Shown in pieces: positions 1 to 64,000 of a stretch of DNA of 64,000 bases; position 1 is the stretch's first letter; the number at the start of each line of letters is the position of its first letter. A program made the position numbers and the translations under genes. Location: assembly GCF_000179775.1 (NCBI RefSeq), contig NZ_AEEB01000022.1, positions 1-64,000 of the forward strand. The letters are read 5' to 3'. This DNA is from Ahrensia sp. R2A130 (GTDB taxonomy: Bacteria > Pseudomonadota > Alphaproteobacteria > Rhizobiales > Rhizobiaceae). The notes beneath the pieces were generated by a model that saw only the letters and a list, made by a program, of their open reading frames with translations, had not been told where the DNA came from and searched no databases.

Positions 1-966
1 GGCAACGGTTCGGATACCACGCACAACCCGCCAAACGGTGGTTCCGGCAAAGGATCTGGCAAGGGTTCTGGCAAAGGCTCAGGTAAGGGCTCCGGTAAGG
101 GCTCCGGTAAGGGTTCCGGTAAAGGCTCAGGCAAGGGCTCAGGTAAAGGATCCGGCAAGGGCTCCGGCAAAGGCTCCGGTAAAGGCTCTGGCAAAGGCTC
201 CGGTAAGGGTTCTGGCAAAGGATCCGGCAAGGGCTCAGGTAAAGGCTCCGGTAAGGGTTCTGGCAAAGGATCCGGCAAGGGCTCAGGTAAAGGCTCCGGC
301 AAGGGTTCCGGTAAAGGCTCCGGTAAGGGCTCAGGTAAAGGCTCCGGCAAGGGCTCCGGTAAGGGCTCCGGTAAGGGCTCCGGTAAGGGCTCCGGTAAGG
401 GCTCAGGCAAAGGATCCGGTAAAGGGTCTGGCAAAGGTTCCGGTAAAGGGTCTGGCAAAGGTTCCGACGACGACGACGATGATCACGAGTGCATCGAATA
501 TGATGAAGAACACGTCACCCAGTACCTTCAAGGCACCTCTGGCACCGATACGTTCGTCGTTTCAGGCAACTCTGCAGACTACAATTGGGGTGAGACCCAG
601 GATGGTTCAGGCATTGTAGTTTGGGGTGAGACTGGCAACGATCTGCTCTGGGACTTCGAACAGATCCAGTTTGACGACAAGCTTGTGACCTTCGATGAAG
701 GGAATAGTGAAGATGGTACGGGGTCGACCAATCCCGATGCTGGCCAGACCGTTTCCGATGTAGCAGGCGAAACCCAATACCTGTTCGGCGGCGAAGGGGA
801 CGATACCTTCAAGATTGCTGGCAAGGAGGAAGATTTCGGATTTGCCAAGCTTGAAGGGGAAGACGGTTACGTCGTTTGGAACACCGAGAACGATACCCAC
901 GATATCATATATGAATTCGAGGCAATCGAATTCGAGGACGCAACCGTCGATCTTGACGGCATGTGA
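1..966 (+). CDS. RTX-like acidic protein with GSGK tandem repeats (5' end missing)
   Basis: Reading frame 1 is open from the first base to a TGA at 964-966, so the start lies upstream of the window. The visible product has a short lead-in, then 35 uninterrupted Gly-Ser-Gly-Lys tetrads (bases 40-459), then a run of five Asp, then about 160 acidic residues. That tail contains two similar blocks of the type GTxGxDTF...W-acidic...FE-I-F-D, resembling the beta-roll-associated modules of hemolysin-type (RTX) secreted proteins. The codons of the repeat vary at synonymous sites (Gly GGC/GGT/GGA, Ser TCC/TCA/TCT, Lys AAA/AAG), so this is a coding repeat. Export by type I secretion is an inference; no transporter genes are in view. 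Exact function is unknown. Confidence 0.8.
   Translation, partial: GNGSDTTHNPPNGGSGKGSGKGSGKGSGKGSGKGSGKGSGKGSGKGSGKGSGKGSGKGSGKGSGKGSGKGSGKGSGKGSGKGSGKGSGKGSGKGSGKGSGKGSGKGSGKGSGKGSGKGSGKGSGKGSGKGSGKGSGKGSGKGSGKGSGKGSGKGSDDDDDDHECIEYDEEHVTQYLQGTSGTDTFVVSGNSADYNWGETQDGSGIVVWGETGNDLLWDFEQIQFDDKLVTFDEGNSEDGTGSTNPDAGQTVSDVAGETQYLFGGEGDDTFKIAGKEEDFGFAKLEGEDGYVVWNTENDTHDIIYEFEAIEFEDATVDLDGM
40..459 (+). repeat. 35 x 12-bp tandem repeat coding Gly-Ser-Gly-Lys
   Basis: The 12-bp unit GGN-TCN-GGY-AAR is repeated 35 times with no indels. Only third positions differ between units. Inside it, bases 196-243 are repeated exactly at 244-291, a recent 48-bp (four-unit) duplication. The array ends where a poly-Asp stretch begins at base 466. 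Confidence 0.95.
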
Positions 967-991
967 TCCAACTCAATTGAGCCAAGAAACG

Positions 992-1021
992 AAAGGCCGG
1001 GCTGAAAAGCCCGGCCTTTTT
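992..1021. terminator. Rho-independent terminator, probably bidirectional
   Basis: A GC-rich perfect stem (AAAGGCCGGGC / GCCCGGCCTTT) with a six-base loop is followed by a T run on the plus strand; the 5' A-rich side gives a weaker T tract on the minus strand. It sits 26 bp after the stop of the RTX-like gene and could also stop transcription leaving the convergent SDR gene. Confidence 0.9.
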
Positions 1022-1201
1022 CATTTTCCGAAGGGTCAGCCGCGCAGTTAAAACCTGCTAAAATCTGCGCACACTGCCTAAAGCGAGAAAACTGCAATCG
1101 TGAAATCGCTCTTCTTCATGTCGCAGTGGCAGTAAAATTCGAATTGGCGAAGCCGACCTAACATTGATCCGGACTGCACAAATCAAGAAAAGACATTGTA
1201 T

Positions 1202-1948
1202 TTAATACGTTGCCCGGCCTCCGGAAATATCAAATACACCGCCGGTGGTGAAACTGTTTTCCTGCGAACACAGCCAAGCGATCATGGACGCTGCTTCGTC
1301 AAGTTCGAGGAAACGAGCGCGGGGAATTTTCGACAGCATGTATTGTATATGCTCCTCGCTCATTTGATCGAAAATTCGGGTGCGCGCGGCAGCAGGCGTG
1401 ACGCAGTTCACCGCCACATCCACATCTGCCATCTCTTTGCCGAGCGATTTCGTCAATCCGATTACGGCCGCTTTGGAGGACGAATAAGCCGACGCACCGG
1501 GATTACCCTCTTTGCCTGCGACTGAAGCAATGTTGACGATGCGGCCATAATTCTGCGCGCGCATTGAGGCGGCAACCACCTTGTTCACGTGGAAAGTACC
1601 AAGAAGATTGATCTCCACGATCTGCCGGAATTCTTCAACGTTGTAGTCCGCCACCGGCGCGTTAGAACCCGCGATGCCTGCCGCATTCACCAGTATGTCG
1701 ACGCGACCAAGGTCACGTATGGTGCGGGCGTAAGCCGCCTGAACACTGCTCCAATCAGCAACGTTGACCTCCACCGCTTTTGTATCGCCGTTCAAGTGGG
1801 ATGCGGTGCTCGCAGCAAGATCTATGTCCATGTCCCATAGGCTGAGCGTCGCTCCACCCTGTTTCAACCGCTCGGCCACGGCTTTTCCTATGCCCTGTGC
1901 TCCGCCGGTAACGACGGCCACACGACCATTGAAATCATAGTTGTTCAT
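1202..1948 (-). CDS. SDR-family NAD(P)-dependent oxidoreductase
   Basis: A 248-residue classical short-chain dehydrogenase. It has the N-terminal nucleotide-binding motif TGGAQGIG, the NAAG motif, the catalytic Ser in IASVAG and the YxxxK pair in SAYSSSKAA, plus a typical C-terminal TGGVFDISGG. The fold and length match FabG-like and sugar-alcohol dehydrogenases; the substrate cannot be read from sequence. It is the last gene of the long minus-strand catabolic run, 24 bp after the SMP-30/isochorismatase-like gene, so it probably oxidises or reduces an intermediate of that pathway. The ATG follows a GAGGGAC-type ribosome site. Confidence 0.9.
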   Translation of the reverse strand: MNNYDFNGRVAVVTGGAQGIGKAVAERLKQGGATLSLWDMDIDLAASTASHLNGDTKAVEVNVADWSSVQAAYARTIRDLGRVDILVNAAGIAGSNAPVADYNVEEFRQIVEINLLGTFHVNKVVAASMRAQNYGRIVNIASVAGKEGNPGASAYSSSKAAVIGLTKSLGKEMADVDVAVNCVTPAAARTRIFDQMSEEHIQYMLSKIPRARFLELDEAASMIAWLCSQENSFTTGGVFDISGGRATY

Positions 1949-1972
1949 GATCAGGTCCCTCTCGTTTGAAAT

Positions 1973-3613
1973 TTATCGAAGCGCGGCAATGACGGCATCA
2001 ACGTTGGTAACGGTAGATACGCTGGTCAGCCCAAATTCAATGGATGCGCGGTGCCATTCTGCGTTCATAGTCGAACAGGCATCTTCCGGCACGATGACAG
2101 TGTAACCCTTGTCGGCTCCTGTACGCGCCGTGTGCTCCACACTCATATTCGTCCACGAGCCTGTCGATATGATCGTGTCTCGAAACGCCCCCTTCACATA
2201 GTTCTCCAATCGGCCGGATTCCCATGCACTCATGGAAAGTTTTTCTACCACAAGATCGCCGGTTTGCGGCTCAAGGCCCGACACGGGTTGAACACCCCAC
2301 GTGCCCCGAACCAACGCATTGCTGTCGACCAAACCTTCCATAAGAGGCGAGTTTCGCCGCATTGCCGGATGTCCCGGCTCGGCGACCATCCACACATGAA
2401 TGATGAGGACACCGGCTGCCCGGCATGCCTCCGCCAGACGTTTTACGTTGGCAACAACGTTCTGCTCTCTCGCGTGATCCGGCGACCCGGTGTCAGCAAA
2501 TGCCCCACCGTCCATCATCACATCATTTTGCAAATCCTGAATGATGAGAACAGTGCGGTTGCCATCAAGTTGCAGGGAAGCATCATCAGCAGAAGCAACA
2601 TCGGTGGCTTGAGAAGCAGAAACAGGCGCGCCGCCTACTCCTGAAGACGGTGATGCGATAGGTGCGGCATCCTCATGCTCAGCCGGTGCATTCAAAGCAG
2701 CTGCCATGAACGGCTCACGGCGCGGCAAAACCTTGGTCTTGACCGCGTACAATGACGTGCTGGCGCAGATGAAAAGGGTGTCCCAATTGTTACCGCCCCA
2801 ATGCAGATTTGCAGCCATCTCCGGCACATTGAGCTTCCCGATCAAGCGACCGTGGAAATCGTAGACCCAAACACCACCCGGCGCTGTGACCCACACATTG
2901 CCTTTGGCATCCGCCTTCATCCCATCGGGCAACCCCGCCTTGTTTGGATCGCTGATACCAGAGGCAAACAGCCGTCCGTTTGTCAGTCGACCATCATTGG
3001 CAACATCAAACATGCGGATGTTAGCTTGGTCGGTATCGTTCACCCACATCCAACGCTGGCAGGGAGAGAAGCACAGACCATTAGGCTGGTTGAACATGTA
3101 GCGATCAGAGACCAATTGCGGTTCATCTCCGGGCCGATGATCCGTCGGCAGACGATAGACTCCCTGAAAACCCAATTCCGTCTCGCGAGGCACACCGAAA
3201 TGCTCCATCCGGCCATAAGTCGGGTCAGTAAAGTAAATCGAGCCGTCGTTTCGCACGATCACATCGTTGGGCGAGTTCAACTCTTTGCCTTCGAAATGAG
3301 AGCACAGCACCTCTCGCGTGCCATCGGGCCGGAACCGCACCAGCGACGAGGTGGAATGCTCGCACACGATCAAATTAAGCGCAGCATCGTAGGTCATGCC
3401 GTTGCCTTTATTGGACGGACGCTGAACCTCGTGAACGCCGGAACTGTCCCACAATCGGCGCACATCACCTGGCATGTCGGAGAACAACAGATGATGCTCG
3501 ACCGGATGCCAGATCGGCCCTTCCGTAAAGATGAACCCTGTACCCAACTGTTCGACAGGCGCGTGCTCGTCGATCAACTCATGGAACGATGGATGGATTG
3601 CTTCATGGTTCAT
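1973..3613 (-). CDS. SMP-30/gluconolactonase domain fused to isochorismatase-like domain
   Basis: A 546-residue two-domain protein. Residues about 1-310 are an SMP-30/gluconolactonase six-bladed propeller: FTEGPIW carries the metal-binding Glu, followed by NSPNDV, FTDPTYG, NQPNG and GLPDGMK with the metal Asp. A flexible Ala/Ser-rich linker follows. Residues about 345-546 are an isochorismatase-like cysteine hydrolase fold with the catalytic Asp (IIQDLQND) and Lys (VEKLSMS). The nucleophile Cys of the family motif TNxC is Ser here (TNMSVEHT, about residue 491), so this half may be inactive or altered. The start was chosen at 3613 because AAGGAGG precedes that ATG at good spacing; an upstream start would overlap the preceding gene. 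The likely role is lactone hydrolysis. Confidence 0.85.
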   Translation of the reverse strand: MNHEAIHPSFHELIDEHAPVEQLGTGFIFTEGPIWHPVEHHLLFSDMPGDVRRLWDSSGVHEVQRPSNKGNGMTYDAALNLIVCEHSTSSLVRFRPDGTREVLCSHFEGKELNSPNDVIVRNDGSIYFTDPTYGRMEHFGVPRETELGFQGVYRLPTDHRPGDEPQLVSDRYMFNQPNGLCFSPCQRWMWVNDTDQANIRMFDVANDGRLTNGRLFASGISDPNKAGLPDGMKADAKGNVWVTAPGGVWVYDFHGRLIGKLNVPEMAANLHWGGNNWDTLFICASTSLYAVKTKVLPRREPFMAAALNAPAEHEDAAPIASPSSGVGGAPVSASQATDVASADDASLQLDGNRTVLIIQDLQNDVMMDGGAFADTGSPDHAREQNVVANVKRLAEACRAAGVLIIHVWMVAEPGHPAMRRNSPLMEGLVDSNALVRGTWGVQPVSGLEPQTGDLVVEKLSMSAWESGRLENYVKGAFRDTIISTGSWTNMSVEHTARTGADKGYTVIVPEDACSTMNAEWHRASIEFGLTSVSTVTNVDAVIAALR

Positions 3614-3632
3614 ATGACCGTCCTCCTTCGCG

Positions 3633-4481
3633 TTACATCGGGAACCAGTCACGGTCCGGCACTGTCTCTGTTATCGGTCCCGGCACCTGCATACCGAGGC
3701 GGCCAACGACCTTCTGGTTCTGGATTTTTGCAGGCTTATCGTGGATCGGCAGCAAGAACGTATAATTGTTCAGCAACTTCTTGATCGCCCCCTTCTCCTC
3801 GCGTTTCGTCTGCGAATGGTTTCCTGTCACGCGTGGCTCCATGTAATTGTTGGTCATCACATGGTTCACGATCTGATCGTTGAAATCGTAGATCACATCA
3901 CCGCAGATGCAGGCGAGGCCTTCGGCGGTATCCACGATTACATTCATTGATCCTTCTGTGTGCGCCCCTGCCGCCTCACACCAAACGCCGGGAATGATTT
4001 CTTCAGCACCGGTGATTTCCAGATCAAGAAACCGCATAGCCTCATCTTCATAGATGCGGTCCACCAAGTGTTTGATGTCCGGCTTCGGGTATTGCGGATA
4101 CATGATGCCCGAGACTGAAAATTCCATCTCCCGCCGGTTCAAACATACCGTTGTGTTCATTGGGAATTTGTCGTCCTGACCGGCGTGATCAATGTGCAGA
4201 TGTGTGTGCAAAATGTACCTGATATCGCCAAGTTTCAGCCCGTGTTTGGCCAGCTGGTTTTCAATCAGGTTGTCGTGGAATTGCAGCCCGCGCATCCCGA
4301 GCGACTCCATGATCGCGTTGTCACGATAACCGGTATCCACCAACACAGGGTAAGTGCCACCGAGGATCAGAAAGCCGTAAACAGGCACACGCCTCGCGCG
4401 ACCACATTCGTGACCGAGCACGAGAAAGCTTGTTTCCAGTTCGATGTCACCATAGTCGAGCACGTGAATTTCGAGTGCCAT
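3633..4481 (-). CDS. Metallo-beta-lactamase-fold hydrolase, AHL-lactonase-like
   Basis: A 282-residue protein with the complete dinuclear metal set: HLHIDH at residues 94-99, a later His in GAHTEGS, Asp in CGDVIYD and His in LPIHDKP. This arrangement is that of the lactonase branch of the superfamily (AttM/BlcC/AiiA-like). No luxI/luxR genes are nearby and it sits among two other lactone-type hydrolases, so a catabolic lactonase or esterase is a more natural reading than quorum quenching; that is inference. It begins 23 bp after the amidohydrolase stop and ends 19 bp before the SMP-30 fusion start, in the same transcription unit. Confidence 0.88.
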   Translation of the reverse strand: MALEIHVLDYGDIELETSFLVLGHECGRARRVPVYGFLILGGTYPVLVDTGYRDNAIMESLGMRGLQFHDNLIENQLAKHGLKLGDIRYILHTHLHIDHAGQDDKFPMNTTVCLNRREMEFSVSGIMYPQYPKPDIKHLVDRIYEDEAMRFLDLEITGAEEIIPGVWCEAAGAHTEGSMNVIVDTAEGLACICGDVIYDFNDQIVNHVMTNNYMEPRVTGNHSQTKREEKGAIKKLLNNYTFLLPIHDKPAKIQNQKVVGRLGMQVPGPITETVPDRDWFPM

Positions 4482-4504
4482 GTCGGTCCCTCCCAGGATG
4501 TGAT

Positions 4505-5380
4505 TCAGATGCGGTAAACCCGCGCTGCCGTGTCGTTAAAAATTGATTTTTGTCGTGCCTTGGACAGGCCTGCCGTCGCGTTGCGAAAGGCCGCGAACAA
4601 ATCGCCATACGAGGTCCAAAGTTTTTCGATGGGGTAGTTGGAACCGTAAAGACAGCGCGTCGCACCGAAGATGCGAACGGAATTCTCCACCATTTCCGCA
4701 ACGAAAGCTGGATCGTTGCGATGAATGAACGTGCCGAAGGCAGATAGCTTGCAAACGACGTTCTTGGATTTGGCGAGACGCTTCATTCCCGCTTCCCAGT
4801 TGCGCCAACCTTCTGGAGTCGTGTCCTCCAACATGCCCGCGTGCTGCAAAATGAAAGTGACGTCAGGGCAAGACTCTGCAAGACCGGCAGCATCCACCAT
4901 CTGCGCCTCGAACACCTGTAAATCGAACGACCATCCGTAGTCGGCCAGATGCGCAATATTACGCCGTACTGTCGGGTCAGCGGGCAGACCTGCATGGGGT
5001 GCGAAACGATAGAGTGGGTTCGGATGCCAATGCAGTTGCTGACGAATGCCCCGCATCAGCGGGTAGTCCTTCAGCTTGTCGAACTGCAGACGAACGTCAT
5101 CCACCGTAAAATCCGCATAGCCGACGATAGCGTGGGGCCAGCCCGTGCGGTCGGCCTCCGACTGCACCCAAGCTACTTCATCAGCTGCCCAATTCGGAGC
5201 CCAGTTGGCCTGCACGTAAACCGACTTTTCGATACCTGTACCTTCGATGTCGGTGAGAAACTCCTCGATTGGATAGTCACGCTTAATCGCGGCATAGGGG
5301 CCAAAAATGCGTGGTTGCTCAGGGCCGAGCAACCAAGGCAAGTCCTTCTGCCGCCAGATGTGATGATGCGCATCAATCAT
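4505..5380 (-). CDS. Amidohydrolase_2 family metal-dependent hydrolase
   Basis: A 291-residue TIM-barrel hydrolase opening with the metal motif DAHHHIW and carrying the barrel-strand His in ILQHAG and the late YGSNYPIE, where the family has its catalytic Asp region (Asp is replaced by Asn in this copy of the SD/SN-P motif). Relatives include L-fuconolactone, galactarolactone and 2-pyrone-4,6-dicarboxylate lactonases. It overlaps the VWA gene by ATGA, so the two are probably translationally coupled. The substrate is unknown; lactone hydrolysis is the best guess given its neighbours. Confidence 0.85.
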   Translation of the reverse strand: MIDAHHHIWRQKDLPWLLGPEQPRIFGPYAAIKRDYPIEEFLTDIEGTGIEKSVYVQANWAPNWAADEVAWVQSEADRTGWPHAIVGYADFTVDDVRLQFDKLKDYPLMRGIRQQLHWHPNPLYRFAPHAGLPADPTVRRNIAHLADYGWSFDLQVFEAQMVDAAGLAESCPDVTFILQHAGMLEDTTPEGWRNWEAGMKRLAKSKNVVCKLSAFGTFIHRNDPAFVAEMVENSVRIFGATRCLYGSNYPIEKLWTSYGDLFAAFRNATAGLSKARQKSIFNDTAARVYRI

Positions 5381-6558
5381 GCCGCACTCCTCGACTGAAT
5401 CTGGGTCTGCGGCCGTGGCTGGCGATGACGGGCAAGGGACAGGATATGCTCGGCTACGGCTGCAATGGAGCTGCCGTCAGCAAGCGTGTTCAAGTACTGT
5501 TGCGACGCAGACAGCGCTTCAGTGCGCGGAGCGAATTCAGGATCAGCAGCAAGGGGTGATAGCCAGTCCAATCGCCACGCCATACGCGAGATACGAGCAA
5601 CGCAATCAACCATCGTGTTTGGCTCGCCGCGTTCCAGACCGTCAGAAAGAACCACCACCGCAGCGCCCCGCAAAGCACCCGCAAAACGTGGAACAGCAAG
5701 AAGGGCCGCCAAGGCATCACCTATTCGGGTGCCACCATCAAAGTCGGAAACAAGACCCGCGACCGTATCAAGGGCGCGTTGGGTTTCCTTGATCCGCAAT
5801 GCCGGCGTTACCCGGGTGAGCCTGGTTCCAAGCGTGAAAACTTCAGCGCGATCAGCCGCCTGTACCACCGCATGGGCCAATCGCATGGTCGGCTCGGACT
5901 GCTGCGCCATTGATCCGGAAACATCCACCAACAAAACAAGCGGACGTTGTCGGGTCTTTCGCCTAGTAGTGGGCAGTTTAAGGAGCTCTCCGTCACGGCG
6001 CACCGCCTCCCGCAAGGCACGACGCATATCGAGCCTGTCGCCGCGATTGGCTGGCCGACGCCTGTACGACAACCGCCTCGGCAAAAGTTTAGGAGCGTTT
6101 CGTGTAAAATGGCGCAGAACTTCAGCACTATCGAAGCCCACAAATTCACGCTGCGATAGTGCTTCTGATCGAGATGCCTCCGCGCCGACTTCCGTATCGT
6201 CGCTATCCACTTCAACATCACGACTTGTATCGCGCGGGTCGAGCGCCTGCATTTCGTCTTCATCATCTCCGGTAGCCGGAGCACTTATGGCCTGATCAAG
6301 GAAAAAAGCGCGAAACAGCGCATCGTAAATCGACCATCGTGCACGAGGAATGGCAAGCATCGCGATACCAGCCTTGTGAATGTCGTTGATATCGCGCGGC
6401 CCCAGAAGCCCCACCGCTTCAATGAAGCCAGTGGTTTGTTCAGGCGCGATGGCAAAGCCGTTGTTGCGCAGCACATGGGCGAAATCGACGAAGGCGCGAG
6501 TTGCCTTTGGCATGATAGACGGCATGGTGGATGCCATTGCGGAACCGAGCGCGTTCAT
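5377..6558 (-). CDS. VWA-domain protein, CoxE-like
   Basis: A 393-residue protein with a basic/acidic middle and a C-terminal von Willebrand A domain. The MIDAS metal site is intact: DVSGS at about residues 212-216, a Thr in GGTRIG and Asp in LSDGLE. This is the CoxE/MoxR-associated family that partners a MoxR AAA+ ATPase in maturing the active site of form I CO dehydrogenase and related molybdenum hydroxylases. Here the ATPase gene lies directly upstream and overlaps by ATGA, matching the known coxD-coxE pairing. The acidic patch at about residues 98-125 is a likely disordered insert. Confidence 0.85.
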   Translation of the reverse strand: MNALGSAMASTMPSIMPKATRAFVDFAHVLRNNGFAIAPEQTTGFIEAVGLLGPRDINDIHKAGIAMLAIPRARWSIYDALFRAFFLDQAISAPATGDDEDEMQALDPRDTSRDVEVDSDDTEVGAEASRSEALSQREFVGFDSAEVLRHFTRNAPKLLPRRLSYRRRPANRGDRLDMRRALREAVRRDGELLKLPTTRRKTRQRPLVLLVDVSGSMAQQSEPTMRLAHAVVQAADRAEVFTLGTRLTRVTPALRIKETQRALDTVAGLVSDFDGGTRIGDALAALLAVPRFAGALRGAAVVVLSDGLERGEPNTMVDCVARISRMAWRLDWLSPLAADPEFAPRTEALSASQQYLNTLADGSSIAAVAEHILSLARHRQPRPQTQIQSRSAA

Positions 6559-7436
6559 GCCGCTGCTCCCTGCAACAGGTCGTCTAAACGCGGTGCCACG
6601 AAATTCAGATCGTCATGGTCCTTCAGTGCCACGCCGATAGCCTTGCGAAACGCATCCGGCCACGGATCGCCTTGACCATGAAGAAGCGTGACGGCTTCCG
6701 ACCATTCGACGGTCTCTGCAACGCCCGGCGGCTTCACCAACGGCTCCTGCCGCAAGCGCCCGACCGCTGCCACGACAGCATCTGCGGTTGCACGCGCAAC
6801 TGAACTCGCACGAGCCATGACGATTTCGGCTTCCAGCTCAGGCTCAGGGTAGTCAATCCAGTGATAAACGCAGCGGCGACGAAGAGCTTCGTGCAGGTCC
6901 CGCGTACGGTTGGATGTGAGCAACACAACCGGCGGCGCGATTGCGCGCACCGTACCTGTCTCAGGAATTGAGATCGAGAAGTCGGAGAGAAACTCCAAGA
7001 GGAACGCCTCGAACTCCTGGTCGGCACGATCAATTTCATCGATCAGCAACACACAATCACTTGGATGGCGAAGCGCTTCCAGCATGGGTCGTTCCAGCAG
7101 GAATTCGTCTGCATAGATGTTGATGTATTCATCGCCCGCCTGTCGGATCGCCAGCATCTGGCGGGGGTAGTTCCACTCGTAAAGCGCAGCTGACGCATCA
7201 ATGCCCTCAAAGCATTGCAGGCGGACCACACGCCGCCCCAAGACCGCACCAATTGCCTTTGCAGCCTCCGTTTTGCCAACGCCGGGGGCGCCCTCCAGCA
7301 ACAACGGCTTACCCAATGCAAGGGACAGATAGCCTGCGGTCGACAGCCGTTCATCGGCAATATATTGCGCACCAGTCAGCGCAGCCTGCAGCGCCTGCGC
7401 AGAGTCTATGCCGACAATGGAGCGCTGCACGGCCAT
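6555..7436 (-). CDS. MoxR-family AAA+ ATPase, CoxD-like
   Basis: A 293-residue AAA+ ATPase with Walker A GAPGVGKT (residues 49-56), Walker B VLLIDEIDRA, sensor-1 LLTSNRTRDL and the MoxR-type C-terminal lid. CoxD in Oligotropha is a membrane-associated ATPase needed to build the CO dehydrogenase active site; by analogy this protein would remodel or mature the Mo hydroxylase encoded just upstream. It starts 4 bp after the stop of the second large-subunit gene and overlaps the VWA gene, so all three are likely made together. Confidence 0.88.
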   Translation of the reverse strand: MAVQRSIVGIDSAQALQAALTGAQYIADERLSTAGYLSLALGKPLLLEGAPGVGKTEAAKAIGAVLGRRVVRLQCFEGIDASAALYEWNYPRQMLAIRQAGDEYINIYADEFLLERPMLEALRHPSDCVLLIDEIDRADQEFEAFLLEFLSDFSISIPETGTVRAIAPPVVLLTSNRTRDLHEALRRRCVYHWIDYPEPELEAEIVMARASSVARATADAVVAAVGRLRQEPLVKPPGVAETVEWSEAVTLLHGQGDPWPDAFRKAIGVALKDHDDLNFVAPRLDDLLQGAAA

Positions 7437-7440
7437 CAGA

Positions 7441-8472
7441 TCATGCCCCCCAATTCATACCTTGAGGACGCGCGCCACCGTTGGCCTGCATACCGCGCAA
7501 AATCTTTTCCGGCGTAATCGGCAAACTATCGCAGCGAACGCCGACAGCGTTGTATACTGCGTTTGCTACGGCTGGCAGCAGCGGGTTGGCACACATCTCA
7601 CCCGGCCCTTTACCGCCGAATGGCGCACCTTCAGCAGGCCGCTCCAAAATTGCCAGATGGTGCGGAACCACCTGCCCCGGTCCCGGCATCAGATACTGAT
7701 TGAAGTCGGTAGGGCCATGCTTGCGGTCCGGGTAATAAGGCTCAGTTGTTTCGTAAAGCGCATGGGAAATACCCATCCATGCACCGCCAACGAGCTGTTG
7801 TTCCACCATTTTGGGATTCAGCGCGCGGCCAACTTCGTAGGCCGAATTTACCTCAAGCACTTCGACATCACCGGTTTCGTCATCGACCTGTAGATCGAGC
7901 ACGACGGCAGCATGAGCGAAGCAAGATACTGGTGTTTGCTCGCCTGTTTCTGGATCTACATCGGACATGGGAACAAGGAATATACCTCGTCCGGAAAGCG
8001 TACGTCCCTGTTCGAATTGTGCGGCAAGTGCTGTGTCCATGACGGTGATTGAACGCGACGGCGCGCCCTTCACATGGATATTGCCCTTGCCATCCGTCTC
8101 AAGGTCGCTGGCGGAAACTTCCAGTTCTTCAGCAGCGGCTTCCAACATGACGCCCCGTGCTTCTTGCGCTGCGGCAATAACGGCGTTGCCCATGCGGTGG
8201 GTGCCACGCGATGCAAACGATCCCATATCATGCGGGCCGGTGTCGCTATCAGCGGTATCCACATAGACGTCTTCAATTGGTACGCCCAGCGTCTCCGCCG
8301 CGATCTGACGGGTGACGCTTTTCATACCCTGCCCCAGATCGATAGCAGACAACGTAACCATGAACTTGCCGTCTGGCGTGGAATGCACCAGCGCTTGTGA
8401 AGGGTCGCCGCCAAGGTTCATGCCGATAGGATAGTTGATCGCCGCAAAGCCGCGGCCCTTGTGCCAAGTCAT
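7441..8472 (-). CDS. Molybdenum hydroxylase large subunit, C-terminal half (split CoxL-like)
   Basis: A 343-residue protein matching only the second molybdopterin-binding half of xanthine-oxidase-family large subunits. It has GQGMKSVTRQIAAE, the DTADSDTGPHDMGSFASR stretch, and near the end GKGPGEM, which holds the equivalent of the catalytic Glu. The normal family member is one chain of about 750-800 residues; here the other half is the gene directly upstream, overlapping by ATGA. The break falls at the junction between the two Mo-cofactor-binding domains, so an intact enzyme could assemble from two chains. It is not a decayed gene: both parts are in frame and motif-complete. Confidence 0.88.
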   Translation of the reverse strand: MTWHKGRGFAAINYPIGMNLGGDPSQALVHSTPDGKFMVTLSAIDLGQGMKSVTRQIAAETLGVPIEDVYVDTADSDTGPHDMGSFASRGTHRMGNAVIAAAQEARGVMLEAAAEELEVSASDLETDGKGNIHVKGAPSRSITVMDTALAAQFEQGRTLSGRGIFLVPMSDVDPETGEQTPVSCFAHAAVVLDLQVDDETGDVEVLEVNSAYEVGRALNPKMVEQQLVGGAWMGISHALYETTEPYYPDRKHGPTDFNQYLMPGPGQVVPHHLAILERPAEGAPFGGKGPGEMCANPLLPAVANAVYNAVGVRCDSLPITPEKILRGMQANGGARPQGMNWGA

Positions 8473-10334
8473 CTTCTTCTCCCCGAAATGAACGGTGATG
8501 CGCCCGGCCGTTTTACACCGCGCGAGAATGGCTCCGATGGGCGGTAAGGCTGCTCGCTTTCCGACGGAGGAGTTGGTGTCGAAGGTTGTGGCTCGACAGG
8601 TCTGGACTGGCTCGGAGCAGCAGGCTCGCTCGCCTGCAAACGCGCAAATGCGGATCGCTGTGGCGCGGCTGGAACTGCGGATGTTGGAGAAGGTGTTTGG
8701 GACGGCGCCATAGCTGGAGCAGGTGCAGGAGGCGCACTTGGCTGTGGCGCAGGAGACGTTGCCTTGCCGACTTGCGGACGCCCGGCCGCCTGTTCACCCA
8801 TAGCTTGCGTGGCTTCCAATATCGGAATGACCGAAGGTGCTCGACCGGAATCTTTTGTGATTTTCGATGGTGCTGTGTCGATATTCGCTCCGCGCTTGCG
8901 TTCGCCAATACGGCCTTCTTCATCAATCATAGTAAGAGGAATGGAGGCGCGTTCGCCGCCACCATCACGCAGGCTGGACATGGCTGAATATTCAGGCGCG
9001 ATGGCCCAATCAGCCTTCCCAGCCGCAACCTGACAGCACTCAATATAGGCCGTGTTCTTGGCCACGCGGCGGTGAGGTTTCATATCACCATCACGATAGG
9101 CGTTCAGTAGACGAAGCTCGATCGGATTCATCCGTACCGTCTCGGCCACTTTGTCCATATGGCACTCGATAGCAAAATCCACACCGGTGATACCAAACCC
9201 GCGCATAGCGGTAGCGGGCGTGCGGTTGGTGAAGACGCAATAGACGTTGGAGGCAACATTGGGGATCGTGTACGGCCCCGGCAAATGCGCTGTGCCCTTC
9301 ACGACAGCATAGGATGACAGCCGTGTGTAGGCACCGGAATCGAAGAAACCGGTGAATTCGCGCGCAATGATGCGACCGTCGTTCATAACACCGTCACGGA
9401 TGCGCCAGCGCTCTGCACCACGCGGTGCACCCACCTGCATTTCTTCTTCACGGTCCCAGGTAAATTTGACCGGGCGGCCGGTCAGCTTCGCACCCAACAC
9501 AGCCATGGGTTCATTCAGACTATCGACTTTCCCGCCGAAGCCGCCGCCAACCGTACCGCCTTTGAAGTGCAGTCTGCTGGAAGGCGTATCGAGCAACTTA
9601 GCCGTTGTCCCAAGCGAGAAAAACAAGGCCTGAGAGCACGTATGGCATAATATGCGGTCGTTGGTTTCCGGGACAGCAATCGCACCGCAGGTTTCCATCG
9701 GCGCCTGCTCAATAGGCGACATCTGGTACTCGCCTTCGACAATATGATCCGCCCGCGCCATCGCGGCGTGCGGGTCTCCGAAGCGCAGTTTCTGATGGTC
9801 GTAGCGATCATAATAATCGAACGTATTGTTGGGGTATTCTTCATTCACCACGGGTGCTTGTGGCTTCAATGCCTCTTCGACATCCAACACATGAGGCAAC
9901 GCCTCGTAGTCCACCCGCACAGCCTGACATGCCTTGCGGGCCTGCAATTCGGTTTCTGCGATGATGGCGAGAATAGCCTCGCCGCGATAGGAAACCTTCT
10001 TGTCTTGCAGCAATGCCTCATCGTCGCGCCCGAATCCGATGAGCGACAACAACGTGTTGATGTTATGCGGCACATCGGCTGCTTGAATGACACGAACAAC
10101 ACCCGGCATCATGTCTGCACCGTTGAGCGAAATCGAGCGAATGCGCGCGTGGTACTCGGAGGAGCGAACCATGCGCATGTGCAGCAGACCATCGTAGAGA
10201 TTGTCGTCATAGTATGGCGAGCGGCCTGTTACGTGGCCCAGCGCATCCTGCCGCTGCTTTGGCAGGCCGATCTCATTGAGATTTTCCGGCCTTTCGTCAG
10301 CGAATAGATCTTTGCGGAATTCGACGGAGGACAT
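8469..10334 (-). CDS. Molybdenum hydroxylase large subunit, N-terminal half with Pro-rich tail
   Basis: A 621-residue product starting at the ATG that shares its A with the coxS-like stop (TGATG). Residues to about 470 are the hammerhead domain (GRSPYYDDNLYDGLLHMRMV) and first Mo-pterin domain, with EQAPMET, GGGFGGK and TPATAMRGFG. The AYxCSFR loop diagnostic of CO dehydrogenase is absent, so this is another hydroxylase of the xanthine oxidase family. The last 120-140 residues are a Pro/Ala/Ser-rich, low-complexity tail ending in a basic RGVKRPG...GRRR segment, with no counterpart in ordinary CoxL. The tail may dock the second half or the SPFH protein; that is speculation. Confidence 0.85.
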   Translation of the reverse strand: MSSVEFRKDLFADERPENLNEIGLPKQRQDALGHVTGRSPYYDDNLYDGLLHMRMVRSSEYHARIRSISLNGADMMPGVVRVIQAADVPHNINTLLSLIGFGRDDEALLQDKKVSYRGEAILAIIAETELQARKACQAVRVDYEALPHVLDVEEALKPQAPVVNEEYPNNTFDYYDRYDHQKLRFGDPHAAMARADHIVEGEYQMSPIEQAPMETCGAIAVPETNDRILCHTCSQALFFSLGTTAKLLDTPSSRLHFKGGTVGGGFGGKVDSLNEPMAVLGAKLTGRPVKFTWDREEEMQVGAPRGAERWRIRDGVMNDGRIIAREFTGFFDSGAYTRLSSYAVVKGTAHLPGPYTIPNVASNVYCVFTNRTPATAMRGFGITGVDFAIECHMDKVAETVRMNPIELRLLNAYRDGDMKPHRRVAKNTAYIECCQVAAGKADWAIAPEYSAMSSLRDGGGERASIPLTMIDEEGRIGERKRGANIDTAPSKITKDSGRAPSVIPILEATQAMGEQAAGRPQVGKATSPAPQPSAPPAPAPAMAPSQTPSPTSAVPAAPQRSAFARLQASEPAAPSQSRPVEPQPSTPTPPSESEQPYRPSEPFSRGVKRPGASPFISGRRR

Positions 10335-10837
10335 CAGCGGGCACTCCCGTAGCTGGGGGAGCGGTTGCCCTGGCCGCGCTCTGCCGCCAGCAATATTGCA
10401 TCTATGATCGGTTCGTAGCCAGTACAGCGGCACAGGTTACCGCTAATCGCTTCGATCACCTCGTCCCGGGTCGGGTTCGGATTAGTATCGAGCAACGCCT
10501 TGGCTGCCATCAACATGCCGGACGTGCAATAACCGCACTGCGCTGCGAAATTTTCCATAAAACAGGTCTGCAAGGCATGCAGGTCAGGGCCATTCGATAG
10601 ACCGGACACTGTCGAAACAGAGCGTCCTTCAATAATTTCCGCCAGCGTCAAACAGGACAGGTGGGCTTCCCCATCAACCAACACGGTGCAGGTACCGCAG
10701 GTGCCCTGCCCGCAGCCATATTTTGGAGATAAATCACCAGCGCCACGCCGAAGCACATCAAGCAGGTTTGCGCCGCCATCAACGAACAACGCGGTCTCAC
10801 GACCATTGAGGGTGAAGCGAACAGGAACCTTGGCCAT
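10334..10837 (-). CDS. 2Fe-2S subunit of molybdenum hydroxylase, CoxS-like
   Basis: A 167-residue small subunit with both clusters complete: the plant-ferredoxin type set C42, C47, C50, C62 (GCGQGTCGTC...SC) and the helical-domain set C101, C104, C136, C138 (QCGYC...LCRC). It carries electrons from the Mo centre to the FAD subunit. It overlaps the FAD-subunit stop as TAATG and the large-subunit start as TGATG, so the M-S-L order is translationally coupled. Length and spacing are typical. Confidence 0.95.
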   Translation of the reverse strand: MAKVPVRFTLNGRETALFVDGGANLLDVLRRGAGDLSPKYGCGQGTCGTCTVLVDGEAHLSCLTLAEIIEGRSVSTVSGLSNGPDLHALQTCFMENFAAQCGYCTSGMLMAAKALLDTNPNPTRDEVIEAISGNLCRCTGYEPIIDAILLAAERGQGNRSPSYGSAR

Positions 10838-11637
10838 TAGGAGACCTCCTCGTCGAGCAGTAATCTACGCAGATGAACCGGCGCGACTTCGCTGCGATAC
10901 CAAGATGATGCGATGGGATCGTCCGGCGGCTGCAGGTCGGTTCGAACGGCGCGTAAGGCTTCTGCGATGCCGGACACATCAAGGTTTGCACCTTCCAGAG
11001 CCCGCTCCACTCCATTGGCACGCACGGGCGTGTTTCCCATGGCACCGAATGCAACGCGGGCACCGGACAACCGACCACCCGAACGGGGCAACCAGGCAGC
11101 CAACGACATGACCGAAACACCTTTGGGTTTGATGCGTGACACTTTGCGATAACGGAAATCGCCGGTTGCAGGCCGCGCGATAGAAACTTCCGTTACTACG
11201 CCGCTAAACGATGAGCGGCGGGCCAAGAAAGCACCCAAATCCTCTTCGCCTGATCCCGCGACCGAAACCCGTCCGTCAAGCGCCAACAGAGCAACCGCAA
11301 AGTCTCCATAAGGGTGGCTCGCAAAGAGATTGCCTCCGACCGTCGCCATATTGCGGACAGCCGGACCGCCAATTGAGCGAGCGACAGGAGCAAGAAACGC
11401 AAGCTGAGGGTTAAGCATTACGTCGGACATAGTTGCGGCGGCACCGATTGAAATACGCTCGCCGGACGTTGAGATACTCTTCATTGCAGGGTCAGTGCTG
11501 CGGACGATCCGTTCGGTTTTCAGATCGCCATAGTTGACGGCGCGCATTATCAAAGTGCCGCCACCAAGAAAGACAGCATCACCGTGTAACGCTGTGGCGG
11601 CCTGATCGGCGCTTGCATAAGTTTCGACCGCAATCAT
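10837..11637 (-). CDS. FAD-binding subunit of molybdenum hydroxylase, CoxM-like
   Basis: A 266-residue medium subunit with the two FAD-contact segments of the family, here LGGGTLIMRAVNYG near residue 25 and ATVGGNLF further on, and a C-terminal CO-dehydrogenase flavoprotein domain. It passes electrons from the 2Fe-2S subunit to an acceptor. The start overlaps the second CoxG-like gene by ATGA and the stop overlaps coxS. The order CoxG-CoxM-CoxS-CoxL-CoxD-CoxE follows the cox-cluster gene types, but the substrate is not CO by motif. Confidence 0.93.
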   Translation of the reverse strand: MIAVETYASADQAATALHGDAVFLGGGTLIMRAVNYGDLKTERIVRSTDPAMKSISTSGERISIGAAATMSDVMLNPQLAFLAPVARSIGGPAVRNMATVGGNLFASHPYGDFAVALLALDGRVSVAGSGEEDLGAFLARRSSFSGVVTEVSIARPATGDFRYRKVSRIKPKGVSVMSLAAWLPRSGGRLSGARVAFGAMGNTPVRANGVERALEGANLDVSGIAEALRAVRTDLQPPDDPIASSWYRSEVAPVHLRRLLLDEEVS

Positions 11638-12095
11638 GCCGCCACTCCCTCATGATGTTGATTTTCCAGATGCGTGCGGATCGCTTCAAAACCGGCGCCA
11701 TAAATACCGTCACCGACTAGGTCCATCAGCTCATTGCGACGCCCTTCGGGCGTATCGAAGCGGCCTTCCCACTGCCAGAAAGTGGCGTTGCCATCGATCA
11801 CTGGCAGTAGCCGCACATGCGACACATAATTGAAAAGCGGAACCGGCGTATCCAGCAGGCAGTAGGAATAAGACTGCTCCAAATCAGAGAGCGTCAGCAA
11901 TTTTTCGCGAAGCTCTCCGCCATCCGCAAGCGTGAAACGGCGTACGCAGCCAACACGGTCGGACGGGTCGCCACGCTCGATTGCGCTCGTTGCAATAGCG
12001 GGGTGCCAGACATCGTGACCGTTGAAGTCGCGCAGAACAGCCCAGACATCATCGCAAGGGTGGTCGAGTATGGTGGAGCGCAAAACGCGAGGCAT
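11634..12095 (-). CDS. SRPBCC-family protein, CoxG-like, second copy
   Basis: A 153-residue START/SRPBCC (polyketide-cyclase-like) protein beginning MPRVLRSTIL. The ATG at 12095 lies 1 bp after the stop of the first copy and has GGAGGGCG upstream; a longer in-frame extension inside the neighbour is unlikely. Shared motifs with the first copy are VW..LRDFNGHDVWHP, DRVGCVRRF and REKLLTLSD. CoxG proteins help anchor the hydroxylase at the membrane in CO oxidisers. Unlike longer CoxG forms it has no C-terminal transmembrane segment. Confidence 0.82.
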   Translation of the reverse strand: MPRVLRSTILDHPCDDVWAVLRDFNGHDVWHPAIATSAIERGDPSDRVGCVRRFTLADGGELREKLLTLSDLEQSYSYCLLDTPVPLFNYVSHVRLLPVIDGNATFWQWEGRFDTPEGRRNELMDLVGDGIYGAGFEAIRTHLENQHHEGVAA

Positions 12096-12096
12096 C

Positions 12097-12537
12097 TTAA
12101 CGCCCTCCGAAATGACGTTTGAGCGCGTCGAAGCCGCCCTGAAACACGTTTGTTCCGATGCCAGAAATGAGATCAGCCTGGTCCGACGCAGCGCATTCAA
12201 ATTCTGCTGACCACTCCGCAAAGCAACGTTCGCCATCGGTGATCGGAGTCAGACGCAGGGTCGCTAGATAATCCGTAAGCGGCATCGGGCTTTCTAGGAT
12301 CGCATAGCTGCAGAAGAGATCGTAGTCTGACAGTCCGACCAATTGCTCGCGGATGTTGTCACCATTCTGCAAATTGAAATTACGGATGCAGCCAACCTTG
12401 TCGGCAGGAAGAGCATCCTCAATGCGGCTATCGCGGATACGCGGGTGCCAGTTGGGCAAGCCGTTGAAGTCCCGAACACGCTCCCAAACCTTGGCCGCAG
12501 GCGCTTCGATGACGCTGGAAATGTAAACGCGAGCCAT
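12097..12537 (-). CDS. SRPBCC-family protein, CoxG-like, first copy
   Basis: A 146-residue START/SRPBCC protein (MARVYISSVI...). It parallels the next gene closely in layout: VWERVRDFNGLPNWHP, DKVGCIRNF, REQLVGLSDYD. The two look like a tandem duplication that has diverged, perhaps forming a heteromer. It overlaps the end of the giant SPFH-protein gene by ATGA, which couples its translation to that of the scaffold protein. The family is known for binding hydrophobic ligands and for CoxG-mediated membrane recruitment. Confidence 0.82.
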   Translation of the reverse strand: MARVYISSVIEAPAAKVWERVRDFNGLPNWHPRIRDSRIEDALPADKVGCIRNFNLQNGDNIREQLVGLSDYDLFCSYAILESPMPLTDYLATLRLTPITDGERCFAEWSAEFECAASDQADLISGIGTNVFQGGFDALKRHFGGR

Positions 12538-15500
12538 CAGCTGTCACCCTTTGATGACGGCTTGCCGCTATCACCGGCAGCTTTTTTAGCCTCGGAGGCA
12601 GCGCGCGACATGTCGCTGGCATCACGGAATATAGTGGAGCGCGCGATGTTGGAACCATCCAACCCGATATCCGACAGAAGACTGTCTACCATCGGAGCCT
12701 GCACGCGGTAGCGAAGGGCGGAGTTCATGACCTCGTCGGTTGGACTGCCACCAGCCCCTCCTCCGCCGCCACCATTAACGGCACCATTTGCCCAATCGAG
12801 CCCGGTCGTTCCGGACCCACCCAACTGCATGATTTTGATGTCGTTGATTTTCTCCAACGGCTTGGCAGATGCGGAAACAATGCCTTCAACATGTTCCAGC
12901 ATCTTACGTTTGAAGAGCGAATGGCGCGCCTCGTCTGTAAGCACGTTTTCGGCTTCGTTGATGAGCCGTTGAGCTTCTGCTTCCACGGCGGCGCGAACCT
13001 GCTCTGCCTTGGCGGCAATGCGTTTTTCGTCTGCCTGCTTTTCAGCCATGGTCACGTCGACGCTGCGGCGACGTTCGGCGATTTCCTTTTCACCGGCGGT
13101 TTTGGCTTTCTCGGTCGCTTCGACTGCGTGAGCCCGGGCGATTTCAGACTCCGCATGTGCCGCGCTTTCATCCAGCGACTTGCGATAGAGCTCGATGGCC
13201 TTGTCCATCTGCGCGCTCTCGACGGTCTTCTCACGTTCAACTTCAAGACGACGCCGCTCAGTTTGATGACCGATACGGGCCTCATCGAGACCGCGTTCGG
13301 ATGCGATCTGCGCGCGTTCGACCTCTTCTTTTGAAGCGATCTCTGCTTCGCGAAGTGCCTGCGTGCGAGCAATTTCCAACTGTTCGGTGGCGCGCTTCCG
13401 CTCAATGCGTACAGCTTCTAACTCACGTTCTGCCGTTATGCGTTCGGCATCGACGACCTTTTCTTTCGCGACTTTCGCCGCTTCGACAGCTTCGTCAGCT
13501 GCGATCTGAGCTGCATCGATGACCTTATTGCGGTCGATCTCAAGCGAGCGAATGGATTCATCACGTGAGATACGTTCGCGCGAAGTTTCCTGTTCTTTCT
13601 CAATCCGCATCTGATCAACCAGCCTGCGTGAAGAAATTTCAGCGCTTTCGATGGCCTCGTTCTTCTCAATTTCGCGAGAACGAATCTCGGCATCCTTTTG
13701 GATTTCCAGCGCCTTCGTCTTGCCTTCCTCGTCTATGCGCCGGGCGCTGATATCGGCCTGCGCATCGATATTGGCAGCATCCAGCGTGCGGCTTCGAGCG
13801 ATTTCACGTTCACGCAAATCCTGTTCGTAGGCGATCCGCTCGGCGGCAACTTTCTTCTCTTTGGCGATACGCGCTGCTTCGGTGGCCTCGTCGGCCGCAA
13901 TCTCGGCTTCACGGATAGCGCGTTCGCGTGCGACGGCGCGCTCCTTGGTGGCTTCTTCGCTTTCGATACGCTGAACCGCCAGCTTCTTGTCTTGAGCAAT
14001 GCGAGCAGCTTCAACGGACTCGTTGGAAGCAACCTCGGCTTCTTCGACAGCCTGATTGCGTTCAATCTCCAACTCACGAGTTGCCTTCTCGAAAGCAATA
14101 CGGTCGGCTGCCGTAGCTTTTTCCTGCGCGATGCGTTTGGCTTCTGTCGCCTCTTTCGCTGCAATTTCAGCAGCATCCAGCGCAGCCTTGCGCGACACTT
14201 CGAGACCGTCGGTTTCCTCGCGCGACGCGATACGTTCGACACTAATCTGTTTTTCCTGCGCAATCCGCGCTTTCTCCACGCTTTCGCGCGCTGCAAGTTC
14301 AGCTTCATCAACCGCTTTGTTGCGAAGAATTTCCAGATTACGAATGCGTTCTTCCTGCGCGATGCGAGTCGCATCAGTGGCTTCGCGCGCCGAAATTTGC
14401 GCCGCTTCCAAAACCTTGGCGCGCTCAATTTCCAACGACCGCGTGCTCTGCTCAGAAGCAATACGTTGGGCCGAAAGAGATTGTTCCCGTGCGATACGGG
14501 CAGCTTCTGTGGCTTCCTGAGACGCAATTTCCGCTTCTTCTAGCGTCTTCTGTCTTTCGATTTCCAACTGTCGGGTAGCGCGATCCGATGAAATTCGTTC
14601 AGACGAAATCACTTGTTCTTGGGCAATGCGAAGTTTCTCCGAAGCTTCGCGCGCTCCAATTTCCGCTTCCTGAACCGCTAGGTTCCGCGCGATTTCGCGT
14701 TCTTTCGTGTTCTGGTCCAGTTCAATGCGAGCTTCCGAAATGGTTCGCTCCTGAGCAATTCGAGCGGTTTCAACAGATTGGAGAGCGGAGATTTCGGCAG
14801 AGTCAGTTTGCTGCTTGGTACGAATACGCTCTTCAGTGAGCGTTTTCTCCTGCGTGATGCGAGCCTTTTCCAACTGCTCGCGGGTAACGATCTCCGCTTC
14901 CTCGACAATACGTTGGCGCTCCAACTCCAGTTGGCGAATTTCACGTTCAGACTCGATACGAGCCTCGGAAATCTGCCGGTCATTTGCGATATGAGCGCGC
15001 TCGATGGCTTCTTTCGATGTAATGCTCGCGCGCTCCGATGCTGTTTCCTGTTCGGCGCGTTCGCGGGTTAACTCGGCTCGCTGTTGCGCACGGCGGAACT
15101 CGACGTCGCGCTCTTGATCTAGACGGGCTTCTTCGCTTTCCCGGTCGATTTGTAGCGCCTGTTTTTCAGCTTCCAGATTGCGCGTTCGGATAAGTATCAT
15201 CGAGTCCTGCTCGATATCGTTGCGCAGCTTGCGCCGGTTCTCAATGCTTTCGATAACGGTGGTCAGACCTTCTGCATCGAAGGTGTTCGACGGATTGAAA
15301 TACTCGATATCCGTCTGATCGATATCAGTAATCGCTACAGATTCCAGTTCCAGACCGTTCTTATCCAAACCTTCCTGTGCAGCCTCGCGGACGCGACGGA
15401 CATATTCGTTACGCTGTTCGTGCAGCTCTGCCATGGTCATTTCGGAGGCAACTAAGCGCAGCGCGGAAATAAACTTGCCTGATAACAAGGAATGTATGCG

Positions 15501-15875
15501 CTCAGGCTCAAGCGTGCGCCGACCGAGAGTTGCCGCAGCCAGCGCAACGGCTTTCCGATCTTGCGCTACGCGAACGTAGAACTCCGCATCGATATCAACG
15601 CGCATCCGGTCGCGGGTGATGATCGCTTCTTCCCGCTCACGCACCACTTCCAACTGCAATGTGTTCATAGAGACCGGAGTGATGTCGTGGACGATAGGCC
15701 AGACGAACGCGCCACCGTCGATGACGACCTTCTCGCCAAGGAAACCGGTTCGTACGAAAGCAACCTCCTTCGTGGAGCGCCGGTACAGCCAGTTCATCAC
15801 CCAGTAGAGGATGAAGATGACGATGACCGCAGCTATCAGCCACAGCACCAGTTGTCCGATCAGTTCTCCGGTCAT
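12537..15875 (-). CDS. Giant SPFH/flotillin-like membrane protein with hendecad coiled coil
   Basis: A 1112-residue protein, more than twice flotillin length. Residues 7-30 form one N-terminal membrane segment and residues about 36-200 an SPFH/band-7 domain (GGAFVWPIVHDITPVSMNTL, RDRMRVDIDAEFYVRV, GLDKNGLELESVAITDIDQT). A charged helical rod then runs to about residue 990. From residue 313 to 873 it is built of 561 residues, exactly 51 units of 11, mostly grouped as 44-residue repeats of the type T-R-x-L-E-I-E-R...EAEIA..EATEAARIAQEK...ERIA. The C-terminus is a Gly-rich loop and a small tail. RBS GGAGGATAAGACC precedes the ATG. It is likely an oligomeric membrane scaffold for the locus. Confidence 0.9.
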   Translation of the reverse strand: MTGELIGQLVLWLIAAVIVIFILYWVMNWLYRRSTKEVAFVRTGFLGEKVVIDGGAFVWPIVHDITPVSMNTLQLEVVREREEAIITRDRMRVDIDAEFYVRVAQDRKAVALAAATLGRRTLEPERIHSLLSGKFISALRLVASEMTMAELHEQRNEYVRRVREAAQEGLDKNGLELESVAITDIDQTDIEYFNPSNTFDAEGLTTVIESIENRRKLRNDIEQDSMILIRTRNLEAEKQALQIDRESEEARLDQERDVEFRRAQQRAELTRERAEQETASERASITSKEAIERAHIANDRQISEARIESEREIRQLELERQRIVEEAEIVTREQLEKARITQEKTLTEERIRTKQQTDSAEISALQSVETARIAQERTISEARIELDQNTKEREIARNLAVQEAEIGAREASEKLRIAQEQVISSERISSDRATRQLEIERQKTLEEAEIASQEATEAARIAREQSLSAQRIASEQSTRSLEIERAKVLEAAQISAREATDATRIAQEERIRNLEILRNKAVDEAELAARESVEKARIAQEKQISVERIASREETDGLEVSRKAALDAAEIAAKEATEAKRIAQEKATAADRIAFEKATRELEIERNQAVEEAEVASNESVEAARIAQDKKLAVQRIESEEATKERAVARERAIREAEIAADEATEAARIAKEKKVAAERIAYEQDLREREIARSRTLDAANIDAQADISARRIDEEGKTKALEIQKDAEIRSREIEKNEAIESAEISSRRLVDQMRIEKEQETSRERISRDESIRSLEIDRNKVIDAAQIAADEAVEAAKVAKEKVVDAERITAERELEAVRIERKRATEQLEIARTQALREAEIASKEEVERAQIASERGLDEARIGHQTERRRLEVEREKTVESAQMDKAIELYRKSLDESAAHAESEIARAHAVEATEKAKTAGEKEIAERRRSVDVTMAEKQADEKRIAAKAEQVRAAVEAEAQRLINEAENVLTDEARHSLFKRKMLEHVEGIVSASAKPLEKINDIKIMQLGGSGTTGLDWANGAVNGGGGGGAGGSPTDEVMNSALRYRVQAPMVDSLLSDIGLDGSNIARSTIFRDASDMSRAASEAKKAAGDSGKPSSKGDS

Positions 15876-15914
15876 GGTCTTATCCTCCTACCGTTTGGCC
15901 GAGTTGGTTCTCGA

Positions 15915-16745
15915 TCAACGGGTGCGTCCAATTGATTTGAATTTCCGCGTTTGCTCGGTGAGCGCGATTTCTGTCGGCAGGCGTTCCATTGAGGATGCGC
16001 CGTAGAAGCCGTGGCAATATTTGGTATTTTGCAGAACGAATTCTGCGTCTTCGGGCATCGCCACAGGTCCGCCGTGGACCAAGACCAATGCATCGGGGTT
16101 CACGTCCAGCGCAGCTTGTGCCCACTCATCGGTAAGCGCAGGAGCCTCCTCCAAAGTGCAGCCGGTTTCGGCCCCAATGGAACCACCTGTGGTCAGACCC
16201 AGATGGACGACAATGATGTCTGCACCCGCTTTGGCCATGGCCGTCGCGTCGTCGGTGGAGAACACGTAGGGCGTCGTCAGCATGTCCTTGCCTGCCGCCA
16301 TTTCGATCATGTCGACTTCAAGCGCGTAGGACATACCGGTCTCTTCCAAATTGGCTCGGAAGGTGCCGTCGATCAGGCCTACAGTTGGAAAGTTCTGGAC
16401 GCCGGAGAAACCGGCTGCCTTCACCTCCTCAAGGAACTTGTCCATCAGCCGGAACGGATCAGAGGCACAAACGCCGGCCAGCACAGGCGTGTTCCTGACC
16501 ACCGGTAGTACTTCGCCAGCCATCTCCATGACGACAGCATTCGCGTCGCCATAGGGCATCAAACCCGCAAGCGAGCCGCGGCCCGCCATGCGGTAACGAC
16601 CCGAATTGTAGATGACGATAAGGTCAATACCCCCGGCTTCCTCGCATTTAGCGGAAAGACCGGTACCGGCGCCTCCGCCAATAATCGGCTCACCCGCATC
16701 GCGCATGGTTCGAAACCGGCTCATCAATTGAGAACGATCATGCAT
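15915..16745 (-). CDS. TIM-barrel protein of the PEP_hydrolase/Tm-1 C-terminal family
   Basis: A 276-residue protein resembling the TIM-barrel family annotated as phosphoenolpyruvate-hydrolase-like, the same domain type as the C-terminal half of tomato Tm-1. Visible motifs are [50 protein letters not shown] and [10 protein letters not shown]. The ATG at 16745 has AAGGTAGG upstream; a TTG two codons earlier overlaps the preceding stop (TTGA) and is the alternative start. It directly follows the gene carrying the other Tm-1-type domain. The reaction is not established to my knowledge. Confidence 0.8.
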
Positions 16746-16747
16746 GT

Positions 16748-18934
16748 TCAACCTACCTTGCGTGTTTGGGTGCCAAAGAAGCCGCGGAAGGTGGAAACCA
16801 CCTGCGAGGCAAACTCTGGATCATTGATATTGTGGGGAACGCGAACGAGCTGACGTTGCGCCGTCTGCCGCACCGTCTCTTCAAGGGCTGTGAAAAGCGC
16901 CTTATTTGCTGCAGGGTCATGGAAAGGCTGGCCCGGTGCATCGAGCGCAGAAACACCGCCCTCCGGCAGGAAAAAGCGCACTGGCCCAGTCATTGCGTTC
17001 AACCGCTCACCAATCCATCGACCAATCTGCTCATTCTCTTCCACAGTCGTGCGCATTAGCGTCACCTGCGGATTATGCTCGTAGAACAACCGGTCAGCGT
17101 AGCGTTCCGGCACCGTTTCCGGCGCACCGAAATTGACCATGTCGAGTGCACCGCAGGCCCCGATATACGGAAGCCCCGCGCGGATGGATGCGCCAAAGCG
17201 ATCCTCATTGGCCGGGAAAACCCCGCCCGCAATCATATCACAAATCTCAGTTGTCGTGAGATCAAGGACGGCGGTCAGCATACCTGAATCAAGAAGCTTT
17301 TCCATTGAACGCCCACCGGTACCGGTGGCGTGGAAAACCAGACAATCGGTCGTGTTCTCCAGTGCAGCCGCAACTTGTTGCACGCACGCTGTGGTCACCC
17401 CGAACATGGTAAGACCGACGGCAGGTTTATCGGCAACAGCCTCAGCCTGTCCGCCAGCATTTCGCGCCTTCACCATACCCGCCAGCGCGTTGGCACCGTT
17501 GGCGAGCACTTGTCGCGTAATAGAATTGATGCCCTGAACATCTGCCACCGAGTGGAGCATGAAGATGTCGGACGGGCCGACATATTTTTCCACATCGCCA
17601 GACGCGACAGTGGAAACCATGACCTTGGGAATACCGACGGGTAACGCACGCATCGCTGGCGTTGCCAGTGCTGTTCCGCCAGATCCACCGGCAGAAACTA
17701 TCCCGGCAACATTGTCCTGAACCGCCATCCAGCGTTCAAAGGCCTTCGCCATGCCAGCAACCGCCGTACCGCGATCACCTGTGAAGACGCCGGATATGCC
17801 GTGAGGATGAAAACCTGCAACCGCATGGGGCGGAACTTCTGCACCAGACGGTCGCCCAGTAGTCGACAAATCGACCAGTTGAACGTTCAAACCCTGTGCC
17901 TTCAAGATGTCGCGCATGAAGCGCAGCTCGGCACCTTTGGTATCGAGCGTTCCCGCAACCAATACCCTCGTACCCAACCCGCGAATGCGTGCTGAAAGCG
18001 GCTCCATTTTATTGGCCTTGCCAGAGCCCGCTGATGCAGCCTCGGTCACGGTTCGTGCAGCGCCCTCAATTACTCGTACCGGAACCGCAGGCGACCATCT
18101 GGTCGGAACGGTTGGGTTGGAGATATAAATACGAGCCGGGCGTGCGCTTTCGCTTTTCGCAGCATCTTTGCCCAACGCGGTCGGAGATCGCGAAAGCTCC
18201 TCATCGCCATCATGGGCGTGGCGGCCAACACCGAGCAGGCTTTGTTGCAAGTTACGATCAGCCGCCAGAACTCCGGCATCCATAACCCGGTTGATGCGCC
18301 CGTTGACCATGATGGCAACAGACTCTGAAACTGATGTCGCAACGCCGATATTCTGCTCGATAACGAGCACATCAATTTCGCCCTCCTGTCCCAACCGGAT
18401 CAGCATATCGGCAACAAGATCAACAATGACCGGAGCAAGGCCCTCCGTCGGTTCGTCCATCACCAGAAGGCGCGGATTGAGAAGCAGAGCACGGGAGATA
18501 GCGAGCATCTGCTGTTCGCCACCAGACAATTGCGCACCACCATTGCTGCGTCTTTCAGCAAGCCGCGGGAAGGTCGAATAAACGCGCTCGATGCTCCAAG
18601 GGCCGTTTGGCTTCGACACCAGCTTGAGATGTTCATCCACAGTAAGTGAAGGCCACAACCGACGGCCTTGCGGCACGTAGCCAATGCCGGAGCGCGCACG
18701 TTCTGAAGATGAAAGCCCTGCCAGCGACTTGCCGGCGAACGAGATCGTGCCGCTGGAAGCGGGCTCCATTCCCATGATAGCTTTGCACAAGGTCGTTTTG
18801 CCCATGCCGTTGCGGCCAACAACCGACAACACACCGCCGGGCAACGTTAGATCCACACCCTGCAAAGCATGGCTCTGGCCGTAGAAGACGTTGAGGTCCT
18901 TTACCTCAAGGATCGGAGTGCCGCGTTCAGTCAT
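16748..18934 (-). CDS. LivF-type ABC ATPase fused to UPF0261 (Tm-1 N-terminal-like) domain
   Basis: A 728-residue fusion. Residues 1-235 are a branched-chain amino-acid-type ABC ATPase: Walker A GRNGMGKT (40-47), signature LSGGEQ (about 136-141), Walker [11 protein letters not shown]. Residues about 236-318 are an Ala/Ser/Arg-rich linker. Residues about 320-725 are a complete UPF0261 domain ([69 protein letters not shown]). UPF0261 is normally a stand-alone protein of about 400 residues. It overlaps livG by 8 bp. The fusion ties the transporter motor physically to what may be an enzyme acting on the imported compound. Confidence 0.92.
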
Positions 18935-19733
18935 GCCCGCCTCCGAGATAGAGCGCCTGAACTTCCGGATCTTCTTCGATTTCGGCAGGCTTCCCTTCTT
19001 TAAAAATGCGCCCGTTATGCATCATCGAAACCTGCTCCGAGACGCGCAAAGCCACGTCCATATCGTGTTCGATGATGATGTAACCCATGTGACCAGGTAG
19101 GCCCGTCAGGATCTCGATCAGTTCGGATCGTTCGGTCGGAGAAAGACCTGCAGCGGGCTCGTCGAACAGAATGAACCGTGGAGCACCAGAAAGCGCCATT
19201 GCGATTTCCAGCTGCCGTTGTTGGCCATAGGCCAACTCGTTGACAGGCCTCAGGCGGATGTCTTCCAAGTGGACAACGCGGATAAGATCTTCCGCAGTTG
19301 CCATCAATGCATCGTTACGGCGTGGACGCAGGAACGAGAACCGGTTCCGCGAAACACCGCAGCAAGCAAGATAGATATTGTCCAGCACGCTAAGGCCGTT
19401 GAACAACAGTGAAATTTGATAGGTCCGTCGCAGGCCTCTGCGGATGCGTTCGTGAGCAGCGAACTCGGTTACGTCCTCACCAAAGAAGCGTACGGTCCCA
19501 CCGCTTGGAAGGAAGTCGCCGGTAATGCAGTTGAACAGTGTCGTTTTACCAGCACCGTTAGAGCCAAGTACGGCTCGTCGTTCGCCCGGCTTCACCGACA
19601 AAGTTATATCTTCAAGTGCCGCCAATGCGCCAAAATATTTGGATACACCGCGTAATTCCAAGGCGTTTGATGTGCCGGTCGCTTCCAACCGATCGGAAAC
19701 ACTTCTACCGGGTGAAAGGGCTGTAACGCTCAT
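18927..19733 (-). CDS. LivG-type ABC transporter ATPase
   Basis: A 268-residue ATPase of the hydrophobic/branched-chain amino-acid transporter family. Walker A is GSNGAGKT, Walker B is [13 protein letters not shown], and the LivG-specific insert with ..[21 protein letters not shown] is present. The family signature LSGGQ appears as the variant [12 protein letters not shown], common in LivG. It overlaps livM by ATGA and the LivF fusion by 8 bp, so both ATPases pair with the two permeases upstream. Confidence 0.93.
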
Positions 19734-20809
19734 GACCCCTCAACCGTGTTGGCGCCTGTCAGCGGATCGCGGCCACGTCCGGCGCGCCATTTATCCCAAA
19801 GGCCTAACAGGCCATCCGGCGAGAAGAATACAATGAGCAAAAACGATATGCCGACCAGCAATTGAAAACGGTCACCCGACAGACCCAGCGAAGTGAGGAT
19901 GTCGATCGCAAATGTTTTGAGAACCACATAAACGATCGCTCCAATAAACGGACCAATGGGGCGTCCCAATCCTCCAATCACCGCGATAACCAGAATGTCG
20001 ATCACTGGTCCTGTGCCTGCGGTTCCCGGCGAAATTTGAGAGGATTGCCACGTCAACAAAATGCCGCCGATGCCTGCTATGAAAGCCGCAAACGCATGAG
20101 CTGCAACACGGTGTGCGTTGACGTTAAAGCCGAGAGCAGCCATGCGGCGAGGGTTGTCTCTTACCCCCTGCAACGCCAAGCCAAACGGCGCGCGCGACAG
20201 ATACAGCACAGCCAAATAGGCCAGCGTGGCAAAGAACAATGACAGGTAATAGAACGGAATATCCGCTCGCCAATCCACGCCAAACAATTTCGGAGGGAAG
20301 ACGCCGTTAAAGCCGGAAAACCCGTTGAAGACGACGTAGTTCTGGCGGGTGAAATAGAAGAACGCTGACGCAATCGCCAACGTTATCATGATCGTATAAA
20401 TACCCTCTGTCCGAACAGCGAGCGCACCGATGGCCGTTCCAAACAAAACGGCAATAATCAACGCCAAAGGAACGGCGACCCACCACGGCCAGCCAAGCGA
20501 TACGGCATCGATAGAGCTGACGCCGAAAATCGCCACCATGTAACCAGCAACAGCTGCGATGGTCAGTTGCGCCAGCGAAACCATTCCGCCGTAACCGCCT
20601 AAGAACATCAGCGACAACGCGATCATGCCAAGTACAAATGACCAACCAAATATCTGGTTGAGCACGAAGCCCGAAGCGATGGCAGGCATGATGAGCAGGA
20701 GCGCGGCAACGACCCAATAGGCAACCGGAATCCGTTCGTACCAAGCCGTTTCCAAACGACCATCTACGACGAACTCGGAAGATCCATTGGCGTGCTCAAC
20801 AACACTCAT
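19730..20809 (-). CDS. LivM-type branched-chain amino-acid ABC permease
   Basis: A 359-residue polytopic membrane protein with about nine hydrophobic segments and the LivM-type motif QGVRDNPRRMAALGFNVNAHRV, which contacts the ATPase. A soluble leader of about 30 residues precedes the first membrane span. It starts just after livH (3 bp between them) and overlaps livG by ATGA. Together with LivH it forms the import channel; the cargo is probably a small organic acid or amide rather than leucine given the surrounding catabolic genes. Confidence 0.93.
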   Translation of the reverse strand: MSVVEHANGSSEFVVDGRLETAWYERIPVAYWVVAALLLIMPAIASGFVLNQIFGWSFVLGMIALSLMFLGGYGGMVSLAQLTIAAVAGYMVAIFGVSSIDAVSLGWPWWVAVPLALIIAVLFGTAIGALAVRTEGIYTIMITLAIASAFFYFTRQNYVVFNGFSGFNGVFPPKLFGVDWRADIPFYYLSLFFATLAYLAVLYLSRAPFGLALQGVRDNPRRMAALGFNVNAHRVAAHAFAAFIAGIGGILLTWQSSQISPGTAGTGPVIDILVIAVIGGLGRPIGPFIGAIVYVVLKTFAIDILTSLGLSGDRFQLLVGISFLLIVFFSPDGLLGLWDKWRAGRGRDPLTGANTVEGS

Positions 20810-20812
20810 GGT

Positions 20813-21826
20813 TCAAGCTCTCCCCATCAGCCCTTGCGGGCGGAAAGCGAGAACAACGACCATGATGAGGAAAGTTAGAACGACGGCATAAGTCGGGAAG
20901 TAGACGGAGCCGAACTGCTCCGCACACCCAATAATAATCGCGCCAATTGCAGCGCCAGTGATTGACCCCATACCGCCAACAATAACCACCACGAGAGACG
21001 CCAACAGGAAACGAATGTCTTCGCCCGGCGCGACTGTTTGGAAGGTGCCACCAACCACGCCTGCAAGACCCGCAAGGCCTGCACCGAAGGCAAAAACACC
21101 GACAAACACCCACTGAATGCGCGCGCCTGTTGCCGACAACATGTCACGATCATCCACACCCGCGCGGATCAACATTCCAATCTGCGTACGGTTCAGCAGC
21201 AACCACATGGCGACGCCAATGACGATTGCAGCTGCAAGGATCACGAGCCGCACAACGGGGTATTTCAGGAATATTGGATCACCCGTCGACCGGCTTAAAC
21301 CGGTGACAAAAAAGGTTTCGATAGGGCCGGATAACCAGCCTGGAGGAGTGATATTGTAAAAATCGCCACCCCAGTACCAAAGCATGAGATCAGCCATCAC
21401 AATCGATATGCCTATGGTCACAAGCGTTTGGCGTAAGTCTTCGCCCTCCATGCGCCGGAAGACGAAAAACTGAAGCAGAATGCCAATTGCGCCCACGGTG
21501 ATGAAGGCGACAGGAAATGCAAGAAGCCATGAGCCGGTAGCGTTCGATACGCTGTAGCCGATGTAACCACCCAGCAGATAAAGCGATCCGTGCGCCAGAT
21601 TGACGTTGCGCATAAGACCGAAGATCAAGGTGAAACCGGAGGCTACCAGGAAATAGAGACCACCCAACGTCACCCCGTTAAAGAGGGCGTTGAGGAATAT
21701 CTTCTTGCGTCCGATGGCATCCTTTAGCCATTCCGGCCAAACCGCGAATATCATCCACAGCAGAACAGCGACGACCACGAATGTGATCGCAGACCAAACC
21801 GGGTGACGTTCGATAAACCGCCTCAA
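20813..21826 (-). CDS. LivH-type branched-chain amino-acid ABC permease
   Basis: A 337-residue permease with the LivH core (LFNGVTLGGLYFLVASGFTLIFG..RNVNLAHGSLYLLGGYIGY) and the late loop RAGVDDRDMLSATG. Translation appears to start at a TTG at 21826 that overlaps the stop of a short upstream reading frame (TTGA); no ATG is available until after the first hydrophobic segment. The first 25-30 residues add an extra membrane span (SAITFVVVAVLLWMIFAVW) before the conserved core. Confidence 0.88.
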   Translation of the reverse strand: MRRFIERHPVWSAITFVVVAVLLWMIFAVWPEWLKDAIGRKKIFLNALFNGVTLGGLYFLVASGFTLIFGLMRNVNLAHGSLYLLGGYIGYSVSNATGSWLLAFPVAFITVGAIGILLQFFVFRRMEGEDLRQTLVTIGISIVMADLMLWYWGGDFYNITPPGWLSGPIETFFVTGLSRSTGDPIFLKYPVVRLVILAAAIVIGVAMWLLLNRTQIGMLIRAGVDDRDMLSATGARIQWVFVGVFAFGAGLAGLAGVVGGTFQTVAPGEDIRFLLASLVVVIVGGMGSITGAAIGAIIIGCAEQFGSVYFPTYAVVLTFLIMVVVLAFRPQGLMGRA

Positions 21827-21888
21827 GACGCTTCGCGACGCGCAAAGGCTCGTAAGGCACGTTTATCCGTGTCTACCTTCCAAGCCAT
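21823..21888 (-). CDS. 21-codon reading frame preceding livH (possible leader or coupled N-terminus)
   Basis: An ATG at 21888 has an excellent ribosome site (GGGAGGACGCA) and opens a 21-residue frame rich in Arg, Lys and Ala, whose TGA overlaps the TTG start of livH. livH itself has no good ribosome site of its own. Either this is a short peptide that couples ribosomes into livH, or the two frames are one N-terminus separated by a frameshift (real or a sequence error). Both options fit; I cannot separate them here. Confidence 0.45.
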   Translation of the reverse strand: MAWKVDTDKRALRAFARREAS

Positions 21889-21974
21889 TGCGTCCTCCCA
21901 GACTATCTCATTGCAGCACACCATCTTGGCGCGGTGTCAGCTTTTTTAGAGACTAGGAAGGGATGCTCGGGATC

Positions 21975-21994
21975 GTGATACCCCAGAGTATCAC
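21975..21994. promoter_or_regulatory. Perfect dyad between araC-type gene and livH
   Basis: GTGATAC and GTATCAC face each other across six bases. The site lies about 90 bp upstream of the livH leader frame and 95 bp after the regulator's stop, where an operator of the transport/catabolic run would be expected. There is no T tract, so it is less likely to be a terminator. Which protein binds is unknown; AraC-family proteins usually prefer direct repeats. Confidence 0.4.
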
Positions 21995-22042
21995 GGGGTG
22001 GCGCATCATCGCCAAATGACAGTTGAGGTTTGGCGGCACAAA

Positions 22043-22068
22043 CGACAACTAGGTTTTAAGAGTTGTCG
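22043..22068. promoter_or_regulatory. Second inverted repeat downstream of araC-type gene
   Basis: Eight-base arms CGACAACT / AGTTGTCG are separated by ten AT-rich bases, starting about 22 bp after the regulator's stop codon. It could be a weak terminator for the regulator gene or a second operator for livH. No run of T follows on the minus strand. Confidence 0.35.
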
Positions 22069-22089
22069 ACCATCAGTTGCGATACCCGC

Positions 22090-22917
22090 TCATGCGATAT
22101 GGGCAACACGCCTGTAGTCGCTCGGTGGAATGCCCACATTGGTGGTGAAGAAACGAGTGAAACTTGCTTGGGATGCAAACCCCAAATCGTAGGCAATGTC
22201 CGTCACCGTCGAACGCGTCCCCATAAGGTCGTCAATCGCCTGCTCGGCTCGTAGTGTGTTGAGATACAGGTTTGGCGTGATGCCCATCTGCTTCTTGAAA
22301 AGTTTGAAAAAATGTGGCCGCGACAGACCAGATTCCTTTGCCAGCCAGTCGATCTGCATGTCTTCGCGAAAACGCTGCTGCATGAGCCCGATTGAGCGAC
22401 GAACACGGAAATCGAGAAACCCTCTGCCGAACCGGCTAGCAGTGTCATCTCGCTGGCCGCAGGTCCAACTCTGCTCATAACATTGCCGTGTGGTTTCGAA
22501 GAGAAACGGATCGAATAGGTCTGAACTTTCTTGATCCATCAGCAACGAGGTAAGGCGGTTTACCCAACTGGAAACCACAGTGGTGACGTCAATGCGGGCG
22601 CTGCCAAATGCGAGTGCGAAATCGTTGGATCGGTTCTGCTCCAGAAACCAGTTTGGCTTCACATAGAGCGTCAACGTGATGAGCGGATTAGCTGGATCTT
22701 CGATCTCGAAATTATGCGGTGCCCATGGCGATACAGCCACGCCACGGTTTCGATCTATGGGGTGAACCTCGTCACCAATCCGAACGCGCCCTGCACCACC
22801 ATCCAGCCAGAAGATGAGATGCGCTTCGCGATGCGCGTGCGTAATTATAGGTTTGTCCAACTCGTAAAGAGCTGCACGGCCAAACTCGCCGTGATGGACG
22901 GAAATTGCTCCACTCAT
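22090..22917 (-). CDS. AraC-family transcriptional regulator with cupin sensor domain
   Basis: A 275-residue regulator. The N-terminal half is an AraC-type cupin (HAHREAHLIFWLDGGAG, VSPWAPHNFEI). The C-terminal half has the two helix-turn-helix units, WLAKESGLSRPHFFKLFKKQ and TDIAYDLGFASQASFTRFF, ending in the usual PSDYRR. The ATG at 22917 was chosen because GGGAGGAAT lies just upstream. It sits on the same strand between the aldehyde dehydrogenase and livH, so it is the natural candidate to sense the imported compound and switch the locus. Confidence 0.9.
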   Translation of the reverse strand: MSGAISVHHGEFGRAALYELDKPIITHAHREAHLIFWLDGGAGRVRIGDEVHPIDRNRGVAVSPWAPHNFEIEDPANPLITLTLYVKPNWFLEQNRSNDFALAFGSARIDVTTVVSSWVNRLTSLLMDQESSDLFDPFLFETTRQCYEQSWTCGQRDDTASRFGRGFLDFRVRRSIGLMQQRFREDMQIDWLAKESGLSRPHFFKLFKKQMGITPNLYLNTLRAEQAIDDLMGTRSTVTDIAYDLGFASQASFTRFFTTNVGIPPSDYRRVAHIA

Positions 22918-23062
22918 GTATTCCTCCCACGCCAGCGGCTCCCAAACGTGCCAGCGAACCAACAGCATCGGGCGCAGCGCCGCTAAACGTCAAGGTTGCG
23001 GAGGGACAATGCGATCACAAGGCATGAAAGGAGACTTTGAGGTATGGTAATTTTTGCAAGAG

Positions 23063-24502
23063 TTACGGCTCCACATAGGCCGTCTTTAGAACAGTGTAGA
23101 ACTCCGCCGCATGGCGACCTTGTTCTCTGGGCCCCATGCTGGAAGCCTTTGTTCCGCCAAAGGGAACATGATAATCTACCCCTGCCGTTGGCAGGTTTAC
23201 CATCACCATACCAGCGCGAACAGAACGTCGGAAATGGGACGCATATTTCAAGCTGGTGGTGCAAATTCCAGCGCACAGACCAAACTGCGTATCATTAGCC
23301 ACATATAGCGCCTCTTCATAATCGCGCACGCGCATCACGGAGGCAACCGGCCCGAAGACCTCTTCACGGTTGATCGTCATTTGTGGCGATGTATCCGTCA
23401 CCAGCGCTGGCGTCATGTAGAAACCGGGACGTCCACACTCGACACGTTCACCACCACCTCGAATGGAACCGCCCTCGCCTCGTGCGGTTTCGATGTAGCG
23501 AAGATTGTTGGCCAACTGCTGTTGATCGACGACCGGGCCGATAGTCGTATCATTATCAAGCGCGTGGCCAACCTTGAGGCCACGCATCCGCTCCAGACAT
23601 CCTTCTACAAAACGAGAATGAACGGACTCGGTGACGATCAACCGAGACGATGCGGTGCAACGTTGCCCGGTCGAGAAGAAGGCGCCGTCAATGGCACAAT
23701 CGATTGCCTGATCGATGTCAGCGTCATCCAGCACAACCAGAGGATTCTTACCCCCCATTTCAAGCTGAACCCGTCTCATATGTTTTGCACAAGCAGCAGC
23801 TACTCGAGCTCCCGTGGCCTGCGAACCGGTAAATGAGATCGCATCAATCCGAGGGTCTTCAAGCATCGCAGCACCAACGATAGACCCTGCCCCCATAACA
23901 AGATTAAACACACCATCGGGAAGACCGGCGCGCTGCAAAATATCGGCAAGCATCCATGCGCTGCCTGGCACCAGCTCTGCAGGTTTCATGACAACGGCAT
24001 TGCCATAACAAAGCGCAGGAGCAACCTTCCACGCCGGAATTGCCATCGGGTAGTTCCAAGGCGTGATAATGCCCACCACTCCCACCGGCTCGCGGGTAAC
24101 GTCGACTTCAACGCCAGGGCGCAACGAGGCAAGCTTTTCGCCACTGATGCGCAAAGCCTCGCCTGCAAAGTAAAGAAATATCTGGCCGGCGCGCCTCGTT
24201 TCCGCAACCGCCTCGCGACGGGTCTTGCCCTCTTCGCGTGCCAGTAACTCGCCGAGCTCATCGCTGCGGTTGAGTATCTCGTTGCCTGCCTGCGCTAGAA
24301 TATCATGACGCGCCTGAGGCGTGGTTTCGCCCCATCGCGGTTGTGCTGCACATGCCGCTTCAATGGCATCGCGCATATCGTCGGCATCTCCCTGCGCGTA
24401 ATGGCCAATAATCTCATTAGTATCAGACGGATTAACGTTGGGGCTTGAACGCCCGCCGCTCCTCCATTCGCCTGCAATCAGCATACCTTTAACGTCAGTC
24501 AT
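23063..24502 (-). CDS. Aldehyde dehydrogenase family protein
   Basis: A 479-residue NAD(P)-dependent aldehyde dehydrogenase. The general base Glu is in QLEMGGKNP and the nucleophile Cys in FFSTGQRCTASS; TPWNYP and FTGSQATG mark the cofactor fold. The opening INPSDTNEIIG-like segment resembles the 2-oxoglutarate-semialdehyde dehydrogenase (KGSADH/YcbD) group, which would fit a sugar-acid or lactone pathway, but that assignment is tentative. The ATG at 24502 has GGAG upstream; a GTG at 24520 is the alternative. Confidence 0.9.
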   Translation of the reverse strand: MTDVKGMLIAGEWRSGGRSSPNVNPSDTNEIIGHYAQGDADDMRDAIEAACAAQPRWGETTPQARHDILAQAGNEILNRSDELGELLAREEGKTRREAVAETRRAGQIFLYFAGEALRISGEKLASLRPGVEVDVTREPVGVVGIITPWNYPMAIPAWKVAPALCYGNAVVMKPAELVPGSAWMLADILQRAGLPDGVFNLVMGAGSIVGAAMLEDPRIDAISFTGSQATGARVAAACAKHMRRVQLEMGGKNPLVVLDDADIDQAIDCAIDGAFFSTGQRCTASSRLIVTESVHSRFVEGCLERMRGLKVGHALDNDTTIGPVVDQQQLANNLRYIETARGEGGSIRGGGERVECGRPGFYMTPALVTDTSPQMTINREEVFGPVASVMRVRDYEEALYVANDTQFGLCAGICTTSLKYASHFRRSVRAGMVMVNLPTAGVDYHVPFGGTKASSMGPREQGRHAAEFYTVLKTAYVEP

Positions 24503-24521
24503 ATCGCGATATCGCTCCACT

Positions 24522-24562
24522 AAAACAAAAGGGCCCCGAACCGGGAGTAGGTTCGGAGCCCA
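24522..24562 (-). terminator. Hairpin terminator after the binding-protein gene
   Basis: On the minus strand GGGCTCCGAACC and GGTTCGGGGCCC form a 12-bp stem (one mismatch), followed by TTTTGTTTT. It lies 25 bp after the stop of the binding-protein gene and just upstream of the aldehyde dehydrogenase start, so it should let the binding protein be made in excess over the rest of the locus. Confidence 0.85.
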
Positions 24563-24586
24563 AAGAGCTGCGTAAGATCTAAGTGA

Positions 24587-25843
24587 TCAGTCGCATTTGA
24601 GAATGTCGCGCGATGGAAGTCCCAAAGCCCGAAATTCTGCTTCGTCCATGCCAAGTGTCTGGTTCACATTTTCCGCCATAGCGACCATGTTATTGGCCAA
24701 CGTGCCGTCGGCTTGTTCAACCACTTCGGTCACGAAATTCGTGCCGATAGCCTGACGGTTACCGTCCAACTTGATCATGCCATTGGGCGCGTCGAGTTCT
24801 AGTGAACCGAGGCAGCCACGAAAGGCCGCGTGGCCGTCGGACAGATCACCGTTAACGGTGTTAAGGCACTGCAGCGCAGCATTAGTGGCATTGTAGTAAC
24901 CGGTGGCCAGCAACGACGGGCTGGGGAAGCGTTTCTCAGGCGGGAAAGCGTCCTGATAAGCCTTCACATAGGCCTGCCATTTCGGGTTATCCCAAGTGTC
25001 AGCCTGTGGTCCGGATGATGGCGTGCCGATCAGCGCGTTCTTGGCGTTACCTTTTGCAGAAAGCACCGTGCCATCAACCATGATCGAACCACCGATCAGG
25101 TTCGCGTCACCGCCAGCCTGTTGGTACTGGTTGAGGAAGTTGACGGCATCACCGCCACCCAAGCCCAGATAGATCGCATCCACATCGTCTGGAAGCGATG
25201 CAATGATCGAACCGAAATCCTTAGTACCAAGCGGGACCCACTGGCGTTCAACGATCTTACCACCGGCTTTGCAGTATCCCTGCGCGAAGCCGAGGAAGTT
25301 GGTGTAGGCGAAGGAATAGTCTTCCGCGACCGTCGCAACGGTCTTCCAACCTTTCTTGTCGAACACATACTCACCAAGACCAGCACCCCATTGCGCACCG
25401 TCCATATTGAAGCGGAAAAAGTTTTCAGCAGGGTCCACAAAGGTCGTTTCCTGCGCACCAGAAATGCCGTTGATGATCGTTGTTTGAGGTTGCGTCTTGG
25501 CGTAGTCGCGCAAAGCAATACCTTCAGAACCTGAAAGCGGGCCAATGACAAAATCGACCTTGTCCTGCTCCACCAGTTTGCGGGCACCGCGCACGGCACT
25601 GTCCGGGCTGGCGTCTGTCGACTGAATAATCAGTTCGATCTCTTTGCCGGCAGCTTTACCATCCGCCTGTTTCATTGCGGTCTGAAGACCACGAATTCCG
25701 TCCTCACCAAGGACAGTGTAGGTACCTTCCAGCGTGGCAAGTACGCCAATTTTGATTTTGTTGCTGTGGGCATCGGCCAGTGCAGCGCTTGTTGTCAGCG
25801 CAAGTGCTGCAACGGAAACGCTCGTCAAAAGAAACTTTTTCAT
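24587..25843 (-). CDS. ABC transporter periplasmic substrate-binding protein, LivJ/LivK type
   Basis: A 418-residue protein with a clear signal peptide (MKKFLLTSVSVAALALTTSA...ALA) and the type I periplasmic binding fold of the branched-chain amino-acid family (KIGVLATLEGTYTVLGEDG, DFVIGPLSGSEGIALRDYA). It should deliver cargo to the LivHMGF-type transporter downstream. RBS GGGAGGATTGA precedes the ATG. It is the first gene of the minus-strand run and has its own terminator, matching the high-copy role of binding proteins. Confidence 0.93.
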   Translation of the reverse strand: MKKFLLTSVSVAALALTTSAALADAHSNKIKIGVLATLEGTYTVLGEDGIRGLQTAMKQADGKAAGKEIELIIQSTDASPDSAVRGARKLVEQDKVDFVIGPLSGSEGIALRDYAKTQPQTTIINGISGAQETTFVDPAENFFRFNMDGAQWGAGLGEYVFDKKGWKTVATVAEDYSFAYTNFLGFAQGYCKAGGKIVERQWVPLGTKDFGSIIASLPDDVDAIYLGLGGGDAVNFLNQYQQAGGDANLIGGSIMVDGTVLSAKGNAKNALIGTPSSGPQADTWDNPKWQAYVKAYQDAFPPEKRFPSPSLLATGYYNATNAALQCLNTVNGDLSDGHAAFRGCLGSLELDAPNGMIKLDGNRQAIGTNFVTEVVEQADGTLANNMVAMAENVNQTLGMDEAEFRALGLPSRDILKCD

Positions 25844-26233
25844 TCAATCCTCCCATGGATGCTCAGCACAGCGCGCTTTAGGCGCATCTGTGTCAGCCAA
25901 AAGAGTGGAGGATGCCGCCATACAGCCGCATGGCGTACAGTTACACCGCATACCGCCAAGTCTTATTATCAGAGCTTTCAGGGACGTTATTGCCCAGCAA
26001 ACAGCATGAGCAGTTCGTGATCGGTGGTTATGGGTCTGCAGGATGTGCGATCTAGAGCAGGCATCAACTCGGTGATTTGTCCAGCTTGAGCAATGCGCTG
26101 GATCTTTGTTTTGATCACGGTGATGTTGAGACCCAACACTCCACTAAAACCAACCCACTCTGTTCAAAAGGGTCTGACGCAGACACAACGATGTTGAAAA
26201 TAGCCTGTTATCGGCATCAAATTGGATTTCAGA
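25844..26233. other. Intergenic region with possible decayed coding fragment
   Basis: This 390-bp stretch should contain the promoter of the binding-protein gene. On the minus strand, bases about 26160-25985 stay open in one frame without a start codon and read ...GLNITVIKTKIQRIAQ then AGQITELMPALDRTS, ending in TAA. The DELLPW-like element faintly recalls the end of IS66-type transposases, but similarity is weak. I see no RNA gene here. Confidence 0.3.
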
Positions 26234-27205
26234 CTATGAGATAGAAAACCAATTCTTAGCGTGGCGAGAAACGTAGTTCGCGACCTGGTCCGGAGCAGTG
26301 ACCGGTATCATGTGTCCGCTGCCCTCCAGAAGTTCGACGTCCCATCCATAAAGATCATGCTGATCAACACCATGCTCGTTATGGTCGAGCAGTGAGTCCT
26401 TTGTTCCAAAAATGATGGCAATCGGCACACTTATGTCTGCGTAACGCTCAACCATTACCGGCAGAGTATCAAACAGACTGGTGAAATCCATTGAGGTCGA
26501 ACGAAAGCTTTGAGGTCTTAAGCCTAGGAGACCGCCACCGCGTATTCTGAAATCTTCCGGAACAGGCTCCGGCTTAAAAATATATGCCAGTGTTTTTTTA
26601 GCGCGAAGAATGGAAATTGGAACTGCCACCGTATGCGCCACAATCTTCCGAATGGTATCGTTGCGAATGGCCAACGCGCCAAACACTTCCGGAACATTCT
26701 CGCTTGCCGCGGTTAGCGGCGCGACCAACACAGCGCCCCTGATAGATCCGGCATGGTCCAGCGCAGTGGCGAGTGACACCGCTCCGCCCATCGAATGGCC
26801 AACGAGAACCGGCCGGTCCAGTTCAAGTGCGCCGATAAGATCCGAAACAGCCGTCGCATGCTCATGAAGGGTGGCCCCACCACCGCCGGATCGTGTCGAG
26901 TAGCCCGCACCTATGCGGTCCATAGTGATGACTCGGAAGTCTTTGGTCAGACGTTGCGATAGAGAATGGGTTAGATTGCGCAGCTGCCCGCCAAGGCCGT
27001 GAATCAGCACCAACGACGGGAGAGCCGATGCGTTCGGATCACCATCGGCGCTATCAACATAGTGAAGCTTGTTACCATTCACTTCTAGGAAGCGACCGTC
27101 CGCAGGCACCAAAGCCTCAACCTTCCGCCGTGTGCGTTCAGCAAATGCGGCAAGGCATGCAGCTAGGATCGCAACAACCAGACAAACAAACAGCAACGTG
27201 TTCAT
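26234..27205 (-). CDS. Alpha/beta hydrolase, membrane-anchored
   Basis: A 323-residue hydrolase with an N-terminal hydrophobic anchor (residues about 2-21), an oxyanion segment LVLIHGLGGQ, nucleophile elbow GHSMGG, Asp region FGTKDSLLD and the final His in GSGHMIPV. The catalytic triad therefore looks complete. It overlaps the upstream FecR gene by ATGA and probably belongs to that transcription unit. The substrate is unknown. Confidence 0.88.
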   Translation of the reverse strand: MNTLLFVCLVVAILAACLAAFAERTRRKVEALVPADGRFLEVNGNKLHYVDSADGDPNASALPSLVLIHGLGGQLRNLTHSLSQRLTKDFRVITMDRIGAGYSTRSGGGGATLHEHATAVSDLIGALELDRPVLVGHSMGGAVSLATALDHAGSIRGAVLVAPLTAASENVPEVFGALAIRNDTIRKIVAHTVAVPISILRAKKTLAYIFKPEPVPEDFRIRGGGLLGLRPQSFRSTSMDFTSLFDTLPVMVERYADISVPIAIIFGTKDSLLDHNEHGVDQHDLYGWDVELLEGSGHMIPVTAPDQVANYVSRHAKNWFSIS

Positions 27206-28092
27206 GGCCCGCCAGTGAAAGGCGGGGTGACAACAATATCCACATCCTCAGGCACATTTGGATCAGTGATGCCATCATCAACGAAATCGTCGATAGGATC
27301 GATCGGGATTTGTATATCTAGCTGACCTGACCCTTGTGAGCCTGTGCCTGTCAGACCGGTAGGGTTGACCGGCGGACCGTTGGGGGCAGAGCGCAGGAAG
27401 AAGTCGAGATAGTCCTGCATTTCCATAGTCAGTTTAAACGGTGCGCTGGGTGTGGCCCCCGCGCTTGCAACAAAAACAGCGTATCCAGGCTGTGCAATCT
27501 GGCGCGATCCACCAGAATTGGAGATCACTATGGAGCCAGGACGATCAATTGTGTTTCGAGATTTTCCCGGGCCCCGCAGAATGACAATGCTCGCAGCCTG
27601 CTGATCAGCACCCACAGTGTTCAGTCCGGCAAGGTCAGCAAGCGCAATTGCGTCGATACCGACGATACCTTCAAAGAAGGTACCGCGAATGCCAATGGTG
27701 GCTGATGGCGTCGAGACGGATGCATTGGTGGGGTTAGCCTTGCCGATGTTACCCGACATGAAACGGAACGCCCCCTTGGTCACGCGAGCGGCAAGTTCAC
27801 CGGAATCCTGTGTCGGGTCGTAGATGAATTTGGTGATGGTCAGATTGGCATTTTGGCCGACGGTAAAGGTTGTGCGGTCCACCAGAAGTATCTGCAGCGC
27901 ACTGTCGTCTTTGGTCAGCACCTGATCTTGCAGGCGGATGGAGTCGCGCACCTTTGCAACGCGCTTCGTGCCAGTTGTGGTCACAAAGACATCGCCCCGC
28001 ACAGCGGCGGACGTGCCGATAGATGGTGCAGCATAGGCCGCGGTGGTTGTGAAAATTGCCGCAGTGAGAATGAGGCTTTTGAAGCGGGTCAT
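27202..28092 (-). CDS. FecR-domain periplasmic protein
   Basis: A 296-residue protein with a signal peptide (MTRFKSLILTAAIFTTTAAYA) and a FecR-type beta domain: AVRGDVFVTT, DQVLTKDDSALQILLVD, FTVGQNANLTI, SVSTPSATIGIRGTFFEG. This stand-alone type lacks the inner-membrane segment of sigma-regulator FecR. The C-terminal 70 residues are Pro/Gly/Asp-rich. The ATG at 28092 was chosen on GGGAGCACG upstream and on the signal peptide. Its neighbours, a barrel protein and a CHASE2 cyclase, are its usual company in alphaproteobacteria. Confidence 0.88.
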   Translation of the reverse strand: MTRFKSLILTAAIFTTTAAYAAPSIGTSAAVRGDVFVTTTGTKRVAKVRDSIRLQDQVLTKDDSALQILLVDRTTFTVGQNANLTITKFIYDPTQDSGELAARVTKGAFRFMSGNIGKANPTNASVSTPSATIGIRGTFFEGIVGIDAIALADLAGLNTVGADQQAASIVILRGPGKSRNTIDRPGSIVISNSGGSRQIAQPGYAVFVASAGATPSAPFKLTMEMQDYLDFFLRSAPNGPPVNPTGLTGTGSQGSGQLDIQIPIDPIDDFVDDGITDPNVPEDVDIVVTPPFTGGP

Positions 28093-28109
28093 GGTGCGTG
28101 CTCCCTTTC

Positions 28110-29468
28110 TCAAAACGCGAAGCGTTTGGTGAAGAGTATGTCACCGGAGACATTCTCGATATCGAGCAAGGGAACATTGGCGTTCTGATGAGAATAAGTG
28201 ACACCCACTTGCGCGACTATGTCACCGATAGCTTCTGTCAGCTCGAAGCCGGACTTAGCGAACAGGGTGGAGAGTGGCACGCCAACGGCTGCACGGGCCT
28301 TCACCAAAGTTTCCTCGCGCGCACCGGTGGCAGCGCTTGTGTAGAAATTGTCGAATGTGTCGTAATCGGTCCGGGTGGCTGCCAAGCTAGTGTCTAGATA
28401 CCATCCATCTCCAAGCAGGGAGAACGACCGCAAACGGACGCCGTGTCGATTGTAGGAGTAGCCGTCAAAATCCGCGTTTTTGTCAGCCCATAGACCGGTG
28501 AGCGTGAATGTCTGGCGGTCAGTGGGTCGCCAGCGAAATCCGGCACGCACTTCATGACGCCAACCATCGCGTTGACTTCCGATCGTTGAGAAATCGGTCA
28601 CTCTGTAGTCTTCGTAGGATGCGCGATATTTTGCGAGCGCTGTCACGGTATCTGACAAGGCAAAAGATGTATCCACACCAGCGCCCCACTGATTGCGAAA
28701 TCTATCATCCTGCAGCCAGGTCGTGCCATAGTGGATGTAGGGCGAGACGATAAAGGTACGGCCATTGAAAACCACGCCTGCTTTTTGCTGGGAGCCCAGG
28801 AAATCGGCCTGATCACCATCTGCAAAGATGTTTGTCGCACCAACCGATTGAAAGAACAGATAGTCTCCGGGATTAGTGGGGATATCGTATTCCACGCGGA
28901 AGCGCGACGACCCGGTAAAACCAAAATCAGACTCATCGTCGGGATCTGCCACCCCATCGCCTATGCGATTAGGATTGGAGTCGACACGCGCGCCAAGTGA
29001 AAAACGTGATGTTACTCGCAGCCGTTTGTTCGCCTGCTTGGCCAGTGCCAGATATTTGACGCGATCTTTTTCTTGTGCCGCGCTGAGCGGGCGGTTCTCC
29101 AAAATGCTCAGCTCGCGGATAGCGCCCTGCATGTCGGCTAGCCGGTAGAGCACAACACCATAATAGAGCCGGACACCATCCCAATTTGGGCGTGACAGAA
29201 GCAACCGTTCCAAAGCAGCAGATGCCTGCTGCAGCCTGCCGGAGCGAACCTCTTGTTGGGCGTAGTCAAGATTAAGTTGGGGATCATCCGGCGCTGCAAG
29301 AACCTGATCGAAGGTTATAAGGTCAGCGGTCGCACTTTGCGCCGAAGCGTCATTCATCGCAGTCGTCGCAAGCGAGAGGGACAGGACAGCAGCAGCCACG
29401 CACTTGCCAAGCTGTTGCTTGCCAATGCGCTTGCATACGGTTGTCGTCACATGACAATCTTGCATCAT
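28110..29468 (-). CDS. Outer-membrane beta-barrel protein with N-terminal TPR region
   Basis: A 452-residue exported protein. After a signal peptide ending near ASAQS, residues about 55-150 are helical TPR-like (LNLDYAQQEVRSGRLQQASAAL). The remaining 300 residues alternate polar and aromatic residues in long amphipathic strands (RFSLGARVDSN, AGVVFNGRTFIVSPYIHYGTTW) and end in phenylalanine (FTKRFAF), the classic outer-membrane barrel end. The layout resembles surface-assembly modifier (Slam/DUF560-like) proteins; function here is unproven. It lies 17 bp before the FecR gene. Confidence 0.82.
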   Translation of the reverse strand: MMQDCHVTTTVCKRIGKQQLGKCVAAAVLSLSLATTAMNDASAQSATADLITFDQVLAAPDDPQLNLDYAQQEVRSGRLQQASAALERLLLSRPNWDGVRLYYGVVLYRLADMQGAIRELSILENRPLSAAQEKDRVKYLALAKQANKRLRVTSRFSLGARVDSNPNRIGDGVADPDDESDFGFTGSSRFRVEYDIPTNPGDYLFFQSVGATNIFADGDQADFLGSQQKAGVVFNGRTFIVSPYIHYGTTWLQDDRFRNQWGAGVDTSFALSDTVTALAKYRASYEDYRVTDFSTIGSQRDGWRHEVRAGFRWRPTDRQTFTLTGLWADKNADFDGYSYNRHGVRLRSFSLLGDGWYLDTSLAATRTDYDTFDNFYTSAATGAREETLVKARAAVGVPLSTLFAKSGFELTEAIGDIVAQVGVTYSHQNANVPLLDIENVSGDILFTKRFAF

Positions 29469-29590
29469 AATCTTGCCGTTCCCGAGTTCGGCCCCTGACG
29501 AATTGGGTACGAGGTCTGCGTTGGACGAGTCAATGAAAGCAGCTACATGAGCGACCCGACCACTCCTGTCTGTGTTGAATCACACAGGCG

Positions 29591-31846
29591 ATGAGGCTTC
29601 TGCGCAACAAATTTGTCTCGGTTTGGCTGTTTGGCTTGTTGGCGGCACTTGCAGTTTGGTCCATGGCATTCTGGCCATCCAAGCCTTTGACCACATTGGA
29701 TACTTTAGCCTTCGATAGCTATCAGCGGTTGAAGCCGCGTGCGTGGTCCGGCTCCGATGTGGTGGTGCTCGATATTGATGAAGCTTCGATCCGCCGTGTC
29801 GGGCAATGGCCTTGGCCCCGCACGGTCATCGCAGATGTGGTGCTCCGTTTGCAGGAGTTGGGCGTTGCTGCAGTCGTCTTCGACGTCATCTTTTCCGAAG
29901 CAGACCGCACCTCGCCATTAAGAGCAGTGGAAGGACTGACACAAGCGGGAGCGCAAGTGTCTTTACCCGCCAAGACCGACATTCTCGACAACGACCGCGT
30001 TCTGGCAGACGCCTTTTCAAACGTCGCGGTTGTGACTGGCATGCGTTTATCATCCAGCTCCGATCAAGCAGCGCCTGCGCCCAAGGCAGGCCATGCCGTC
30101 TCAGGCACCGTGCCGGAAAGGTTGATGGGAAAAGGTCTTAATGCCGTCCGCAATCTCCCAATACTCGACGCGGCGGCCACGGGTATCGGTGACGTGAACT
30201 ACGACCCAGAAGAACAGTTGGATGCAGTGGTGCGCCGCGTCAGATTGGTGATCGGCAATGACGGCAAGTGGTACCCTTCGCTTGCAATGGAAACCCTCCG
30301 CGTCGTGCAGGGAGCCGGAGCTTTCATTCTGAAAGCCAGTGATGCGTCAGGAGAAACAGCGGGAGGCGAGACCGATCTTGTGGCGGTGAAGGTAGGGGCA
30401 TTGGAGGTGCCGACGGATGCCGACGGGGCAATCACTATCTGGCATTCTTCACCCGACGTGAAACCTACGATCACCATGCGGCAACTGCTTTACCCTGATG
30501 AGAACGACCTGAGCGATGATGCGCTGGAAAAAGCCGTCGCCAACCATATCGTTTTGATTGGTACGTCAGCTGCCGGTCTGCTGGATCTTCGTGCCACACC
30601 TTTGGCACCGCTTGTGCCAGGCGTGACCATCCACGCTGATATTCTCGACCAGATCATATCCGGACAGTTGATAGCGCAGCCAGACTACGGCCCGGGCGTT
30701 GAGCGGTTAGTGGCAATTTTTCTGGCACTTATCCTTTTATGTGCCATGCCTTTCCTGCCGCCTCTCGGTGACGGGCTCGCGGCTTTAGTAATGGGAACGG
30801 GCACGGTGCTTAGCTTCTGGTACGCATTCGATGTCCACGGGCTGCTGTTCTCCCCCGTATTGCCATTGCTGACTTTGGCTGCTGCCTATATTGGCGGCGT
30901 CGCTGCAGACTTGTTGGTGACGGAGCGCCAGGGCAGGTTCGTCCGTACGGCCTTCAGTCACTATCTCGCCCCCTCCCTTGTGGAGCAATTAGCGCAAAAT
31001 CCGGACTCGTTGAAACTCGGTGGTGAGGAGAAGGAACTAACGATCCTGTTCTGCGATATCCGCGGCTTCACCACCCTGTCCGAAGGACTCGATCCGACAG
31101 CGCTGACCGAACTGCTGAACGACTTTCTGACGCCGATGACCGATGCACTGCTGAAGCGTGGCGCGACGATCGACAAATATATGGGTGACGCCATAATGGC
31201 GTTCTGGAACGCGCCGCTCGACACACCGGACCACCGCACAAAGGCCTGTGCTTCGCTGCTAACCATGCGTTCTGAACTAGCGATCATGAATCAGGCTTCA
31301 GCGCGACCCATCGAAATTGGTATCGGCCTCAACACTGGCGCATGCTGCGTAGGCAATTTGGGATCGTCGCAACGTTTCAATTATTCCGCCATCGGGGATG
31401 CCGTGAATGTGGCCTCACGGGTGGAGGGTCAGACGAAACTCTACGGTCTCGACAATTTGGTTGCAGAAGAGACGCTGGAAAACGTCACCGGTTTCGCCAC
31501 CTTGGAAATAGATACACTCGGCGTCATAGGCCGTGATCAACCGCTGACAGTCCACACAGTTTTAGGAGATGCCGCTTTATCAAAATCTCCTGCTTTCAAC
31601 ACTTTATCTCAAAGCCACACTCGAATGATAAATGCGTGGCGCTCCGGAGACATGGAAGAAGCTCTGATAGCCATGTCGCAGGCTTCAAGCGCAGCTGCGG
31701 ATGCACGAGGCACTACAGCAGAAGAAGCCACAGACTTCCCCTCACTGGACAAGCTCTACGCTCTGTACGCAGAGCGCATCGATAAAATGATTCAGATCGG
31801 CATCCCTGCCGATTGGGACGGAGTGTATCGGGCAACATCCAAATGA
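29591..31846 (+). CDS. CHASE2-domain adenylate/guanylate cyclase
   Basis: A 751-residue sensor enzyme: an N-terminal signal anchor (residues 8-28), an extracytoplasmic CHASE2 domain (about 35-355), three membrane spans (about 371-440) and a cytoplasmic class III cyclase domain (about 485-660). Both metal Asp residues are present (FCDIRGFT, D489; KYMGDAIM, D533). Lys529 and Asp603 (SAIGDAVN) at the purine-selecting positions favour ATP, hence cAMP. It is divergent from the FecR/barrel genes, suggesting that a periplasmic or envelope signal sensed with FecR controls cyclic nucleotide production. Confidence 0.93.
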   Translation: MRLLRNKFVSVWLFGLLAALAVWSMAFWPSKPLTTLDTLAFDSYQRLKPRAWSGSDVVVLDIDEASIRRVGQWPWPRTVIADVVLRLQELGVAAVVFDVIFSEADRTSPLRAVEGLTQAGAQVSLPAKTDILDNDRVLADAFSNVAVVTGMRLSSSSDQAAPAPKAGHAVSGTVPERLMGKGLNAVRNLPILDAAATGIGDVNYDPEEQLDAVVRRVRLVIGNDGKWYPSLAMETLRVVQGAGAFILKASDASGETAGGETDLVAVKVGALEVPTDADGAITIWHSSPDVKPTITMRQLLYPDENDLSDDALEKAVANHIVLIGTSAAGLLDLRATPLAPLVPGVTIHADILDQIISGQLIAQPDYGPGVERLVAIFLALILLCAMPFLPPLGDGLAALVMGTGTVLSFWYAFDVHGLLFSPVLPLLTLAAAYIGGVAADLLVTERQGRFVRTAFSHYLAPSLVEQLAQNPDSLKLGGEEKELTILFCDIRGFTTLSEGLDPTALTELLNDFLTPMTDALLKRGATIDKYMGDAIMAFWNAPLDTPDHRTKACASLLTMRSELAIMNQASARPIEIGIGLNTGACCVGNLGSSQRFNYSAIGDAVNVASRVEGQTKLYGLDNLVAEETLENVTGFATLEIDTLGVIGRDQPLTVHTVLGDAALSKSPAFNTLSQSHTRMINAWRSGDMEEALIAMSQASSAAADARGTTAEEATDFPSLDKLYALYAERIDKMIQIGIPADWDGVYRATSK

Positions 31847-32044
31847 GAGGCTTGCTTCAAACATCATCCGCACAAAGACTGCGCCAACACCGACCCGAAG
31901 ACTCGATTCAAAAGGTCTATAGCGAAAACGGCATCGCCCGTTGACCTGCGACCCGACTTTCCTCCAGTCATATGGAGAATTCGTCGGTTGATTGCTCTGG
32001 GACCGAAAGTTGGACCGATGTCCGGTAGAGTTTCCGAGCTTCGA

Positions 32045-32848
32045 TCACGGTGACGGGCTGGTTGCGCCACCGGGAATATGTATGTCGATCGGGACCTTGT
32101 ATCCGATCAAGCTGTGAGGCCGGACCTCGTTGTAGTCTCTACGCCAAGCATCCAGCTTTTCAGCCGCATCTGCAAGCGTCATGAACCAGTGGGCGTTCAG
32201 ACATTCCTGTCGGAACTTGCTATTGAACGCCTCGATGAAGGCGTTATCCGTCGGCTTGCCAGGCCGTGAGAAGTCGAGCGTGACCTTATTCATATAGGCC
32301 CATAGGTCGAGATCGCGCGAGATGAATTCGCTGCCGTTATCGACCCTGATCGTCTTTGGATAGCCGATCTCTGCGCAGACGCGTTCGAGCGTTTCGACCA
32401 CGTCAGGCCCTTTGTAGCTGAAGCATGGATCGGTGGCTGGCGAGTAGCGTGAATGGGTGTCGACGATGGTCAGGATCCGCAGCTTACGCCCAGTTGCGAG
32501 CTGATCGTGGACGAAGTCCATCGCCCACACATCGTTTGGTTCGACGGCCGTCTCACGGTCATCTCGAAGCTTCGCCTTCACCCGTCGCTTAGGCTTTTTG
32601 TTACGCAGCTGCAGGCCTAACTCCCTGTAAATACGATGCGTCTTCTTCATATTGATCGTCCATCCCTCGCGCATAAGCATCACATGCACGCGACGGTATC
32701 CGTAGCGTACGCGTGTCTCGCAGATCTCCTTAATACGGCGTTCCAGTGGGGCCTGACCGGGTCGACGGGACTTGTAGTGGTAGGTCGAGGTGTCGAACAG
32801 AAGCGCCTTGCACGCGCGCCGGATCGACACTCCCCAATCCACCAACAT
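32045..32848 (-). CDS. IS3-family transposase OrfB (DDE integrase domain)
   Basis: A 267-residue catalytic part with HTH_21 (RYGYRRVHVMLMREG) and an rve integrase core: Asp in VWAMDFVHD, Asp in TIRVDNGSEF and Glu in NAFIEAFNSKFR, giving an intact DDE triad. The frame stays open upstream to about 32887 with ...KALRPARKRKLVDG, so the working protein is probably an OrfAB fusion made by a -1 shift near CGAAAG at the end of orfA. Confidence 0.92.
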   Translation of the reverse strand: MLVDWGVSIRRACKALLFDTSTYHYKSRRPGQAPLERRIKEICETRVRYGYRRVHVMLMREGWTINMKKTHRIYRELGLQLRNKKPKRRVKAKLRDDRETAVEPNDVWAMDFVHDQLATGRKLRILTIVDTHSRYSPATDPCFSYKGPDVVETLERVCAEIGYPKTIRVDNGSEFISRDLDLWAYMNKVTLDFSRPGKPTDNAFIEAFNSKFRQECLNAHWFMTLADAAEKLDAWRRDYNEVRPHSLIGYKVPIDIHIPGGATSPSP

Positions 32849-32880
32849 CCCGTCGACAAGCTTGCGCTTCCGGGCAGGCC

Positions 32881-33147
32881 TCAGAGCTTTCGACGGATGA
32901 CATCCTGCAGCATCTCACGGTCTAGCGTCAGGTCAGCGACGATCCGCTTCAGACGACCGTTCTCATCCTCCAAAGCCTTCAGCCGGCGCATCTCGTCCGG
33001 CAGCAGACCCTTGTACTTCTTGCGCCAATTGAAAAACGTCGCCTGACTGATCCCGGCCTTACGGCATATCTCTGCCACCGGCGTTTCATCATCGCCTTGC
33101 TTCAAAATGAACGCCTTCTGCGCGTCCGAAAAATTGGATGCCTTCAT
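32881..33147 (-). CDS. IS3-family transposase OrfA (HTH)
   Basis: An 88-residue DNA-binding protein starting MKASNFSDAQ with helix-turn-helix VAEICRKAGISQATFFNWRKK and a C-terminal leucine-zipper-like helix (RLKALEDENGRLKRIV). Bases upstream hold GAAGAAGGAGCAG as ribosome site. It overlaps the extended orfB frame for the programmed frameshift typical of IS407-group elements. Confidence 0.9.
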   Translation of the reverse strand: MKASNFSDAQKAFILKQGDDETPVAEICRKAGISQATFFNWRKKYKGLLPDEMRRLKALEDENGRLKRIVADLTLDREMLQDVIRRKL

Positions 33148-33228
33148 GGCTTCTGCTCCTTCTTCCAACCAAGAAATTGAAGCCGAAAACTCTAACCAAA
33201 TTCGATCCAGTTATCTTGGAGCAGGTCA

Positions 33229-33361
33229 ATTCCTATCGCCCTCCATCGTGGAAACGATCTGCACCGGTCAGCAACCGCCTGAACTGACCAGCAGGAAGGT
33301 GCTGGACATCGGCATCCCCGATGACTGGACCGGGCAGGCACAATTGTTCCAACTGGCATAG
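33229..33361 (+). pseudogene. C-terminal remnant of a large serine recombinase
   Basis: The frame reads FLSPSIVETICTGQQPPEL then TSRKVLDIGIPDDWTGQ and stops at TAG. The segment IVE.I..G.QPPELT followed by IP.DW..Q matches the end of recombinase-domain (serine integrase/resolvase) proteins. Everything upstream is lost at the IS boundary, so it cannot be functional. Confidence 0.65.
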
Positions 33362-33586
33362 GCCATTCTATCAGCTGGTCGGTTTAACTGGCCGCAGTCC
33401 AACGAGCGCGAACTCTCCGAAATCGCAGATGCTAGATGCGAGAATGCTCACCACGCGCTCTACATCTCAACACCGAAACTCATGATCGTTCCCAAAGGGC
33501 ACTGGGTGACAGAATTTTATTTGACCAACACCAGCAACTTGGGACTGACGATCTACGCGATCACCGCCGCCGCAGATTCAGAGTAA
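33362..33586 (+). pseudogene. Unrecognised open frame without start, after recombinase tail
   Basis: Directly after the recombinase stop the same frame stays open for 74 codons to a TAA, reading AILSAGRFNWPQSNERELSE, ADARCENAHHALYISTPKLM and VPKGHWVTEFYLTNTSNLGL in part. The only ATG gives a 34-residue product. The composition looks protein-like, so it may be the end of another gene truncated by the same rearrangement. I do not recognise the family. Confidence 0.35.
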
Positions 33587-33748
33587 CCAAAACCACACCC
33601 ACTGAAATCGCGGTTTGAAACTGGAGGGAGGGAATTCGGCCCTACCGCGAGACGAAACAGAGATCGTTCGAATCCGCTCACGCGTAAGGCATCGAAAAGT
33701 CGACACAATAGCGCGCTCTAGAGAAAACCCAGCAATATTAGAGATTAA

Positions 33749-33838
33749 TGGCGGAGAGACAGGGATTCGAACCCTGGAGACGGTCACCCGCCTACACACT
33801 TTCCAGGCGTGCGCCTTCGACCACTCGGCCACCTCTCC
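33749..33838 (-). tRNA. tRNA-Ser (anticodon GGA)
   Basis: The 90-nt minus-strand sequence folds as a class II tRNA. The acceptor GGAGAGG pairs with the 3' side before discriminator G and an encoded CCA. The D-arm has GGCCGAGTGGTCGAAGGC, the anticodon loop is CTGGAAA with GGA, a long variable arm reads GCGGGTGACCGTC, and the T-arm has GGTTCGAATCC. Its 3' end faces the recombinase/IS scar. Confidence 0.97.
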
Positions 33839-33988
33839 GCAGGTCCCATGGGACCGAGGGCGTTATACATGGGCGGGCGCATCATTCAACCGCAAAAGAG
33901 CACTGAAAACGATGGGCTTTGCAACCGCTGGCGATTAGCAGTGTTGCATTGGTGAGCGCAACGCCCCATTTCTGATAAGCGCTCACGA

Positions 33989-34339
33989 ATGCACCGACAA
34001 TTGAAAGAGAAAAGAGCCGTGTTTTCCGTTTTGCTTCGAGTGGTTGGCCTTGCAGTGTTGGCGTTCGCGCTGGTTTTAGCCGTGCTCGATCTAACACGCT
34101 CCATTTCTGCTGCTGCCCCTGTGGTGACGCCATTGGCCGAGCTTTGGCAAACAACCAGTGCAGGCACGTTCGAATGGCTGCAAACGACTGTTACAGGTCT
34201 CCACGCTTTGCTGTGGGACCCGACGCTACTGTTCGTGCTGCAACTTCCCGGCTGGATTGTTTTCTTCGCCATCGCCATGCTCATGATGTGGAGTGGGCAA
34301 CCAAAAAATGACCGCTTCGGTCGTTTCGCCAGCCGCTAG
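33989..34339 (+). CDS. Small predicted membrane protein
   Basis: A 116-residue protein with two clear hydrophobic spans (about residues 15-33 and 79-100) separated by a periplasm-type loop, and a basic C-terminus. I recognise no family. It ends 28 bp before msrA on the same strand, so it may share its promoter. The ATG has no strong ribosome site, and the real start could differ by a few codons. Confidence 0.6.
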   Translation: MHRQLKEKRAVFSVLLRVVGLAVLAFALVLAVLDLTRSISAAAPVVTPLAELWQTTSAGTFEWLQTTVTGLHALLWDPTLLFVLQLPGWIVFFAIAMLMMWSGQPKNDRFGRFASR

Positions 34340-34367
34340 ACCAAGTACTTTTTGAAAGGCTCCTGAC

Positions 34368-35027
34368 ATGTTTCTCATCGACCGCCTGACCTCGAAAATG
34401 AAAATGCCAACCAGCGATACGGCTCTGCCCGGGCGCACCAATGCCATACCCACCGCCGACACGCATTTCGTCAACGGCCGCTCCATCACCGCTGAAGTTC
34501 CAGAAGGTATGGAAGAGGTCTATGTGGGCATGGGCTGCTTTTGGGGCGTCGAACGCCTGTTTTGGGAACAGCAAGGCGTTTGGGTTTCTGCCGTCGGCTA
34601 CCAAGGTGGTGCTACACCGAACCCGACCTATAACGAAGTTTGCACTGGCCTCACCGGCCACAACGAAACGGTGCGCGTGGTTTTCGATCCTGCCGAGATT
34701 TCGTTCGATGCGCTGATGAAACTGTTCTGGGAAACTCACGATCCGACACAGGGCATGCGGCAGGGCAACGATACCGGCACGCAATACCGCTCCGGCATTT
34801 ACACCACATCAGCCACGCAGAAAGCTGCTGCAGAGGCCAGCCGCGATGCCTATCAGGCAGAACTGACGAAAGCAGGACGCGGCACCATTACAACCGAGAT
34901 CACGGATGCACCAGAATTCTTCTATGCCGAAGAGTCCCACCAGCAATATTTGGCGAAGAACCCCGGCGGCTACTGCAACCTCGGCGGCGTAGGCGTTGCC
35001 TGCCCTGCGCCCGCATTGACAGCATAG
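34368..35027 (+). CDS. msrA: Peptide-methionine (S)-S-oxide reductase
   Basis: A 219-residue MsrA. The catalytic Cys57 lies in [31 protein letters not shown] and FWETHDPTQ are family hallmarks, and the C-terminal tail [11 protein letters not shown] provides resolving cysteines. It repairs methionine-S-sulfoxide in proteins. An N-terminal extension of about 45 residues precedes the core, as in other rhizobial MsrA proteins. The RBS AAAGGCTCC precedes the ATG. Confidence 0.96.
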
Positions 35028-35030
35028 CGC

Positions 35031-35048
35031 GGAGGGCTGACGCCCTCC
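35031..35048. terminator. Short hairpin between convergent msrA and mepA
   Basis: GGAGGGC and GCCCTCC pair around a four-base loop 3 bp after the msrA stop. There is no long T run, so it is a weak or factor-assisted bidirectional terminator at best, but its position between two convergent genes fits. Confidence 0.45.
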
Positions 35049-35076
35049 TCCAAGCGCTATTGGTTGACGCTGCAGC

Positions 35077-36081
35077 CTATTGTGCCACGCCCTCGATAGC
35101 GCGGAACGACGGTGTCGCGATGCGCCCTGTGGGCTGCTGATAGGCAACAGCGCCGGCTGCTACCGCTGGCGTTCCCGCGGTTCCGGGCGCGGCCAACACC
35201 GCTCGGCACTGGCGCGGCAATTGCGCTAAAGTAATCTGGCGCTTTGGCTTGCGCGGTTTCGGCTTCACACCAGGCTTTGGCTTACGGCGCGGGCCGTATG
35301 CAACCTTGAACCAATAATCCATCGTGGCCTTATCGCAGCCCATGGATGGCACCCGACGCTGTGGCTTGCAGCCTGTGGAACCAGCTGGGCAGCCGATACG
35401 AATGTGAAAGTGATAATGGTGGCCGAACTGCGCCCGCACTTTCTTGAGCCATGCTGGCCGGTCTGGGTTCTGGCGGCACAATTCCTGCTTGATGGTGGGA
35501 TGCACGAAAATACGCTCAACATTGCGGTAGCGCGCAGCGGTACGAATGATACCGGCATGAGCGCTGGTGAAGCGCTTTTTGTCGAGCTTTTGATTGGTCA
35601 GCTTGCCGTTTCGACTGGCCAGCATGGACGTAGCCGAAATGTTCTCGCGTTCCTTGTTGGACAGGCGACGGTTCGGCATGGGTGTCAGCCAGACATCAGC
35701 ATCGAGACCGGCCTGGTGGGAGGCGTGACCGGACGTCATTGGCCCACCGCGCGGCTGCGTAAGATCGCCGACAAGCAGACCGTTCCAACCGACTTTCTTT
35801 CCATCGACGGAAAGCTGTTCAACTAATGAGATGAGTTCAGGATGCGCCCAATGACGGTTGCGCGAAAGACGCATGGCCTGCCAGTTCGGCCCGTTGTCAG
35901 CGAGTTTTTCGGCACCTGCGACACAGCCCTTGGCGTAGGATCCATAAACGGCAGGCGTCATTTTTGCGCCATCGCGCTTTGCGCCAAACAGGTTTTTAGC
36001 GGGCGTCGCGCCGTAAGCTACGCTGGTGAGAGCCAGCGGCACGGCCAGCGCACCTGAGATCAAAATCTTGAATTGGACCAT
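35077..36081 (-). CDS. mepA: Penicillin-insensitive murein endopeptidase
   Basis: A 334-residue exported LAS-type metallopeptidase with an N-terminal signal peptide (ISGALAVPLALTSVAYGA). The metal site is seen in SGHASHQAGLDADVW (HxxxxxxD) and in the HYHFHIRIGCP segment. MepA cleaves D-Ala-meso-DAP cross-links in peptidoglycan. Paired cysteines in the C-terminal region suggest disulfides. A proline/lysine-rich stretch (RRKPKPGVKPKPRKPKRQ) near the end is a likely flexible wall-binding tail. Confidence 0.94.
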   Translation of the reverse strand: MVQFKILISGALAVPLALTSVAYGATPAKNLFGAKRDGAKMTPAVYGSYAKGCVAGAEKLADNGPNWQAMRLSRNRHWAHPELISLVEQLSVDGKKVGWNGLLVGDLTQPRGGPMTSGHASHQAGLDADVWLTPMPNRRLSNKERENISATSMLASRNGKLTNQKLDKKRFTSAHAGIIRTAARYRNVERIFVHPTIKQELCRQNPDRPAWLKKVRAQFGHHYHFHIRIGCPAGSTGCKPQRRVPSMGCDKATMDYWFKVAYGPRRKPKPGVKPKPRKPKRQITLAQLPRQCRAVLAAPGTAGTPAVAAGAVAYQQPTGRIATPSFRAIEGVAQ

Positions 36082-36204
36082 CGAAATGTTTCCCCCGAAA
36101 CAACTGCTTCGGTTCGAACATTACGATGAATGCGACAGCAATGCGACGCCCCTCACAACAAGAGGCGTCGCTGAGTCATATCTGCATCAATGGGTGCGGG
36201 ACAC

Positions 36205-36843
36205 TTATTTTCCAGGTTGTGGAACGACACGCAGATACGGGCGCACTTCGTTCCAACCATCTGGGAACAGCTCTTTGGCATCTTCATTGGAGACGGCTGG
36301 CACGATGATGACATCTTCGCCCTGCTGCCAGTTCACAGGTGTTGCCACCTTATGCTTCGCGGTGAGCTGCAGCGAGTCGATGACGCGGATGATCTCGTCG
36401 AAATTACGGCCCGTGGACGCGGGGTATTGCAGCGACATTTTGATTTTCTTGTCCGGCCCGATCACGTAAACGGAACGCACCGTCATGGTGTCGGAGGCGT
36501 TTGGGTGGATCATGCCGTAAAGGTCAGCCACGGTGCGATCATCGGCAATCAGCGGAAAATTCAGCGCGGTGCCCTGAGTGTCTTCGATGTCTGCGGCCCA
36601 ACCGGCATGCTCTTCCAATTTGTCGACGGAGAGGCCAAACACGACCACGTTACGCTCGTCGAACTTGTCCTTCAGTTTAGCTGTATAGCCCAACTCGGTG
36701 GTACAAACCGGTGTGTAATTCTTGGGGTGCGAAAACAACACGGCCCATTTTCCGTCGATGGCTTCGTGAAAATTGATTTCGCCTTCGGTGGTCTGGGCAG
36801 TGAAATCCGGCGCTTCATCGCCGATCAGCAGAGCTTTGGTCAT
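36205..36843 (-). CDS. 1-Cys peroxiredoxin (Prx6 type)
   Basis: A 212-residue peroxiredoxin with peroxidatic Cys47 in TPVCTTELG, preceded by the Prx6-type FSHPKNY. The C-terminal domain (RVIDSLQLTAKHKVATPVNW, PYLRVVPQP) is typical of the Prx6 group, and no resolving Cys is seen in the usual place. It reduces hydrogen peroxide and organic hydroperoxides. It lies alone between mepA and pheT on the minus strand. Confidence 0.95.
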   Translation of the reverse strand: MTKALLIGDEAPDFTAQTTEGEINFHEAIDGKWAVLFSHPKNYTPVCTTELGYTAKLKDKFDERNVVVFGLSVDKLEEHAGWAADIEDTQGTALNFPLIADDRTVADLYGMIHPNASDTMTVRSVYVIGPDKKIKMSLQYPASTGRNFDEIIRVIDSLQLTAKHKVATPVNWQQGEDVIIVPAVSNEDAKELFPDGWNEVRPYLRVVPQPGK

Positions 36844-36908
36844 GGGGCAATCCTCGTTGTTTGTGTTGGATTATAGATAGGAACCAACTGTCACCTTCGC
36901 CAGAAATA

Positions 36909-36932
36909 CCGTTCGCCTTAAGCGACGAACGG
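36909..36932 (-). terminator. Possible terminator after pheT
   Basis: A perfect 7-bp stem CCGTTCG / CGAACGG with a ten-base loop lies 15 bp after the pheT stop. The following bases (TATTTCTGG) are only mildly T-rich, so strength is uncertain. Confidence 0.45.
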
Positions 36933-36946
36933 AGAAATTTTCTGCC

Positions 36947-39367
36947 CTAGCCTCGCAAGGAACCACCGGTGGTCTTCTCAACGTTGGCCACCACCTTACC
37001 AGCCACCGCATCGATTTCCTCATCGGTAAGGCTGGTGGCTGCAGGCTGCATGGTCACTTCGATTGCGAGCGACTTCTTGTCAGCACCAAGGCTCGCGTCC
37101 TCGAACAGGTCGAAGATTTTCACATCGGTGATGAGCTTCTTGTCTGCTCCCTGTGCGGCACGCAGCACCGCGGTGGCCTGCACGTCACGATCCAAGACGA
37201 AAGCAAAATCGCGCTTTACCGCCTGCATTGGCGAAAGATGCAACGCACCCTTTGAGCGGGTACCCTTGCGGCGCGGCTCCGGCACGGCATCCATGAAAAT
37301 CTCGAAACCGCACAACGGTCCGGTCACGTCCATGGCTTCCAACGTCATGGGGTGGAACTCGCCAAAATAGCCGAGCACGACCTTGGGGCCAAGCTTCAGC
37401 GTGCCACTGCGGCCCGGGTGCATCCAGTCAGGCCCACCGGCTTCGATCTGCACCTTCGACGGGTCCATACCGCAAGCAGCGATAACGGCCAGCGCATCGG
37501 CCTTAGCGTCGAACACGCCCACTGCATCCGTATTGCCCTGCCAATCACGACCGGTTGCTTCCAGCTTCGCTGTGCCACGGCGAATACCGGACGCTGCGCG
37601 ATGCTGGTCGGCGACTTCGACACCACGATAAACGTGCGACACTTCGAAGATAGCCAGATCACCGACGCCCCTCGCAACATTGCGACCAGCAGCGGCCAGC
37701 AGGCTGGGCAAAAGGCTGGGGCGCATATGGGACATATCGGAGGCGATAGGGTTCGCCAGTTCCAACGCATCATCGCCACCGCCGAACAGTTCCGCCTGCG
37801 CTTTGGAGATGAACGAGTAGCAAACCGCTTCGCTCATGCCCCGCGTCGCCAGTGTGCGCTTGGCCAGACGTGTTCGAATTTGCGGTGTGGTCAATACACG
37901 CTCACCGACAGAAGCCAGCGCAGGCAGCGGCTGCGGCTCGATATTATCGACACCGTGCATCCGCATCAGCTCTTCCACGATATCGGCCTTGCCGTGCACA
38001 TCCGGACGTGTGCCAGGAACGCCGATGGTCAACGTGTCGCCGATACCACCGACGGTGAAACCAAGACGTTCCAACGTGGCTTTCGCCGTATCGCCATCGA
38101 CGTCGATGGACGTTAGACGTTTCGTTTCCGACAGTGGGAATTCGATCACCAGATCAGGCGTCGGCACTTCACCAGCGATGACCGCTTTCGACGGTTCACC
38201 ACCGCAAAGCTCCATCACCATGGCGGTGCCTAGATCGAGACCAGCTTCCATGAACTGCGGATCGACACCGCGTTCAAAACGATAGCGCGCATCGGTGATG
38301 ATGCCGAGGTCGCGACCCGTGCGGGCAACCGTCAGAGGGTCCCACAAGGCAGATTCCACCAGCACATTCACAGTCGTTTCAGTGCAGCCGGATTCCTCAC
38401 CACCCATGATACCAGCCAGCGATTCCGGCCCGTTATCATCAGCGATCACATAATGCTTTGCAGTCGGCGTGTATTCCTTGCCGTCGAGACCAAGCATCGT
38501 CTCTTCACCGGTGGCAGGGCGAACCACAAGTCTGCCCTTCACCTTGTCAGCATCGAACACATGCAGCGGGCGACCGCGGTCGAAGGTGATGTAGTTGGTC
38601 ACATCCACCAGCGCGGAAATCGGACGCAGACCGATGGCCTTCAACCGCTGCTGCATCCATTTCGGTGACGGCCCGTTCTTCACGCCACGCACAAGGCGCA
38701 GGCCGAAAGCCGGACAGAAATCGCCAGCCGTCGACAGATCGACAGAGACAGGGCAATCGCCCTGCCCTTCGATGGCCGGTACAGCAGGCGTTTTTACCGT
38801 GCCCATTCCACTGGCAGCAAGATCACGCGCGATGCCGGACACGCCGAGCGCATCAGGCCGGTTGGGCGTGATGCCGATTTCGATCACCGGATCGTTCAAC
38901 CCTGCGTAATCCGCGAATGACGAGCCTACGGGCGCATCAGCCAGCACAGTTTCCGGCAAGTCGATGATGCCGTCATGTTCTTCGGAAAGCTCCAGCTCGC
39001 GCTCGGAACACATCATGCCGAAACTCTCGACACCACGAATGTTGCCGACACCTAACGTAACATCGATACCCGGCACGTAAGTGCCAGGTCCGGCAAACGC
39101 ACCAACCAGCCCAGCCCGTGCATTCGGCGCACCGCACACAACTTGCAACGGATCAGCCGCGCCAATATCGACGGACAACACTTGCAGCTTGTCAGCATCA
39201 GGGTGCGGTGCCGCGGACAGCACCTTGGCAATTGTGAACGGCTGATAGGACGAGCGGTCATCGACCGCCTCGACTTCAAGCCCGATCATCGTCAACCGCT
39301 CGACGATCTCGTCCAGTGTGGCATCGGTCTCAAGGTGATCCTTGAGCCAGGACAGGGTGAATTTCAT
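36947..39367 (-). CDS. pheT: Phenylalanyl-tRNA synthetase beta subunit
   Basis: An 806-residue beta subunit with the expected order: N-terminal tRNA-binding domain ([20 protein letters not shown]), B3/4 editing region, B5 domain, catalytic-like core and C-terminal ferredoxin-fold anticodon domain ([20 protein letters not shown]). It charges tRNA-Phe together with PheS. The start overlaps by ATGA the small membrane-protein gene that separates it from pheS, so translation is probably coupled through that gene. Confidence 0.97.
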
Positions 39368-39933
39368 GACGAAGCCTCCAAGGCAATCTCAACAATGAGC
39401 TGCGCCACAAATGCGAAACCCAGTATGAAGAAAATTAAAGCAGTGACATTGAATGCATTGCCAAAATTTCTGTTAGTCCAAAACCTTACTTCCTTAGCCT
39501 GAACCTCCGAGCATTTCACGGAAGACACAAAACCAGCGCGCCTGTTAATATAGACACTGTCTATGATGACCAATTCCCCCGGAGATATGTACGGAATACA
39601 AACCACTTCATCGCCACCTGAGATGGATTTTATCTCATGTTCTCGTGGCTCCCAAACTCGAATACTGTTGGGTTTTGTAGAGAAAACAAACTCGACATTC
39701 GTTGCGGGCTTTCTTCCAGTATTCTGTAGATAATGCTTTACGCAAAAAATTTCAGTATCGGCATCGTCATGCTGAATGAAGTTCAAACTGTTGTTGGCTT
39801 GACCCCATATTAATTTAACCCGGGCTCGGAAAAGCCAATAAATAAAACCGAGAAAAAGGGTGACGGCCACGGAGAGAATTTGAGCGTGTATCGGTTCAAA
39901 AAATCCCCATAGGCTATCTAAGACTTCTAGCAT
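39364..39933 (-). CDS. Membrane protein gene wedged between pheS and pheT
   Basis: A 189-residue protein of no family I recognise. Hydrophobic segments lie near residues 18-36 and 164-184; the middle is a soluble, beta-rich domain with several aromatic residues and Cys. It starts on the A of the pheS stop (TGATG) and its stop overlaps the pheT start (ATGA), so it is fully embedded in the operon. The DNA is visibly more AT-rich than either neighbour, and codons such as ATA, AAA and TTT are common, which suggests a later arrival. Confidence 0.8.
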
Positions 39934-41024
39934 CACGCACTCAACCCACCGAACAATGTTGGCATGTCCAGTGGGCGGAAGCCGTAATGGTCGATCCAGC
40001 GTTGGTCGGCTTCGAAGAAGGGGCGCAGGTCGGGCATGCCGTATTTCAGCATGGCGATGCGGTCGATACCGATGCCCCATGCGAAGCCTTGATACTCGTC
40101 AGGGTCCAATCCACCGGCGCGCAACACGTTGGGGTGCACCATGCCGGAGCCGAGAATTTCCATCCAGTCATCGCCTTCGCCGAACTTCACTTCGGCACCT
40201 GACCGGTCGCACTGAATGTCGACTTCCAGCGATGGTTCGGTGAACGGGAAGAAGGACGGGCGGAAGCGCATATTCACGTCATCCACCTCGAAAAACGTGC
40301 GGCAGAATTCCTGCAGCGTCCATTTCAGGTTCGCGATGTTGGCAGTTTTGTCGATCACCAAACCTTCGAGCTGATGGAACATGGCGGAGTGCGTTGCGTC
40401 GGAGTCCTGACGATACGTCTTGCCGGGAATGACGATGCGGATGGGCGGCTGTTGCTTTTCCATGGTGCGGATTTGCACGGGCGACGTGTGGGTTCGCAGC
40501 ACGCGGCGCTCGCCGTTCTCGTCCGGGTTGAAGAAGAATGTGTCGTGCATTTCGCGGGCCGGATGGCCTTCGGGAAAATTCAGCGCTGTGAAGTTGTAAT
40601 AATCGGTCTCGATGTCCGGCCCTTCGGCAACGGCGAAACCCATATCGGCGAAGATCGCGGTGATCTCATCCATCACCTGCGTAATCGGATGAATGCGCCC
40701 GCGCTCTTGCGGTCCGGCCTGCACGGGCAAGGTCACATCGACCCGCTCCGAAACCAGCCGCGCTTCGATAGCCGCACGTTTCAACTCTTCATGGCGCGAG
40801 GCAATCGCATCACCCACGCGGTTTTTTAGGCCGTTGAGCGCTGGGCCCATGACCTTGCGTTGCTCGGCATCCATACCGCCAAGCTGCTTCATCTGGGCGG
40901 AGACAGTGCCTTTTTTGCCTAGTGTTCCCACCCGCACACCTTCCAGTGTGTCGAGATCGGATGCGGCGGTGATGTCGGCCAGCGAGCGCTCTTCCAGCGT
41001 CTCCAGTTCCGTCATATCGGTCAT
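39933..41024 (-). CDS. pheS: Phenylalanyl-tRNA synthetase alpha subunit
   Basis: A 363-residue alpha subunit with the N-terminal coiled coil and the class II catalytic core: motif 2 region [30 protein letters not shown], and motif 3 [20 protein letters not shown]. It binds phenylalanine and ATP. The stop overlaps the start of an inserted membrane-protein gene instead of pheT. It lies 86 bp after rplT with a hairpin between. Confidence 0.97.
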
Positions 41025-41047
41025 GAGATCTTTGTCCTCAAAACGAG

Positions 41048-41080
41048 AAAGCCCGTGTCAGCGTTTGCTGCCACGGGCTT
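41048..41080 (-). terminator. Hairpin between rplT and pheS
   Basis: On the minus strand AAGCCCGTG...CACGGGCTT forms a 9-bp stem with an inner GCAGC/GCTG extension, followed by TTTCTCGTTTT. It could end rplT transcripts, or act as an attenuator in read-through to pheS. I saw no clear Phe-rich leader peptide. Confidence 0.75.
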
Positions 41081-41110
41081 CCCAAAATTACGTCAGTTCG
41101 GAAAACGCGG

Positions 41111-41515
41111 TCAGCTTTTGACGGCGGCTTCAAATGCGTTCGGCGTGGTGTCCTTGAGATATTCCAGCGCTTTCTTCGCTGCGGCAACAACGGCTGCAAA
41201 CGCCTCGGGCTGATTGATCGCCATGTCGGACAGGTTTTTACGATCCACCTCGATGCCGGCTTTGGTCATGCCGTCGATCAGGCGGGAATATGTCAGGCCG
41301 TGCTCACGGGCAGCCGCGTTCAAACGCTGGGTCCACAGCTTGCGGAAATCGCGCTTGCGGGCCTTGCGGTCACGATACTGATACTGTGCAGCTTTTTCGA
41401 CTGCCTGGCGGGCAACCTTGATCTGCGTGCGGCGGGCACCGTAGTAACCCTTGGCTTTTTTGAGAACTTTTTTGTGTTTGGCGTGGGATGTAACGCCCCG
41501 TTTTACGCGTGCCAT
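41111..41515 (-). CDS. rplT: 50S ribosomal protein L20
   Basis: A 134-residue L20 with the highly conserved basic N-terminus ([32 protein letters not shown]) and core [20 protein letters not shown]. It is a primary assembly protein of the large subunit. RBS AGGAGCCAAATC. It follows rpmI by 54 bp. Confidence 0.98.
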
Positions 41516-41569
41516 GATTTGGCTCCTGAAAATGTGCCTTCGCTTTGGGAAGGCCGGTCGGTCGGTGAA

Positions 41570-41773
41570 TTACTTGGCGATGTACGGCATGAATTTCTTC
41601 ACGATCCGCGTATCCGGCTCGGAAAGAACCATAGTGCCGCGTGCATTACGCAGAAACTTGTTGGATCGCTTGATCATACCGTGCTGTTTACCAGCCTGAC
41701 CCACTTTCAGCTTACCGCTGGCCGTGACCTTGAAGCGTTTTTTAACGCTCGATTTCGTCTTCATCTTGGGCAT
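41570..41773 (-). CDS. rpmI: 50S ribosomal protein L35
   Basis: A 67-residue L35 ([38 protein letters not shown]). The ATG at 41773 follows AAGGAGCGACAA; longer forms are not credible. In many bacteria infC lies directly upstream, but here the next gene is divergent and unrelated, so rpmI-rplT has its own promoter in the 303-bp gap. Confidence 0.97.
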
Positions 41774-42076
41774 TTGTCGCTCCTTGATACACATTGGAAA
41801 TTGCCCGATCGAAGCCGGATAAGCCCATATGCGCTTGATTATGGTGTGTGGCAAAAGTGGCCGATGAAGCCGCCATGCCGATGGCCAACTGGAAGTGTTG
41901 TCCCATCTTCGCGCTCAGCGAACAGCCCAGGCATGCCCTGCCCGACCGTCGTGTTGCGCGTGCGTGTTAGACCGTTTGAATGCGTCTGGCAAGCGTATCG
42001 CGACCTTGCAGGCAACCCAGTTGCGGTCTAGCGATCATGCGGTAAACCGCACCCAACCAAACGGCTAGCTTCGCCC
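41774..42076. other. Divergent intergenic region, promoters only
   Basis: This 303-bp stretch separates rpmI (minus) from a binding-protein gene (plus) and must hold both promoters. I see no infC, no RNA gene and no convincing hairpin or repeat in it. Confidence 0.5.
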
Positions 42077-42931
42077 GTGTTTTCACGCCTCGCCATATTG
42101 CTGATGACCATAGTGCTTGCAGCCCCTGCCTTGGCGCAAACTGCACCTTCAGACGCACCGCGCATCCCGAATTTCTGGGACCCGCAGGACAGACTTATCA
42201 AACCCGACGTGCGGGCGCTGCCCCGTATGCGGTTCCTCACGGTAACAGATTTCCCGCCATTCTCTTTTGTAGACGATCAAAAACGGCTCGTAGGTTTCCA
42301 CATCGATCTCGCCCGCGCCATTTGTGCAGAGCTGGAATTGCTGCCGGTCTGCCAGATACAGGCTCTACCGTTCGGCGAGTTGGAAGCAGCTTTGCGCGAT
42401 GGCAAGGGCGATGCCTTGCTTGCGGGCACGGCGATCACGCCCGCAACCCGCCGCAATCTAGATTTTTCCAAACGCTATTTCCGCCTGCCCGCACGGTTCG
42501 TAGGGCGAATCGATACATCACTTCAGGAACCGCTGACGCGGGCACTGTCTGGAAAAACCGTGGCGGTGGTTGCAGGCACCGCACACGCCGCTTTCGCCAA
42601 AGCCACCTTCGACCGCATCAGTCCCCGCGCGTTCCCGACCCTGAACGCCGCATTCGCCGCTCTGAAAGCCGATCAGGTGGACGCGATGTTTGCTGACGGT
42701 TTAGCAACGTCGTTCCTGCTGCAACGCGAAGAAGCAACGGCGGCACCCTGCTGCCGCTTTGTCGGCGGGCCGTATCTGTCGAAACAATATTTCCCCGGCG
42801 AACTGGCCGTGGCGCTACCAAAAGATAACCGCACACTGCGTGATGCCGTCGATTATGCGCTGCGCTCGATCAACGACAAAGGCATCTTCGCAGAACTCTA
42901 CCTGCGCTGGTTTCCGGTCAGTCTGTATTGA
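42077..42931 (+). CDS. Extracellular solute-binding protein, family 3 (amino-acid type)
   Basis: A 284-residue exported protein beginning at GTG, with signal peptide SRLAILLMTIVLAAPALAQ. The family 3 core is seen in LTVTDFPPFSFVDDQKRLVGFHIDLARAICAEL, here noted by its pieces FPPFSF and GFHIDLARAI, then TPATRRNLDFSKRYF and GKTVAVVAGTAHAAF. No permease or ATPase genes adjoin, so it may serve a distant transporter or a sensor. It converges with the MATE gene and overlaps its end by 14 bp. Confidence 0.87.
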   Translation: MFSRLAILLMTIVLAAPALAQTAPSDAPRIPNFWDPQDRLIKPDVRALPRMRFLTVTDFPPFSFVDDQKRLVGFHIDLARAICAELELLPVCQIQALPFGELEAALRDGKGDALLAGTAITPATRRNLDFSKRYFRLPARFVGRIDTSLQEPLTRALSGKTVAVVAGTAHAAFAKATFDRISPRAFPTLNAAFAALKADQVDAMFADGLATSFLLQREEATAAPCCRFVGGPYLSKQYFPGELAVALPKDNRTLRDAVDYALRSINDKGIFAELYLRWFPVSLY

Positions 42932-44249
42932 ACGACTGCGCCCGCCGCACGGGCAATCGCGCATAAAGCGTGATGCCGCGAACGCCAAGAAACACATTCA
43001 GCGCCAACCACAATCCGTGATTTCCCATCAGCGGTACGGCGAACCACCACACGATGAGATAGACGACCAGCGAAAGGATCATCATGTTCCGCATATCGCT
43101 GGACCATGTTGCGCCGATGAAAACACCATCCATCTGAAACGCCACAACACCCACCAGCGCCGTCATGGCGGCCCACGGCAAATAGGTGCGGGCGATTTCA
43201 CGCACGGTCTCGTCGGTGGTCAACATATCGATCAACCACGGCCCGCCTGCGAAAAACGCGAAAGTGGCAAAGCCCGCCAGCACGAAGCCCCAGATCAATG
43301 TCAGCCGAACAGAGCGATCGAAGGCGGGACGGTAATTTGCGCCTAGTGCACGACCGGCGAGCTGTTCGGCGGCGGTGGCAAAACCATCGAGAAAATAACC
43401 GGAGACGAGAAAAAAATTCATCAACACCGCATTGGCAGCCAATGTTTCTTCCCCAAATTTCGCGCCTTGGGTGGTGAAAAACGCAAAAGCAAAAAGCAGG
43501 CAGAACGAGCGGATCATGATGTCACGGTTCACCCCGAACAAGCGCTTCAGCGCTTCGGGGTTGAACAGACGAGCCATACTTGGAAACGCAAATCCGCGCA
43601 TGGAGCGGGCGATTAGAACGAACCCGCAGATGACGGCCAACCCTTCGGCAATGACGGTCGCCCAAGCCACACCTTCAATGCCCCAGCCGAGATGCAGGCC
43701 AAGATAGATCGACAACACGATGTTGGAGCCGTTCAATATGGTTTGCAGGAACAGCGCCACACCGGCCCGCGCCTGCCCCAGCAGCCAGCCAAGCGTGGCA
43801 TAGTTCAGCAGTGTCAGCGGTGCAGAGATAATGCGGATGGTGAAATAATCCTGCACCGCGCCTTCCACGGCGTCCGTGCTTTCCATCGCCCACAAGCCAC
43901 CCGACAAGATCAGCGGCGACAGCAACAGAACCACAAGCCCGATCGCAGCCGACAACGCCATAGCGCGCAGCAGCACGACCCGTTGTTGCTCTTCATCTTC
44001 GGCACCAACCGCCTGAGACACCAGCGCCGTGGTGCTGGCGCGCAGGAAATTGAACGTCGTGAAAACGATGTCGAAAAGGATAGCGCCCAGCGCAAGACCA
44101 CCGAGCAGCGCGGGGTCACCCAACCGCCCAACCACACCTGTATCCACAAGCCCCAACAGCGGGGTGGACAAGAAAGCCAGCGTGGTGGGCCATGCAATCG
44201 ATACCACCTCACGGTGGCCGACATGAAAAGGACGTGCGGTTTTGTTCAC
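42918..44249 (-). CDS. MATE-family efflux transporter (DinF-like)
   Basis: A 443-residue, 12-span multidrug and toxin extrusion protein. It opens with IAWPTTLAFLSTPLLGLVDT, the N-terminal MATE/DinF signature, and the same pseudo-repeat occurs around residue 235 in the second half. It would use sodium or proton gradients to export drugs or metabolites. GTG start at 44249. It ends inside the tail of the convergent binding-protein gene. Confidence 0.92.
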   Translation of the reverse strand: MNKTARPFHVGHREVVSIAWPTTLAFLSTPLLGLVDTGVVGRLGDPALLGGLALGAILFDIVFTTFNFLRASTTALVSQAVGAEDEEQQRVVLLRAMALSAAIGLVVLLLSPLILSGGLWAMESTDAVEGAVQDYFTIRIISAPLTLLNYATLGWLLGQARAGVALFLQTILNGSNIVLSIYLGLHLGWGIEGVAWATVIAEGLAVICGFVLIARSMRGFAFPSMARLFNPEALKRLFGVNRDIMIRSFCLLFAFAFFTTQGAKFGEETLAANAVLMNFFLVSGYFLDGFATAAEQLAGRALGANYRPAFDRSVRLTLIWGFVLAGFATFAFFAGGPWLIDMLTTDETVREIARTYLPWAAMTALVGVVAFQMDGVFIGATWSSDMRNMMILSLVVYLIVWWFAVPLMGNHGLWLALNVFLGVRGITLYARLPVRRAQSFNTD

Positions 44250-44271
44250 GCCCTAGCTTGCCCGAGCAGCG

Positions 44272-44544
44272 TCAGTCGCGCGAGCGAAAGCTGAACAAAC
44301 GGATGATGAAGAAGGCCGGAATGACCACGGCAGCGCCGAGCAACAGATACTCCGCTGAAGACGCCAGCGCATCGAAGCCCAGTTCCCAGATATTGGCGAA
44401 GAAACGGATCACACCGTCCCAGATCACCATGGGCGTCCAACCGAGCGTGCTCATGATGACGCCGACGATCAGCGATGCGATGAAGAGCTTCACCGCCACC
44501 GCTGCGGGTGAACCACCGAGAAACCGAGTGACCGAACCTGACAT
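44272..44544 (-). CDS. Small membrane protein, DUF6460-like
   Basis: A 90-residue protein with two hydrophobic spans (about 18-38 and 62-82) and the motif FLGGSPAAVAVKLFIASLIVG-type start, with LGWTP and a final RLFSFRSRD. It matches my recollection of the DUF6460 family of Hyphomicrobiales; function unknown. The ATG at 44544 has GGAGACG upstream; an earlier TTG is unlikely. Confidence 0.7.
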   Translation of the reverse strand: MSGSVTRFLGGSPAAVAVKLFIASLIVGVIMSTLGWTPMVIWDGVIRFFANIWELGFDALASSAEYLLLGAAVVIPAFFIIRLFSFRSRD

Positions 44545-44637
44545 AGTTTTCGTCTCCAATACGCTCGCGGTGCAAGCTCGACGCCTCTCCGCGGATCGGC
44601 CTGCATGTAGGCAACCGGTTCGTGCCCATCAAGCTGT

Positions 44638-45150
44638 TCATCCAAGCGGCGATTGCTGAACCGTTGCAAAAAACGCGACGACAAGTGCGCCGGTAACAAT
44701 CAAAGTCAGCCACAAGCGCAGTTTTGAAAACCACTGGGGAAAGCCCTGATCCGGCCCTGTGAAAGCGTCCCACGCACCCTGCCCCGCAAAGGCCAGCGCC
44801 TGAATGGCGAAAACATACGGCACAGGAGCCAGAAGGCTGAACCACCCAACCAGCGACGGTACGATGGATAAGACAAGCACACGCGGCGCAACATCTTCAT
44901 TGCGCGTTTGCAGCGCTAGCCCCCAACGGGTGCCGCCAAGAAATGATAAAATTACCGCGCCATAAGTGGCCAAAGCCTGTTGAGCCAAGCTGTACCACGG
45001 ATGGTCATCGGCAAGAATGAACAACGACAAAGCAAGTGCCGCAAAAGGAACGTAACCAGCCAGCGACAACAACCAACCGGCGCGGCTGGTCTGTTCTAGC
45101 GCGTTTGCCGGTGTAGCATCCGGTTTCTGTCTGGGTATCTGAAAGGCCAA
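44638..45150 (-). CDS. DUF3429-family membrane protein
   Basis: A 170-residue protein with about five membrane spans (GWLLSLAGYVPFAALALSLF, ILSFLGGTRWGLAL and others). The FLGGxRWG motif is typical of DUF3429. It appears to start at TTG with GGGAG eleven bases upstream; an internal start would remove the first helix. Function is unknown. It follows the TIGR02186 gene by 18 bp. Confidence 0.8.
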   Translation of the reverse strand: MAFQIPRQKPDATPANALEQTSRAGWLLSLAGYVPFAALALSLFILADDHPWYSLAQQALATYGAVILSFLGGTRWGLALQTRNEDVAPRVLVLSIVPSLVGWFSLLAPVPYVFAIQALAFAGQGAWDAFTGPDQGFPQWFSKLRLWLTLIVTGALVVAFFATVQQSPLG

Positions 45151-45168
45151 GGAAGTAAGGTCTCCCGA

Positions 45169-45999
45169 TCAGTCCTTGCGGAAAATCACGCTGGCAGCCC
45201 AGCCGGTGAACATCGCAACCAGAACCGCGATGATACCGTAAAGCAGACCGTTGGAATGGGCCAAATTATAGGTGAACTGTTCAAACCCGATCTTGCGAAC
45301 GGAGATTTTCTCGAACTGCGCATCAAGGAATTTGCCATCTGCGAATAGAAACACCCGCGCGGTGTGTTCGCCAATCGGTACATTGGCCGGAATAGGCAGT
45401 TCGACCTTGAATAAGGTCGGCGACAGGAATTGTACGCCACCAATATTTTCCTCGAAAAGATCCTTGTCGATCTTCAAGCGTGCCAGCGATTCGCGGAAGA
45501 CTCTTTGCAGGTCTTCAGCAGTCTCGGCGGTGCCTTCTACTTCTTCCACTTCGCGCGGTACCACAGACAAGTTTTCGAGACCGATCTGCAAGAGTTTCAC
45601 GTCGACAGCTTCGGCAATTTCAAACAAAGGCCGTGTCGTGGCGTAGGCATAGGAGGCCGGCACATCACCAAACTTAACCGAAGCGCCGTTGGCCCAAATG
45701 CCGAGGATCTTTTCCTTACGGCGCACGGTCACTTCCTGCATCGGTCCGGACAAGACCACGACCACATCATAGCGTCCCTGCCCGAGCATCTGCTGTTCGG
45801 ACACCAACATGGGGTCGGGGTTTTCGATAGAACCGAAAACAATAATATCTGTCCCATCAAAAGATGATGAAATCTCGATCACCTCGTCGGACAGACCCAT
45901 CTGGATGCTGCTTTTCGGACGCTCCTGCGCGACAGCACCCTTCATCATGAAAATCGGGGCGATGAAGAAGGACAGTACGACGATCAAAAAGCGTTTCAT
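45169..45999 (-). CDS. TIGR02186-family transmembrane protein
   Basis: A 276-residue protein with a signal peptide (MKRFLIVVLSFFIAPIFMM), a large periplasmic beta domain and one C-terminal membrane span (LLYGIIAVLVAMFTGWAAS). It begins 2 bp after the TauE/SafE stop, with GGGAGG as ribosome site. This family habitually sits beside TauE/SafE exporters in alphaproteobacteria and is presumed to be an accessory part; its exact role is unknown. Confidence 0.85.
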   Translation of the reverse strand: MKRFLIVVLSFFIAPIFMMKGAVAQERPKSSIQMGLSDEVIEISSSFDGTDIIVFGSIENPDPMLVSEQQMLGQGRYDVVVVLSGPMQEVTVRRKEKILGIWANGASVKFGDVPASYAYATTRPLFEIAEAVDVKLLQIGLENLSVVPREVEEVEGTAETAEDLQRVFRESLARLKIDKDLFEENIGGVQFLSPTLFKVELPIPANVPIGEHTARVFLFADGKFLDAQFEKISVRKIGFEQFTYNLAHSNGLLYGIIAVLVAMFTGWAASVIFRKD

Positions 46000-46001
46000 G
46001 A

Positions 46002-46922
46002 TCAATGCCCTCCCAGATCGAGGGAGAACAGTTCGGTCGGCATATTCACCAAGTCCCAGCCAAGGCGGGCACACACGGCCAGAACGATGAGGCCAAGTAG
46101 GGCGCGCAACTGCTCGCCCTTTAACTTGGTGCCAGCACGCGCGCCGAACTGCGCGCCGATGACGCCGCCTACCATAAGAATGAAAGCCAGAACGACATCC
46201 ACCGTCTGGTTGGTCGCGGACTGCGCGATGGTGGTAAAGGCGGTCACGAACATGATCTGGAACAGTGATGTTCCAATCACGACATTCGTCGGCACCCGCA
46301 ACAGGTAGATCATCGCTGGCACCATGATGAAGCCGCCGCCGACCCCCATGATGGAAGCAAGGATGCCCACCAACATGCCGAGCACAAGAATGGGAATGAC
46401 GCTGAGATAAAGCTGCGATTTTTCAAACCGCACTTTGAATGGCAGGTTGGTGATCCAGTTTTTCTGCTCCGGAAGCGGCGCCACCTCTTCCGGCGAACGG
46501 CGGCTCTTGCGGATGGCATTGATGCTTTCGATGCACATCAAAGTGCCAATGGAACCGAGGAACACCACGTACAAAATAGAAATGATAAGATCGAGCTGAC
46601 CGGCCTTGCGCAGCTCCGAGAAGATCGCGACCCCGATAACCGAACCCGCAATACCGCCAATCAGCAGCACCACGCCAAGCTTAATATCAACCGTGCCTCG
46701 CCGGAAATGGGCCAGCGCTCCGGAAAATGATGATGCAACGATCTGGTTGGCTTCGGTGGCAACAGCCACAGCAGGCGGAATATTGTAGAAGATAAGCAGC
46801 GGCGTCATCAGAAAGCCGCCGCCAACGCCAAACATGCCGGACAAGAAACCAACGCCCGCCCCCATGCCAAACAGCACGAGGATGTTGACCGACATTTCCG
46901 CAATCGGGAGGTAGATATTCAC
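46002..46922 (-). CDS. TauE/SafE-family sulfite/organosulfonate exporter
   Basis: A 306-residue permease of about eight spans. Both halves carry the family motif: GFLSGMFGVGGGFLMTPLLI and ILASIMGVGGGFIMVPAMIY. I place the start at the GTG (46922) giving VNIYLPIAEMSVN, which fits homolog beginnings; longer starts up to 47012 are open but add a non-conserved, basic leader. It exports sulfite-like anions in studied relatives; the substrate here is unproven. Confidence 0.88.
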   Translation of the reverse strand: MNIYLPIAEMSVNILVLFGMGAGVGFLSGMFGVGGGFLMTPLLIFYNIPPAVAVATEANQIVASSFSGALAHFRRGTVDIKLGVVLLIGGIAGSVIGVAIFSELRKAGQLDLIISILYVVFLGSIGTLMCIESINAIRKSRRSPEEVAPLPEQKNWITNLPFKVRFEKSQLYLSVIPILVLGMLVGILASIMGVGGGFIMVPAMIYLLRVPTNVVIGTSLFQIMFVTAFTTIAQSATNQTVDVVLAFILMVGGVIGAQFGARAGTKLKGEQLRALLGLIVLAVCARLGWDLVNMPTELFSLDLGGH

Positions 46923-47164
46923 AAACGGCAACCTTGAACTAAGGCGCACGGCAAGACGCAAAAAAATTGCGTCCCACTGCGGTAAAAACATGGGCGACGT
47001 GCCGGATCGCAAAGGCTTGCCCCCGCTGCCCGGCGTTAATCCGTCATGCGCCCCGACCGGCCCGGTGTCAAACGGTCGCGGGGCTCATTGGCAAGGAATT
47101 TACGCCTCTGACGACATGGAGTCGCCCGAAAGCGTAATCTGGCACCAAAAGTACCAATTTCGGC

Positions 47165-50100
47165 TTAGATATTCAGCGCGCGCAGTGTCTCGCGGTCGAT
47201 CTCGCCTGTCACAGGAATCCCCGCACTGCGCTGGAAGTCACGAACTGCCTTGCGGGTGTTGGGACCGGCCAGACCGTCAGGTTGACCGACATTGTAACCG
47301 CGCTGGTTCAACAGCGCCTGCGCCTTCAGAACTGTTGGGTTACCGGAAGACGACGCATTGCGAACTGCGGAACCGTTGCCTTCCCATTCTTTAGGAAGCT
47401 CGGCGCGGTTTACATCATCGTTCAACTTGCCCGGTGCCCAGTCGTTGACCGTTTTGCGTGCAGCGGAAAGATCGGATGGGTCCATGGCGTTGGCAACTTC
47501 GTCACGCTTGTTGGCAGCGTCGGTGTCACCGGCCTTGGCAGCGAGTGCGAACCATTTGTAGCTTTCGCCCAGGTTCTGTGCCGCACCGCGACCCTGACCG
47601 TAGAGAATGCCAAGGTTGAACTGGCTGTCCTTGATGCCAAGACCGGCGGCCTTTTGGAACCAGCCAACGGCCTTGTCCATGTCGGCTGCGAGTTCCGGCG
47701 GTTTGCCGGTGGCGTAAAGGACTGCAAGGTTGTGCATGGCGCGGGCATTGCCCTGCTCGGCAGCCTTTTCGTACCAGGACGCAGCCTTGGCGATGTCCTG
47801 CTTACGGCCGATGCCTTTTTCGTAGATCGAACCGATGGAATATTGTGCGGGCGCGTAGCCTTTTTCAGCGGCACGTTCGAACCATGTACCAGCGTTGGCC
47901 ATATTGCGGGTCACGCCTGTGCCATCGCTGTAGCGCATGCCCACATGGAACAGCGCGCGGGCGTCGCCTGCCGATGCTGCGGCAACCATTGCAGGCGAAC
48001 CCGCATCACTTGGAACATCGTAGGCAGCGGTGGCAGGCGCCGGTGTAACTTCGGGAGCTTCAATAGCAGCCTGCTCCGTCTGCGTATTTGTCTGCGTATC
48101 AGCAGCAGGTGCAGTGTAATCGCCGGAAGGAGCCGCAGGTTCGATAGTTGCAGAAACACGTTCGGCATCAGCCGGTGCTGCACCAACTTCACGAGTTGTC
48201 GAACCTTCAGCGGCAGCAAACTGCGTGGATGGCTCGGCGGAGTCGGAAGCATCCCCAATCACGGACTGCTCGACTGCAGGCTGTTCAACAAGCGGCTGCT
48301 CGATGACAGGCGCTTCTGCCATCATAGGGTCGCCAGCGGACATGAATTTGCTCACGCCGGTGAAGGCCGCGATAGCCAGCAACAGCGCCGCAGCGCCCAT
48401 GACCAATGGTTTGCGCAGACGGGCAAAGTCGATATTCGCAAGCGGACCCGGTAGTTTCGAGGTGCCGACTTTGGCGCTCTTCACTTCATCACGCACTGCA
48501 TTCATTTCAGCTGTGGTGGCCTGAAGGGCGCGGCGGGCTGCGGCGACAGCATCAGGACGGCCATCGCCGGTTTCCATCGCCGGAGCACCAATCGAAGGCG
48601 CACGCGATGATTGCGGCATACCAAGCTGCTGTGGCTCGGGCTGCGGCGGCGCCATGTCATTCAGTCGCTCGCTCGCATCCGCGATCATACGATCATAGTC
48701 GTTCGGGCGGCTACTTTGCGGGCCAGCTTGTGGCTGCTGACCTGGCTCAAGCGGCTGGTCGTCAGCGTCATCAAACAAGTTCATGTCACGCGGCGCAGCC
48801 TGTGGAGCTGGTTGTGCCATATCAGCGTATGGATCGAGCGCAGGCGCTTCCATTGCAGAACGCGGCGGTTCCGGCATCGGCTGCGGCGCAGCAGAGGCAA
48901 GAGTGTCAGGCATCGCAGCACTGGCGGAAAGGCTTGCAGCGGTTGCAACATAATCAGGTGCAACCGGAGCCGCATGTGAGACATTGGCCATGGAAGCTTC
49001 GATGGAACCGAGACGGTCCACAACCTGCAACAGCATATGCTCGATACCAGAAGCATTCTCGTCACGGGCAGACAGTTCCGCCTGAGACATTTCCTGCAGC
49101 TTTTGCAAATCGGCAGAAAGACCAGCTATCACCTGAGCAGTCTCGGCATCGCCACCACCGGAATTGCCCATCATGGACACGGCCTGCTGAGCAGCGAACT
49201 GCGCAGCTTCCAAGCTTGCAGTGTGTGACGCTTCGATGCGATTTTCAATATCGCCCAAACGGGCTTCAACCGGCGAGAAATCTACCGTGGCAACAGGCGT
49301 GGACTGTTTGCCCATCTGGCGCACGATCTGACCCAACTGTGCTTCCAGATTTGACATCTGGGCTGCAGTCGAATGGGTCGCAGACGCCTCATCAACGCGG
49401 GCAGCCAACATATTGAGCTGACGTTCAAGACCCGAAGTGCCGGAATCAGCAGATTGGGCGAGCTGTTCGTCCAACCGGTCGTTTAGAACTTTCAGCTGGC
49501 TCTCGATCTGCGTGAGATCGTGGGAAGCGAAGACGCCGCCTGAACCATCAGCAGATTTCGTGAATGCTTCGAAAGAACCAAGGCGCTCGTGCAAGCCATC
49601 GATACGCGAAGCCAAGCCACCGAGATCACCTTGAGCGCCCTTCTTGGACGCCATGCCCTTGGCCATTTTTTCAACAGCGCGACCAAGGTCGCCCATACGG
49701 GCTTCGACACGGTCTATACCGGTCATATCCATCTGCGGTGCGCGGCTGCCCTGATTGGACACAGCGACGAGCGCACGGGAAATTTCATCAAGACGCGATT
49801 CCAGCGACAACACGGAATCCTGCGGCAGACCACCGGTGTCCAAACGATCAGACATTTCGCTCAAACGGCTATCGAGACGCGACAGTGCCAATGTCTGCGG
49901 AAGATCATCGACGGTCAGGCGCAACGCATCGATCTGCGATGCAAGATGATCGACGCGAGGCGTAACGGTGTTGGCAGAATTTGTGGTCAGTGCATCAATA
50001 TGGCGGGCAAGCTCTTCCAACTGCTCAATCTGCGGCGCGACCGAATCGGAAACGACCGTACGCATTTCGGAACGAATGCCGGTACGCAGCTCGGAGAGCT

Positions 50101-50695
50101 CGTTTTCGAGGCGCTTGAAGTCATCAGAATCAAATTTTACGCCCCGGCGCATTTCCTCGATGGCACCGGCCATGCGGGAAATTTCATTGGCGGGCACCGC
50201 GCTGTGAAGCTGCGACAGCTCCTGGCTGATGCGACCAAGATGATCGTCAATCTTGCTCATGCCAGCGCGCTGCGCTTCTGCACCAGCGTCAAGTGCTGCC
50301 TGACGTTCGGCAATCTGTGCGGTCAAACGATCAATAGGTGCGTTCGACCCGCCACCGGTCTTCGTTTGGAAATTACTGTTCAGCGAATCAATCTGCTGGC
50401 GCATCGCGGCCAGCTGGTTGTGCAGGCCACTATCGGCAGGCTGGGCCATGTAGCCTTGGTTCGCCATCATCATGGGAGCGCCACCATAGCCCATGTTCAT
50501 TCCATGGGCGGGGTTCTGCGACTGATGCAGACGTTGCTCCAGCTGTTCGATGGTGCGGCGCAGGTTGGAAATGCGCTCCGCTTCTACATCTGCCGGTCCA
50601 CCCATGCCTACAGCGCTATGGCCTGCCGCGTTTTGAAACGGGCCACGGTTCACCTGAATGGTGCGGGTGGGCTGCTGTTGATTGGGCTGACGCAT
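47165..50695 (-). CDS. PodJ-like polarity protein with coiled coils, Sel1 repeats and peptidoglycan-binding domain
   Basis: A 1176-residue protein. Residues about 35-560 are cytoplasmic, predicted helical/coiled-coil. Residues about 560-755 are Pro/Gln/Ala-rich and disordered. A single membrane span lies at about 760-782 (LVMGAAALLLAIAAFTGV). The periplasmic part has an acidic linker, four to five Sel1/TPR-like repeats (about 908-1070) and a C-terminal peptidoglycan-binding domain (about 1115-1176). This order is that of PodJ, the cell-pole organiser of alphaproteobacteria. It stands as a single-gene unit. Confidence 0.85.
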   Translation of the reverse strand: MRQPNQQQPTRTIQVNRGPFQNAAGHSAVGMGGPADVEAERISNLRRTIEQLEQRLHQSQNPAHGMNMGYGGAPMMMANQGYMAQPADSGLHNQLAAMRQQIDSLNSNFQTKTGGGSNAPIDRLTAQIAERQAALDAGAEAQRAGMSKIDDHLGRISQELSQLHSAVPANEISRMAGAIEEMRRGVKFDSDDFKRLENELSELRTGIRSEMRTVVSDSVAPQIEQLEELARHIDALTTNSANTVTPRVDHLASQIDALRLTVDDLPQTLALSRLDSRLSEMSDRLDTGGLPQDSVLSLESRLDEISRALVAVSNQGSRAPQMDMTGIDRVEARMGDLGRAVEKMAKGMASKKGAQGDLGGLASRIDGLHERLGSFEAFTKSADGSGGVFASHDLTQIESQLKVLNDRLDEQLAQSADSGTSGLERQLNMLAARVDEASATHSTAAQMSNLEAQLGQIVRQMGKQSTPVATVDFSPVEARLGDIENRIEASHTASLEAAQFAAQQAVSMMGNSGGGDAETAQVIAGLSADLQKLQEMSQAELSARDENASGIEHMLLQVVDRLGSIEASMANVSHAAPVAPDYVATAASLSASAAMPDTLASAAPQPMPEPPRSAMEAPALDPYADMAQPAPQAAPRDMNLFDDADDQPLEPGQQPQAGPQSSRPNDYDRMIADASERLNDMAPPQPEPQQLGMPQSSRAPSIGAPAMETGDGRPDAVAAARRALQATTAEMNAVRDEVKSAKVGTSKLPGPLANIDFARLRKPLVMGAAALLLAIAAFTGVSKFMSAGDPMMAEAPVIEQPLVEQPAVEQSVIGDASDSAEPSTQFAAAEGSTTREVGAAPADAERVSATIEPAAPSGDYTAPAADTQTNTQTEQAAIEAPEVTPAPATAAYDVPSDAGSPAMVAAASAGDARALFHVGMRYSDGTGVTRNMANAGTWFERAAEKGYAPAQYSIGSIYEKGIGRKQDIAKAASWYEKAAEQGNARAMHNLAVLYATGKPPELAADMDKAVGWFQKAAGLGIKDSQFNLGILYGQGRGAAQNLGESYKWFALAAKAGDTDAANKRDEVANAMDPSDLSAARKTVNDWAPGKLNDDVNRAELPKEWEGNGSAVRNASSSGNPTVLKAQALLNQRGYNVGQPDGLAGPNTRKAVRDFQRSAGIPVTGEIDRETLRALNI

Positions 50696-51056
50696 CTAAA
50701 CTCTCACAGTAACGAACGACACCAAACGTATATGGGTCGATACGGAACGCACCCGTCGAAAGGATGCCACTGCGCCGACCTTTTATTATCATGGTAAACA
50801 GGCCGTTAAGTTGAGCGAATTCGTTAACGATGATTGCACCCATCGCATTCTGATCTGCACTCTGTAGGGCTCAACTTGTCCACAATCATGGGTCTAAAAA
50901 ATAATTGACGTATACGTAAACGGAAGAGTTCTGGACTTGAATGCAAAACCATGTCAGTTTCCATGTCGAAACGCGGGGTACGCACACGCCCTGCGATGAC
51001 TTTTTGGCCGCGACCTTGGTGATCAAGGACAAACCCGGCCCGCAGGAGGACACACC
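50696..51056. other. Divergent intergenic region with beta-oxidation promoter
   Basis: This 361-bp stretch separates the PodJ-like gene (minus) from the acyl-CoA dehydrogenase gene (plus). It holds the palindrome listed at 50905 and must contain both promoters. I see no further gene in it. Confidence 0.6.
50905..50920. promoter_or_regulatory. LiuR-like (MerR-family) operator candidate
   Basis: TTGACGTATACGTAAA is a near-perfect 16-bp palindrome with core ACGTATACGT. It resembles the TTKACGTWWACGTAAA-type sites described for LiuR, the MerR-family regulator of branched-chain and fatty-acid degradation genes in proteobacteria. It lies about 135 bp upstream of the acyl-CoA dehydrogenase start. 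The regulator itself is not in this window. Confidence 0.6.
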
Positions 51057-52865
51057 ATGCCGACATATACCGCCCCCGTTCAGGACTCCCTTTTCATCCT
51101 CAACGATGTGCTCAACATCGAGCGCTACAACAACCTGCCCGGTTTCGCAGACGCGACACCGGATATGCTGGAAGCGATCCTTGGTGAAGCGGGCAAGATG
51201 TCTGCGGAAGTTCTCCAGCCGCTCAACGAAGTCGGCGACAAGGAAGGCTGCGTCTGGACCGAAGGCGATGGCTTCGACAACACGGTGAAAACACCGACAG
51301 GCTTCAAAGAAGCCTACGACCTCTATTCCGAGTCCGGTTGGGGCGCACTGCCCTTCCCTGAAGAATATGGCGGACAAGGCCTGCCAGCCACGCTGAACGC
51401 CGTCGTTCAGGAATATGTTTCTTCCGCCAACATGGCCTTCGGCATGTATCCCGGCCTTACAGCCGGCGCGGCGGCTGCGCTCGTGGAACACGCTTCCGAA
51501 GAACAGAAGCAGGCATATGTTCCCAAAATGCTGTCGGGCGAATGGTCCGGCACCATGAACCTGACCGAGCCCCATTGCGGTACAGACCTTGGCATGTTGC
51601 GCACAAAAGCTGCCCGCAATGATGACGGTTCTTTCGCCATTACAGGCCAGAAAATCTGGATCTCCGCTGGTGAACACGACATGTCGTCCAACATCATTCA
51701 CCTCGTGATCGCCCGCATCGAAGGCGAACCGGAGGGCACCAAAGGCATTTCGCTCTTCGTCTGCCCAAAATACATTCTCGATGAAGACGGCAATCCCGGC
51801 GAGCGCAACAAACTGTCTTGCGGTTCGCTCGAACATAAAATGGGCATCAACGGCAACGCCACATGCGTGATGAACTACGAAGGCGCAAAAGCCTTCCTCG
51901 TTGGCGAAGAGAACAAAGGCCTCGCCGCCATGTTCGTGATGATGAACGAAGCCCGCCTCGGTGTGGCCGTTCAGGGCCTCGCCCAATCCGAAGTCGCCTA
52001 CCAGAACGCTGCCGACTGGGCCCGTGACCGTGTGCAGGGCCGTGCGCTCACCGGCGCAAAATACCCCGACCAAAAAGCAGACCCGATCATCGTGCACCCG
52101 GATATCCGCCGTGTGTTGCTGACGATCCGCTCTTTCAACGAAGCAGCCCGCGCGCTGGTTCTGTGGACCGCGCTGAAAGGCGACCTGTCCCACCGTTCCG
52201 ACGATGAAGATGAAAAACAGAACGCCGACGACATCATGGGGCTGCTCACTCCGGTTCTCAAAGGCGTGCTGACCGACAAGGGCTTCGACAACACCGTTAT
52301 GGCCCAGCAGGTCTTCGGTGGCACCGGATACACGAAAGACCAAGGCGTCGAGCAGTTCGTTCGCGATGCCCGCATCGCCATGATTTACGAAGGTGCCAAC
52401 GGCATTCAGGCGCTCGACCTCGTGGGCCGCAAGCTGCCCTCGAAAGGCGGTCGCGCCGTACAGGCCTACTTCAAAGAAGTCGGCAAACTGTGCTCCGAGC
52501 ATAAAGATGACGAGGCGATGAAGCCCTACGTCGAGCCACTGTCCAAAGCCCTCGGCGATCTACAGGCCGCCACAATGTGGTTGGTGCAGAACGGCATGGC
52601 CAACCCCAACAATGCAGGCGCCGCCTCCACCGATTACATGCACCTCTTCGGCCTCGTTGCCATGGGCCACATGTGGGTGCTGATGGCGAAAACCGCGCAG
52701 GACAAACTGTCCGCAGGCGCAAATGGCTCGACCGACTACATGAACAACAAGCTGCTCACCGGTCGCTTTTTCGCAGAGCGCATGATGCCGGAAACCCGCT
52801 TGCTGCTGAAGCGCATTGAAACCGGCGCCGACACCATGATGGAAATGGATGCCGCAGCTTTTTAG
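51057..52865 (+). CDS. Acyl-CoA dehydrogenase (long FadE-type with C-terminal extension)
   Basis: A 602-residue flavoprotein. The family motifs are NLTEPHCGTDLG, ITGQKIWISAGEHD and QVFGGTGYTKDQGVEQFVRD, with the catalytic Glu in MIYEGANGIQ. The extra C-terminal domain of about 130 residues is typical of the 600-residue bacterial class. It introduces the first double bond of beta-oxidation. RBS GGAGGACACACC. It heads the plus-strand fatty-acid run. Confidence 0.95.
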   Translation: MPTYTAPVQDSLFILNDVLNIERYNNLPGFADATPDMLEAILGEAGKMSAEVLQPLNEVGDKEGCVWTEGDGFDNTVKTPTGFKEAYDLYSESGWGALPFPEEYGGQGLPATLNAVVQEYVSSANMAFGMYPGLTAGAAAALVEHASEEQKQAYVPKMLSGEWSGTMNLTEPHCGTDLGMLRTKAARNDDGSFAITGQKIWISAGEHDMSSNIIHLVIARIEGEPEGTKGISLFVCPKYILDEDGNPGERNKLSCGSLEHKMGINGNATCVMNYEGAKAFLVGEENKGLAAMFVMMNEARLGVAVQGLAQSEVAYQNAADWARDRVQGRALTGAKYPDQKADPIIVHPDIRRVLLTIRSFNEAARALVLWTALKGDLSHRSDDEDEKQNADDIMGLLTPVLKGVLTDKGFDNTVMAQQVFGGTGYTKDQGVEQFVRDARIAMIYEGANGIQALDLVGRKLPSKGGRAVQAYFKEVGKLCSEHKDDEAMKPYVEPLSKALGDLQAATMWLVQNGMANPNNAGAASTDYMHLFGLVAMGHMWVLMAKTAQDKLSAGANGSTDYMNNKLLTGRFFAERMMPETRLLLKRIETGADTMMEMDAAAF

Positions 52866-52892
52866 GAACGCCAAACACCAAGGAGAAACGTA

Positions 52893-53141
52893 ATGGCAAA
52901 GGCAGCACCGAAACGCATGCCCTTGCCGAAGCGCTTCTCCGCCGCACTGACTGAAGACGCTTACGCGAGATTACGGGCACTGAACGAACAGCACGGATTG
53001 GGCAACAACTATCTGCTCACCGTGCTGCTGGAACATCTCGATGACTACGCGGATGCTGACAAACTCGATGAAGTTTTTGACAACTTCATCGCCGAATACG
53101 GAAGCCCCTCCCAGCGCCCCACTAAGGGAAAGCCCAAATGA
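52893..53141 (+). CDS. Small basic conserved protein in beta-oxidation operon
   Basis: An 82-residue protein with a Lys/Arg/Pro-rich start (MAKAAPKRMPLPKRFSAALT) followed by two predicted helices (TEDAYARLRALNEQHGLGNN, LLTVLLEHLDDYA). The layout slightly resembles a ribbon-helix-helix DNA-binding protein, but no family is certain. It is preceded by AAGGAGAAACGTA and overlaps the thioesterase gene by ATGA, so it is a real, coupled member of the operon. Confidence 0.75.
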   Translation: MAKAAPKRMPLPKRFSAALTEDAYARLRALNEQHGLGNNYLLTVLLEHLDDYADADKLDEVFDNFIAEYGSPSQRPTKGKPK

Positions 53142-53629
53142 GCGACCACGCAGCCCCATTGCCGGAATATATCGCAGGCGTTCGCCCGCCTTCGGCGGCG
53201 TGGATGGGCATGGATGTAATTGAATACTGGCCCGACGAGATGCGCGTTCGCGTGTCATTCGCACCCAACAAAGACATGTGCAATTTCGGTGGCACCGTGC
53301 AGGGCGGCTTTCTCGCAGCCATGATGGACGACGCTATGGGTTCACTCGCATTTCATGCATTGGGCGCGAAAGTGGCCCCTATGAGCATAGACCTGCAAAC
53401 GCATTTCATGGCCGCAGTGCCGTTGAAGCGCATCGAGGTCGAAGCCAAAATCATCCGCGCGGGCAAAGCTGTGGTTTTCGCAGAAGCACGCCTCTACCGC
53501 GAAGACGGCGAACTTTCCGCACAAGCCACAACAAGCATGAAACTGCGCCCTTTCGTAGGTCTTCAATTCGACCCGTCGCAAAACGCCGACACACCAATCG
53601 GCAAAGCGGAACAAAAGGCATCGAAATGA
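53138..53629 (+). CDS. PaaI-type hotdog-fold thioesterase
   Basis: A 163-residue hotdog protein with the PaaI/DUF4442-type core NFGGTVQGGFLAAMMDDAMG and the beta strand SIDLQTHFMAAVPL. It probably releases acyl groups from coenzyme A for products stalled in beta-oxidation. Stop and start codons overlap its neighbours on both sides (ATGA), so expression is tightly linked. Confidence 0.9.
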   Translation: MSDHAAPLPEYIAGVRPPSAAWMGMDVIEYWPDEMRVRVSFAPNKDMCNFGGTVQGGFLAAMMDDAMGSLAFHALGAKVAPMSIDLQTHFMAAVPLKRIEVEAKIIRAGKAVVFAEARLYREDGELSAQATTSMKLRPFVGLQFDPSQNADTPIGKAEQKASK

Positions 53630-54261
53630 CCGACTATACCCTTCACTGCTTCCTACAATCCGGCAACGCCTATAAGGCGGCTCTTATGCTCCAACTGGCC
53701 GGTGCAGACTGGAAACCGCAATTCGTGGATTTCATTAACGGTGCACACCGCTCCCCGGAATTTCGTGCCATCAACGATATGGGCGAAGTCCCGGTTCTGG
53801 TCGACCACACGCAGGGCGACCTGACACTCACACAATCCGGTCTGATTCTCTGGCATCTGGCAGATGCCTTCCCACAATTTGCGGCAACCAATCCAGTCGA
53901 ACACCGCGAAGTACTGCGCTGGATTCTCTTCGACAACCATAAGATGACGGGCAGCCTGTCGATCTTCCGCTTTCTCAAAGTCTTTATGAACAAGGGCGAC
54001 AGCCCTGAAGCCCAGTTCATGAAGGGCCGCATGGTAGCCGCGCTGAAAACCCTCAACCGCCGCCTTGATGGGCGCGACTGGGTGGCCGCTCCCCACTGCA
54101 CTATCGCCGATATTTCACTGGCCGGTTACCTGTATTGGCCCGACCAATCCGAAATTGACCTCGCAGACTATCAACACATCGCGAAGTGGCTGGATCGCAT
54201 CGCTGCGCTCCCCAACTACGCCAGACCTGAAGACATCATGCCCGCATCTGCGGAAGTTTAG
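53626..54261 (+). CDS. Glutathione S-transferase family protein
   Basis: A 211-residue GST. The N-terminal thioredoxin-like domain shows SGNAYKAALML (catalytic-site region), MGEVPVLVD with the cis-Pro, and TQSGLILWHLAD contacting glutathione. The C-terminal helical domain includes TIADISLAGYLYW. It starts inside the stop of the thioesterase gene (ATGA at 53626). A detoxifying or isomerase role beside acyl-CoA enzymes is plausible but not shown. Confidence 0.9.
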   Translation: MTDYTLHCFLQSGNAYKAALMLQLAGADWKPQFVDFINGAHRSPEFRAINDMGEVPVLVDHTQGDLTLTQSGLILWHLADAFPQFAATNPVEHREVLRWILFDNHKMTGSLSIFRFLKVFMNKGDSPEAQFMKGRMVAALKTLNRRLDGRDWVAAPHCTIADISLAGYLYWPDQSEIDLADYQHIAKWLDRIAALPNYARPEDIMPASAEV

Positions 54262-54270
54262 GAGGCCACC

Positions 54271-55479
54271 ATGGCTGACGCATTCATTTACGATCACGTT
54301 CGCACCCCACGGGGCCGCGGCAAGAAGGACGGCTCGCTCCACGAGGTGCCGACCAACCATCTGGCAGCAGGCATTCTGGAAAACCTGCGCGACCGCAGCG
54401 ACCTCGATACATCCAACATCGACGACGTCATTCTCGGTTGTGTCGATCCCGTGAAAGAAGCTGGTGGCGACATCGCCCGTACCGCGGTCATGCAGGCAAA
54501 CTACGCGGAATCAGTCCCCGGCCTACAGCTGAACCGCTACTGCGCGTCCGGCCTCGATGCCGTGAATTTTGCAGCTGCAAAAATCATGGCTGGCGCAGAC
54601 CAGATCGCCATCGGAGGGGGTGTGGAATCCATGTCCCGCGTGGGTATAGGCGCAGCAGGCAACGCTTGGCCGGTGGACCCTTCCATCGCCGTCCCGTCCT
54701 ACTTCGTACCGCAGGGCATTTCGGCAGACATTATCGCCACGAAATACGGCTTCTCCCGCGATGACGTCGATGCTTATGCCGTCGAGAGCCAGAAGCGCGC
54801 CGCCCAGTCCTGGGAAGAAGGCCGTTTCGACAAATCCATAGCGCCCGTTAAAGACGTGAACGGCATGACCATTCTCGCCAAAGACGAGCACATGCGCCCC
54901 GGTGCCGACATGCAGGCGCTCGGCGGGCTCAACCCTGCCTTCACCATGATGGGCCAGATGGGTGGCTTCGACGCCGTCTCCATTCAGAAGTACCCTGAAC
55001 TGGAAGAGATCGATCACGTCCACCACGCGGGCAACTCGTCCGGCATCGTGGACGGTGCAGCCGCTGTGCTGCTCGGTTCGCAAGAGGGCGGCAAAATGAT
55101 GGGCCTCAAACCCCGCGCCAAAATTCGTGCCTTCACGAACATCGGCTCCGAGCCAAACATCATGCTCACTGGCCCCGTGGACGTGACGGAAAAGTTGTTC
55201 AAACAGGCAGGCATGAGCGTCGATGATATCGACCTGTTCGAGCTGAACGAAGCCTTCGCTTCCGTCGTGCTGCGCTACATGCAGGCATTCGACATTCCCC
55301 ACGACAAGATCAACGTTTGCGGCGGTGCCATCGCCATGGGCCACCCGTTGGGTGCCACCGGCGCGATGATCCTCGGCACGGTTCTCGATGAACTGGAACG
55401 CCGCGACCAGAACACCGCCCTCGTAACGCTCTGCATCGGCGGCGGCATGGGCACAGCCACCATCATCGAACGCGTTTGA
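54271..55479 (+). CDS. Acetyl-CoA C-acyltransferase (thiolase)
   Basis: A 402-residue thiolase with all catalytic residues: acyl-accepting Cys91 in [11 protein letters not shown], His in [15 protein letters not shown] and the second Cys in LCIGGGMG. It performs the last step of beta-oxidation, cleaving 3-ketoacyl-CoA. It follows the GST gene by 9 bp with GGAGGCCACC as ribosome site and precedes the FadB-type gene, its usual partner. Confidence 0.96.
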
Positions 55480-55502
55480 GCGGCGGCAGAAGGAACACAG
55501 AT

Positions 55503-57710
55503 ATGAAAAACTTCGCAATCGAAACCGACGCCGACGGCATCGCTACCATCACTTGGGACATGCCGGGCAAATCGATGAACGTCATCGACATCACGGTCAT
55601 GGACGAGTTCGAGAAACTCGTGGCTGAAATCGAGGCGGATGAAGAGATCAAGGGCGTTGTCCTGACCTCCGGCAAATCCACCTTCGGCGCGGGTGCAGAC
55701 CTGACCATGTTGCAGGATATGCTGGCGAAATTCGAAGCAGAAAAAGCCAGAGACGCAGACGCTGCCATGCAGATGCTGTTCGATAATGCCTACCGATTGA
55801 ACCTGCTGCTGCGCCGCGTGGAAGCGGGCGACAAGCCGTGGGTCGCGGCCATCAACGGCACCGCCTTGGGCGGTTGTTTCGAGATGGCGCTGGCCTGCCA
55901 CGGCCGCGTGATGAGCGAAGATGAAAAGGCAACCGTCGGTCTCCCGGAAGTCAAAGTCGGCCTGCTGCCCGGCGGCGGCGGCACCCAGCGTGTTGCCCGT
56001 CTTGTGAACCCGCAGGATGCCGTGACCATGCTGCTGCAAGGCAAAGCCCACCGCGCAGCCAAAGCCAAACAACTCGGCCTCGTGCACGAAGTCGTTCCAG
56101 CTGGTGATGTGATCGCCAAAGCCAAAGAGATGCTTAAGGGCGGCTTGAAGCCGAAAGCCCCTTGGGACGAGCGCGGCTTCCGCGCGCCGCTGAATATCTG
56201 GTCGCCGGACGGCATGCAGATGTTGGCCGCTGGCAACGCGATCATGCGCAAGGAAACCTACGCGAATTACCCCAACGCCACCAACATCATGAAATGCGTT
56301 TACGAAGGCATGCAGGTGCCGTTCGATACCGCGTTGAAGATCGAGTCGCGCTACTTCGCCAACACGATCCAGTCGCCGGAAGCTGCGGCCATGATCCGCT
56401 CGCTCTTCATCAACATGCAGGAGCTCAACAAGGGCGCCCGCCGCCCCGACGTGCCAAAGCGTGAGTTGAACAAGATTGGCGTCATCGGCGCAGGCTTCAT
56501 GGGCGCAGGCATCGCCTACGTCACCGCAAAAGCCGGTATGGAAGTGGTGCTGATTGACCGCGACCAGGACGCTGCCGACAAGGGCAAAGACTGGTCCCGC
56601 GAAACGCTGGACAAGGCGATCAAGCGCAAACACTCGACCGAAGAAAAGCGCGACGCGCTGCTGGCGAAAATCGAAGCGACGACGGACTACGGCAAACTCT
56701 CCGATTGCGACCTCGTGATCGAGGCCGTGTTCGAAGACAAAGGCGTGAAAGCTGACGTGACGAAACAAGTCGATGCAGCGTCATCCGGCACCATGATCTT
56801 CGCCTCCAACACCTCCACCATCCCGATTGGCGAATTGGCGGAAGCGTCGAAGAACGCCGATAACTTCATCGGCATTCACTTCTTCTCGCCTGTCGATAAG
56901 ATGATGCTGGTGGAAATCATTATGGCTGAAAAGACCGGCGATGATGCGCTAGCGCTGGCCATCGACTATGTGACTAAGATCAAGAAGACACCCATCGTGG
57001 TCAACGATACCCGCGGCTTCTACGTGAATCGCGCGGTAATCCGCTACATGCAGGAAGCCTGGTCGATGCTCATCGAAGGCGTGCCCGTCCCTATGATCGA
57101 CAACCTCGCCCGCGCCGCCGGCATGCCCGTCGGCCCGCTGACATTGAACGATGCGGTTGCGCTCGATCTTTCCCAGAAAGTGATGAAGCAGACGCTCGCC
57201 GACCTTGGCGAAGAGGAAGCGTTGAAGGTGCTCGACAAGCGCCATATCGACCTCATCGACACAATGGTCGAGCACGGTCGCGTGGGCAAAAAAGCTGGCA
57301 AGGGCTGGTACGATTACAACCCCAAACCCGTTGGCGCGAAGCTGTGGCCTGACCTGAAAACAATACACACGCAGCAAGATGCAGACGCCATCGACCATCA
57401 GGAAATAGAAGACCGTTTCCTCTACACCATCGCGCTGGAAGCGGTGCGCTGCTTCGAAGAAGGCGTCGTCACCGATATTCGTGAAGCTGACGTTGGTGCC
57501 ATCCTGGGCTTCGGTTTTGCACCCTTCACGGGCGGCCCACTGTCCTTCATCGACGGTATCGGCGTGGAAGCCTTCACCGCCCGCGCCAACGATCTGGCAT
57601 CACGCCATGGTGAGCATTTCTCCCCACCCGCACTGCTGGTCGAGATGGCGAAAAACGGCGAAACCTTCTACGGTCGCTTCTCACACGAAGAGCAGAAGCA
57701 GGCCGCCTGA
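55503..57710 (+). CDS. FadB/FadJ-type enoyl-CoA hydratase / 3-hydroxyacyl-CoA dehydrogenase
   Basis: A 735-residue bifunctional enzyme. Residues about 1-200 are the crotonase domain ([10 protein letters not shown] oxyanion segment, [13 protein letters not shown] and [17 protein letters not shown] with the catalytic Glu residues). From about 320 on is the NAD-binding 3-hydroxyacyl-CoA dehydrogenase ([36 protein letters not shown] with catalytic His) and the two C-terminal helical domains. The ATG at 55503 has AGAAGGAAC upstream. It forms a trifunctional complex with the thiolase in related systems. Confidence 0.96.
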
Positions 57711-57717
57711 CCGATCA

Positions 57718-57749
57718 GGTCCGTCCGTTTCTCAAATAGCGGACGGACC
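57718..57749 (+). promoter_or_regulatory. Stem-loop masking the ribosome site of the next gene
   Basis: GGTCCGTCCG and CGGACGGACC form a perfect 10-bp stem around a 12-base loop, ending 3 bp before the ATG at 57753. The 3' arm contains the only purine-rich (GGACGGA) ribosome-site candidate for that gene. No T run follows, so it is not a normal terminator; it would instead limit translation. Confidence 0.55.
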
Positions 57750-57752
57750 AAA

Positions 57753-58370
57753 ATGGCCACCATCGACTACTACTTTTACGGCGCATCCCCCTTCACCTAT
57801 CTCGGCAACGGCGCGATACGCGAAGTTGCTGACAAGCACGGCGCGACGCTGAACTACAAGCCCGTGAACCTGATGGGTCTGTGGGAAATTTCCGGCGCAG
57901 TCCCTCCCGGCCAGCGCCCACCCGTTCGCCAGCGCTACCGCCTGCTGGAACTGCAGCGCATTGCAGAAATACGCGAGCGCCCGGTCAATCTGAAACCGGC
58001 ACACTTTCCCGTCGATATGACACTGGCAGACAGCTGCGTCATCGCCATCGCGGAACGCGGCAAAGACCCGCAAGCCTTCCTCGATGCGGTGGGCAAAGGT
58101 GTCTGGCTGGACGATCTCGATATGTCCAACGAAGCGCAGATCGCCGATAAACTGGCCGAATGCGACTTCGACCCGGACACCATCATCACCGCCGCGCAAT
58201 CGGAAGACACCGCAGCCATCCGCGCCGCCAACACACAGGCCGCAATCGATGCGGATGCTGTGGGTGTTCCAGCCTATGTGTTGAACGGCGAAGTCTTTTG
58301 GGGTCAGGACCGCATCGACCTGCTGGACCATGCGCTCACCACAGGACGTGAGCCTTACAAAGCCGGATAA
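57753..58370 (+). CDS. DsbA-family / 2-hydroxychromene-2-carboxylate isomerase-like protein
   Basis: A 205-residue thioredoxin-fold protein of the kappa-GST/HCCA-isomerase group: YYFYGASPFTYLG opens it (Ser replaces the DsbA Cys pair), and the C-terminal GVPAYVLNGEVFWGQDRIDL is a strong family signature. Homologs isomerise aromatic intermediates with glutathione. Here it trails the beta-oxidation genes and its start lies behind a strong stem-loop. Confidence 0.9.
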   Translation: MATIDYYFYGASPFTYLGNGAIREVADKHGATLNYKPVNLMGLWEISGAVPPGQRPPVRQRYRLLELQRIAEIRERPVNLKPAHFPVDMTLADSCVIAIAERGKDPQAFLDAVGKGVWLDDLDMSNEAQIADKLAECDFDPDTIITAAQSEDTAAIRAANTQAAIDADAVGVPAYVLNGEVFWGQDRIDLLDHALTTGREPYKAG

Positions 58371-58460
58371 TCGGCCGATTGTGTACAAAAATACCACCCG
58401 ATGGACATGGCGAAACAAGCACAATAACGTAGGATAGTTTTCTTAACGTTGAGATTCGCC

Positions 58461-59159
58461 ATGTTCTCTCACAAACAGGTTTGGGCTGCCATCGACGCGC
58501 TGGCGCAGGACAACGATATGTCCGTCTCCAAACTCGCCCGCACCGCCGGGCTGGATGCGACTACCTTCAACAAGTCCAAACGCATAGGCGCCGATGGTCG
58601 GCAACGCTGGCCATCCACCGAGTCGCTATCCAAAATCATGGATGCCACAAAAACCGATATCGACGGTTTCATGGCCACCATGCGCGACGGGCAAGCCAGT
58701 TTTGCTGCGGGCTTTGCAGGCATGAGCGAAACTGGCGGAACTTACGTGCCTGATGCCCCCGGACACCCGGTGCCCGTTTCCATCCCCCTGCTCGGTTTGG
58801 CACAGGCAGGCAGCGGCGGCTTTTTCGATGATGCGGGGCTGCCAACAGGCGAAGGCTGGGAAGCGGTAGAATTCCCACAATCCGACCGCGAACCACTCTA
58901 TGCCTTGGAAATCGCGGGCGATTCCATGGAACCGCTTTACCGCGATGGCGACCGTATCGTTGTCTCCCCCACCGCATCCGTTCGCCGCGGCGACCGCGTG
59001 GTCGTCCGCACAAGCGACGGGGAAATCATGGCCAAGACTCTGGCTCGACAAACGGCGAAAACGGTGGAGCTGGATTCAGAAAACCCAGAGCACCAGAAAC
59101 GGACCTTTGATTTAACTGAAGTCGATTGGGTCGCTCGAATTATGTGGGTCAGCCAGTAA
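58461..59159 (+). CDS. S24-family LexA-like repressor with N-terminal HTH
   Basis: A 232-residue regulator. Residues about 5-60 are a helix-turn-helix (SVSKLARTAGLDATTFNKSK). Residues about 110-225 are a peptidase S24 domain with Ser in GDSMEPLYRDGD and Lys in GEIMAKTL. An AG dipeptide in LAQAGSGGFF is a candidate self-cleavage site. The ATG at 58461 is preferred over the one at 58449 because the product then starts at the HTH family's usual point. It may respond to DNA damage or be prophage-derived in origin; it is common in Hyphomicrobiales cores. Confidence 0.88.
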   Translation: MFSHKQVWAAIDALAQDNDMSVSKLARTAGLDATTFNKSKRIGADGRQRWPSTESLSKIMDATKTDIDGFMATMRDGQASFAAGFAGMSETGGTYVPDAPGHPVPVSIPLLGLAQAGSGGFFDDAGLPTGEGWEAVEFPQSDREPLYALEIAGDSMEPLYRDGDRIVVSPTASVRRGDRVVVRTSDGEIMAKTLARQTAKTVELDSENPEHQKRTFDLTEVDWVARIMWVSQ

Positions 59160-59179
59160 ACCCAAATCAGATTACCATC

Positions 59180-59193
59180 CCCGCCCACGCGGG
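59180..59193. repeat. Short CCCGC/GCGGG hairpin between convergent genes
   Basis: A 5-bp GC stem with loop CCAC within ATCCCCGCCCACGCGGGATG lies between the repressor and lysK stops. Such small palindromes recur in alphaproteobacterial genomes and may act as weak terminators. There is no T run. Confidence 0.4.
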
Positions 59194-59215
59194 ATGACAG
59201 AGGTAGGTCGAGCGA

Positions 59216-60838
59216 TTACCGCTCCAAGGCCTCGCGGATCATCGCAACGGTACGGCTCTTGTCATAAAGCGCGGCAAAGGAACCAAATCTCGGTCCCTGA
59301 TCTTGCCCCAACAACACCTGATACAGCGCTTGAAACCACTCGCGTAGGTTCTCGAAACCGTGATCTTTACCCACCGAATACACTTCTGTCTGCAACGCTT
59401 CGCCATCAGCATCATCGGGCATGGCATCCAACCGTGACGCCAGATCCTCCATCGCCGACCGCTCTTGATCAGTCGGTGCGCGGAAGCTTTTGGCCGGTTT
59501 TACGAAGTCGCGGAAATAGGCGATGGCATAGCCCACCAACTCATCCAACTTGGGGTTATTCTCCGGCGTGGCGGCGGCATCATACTGACTGATGAAGCCC
59601 CAAAGCGTTTCTTTATCTTCGGCGTTCGACGCGCTGACGAGGTTGAGCAACATCGAGAACGGCACCGGCATATCCAGTGTCGGCGGATTGCCCGCATGAA
59701 TGTGCCAAACCGGATTGTTCAGCTTCGTCTTCTCATCATCGGCCTTATGGTATGCGGCAAGGTGCTGGAAATACTCGTCCACCGCGCGTGGAATGACATC
59801 GAAATGTAGCCGCTTGGCCGTCTTCGGCTTGGCGTACATGAACAGCGACAGACTTTCAGGCGACGCATAGGCAAGCCACTGATCCATGGTGATGCCATTG
59901 CCCTTGGACTTTGAAATCTTCTCGCCGTTTTCATCAAGAAACAGCTCGTAGATGAAATGTTCCGGCGCACGTGCGCCCAGCGCCCGGCAGATGCGGTCGT
60001 AGAGCTGCGAATTGTTCTGGTGGTCCTTGCCGTACATTTCGAAATCGACGCCGAGCGCCGCCCAGCGCATGCCGAAATCCGGCTTCCATTGCAGCTTCAC
60101 GTTACCGCCGGTCACGGGTAGCGTTTTGGTATCGCCATCATCGTCAGCAAACGTCACGGTACCTGCGTCGCCATCGACCTCACACGGCACGTAGAGCACT
60201 TTGCCTGATGCAGGTGAGATAGGCAGGAACGGCGAATAGGTCGCGCGGCGCTCTTCGCCCAGCGTTGGCAGCATGATGGCGAGAATATCGTCATTCTTTT
60301 TTGCAGCCGCGGTCAGCGCATCATCGAACTTGCCGGACGTGTAGTAATCCGTGGCCGAGGCGAACTCATAGGTGAAGCCGAAGCGGTCGAGAAAAGCGCG
60401 CAGTTTGGCGTTGTTGTGATAGCCGAAGGAACCATGCCCCTCTTCGCCTTCACCCGCAAACGGGTCCGGCACACGGCTCAGCGGCTTACCGATATTGGCT
60501 TTCAGCACATCTTGATTGGGCACGTTGTCAGGAATTTTCCGCATGCCATCCATATCATCGGAAAAGCACACCAGCCGCACCGCAACTTCGTCACGCGTCA
60601 GCAGACGGAAGGCATTGATGACCATCGTGGTGCGCGCAACTTCGCCGAACGTGCCGATATGGGGAAGACCTGATGGGCCGTAGCCTGTCTCGAACAAAAC
60701 GCCATGGTCGGGATAGCCACCTTTTGCATACCGCTTGACGATCTTTCGCGCTTCCTCGAACGGCCAGGCCTTGGAGGCGTGTGCAGCATCAACGAGATCG
60801 TCGGAAATGGTGAGCGGCGAAAAGGATGTGTTGGACAT
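59216..60838 (-). CDS. lysK: Class I lysyl-tRNA synthetase
   Basis: A 540-residue class I enzyme with the HIGH-like motif [10 protein letters not shown] and the KMSKS-like [10 protein letters not shown]. The class I LysRS is found in archaea and some bacteria, notably many alphaproteobacteria, in place of class II LysS. The ATG at 60838 starts [10 protein letters not shown]; longer forms add a non-conserved leader. It charges tRNA-Lys. Confidence 0.95.
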
Positions 60839-61001
60839 GATACGGTCAGCGTGTGCAGGAAGATAAGCCTTGCAGGTGGTATGGCCGCGCGGGCCTAGCG
60901 TCAACAGCCGCGCATTGCGTCAAACGATGCGTGCTGCGCCTTGAAACCGCCATCGTGGCTGCGGTATTCATGGCCACCCGATCACCGAAAGCCGCACCGC
61001 C

Positions 61002-61409
61002 ATGAACGCCATCTCCGTCCCCGACACGCTCGTCTATATCATGGTCTCGGTTTCTGCCGTGGACAGCGACATGCGCGAGGCAGAAATGTTGCGTATCGGC
61101 AACATCGTCAAAACGCTGCCCGTGTTCGAAAATTATGACCCTGACCGGCTTGTGGAAGCTGCAAAAGCCTGCCGTGATATTTTGCAAGCCGATGAAGGTA
61201 TGGAAACAGTGCTGCAGATCGCGGGCCAACTACCCGCGCATCTGCATTCCACCGCCTACGCACTGGCAACAGAAATTGCCGCGGCAGACCGTAATGTTTC
61301 AGCAGAGGAAGTGCGGTTGCTGCAACTGCTACGCCAGCATTTGAAGCTGGATCGCCTTACATCCGTCGCGCTGGAAACTGCCGCGCGGGCAAGACATCAG
61401 ATCGCTTAA
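61002..61409 (+). CDS. TerB-like protein
   Basis: A 135-residue all-helical protein with the TerB acidic motif pattern: VSAVDSDMREAEMLRIG in the first half and EIAAADRNVSAEEVRLLQLL in the second, each resembling the metal-binding D-x-x-x-x-x-E-x-x-x-I segment. TerB proteins are linked to tellurite resistance and stress, though most core-genome copies have no known role. It is divergent from lysK and convergent with pyrD. Confidence 0.85.
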   Translation: MNAISVPDTLVYIMVSVSAVDSDMREAEMLRIGNIVKTLPVFENYDPDRLVEAAKACRDILQADEGMETVLQIAGQLPAHLHSTAYALATEIAAADRNVSAEEVRLLQLLRQHLKLDRLTSVALETAARARHQIA

Positions 61410-61421
61410 TCACAAGCTGAA

Positions 61422-62504
61422 TTAGCGCGCGGCCCATTCAGCAGCGTTACGCCCGGTCACGTCTGCAATCGAATATGCATCATCACTTTTCAGGCGTTTC
61501 GAAAGGCCTTTGATGATGGACGCCGACAAGCCTGGTCCGGCGTAGATCATGCCAGTGTAAAGCTGCACCAGCGAAGCACCCGCTTCGATTTTTTGCCACG
61601 CAGTTTCCGCATCGCGAACTCCGCCCACGCCCACCAACGGCAAGCATTTACCCACGCGCTGATACATCTGCGCCAACCGGATTGTCGAAAGCTCGAACAG
61701 GGGCGCACCGGACAGTCCGCCCGTCTCGTCGCGGTTGCGCGAGCGCAAACCATCACGACCCAACGTCGTGTTGGACACGATCAACGCATCCATGCCGGAG
61801 CCATCCAACGCTTTGGCAATCGCATCCAGCTCGTTCTGGTCGAGATCGGGCGCGATCTTCAAGAACAGCGGTTTTCGCCCGTAGGCATTTGTTTGACCGT
61901 CCCGCGCATCCGATACGCGAGACAGCAGGTCAGCCAGTGGATCGGCACCTTGAAGCGCGCGCAGGCCGGGCGTGTTGGGAGATGAAATGTTGACCGTAAA
62001 ATAATCAGCCAGATGAGCAAAGGCTTCGATACCCGCCACGTAGTCGGCGGCAAAATCATCGCTTGTCTTGTTTGCACCCAGATTGATGCCACGCAGGCCA
62101 GAAGCGGGTCGCCCCTTCTCCTCCAAGCGTTCACGCACCACCGCATGGCCTTCGCTGTTGAAGCCAAGGCGGTTGATGACGGCATCATCTTCCACCAGTC
62201 GGAACACGCGCGGCTTGGGATTGCCCGACTGCGGCTTCGGCGTAACGGTACCAACTTCGGTGTGGCCGAAACCCATGGCCAGCAGCGCCGCAGACGCTTG
62301 CCCGCCCTTGTCGTAGCCTGCCGCCATGCCAATCGGATTGGCGAAACGCAGACCGGCAACATCAACGGCCAATGCCGGATCGCGGGCAGCGTCGAATCGC
62401 GGATGCAGACCGGATTGGAGAGCACCGATAGAAAGACCGTGGGCTTTTTCGGGGTCGAGCGAAAAGAGCGCCTGACGGCCAATCGCAGAAAACAATCCGC
62501 TCAT
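61422..62504 (-). CDS. pyrD: Dihydroorotate dehydrogenase (quinone), class 2
   Basis: A 360-residue class 2 enzyme. Family motifs are GFGHTEVGTVTPKPQSGNPK, NRLGFNSEGH, NISSPNTPGLR with the catalytic Ser, IVSNTT and ETGGLSG. The N-terminal helices (LFSAIGRQALFSLDPEKAH) dock to the inner membrane and quinone pool. It makes orotate in pyrimidine synthesis. It overlaps the upstream DUF952 gene by ATGA. Confidence 0.97.
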   Translation of the reverse strand: MSGLFSAIGRQALFSLDPEKAHGLSIGALQSGLHPRFDAARDPALAVDVAGLRFANPIGMAAGYDKGGQASAALLAMGFGHTEVGTVTPKPQSGNPKPRVFRLVEDDAVINRLGFNSEGHAVVRERLEEKGRPASGLRGINLGANKTSDDFAADYVAGIEAFAHLADYFTVNISSPNTPGLRALQGADPLADLLSRVSDARDGQTNAYGRKPLFLKIAPDLDQNELDAIAKALDGSGMDALIVSNTTLGRDGLRSRNRDETGGLSGAPLFELSTIRLAQMYQRVGKCLPLVGVGGVRDAETAWQKIEAGASLVQLYTGMIYAGPGLSASIIKGLSKRLKSDDAYSIADVTGRNAAEWAAR

Positions 62505-62860
62505 TGCGCGTTCAATTCCTTTTCGGTCGGCATCATGGGGTTACCGTCTTCGTCTTGAACCAGTTCGAACTCTGCTGTTGCCAGCGCAGGGTCTAGCGTC
62601 GCGTAGAGATGCGGAAAAAGTGCGCCACCTCGTGACGGCTCCCATTTTAGTTCCTCGCCCATCGCGTCCGCATCGAACGCCAGCAATAACAGGTCGGCTT
62701 GGCCAGCGAAGTGTTTTTCCAGAGTTTCGCTGGCCTGCCCGGCCGTTGAAAAATGAATGTACCCATCAGCCTTATCGACAGGCGCACCTTCGAACACGCC
62801 CAGTTCAACGGCGTCCTCCCAAGCCTTGCGTTCGGCGATTTTATAGATCGTACGGCTCAT
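62501..62860 (-). CDS. DUF952-family protein
   Basis: A 119-residue protein with the DUF952 layout: IYKIAERKAWEDA start, DGYIHFSTAGQASETL and a later ALFPHLYATLD. The fold resembles ADP-ribosyl-transferase-like proteins, but the activity is unknown. It overlaps pyrD and the hydrolase gene by ATGA at both ends. Confidence 0.92.
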   Translation of the reverse strand: MSRTIYKIAERKAWEDAVELGVFEGAPVDKADGYIHFSTAGQASETLEKHFAGQADLLLLAFDADAMGEELKWEPSRGGALFPHLYATLDPALATAEFELVQDEDGNPMMPTEKELNAQ

Positions 62861-63843
62861 GAAGAAGGTTCCTTGCGGTTGGCGGCGGCGTTCAAAAACC
62901 CGTCGATACGAGCATTGCTCGCTTGCGCTATATCGAGGTGGCGAAACGACTGAAAGACGTGAACACCGCCTGGTGTCACATCCAATTCGGTATTGCCGTT
63001 GGCAACATGCCAGCGCGTTGCCATCAACAATGTGTCGTCCAGCAGCAAATCTTTAGTGCCAACGCTGAAAAGGGCTGGTGGCATATCATTCAATGAAGCG
63101 AAGAGAGGCGACACGACAGGCGACCGTCTGTCTTCATCTGCGGCCAGAAATGCACTGGCAAAATTCGCCATGTCGCGGGTGGCGAGCACAAGCCGGTCAG
63201 CGCCCCAGTTTAGAGAGCTTGCAGTTTGCCCCAGATCATAGACACCGGCGGTCAAATTCGCAGCGCAAAACCGGCCACCATGGCCGGCATCACGCAACCG
63301 CAACAGTGTGAGAACCGAAAGATGCGCACCCGCGCTTTCGCCACCGATAGTCATTATCTCGTTCGGCAAACCGTGTTCCGCTTCCAGCAGAAAACGCGCA
63401 GCGTCGTAACAATCGTCCGGTCCGGCGGGATAGGGATATTCCGGCGCGAGGCGGTAATCGACCGAGACGCAACCTAGTCCCGTTGCTTCGGCAATTTCTT
63501 GCAGGCGCTCGTCTTGAGCATCAGCTGCGCCGAGCATCCAACCGCCGCCGTGAATGTGCAAATAAAGCCCGCGCATAGGCCGTCCGATCGGCTCGATGAG
63601 CCGCAAAACAATATCACCATCACCGTTCGCGCGCGGCGCAAGCAAAGTGCGTGCACGCGTGGATTCAGCTTCCAACGGAAACGGCCCCTTACCTTCCAAC
63701 CGGTTCGCCCGCACCTGCGCAGCCGGTATCGCCCACATGTCGCCACCAGCGCTGATTGTGGCCAACAGTTCAGCGTTGAAAGCACAGATGTGTTCTGGAA
63801 TGGCGTCATCGCGAAAGAGAGCCGGATCAATGATCAAGGTCAT
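62857..63843 (-). CDS. Alpha/beta hydrolase of the hormone-sensitive lipase family
   Basis: A 328-residue esterase. HSL-family signs are the oxyanion motif HIHGGGWMLG, SVDYRLAPEYPYPAG, and the nucleophile motif GGESAGAHL; Asp (GTKDLLLDD) and His (GGVHVFQSF) complete the triad. It overlaps by ATGA the genes on both sides. It probably cleaves short-chain esters; the natural substrate is unknown. Confidence 0.92.
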   Translation of the reverse strand: MTLIIDPALFRDDAIPEHICAFNAELLATISAGGDMWAIPAAQVRANRLEGKGPFPLEAESTRARTLLAPRANGDGDIVLRLIEPIGRPMRGLYLHIHGGGWMLGAADAQDERLQEIAEATGLGCVSVDYRLAPEYPYPAGPDDCYDAARFLLEAEHGLPNEIMTIGGESAGAHLSVLTLLRLRDAGHGGRFCAANLTAGVYDLGQTASSLNWGADRLVLATRDMANFASAFLAADEDRRSPVVSPLFASLNDMPPALFSVGTKDLLLDDTLLMATRWHVANGNTELDVTPGGVHVFQSFRHLDIAQASNARIDGFLNAAANRKEPSS

Positions 63844-64000
63844 GCTATGGCCTCACGCTTACGCTTCTGCGCGGGCAAAATACTCCAAGCTGCCGCCAGT
63901 GATGTGAGCGCTGTTGTGAGCGCAAGACCTGCCGCACCGGACGTAACGAGCCCCATGGGGGAGCTTGCAAAAAACACCAGCATGAACGTAGCGAGCCCTG
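63840..64000 (-). CDS. C-terminus of a membrane protein (5' end beyond window)
   Basis: The minus-strand frame is open from the window edge to a TGA that overlaps the hydrolase ATG. The 52 visible residues are hydrophobic (GLATFMLVFFASSPMGL, LALTTALTSLAAAWSI) and end in a basic tail QKRKREAIA. It looks like the last spans of a transporter such as an MFS protein, but too little is visible to name it. Confidence 0.6.
   Translation of the reverse strand, partial: GLATFMLVFFASSPMGLVTSGAAGLALTTALTSLAAAWSILPAQKRKREAIA

Follow-up and report, generated by a model that had tools for sequence, protein, structure and literature searches.

A conserved one-strand gene cluster joining an ABC importer, both Tm-1-type domains, a flotillin and a split molybdenum hydroxylase in Ahrensia sp. 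R2A130

The window analysed, a stretch of 64,000 nucleotides from Ahrensia sp. R2A130, carries at positions 1202-25843 a run of 21 genes that all lie on the minus strand. Profile searches of their translations found the domains listed in an earlier note made from the letters alone, which had counted about 21 minus-strand genes. The many stop/start overlaps noted there are also present: 13 of the 17 junctions from the LivH gene to the SDR gene overlap by 1-8 nt or are separated by at most 4 nt when starts are corrected (from 12236 to an ATG at 12095 for SRPBCC protein 2, from 10433 for the large molybdenum subunit and from 3652 for the SGL-isochorismatase protein). The gaps that separate the substrate-binding protein (SBP), aldehyde dehydrogenase (ALDH), AraC and LivH genes are of 66, 94 and 263 nt, so a single transcript across the 21 genes is not established. 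A strong, bidirectional terminator-like stem (991-1020, no strand assigned) lies just beyond the last gene; its 13 pairs are the most among the 31 sites listed for positions 700-20000. Note that gene frequencies are given below over the named loci of relatives with enough flanking sequence, and that the 15 longer loci were picked because the fusion and the following genes had already been seen there.

The upstream genes code for an importer of the HAAT type with its SBP, two BPD_transp_2 permeases and two ATPases in one locus. The SBP (Peripla_BP_6, 24587-25843, PF13458, 4e-51; same-strand match in 63 of 66 loci) has 4zpj as its closest PDB sequence, followed by 4ey3, 4evq, 4f06 and 4evs, the latter four of which we take to be proteins crystallised with hydroxybenzoate-type acids. 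The LivH-type (20813-21826, start uncertain) and LivM-type (19730-20809) permeases, both matching PF02653, were each found in 74/74 loci and the LivG-type ATPase (18927-19733, PF00005) in 77/77. The composition is that of Liv/Urt importers, with the difference that the second ATPase bears a UPF0261 domain. Between the SBP and LivH genes are found those coding for an ALDH (23063-24520, PF00171, 1.2e-161) and an AraC-family regulator (22090-22968, PF12833, 8e-22; 66/70 loci), whose amino-terminal half has a weak cupin match (PF07883, under cut-off). The ALDH is present in 31 of 70 loci and is thus optional; its nearest NCBIfam models, for 2,5-dioxovalerate/alpha-KGSA dehydrogenase, score under their cut-offs. 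The last gene of the run, coding for an SDR dehydrogenase (1202-1948, PF00106), had been counted as part of the set and falls outside its conserved portion: it has a match in 5 of the 15 longer loci, with more than 50% identity in only three of these. In loci L088 and L101 an SDR that is 69-71% identical is encoded on the opposite strand, adjoining the SBP gene.

The second ATPase (16748-18934; PF00005, PF06792, PF23189) is a fusion of a LivF-type domain (residues ~1-235) to UPF0261 (residues 323-717). The PF06792 and PF23189 matches are over cut-off and the AF2 model of residues 318-728 (pLDDT 87.9) has the Tm-1 fold, matching the Tm-1 N-domain (3wrw) and Saro_1862 of Novosphingobium aromaticivorans (9mpy). 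Saro_1862, a UPF0261 family member solved with acetovanillone, shares with the window domain, in a profile alignment, the motifs DTK..E.RF, GGS, VST.ASG, H..G.GG and HNPQ.T..RT. The title of its PDB entry, taken together with a literature citation, suggests that it is probably MarK, the aromatic kinase of the acetovanillone route. Its solved chain has 406 residues of UPF0261 alone, whereas the domain studied here is joined to an ABC ATPase and has a TIM-barrel protein and SRPBCC proteins as partners. This kinship, which the earlier note did not mention, is the most informative lead of the locus and suggests that an aromatic substrate is activated with ATP. Family membership and the shared motifs hint at a putative MarK-type kinase activity (phosphorylation of a phenol with ATP), by which the fused protein probably links uptake of a hydroxylated (hetero)aromatic with its phosphorylation. 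The identity of only ~34% implies that the substrate, and even the reaction, may differ.

The next gene codes for the homologue of the other Tm-1 half, a TIM-barrel 'PEP hydrolase-like' protein (PEPH; 15915-16751, PF09370, 2.6e-128). It matches PDB 2p10 (E 2.5e-116), and the next fold neighbours of its model are ketopantoate hydroxymethyltransferase, methylisocitrate lyase and other TIM barrels. It was found in 70 of 72 named loci (missing in L073 and L087) and is also missing in a class I locus (G157) and two class II loci (G209, G247). Plant Tm-1 and Tm-1L are fusions of UPF0261 to a TIM-barrel domain (PMC5028733). Both halves are encoded here by adjacent genes but reside on two proteins (16748-18934 and 15915-16751) rather than in a Tm-1-like single chain, UPF0261 being joined to LivF instead.

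The flotillin (12537-15875, 1112 aa; PF01145, PF15975) features Band_7/SPFH and Flot domains, an amino-terminal hydrophobic segment and a rod with a 44-residue repeat. It is the single PF15975 match in the genome, and a match was found in 70/70 named loci and in the 8/8 class II loci examined. Its length varies between 562 and 1187 aa over 96 uncut sequences (window included), so the earlier label of giant does not describe a constant feature. The two SRPBCC proteins encoded downstream (12097-12537, PF10604, 2.2e-23, 70/70 loci; 11634-12095, PF10604, 69/69 loci) had been read as CoxG-type. They match only PF10604, with no match to the COXG model PF06240, which does recognise a control, a protein of L157 (58.5 bits). 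They belong to a different SRPBCC family, which accompanies UPF0261/TIM-barrel genes elsewhere: SRPBCC 1 has 44-56% identity to proteins encoded after UPF0261/PEPH in four other operons. SRPBCC 2 is longer in class II and, in two cases, was seen fused to a quinone-reductase-type MDR. The earlier proposal of membrane organisation by the SPFH rod together with CoxG proteins finds support for one half only: the flotillin, a putative organiser, is conserved with the locus, but the CoxG assignment falls.

Four genes code for a molybdenum hydroxylase with separate FAD (10837-11637; PF00941, PF03450; 66/67 loci) and [2Fe-2S] subunits (10334-10837; PF00111, PF01799; 64/65 loci) and with the molybdopterin subunit divided between MoCoBD_1 and MoCoBD_2. 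The resulting large (8469-10334, 621 aa; PF01315, PF02738; 63/63 loci) and medium subunits (7441-8472, PF20256, 15/15 longer loci) have as best PDB matches 3hrd_A and 3hrd_B, respectively, from the nicotinate dehydrogenase of Eubacterium, an enzyme active on nicotinate that carries labile selenium. The cysteines of the three motifs checked in the [2Fe-2S] subunit are kept in 83/83 sequences and the catalytic Glu position of the medium subunit is E in 75/75. The two systems share the split and the separate FAD and FeS subunits. They differ in the genes found alongside here (importer, UPF0261, flotillin, CoxD/CoxE-type) and in a Pro-rich carboxyl-terminal tail of the large subunit that ends in SPFISGRRR. 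This tail, with its conserved end F..SG.RRR, is absent from 30 paralogues; note that the coding of its RR overlaps the Shine-Dalgarno sequence of the next gene, which confounds RR conservation. A CoxD-type AAA+ ATPase (6555-7436, PF00004/PF07728) and a CoxE-type VWA protein (5377-6558, PF05762, 1.2e-43), each found in 15/15 longer loci, are encoded next.

The hydrolase genes that follow code for an amidohydrolase-2 similar to fuconolactonase (4505-5380, PF04909, 1.4e-38; 15/15 longer loci), a lactonase-like metallo-beta-lactamase-fold (MBL) protein (3633-4481, PF00753; 14/15) and a fusion of a gluconolactonase-like SGL domain to an isochorismatase-like domain (1973-3613; PF08450, PF00857; 15/15). 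Three lactonase-type hydrolases had been announced; the three genes are there, but the fusion brings the number of hydrolase domains to four. The amidohydrolase scores far under the fuconolactonase model cut-off and displays the motif GSN in 16/16 sequences. In the MBL protein HxHxDH and the further metal ligands of MBL-fold lactonases are found in 16/16, with NCBIfam lactonase models matching only far under their cut-offs. Cys-dependent amidohydrolases of the isochorismatase superfamily have an Asp-Lys-Cys triad. In the domain encoded here, which is best matched by 3kl2 (putative isochorismatase) and then by RutB-type amide hydrolases, Asp and Lys are kept and the position that we take to be the usual catalytic Cys is Ser in 16/16 sequences, window included; it is therefore not placed among the Cys-dependent enzymes. 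This substitution and the GSN motif mean that two of the hydrolases may not carry out textbook chemistry.

Of 80 named relatives, 79 carry the genes in collinear order, and the stretch from the AraC to the SGL-isochorismatase gene is complete in 13 of the 15 longer loci. Loss of neighbourhood in other genomes had been set beforehand as the finding that would speak against the proposal; the genes are kept together and in order, while 12 other window genes used as control gave 3 weak matches over 132 loci. Eight genes compared across 37 loci co-diverge (r 0.51-0.91 over 28 pairs, 0/200 permutations each), a correlation that includes the contribution of organism phylogeny. Some matches in Yoonia are partial (coverage of 66% for LivG, 56% for PEPH and 47% for FeS) and the genes concerned are absent from its gene table, so this copy may be damaged.

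The reading favoured here, to which we give about an even chance (0.5), is that the conserved cluster serves the catabolism of a single small compound, probably a hydroxylated aromatic or heteroaromatic. The SBP, LivHMG and the LivF-UPF0261 ATPase would import the compound, which UPF0261 would phosphorylate or otherwise activate with ATP, trapping it, in cooperation with the TIM-barrel protein, perhaps a C-C lyase or hydrolase. At a membrane scaffold formed by the flotillin, the two SRPBCC proteins may hold a redox partner or a hydrophobic intermediate, or pass it on. The split molybdenum hydroxylase, presumably matured by the CoxD/CoxE-type proteins, would hydroxylate the compound, its tailed large subunit possibly docking through the carboxyl-terminal peptide. 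The amidohydrolase, MBL and SGL-isochorismatase proteins would then open lactone, amide or ester intermediates and, where present, ALDH or SDR would finish an aldehyde or alcohol. We infer this substrate class and this order of steps. Of the single uptake-oxidation-hydrolysis pathway put forward earlier, the collinear unit stands, but the SDR and ALDH are optional additions. No description of the cluster or pathway was found in the literature listings searched. A pathway of ~20 genes common to many marine and soil Alphaproteobacteria would point to a common natural compound, and the cluster may be a case of a bacterial flotillin with a dedicated set of metabolic partners. The Tm-1 N-domain family is widely known from plant virus resistance; its fusion here to the ATPase of an importer suggests a biochemical role for it that can be tested.

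A less probable account dispenses with phosphorylation: a pyridine, pyrimidine or similar N-heterocycle would be hydroxylated directly by the molybdenum enzyme and opened to amide or lactone intermediates, UPF0261 and the TIM barrel having another job such as ring/side-chain C-C cleavage. It draws on the proximity of both molybdopterin halves to nicotinate dehydrogenase among solved structures, on the RutB-type matches and on Azospirillum, in which a UPF0261/PEPH/SRPBCC trio is found near molybdenum hydroxylase-type FAD and FeS subunits, amidase and HpxZ genes. However, none of the 21 genes was recognised as coding for a ring-opening oxygenase, the isochorismatase domain is devoid of the catalytic Cys and the ligand in the structure of the UPF0261 relative is a phenolic ketone. 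Another close known system, compared only by its description in PMC11962113, is the Ensifer adhaerens HP1 enzyme HpdA, a 3-hydroxypyridine dehydrogenase; the locus studied here differs in that its SRPBCC proteins are not CoxG.

Equally tentative is the view of two adjoining modules, in which importer, UPF0261, TIM barrel, flotillin and SRPBCC proteins feed various oxidoreductases, the molybdenum hydroxylase being one customer, and no single pathway is selected as a whole. It is consistent with class II (seven genomes and a Variovorax plasmid), which has the importer-UPF0261-flotillin-SRPBCC part without a molybdenum hydroxylase match in the sequence covered, and with its two SRPBCC-MDR fusions. 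It also accommodates G100 and G262, which have AraC, permeases, ATPase, fusion and PEPH and no flotillin, SRPBCC or molybdenum match. Against it, every one of the 15 longer class I loci, which were preselected, has the molybdenum hydroxylase and the hydrolases (14 of them in the case of MBL), and the molybdenum genes co-diverge with the importer.

A CO dehydrogenase-like or other trace-gas oxidation cluster is very unlikely in spite of the CoxM/S/L/D/E-type genes found in that order. The active-site loop of CO dehydrogenase CoxL is CSFR; as the earlier note stated, it is absent here. The profile searches recognised neither a CoxF-type nor a PF06240 CoxG gene among the 21, and the split large subunit, the full organic-solute importer and the four hydrolase domains also speak against this assignment. 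Compared with the cox cluster (PMC4240915), the likeness is limited to the M, S, L, D and E-type genes; the locus differs in having no recognised CSFR, CoxF or CoxG, a split L and many added genes. Chance juxtaposition of unrelated same-strand genes, for which no supporting point was found, is most improbable given the collinear conservation, the near absence of control genes and the co-divergence.

The favoured catabolic reading can be extended, quite speculatively, to an importer with its own kinase in which import and aromatic phosphorylation would be one act, the ABC counterpart of sugar group translocation. Taken jointly with this, the compound would be processed on or inside an inner-membrane flotillin cage, to which the molybdenum hydroxylase would be attached by its disordered tail and carboxyl-terminal docking peptide, and the soluble part of such machinery would be the ancestor of plant Tm-1.

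From the 206 records that gave a match 12 were opened, ten of which are plasmid loci outside class I. A PEPH gene follows 11/11 of the UPF0261 genes in these ten. Speaking against the favoured reading, no same-strand importer is found directly upstream of UPF0261 in L157, L159, L161 and L162, the transport genes near the latter being of metal type. In its favour, importer genes lie on the same strand directly upstream of UPF0261, or with one gene between, in the other 6/10 (L152, L153, L155, L156, L158, L160). In Thermomicrobium LivF and UPF0261 are encoded by separate adjacent genes.

The 21 genes at 1202–25843, all on the minus strand, form a real, conserved, catabolic cluster. Their order of transcription is: SBP, an aldehyde dehydrogenase (ALDH), an AraC regulator, LivH, LivM, LivG, the LivF-UPF0261 fusion (16748–18934), the TIM-barrel protein PEPH (PF09370; 15915–16751), a flotillin, SRPBCC1, SRPBCC2, the FAD, FeS, large and medium Mo subunits of a split Mo hydroxylase, a CoxD-type AAA+ protein, a CoxE-type VWA protein, an amidohydrolase-2, an MBL hydrolase, an SGL-isochorismatase and an SDR. 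Homology places the starts of SRPBCC2, the large Mo subunit and SGL-isochorismatase at ATG codons at 12095, 10334 and 3613, respectively; with these corrected starts, neighbouring genes overlap or lie no more than 4 nt apart at 13 of the 17 junctions from LivH to SDR. A terminator-like stem of 13 pairs (991–1020) is found at the end of the gene run. The abhydrolase, FecR-domain and SlipAM genes upstream (one minus-strand run, 26234–29468) and the CHASE2-cyclase gene beside them (plus strand, 29591–31846) look unrelated to the cluster, and the four have a single weak match among the loci of relatives. Two inverted repeats lie between AraC and LivH (21970–22070); they were not found in the 13 relatives listed, L109 carrying a different one. 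The enriched upstream 8-mers were found in a 450-nt stretch which extends into AraC, and they are therefore probably AraC coding sequence. A search of Rfam at gathering threshold gave no match in 1–30000.

The earlier note had treated these genes as one locus, and their joint conservation bears this out. The order found in the window is kept, for the genes present, in 79 of 80 named loci and in 15 of 15 loci with longer downstream sequence, and 12 other genes of the window used as control gave 3 weak matches in total across 132 loci. The named loci are the best 80 of 501 relatives reported and belong mostly to Hyphomicrobiales and Rhodobacterales. The sole exception to the order is L039 (Labrenzia sp. 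DG1229), with Mo genes either defective or lost (FAD and FeS subunits not found, large Mo subunit frame short); it is a damaged cluster or an assembly fault. The LivF-UPF0261 fusion occurs in 52 members of a 297-genome sample of the order (two being contig-edge partials and a third aligning from residue 90 onward only) and, at E ≤ 1e-170, in 14 members of a 398-genome sample of the phylum, of which 11 are from the same order and 3 are others of the same class; both counts include the genome under study. Two MAGs titled Gammaproteobacteria, L109 (Arenicellales) and L106 (Granulosicoccus), carry the fusion with adjoining cluster genes, which suggests horizontal transfer or binning errors. A record titled Oceanobacillus (L081) also has the cluster; its fusion shares 69% identity with that of the window, and the record is likely mislabelled or contaminated.

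Among the named loci with enough flanking sequence, genes on the same strand as the fusion were counted for LivH (74/74), LivM (74/74), LivG (77/77), SBP (63/66), PEPH (70/72), flotillin (70/70), SRPBCC1 (70/70), SRPBCC2 (69/69), the FAD (66/67), FeS (64/65) and large Mo (63/63) subunits, AraC (66/70) and ALDH (31/70), the genes from the medium Mo subunit onward lying beyond reach. The latter were followed in the longer loci (13 genomes and the Yoonia and Shinella plasmids, a selection of loci already seen to carry the fusion and the genes after it). The medium Mo subunit, CoxD, CoxE, amidohydrolase and SGL-isochorismatase are each present in 15/15, MBL and PEPH each in 14/15, and SDR in 5/15; three matches of the Yoonia plasmid are partial. 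In two records titled Hoeflea (L088:3250–3993 and L101:3308–4051), an SDR 69–71% identical to that of the window adjoins the SBP gene and is encoded on the other strand. The pairwise divergences of eight genes are correlated across 37 loci (r 0.51–0.91), to which the shared ancestry of the organisms contributes part.

Import is well supported, and so is one common pathway. The best current guess is that the substrate is aromatic or heteroaromatic and is phosphorylated by the fused UPF0261 domain. The AF2 model of this domain (pLDDT 87.9) matches the Tm-1 N-domain and PDB entry 9mpy, titled “Saro_1862, a UPF0261 domain protein from Novosphingobium aromaticivorans with bound acetovanillone”; we infer that Saro_1862 is MarK, the aromatic kinase of the acetovanillone route. 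The PEPH model (pLDDT 78.6) is closest to 2p10, followed, among other TIM barrels, by ketopantoate hydroxymethyltransferase and methylisocitrate lyase. These matches only suggest that PEPH might carry out C–C chemistry, and they are weak evidence on the reaction because the confidence of the model is middling and TIM barrels match many enzymes. We know of no vitamin B6, caffeine, nicotinate or hydantoin route that fits the whole gene list, and no description of the cluster was found in titles and abstracts among the matches listed for UPF0261, Tm-1-like, SPFH, flotillin and PEP hydrolase.

The Mo enzyme shows the same division as nicotinate dehydrogenase, and its active-site Glu is kept in 75/75 sequences. 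Identity with CO dehydrogenase is rejected because the CSFR loop is missing, as had been correctly noticed before. Past its conserved core the large Mo subunit carries a Pro/Ala-rich tail, which was read in 82 of 90 matches (window counted; the remainder cut or weak). The tail ends in RRR in 79/82 and in RKR in 1/82, entries that are not all independent since some loci are present twice; the exceptions are L039, with its truncated frame, and the Thermomicrobium protein. Usual ends are RFISGTRRR and RFSSLSGFRRR. Over 72 distinct tails, all chosen as RRR-ending and thus no measure of RRR frequency, AGG encodes the first and second Arg of this triplet in 53 and 56, respectively. This AGG AGG is likely the Shine-Dalgarno ribosome-binding site of the next gene, which speaks against reading the terminal RRR purely as a targeting signal. 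Selection at the protein level is thus argued only by F, S-G and the last Arg, which are written with several synonymous codons. A docking peptide is a plausible role for the tail. None of the 30 Mo paralogues read has such an end, including L165, which looks split and has no tail; the 30 are part of 65 matches in 17 genomes that lack the fusion, and two of them are cut by the stretch end. Nor does such an end occur in any of the 19 other genes from SBP to SGL-isochorismatase. A DNA pattern for the tail peptide, one residue longer than the tail of the window and so uninformative on other carriers, gave zero matches in the own genome.

The two SRPBCC proteins, previously taken as CoxG, match PF10604 only, whereas an SRPBCC protein of Azospirillum matches PF06240; the assignment fails, and with it a strict CoxG-quinone shuttle. 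The Azospirillum gene (L157:926–1615) adjoins genes for FAD and FeS subunits of a Mo hydroxylase-type enzyme, together with amidase and HpxZ genes, and lies ~7.4 kb from a UPF0261-PEPH-SRPBCC trio. Among the hydrolases, the metal ligands of SGL and MBL are invariant in 16/16 sequences. The isochorismatase domain has Ser in 16/16 at the position of the Cys of the Asp-Lys-Cys triad, and the amidohydrolase motif, which usually has an Asp, reads GSN in 16/16.

The flotillin has a rod built on a 44-residue repeat and its length varies from 562 (Variovorax) to 1187 residues in 96 uncut sequences. It is the sole PF15975 match of its genome, and so does not duplicate a housekeeping flotillin belonging to this family. 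Flotillins are reported to form cone-shaped membrane cages (PMC11260169). The flotillin of the cluster may have a part in organising the pathway at the membrane.

The importer, fusion, flotillin and SRPBCC pair are all retained in eight loci termed class II (G209, G131, G087, G092, G050, G085, G247 and a Variovorax plasmid); Mo hydroxylase gave no match in their available sequence, nor did PEPH in G209 and G247. Their second SRPBCC frame has 502–558 residues in 7/8 and 242 in G085. In Variovorax and G247, the two cases searched, this frame also contains a fused quinone-reductase-type MDR (below the cut-off of that model), which leaves room for a looser redox role. G100 and G262 show only AraC, permeases, ATPase, fusion and PEPH in the sequence available. 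In Thermomicrobium, LivF, UPF0261 and PEPH are separate adjoining genes, an unsplit Mo hydroxylase lies farther on, and flotillin was not found in the stretch examined. There (T. roseum, L152:20643–30081) UPF0261/PEPH are followed by genes for PEP/pyruvate-binding and PEP-utilizing proteins (reminiscent of two-component phenol kinases), FAH, a FAD-binding protein and the Mo hydroxylase. The other plasmid loci opened have UPF0261 and PEPH together, with an SRPBCC gene next in four (L155–L158), and in several the two stand behind sugar-type or BMP-type importers. From these variants UPF0261 and PEPH are therefore a pair that serves in several contexts, frequently alongside ABC importers; the cluster of the window is one elaborate version of this pairing. 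ORFs of ~578–616 residues adjoin the pair in L160:12853–14682, L156:11550–13400, L158:11536–13272 and L157:7112–8938; the annotation is sigma-54 Fis regulator in L160 and PEP hydrolase family protein in the others, and they may be fusions between a PEPH-domain sensor and a sigma-54 activator. The LivF-UPF0261 fusion itself is labelled “ABC transporter permease” in public records (L154:19992–22154, L153:17947–20199), a name that hides both its ATPase and its UPF0261 domain.
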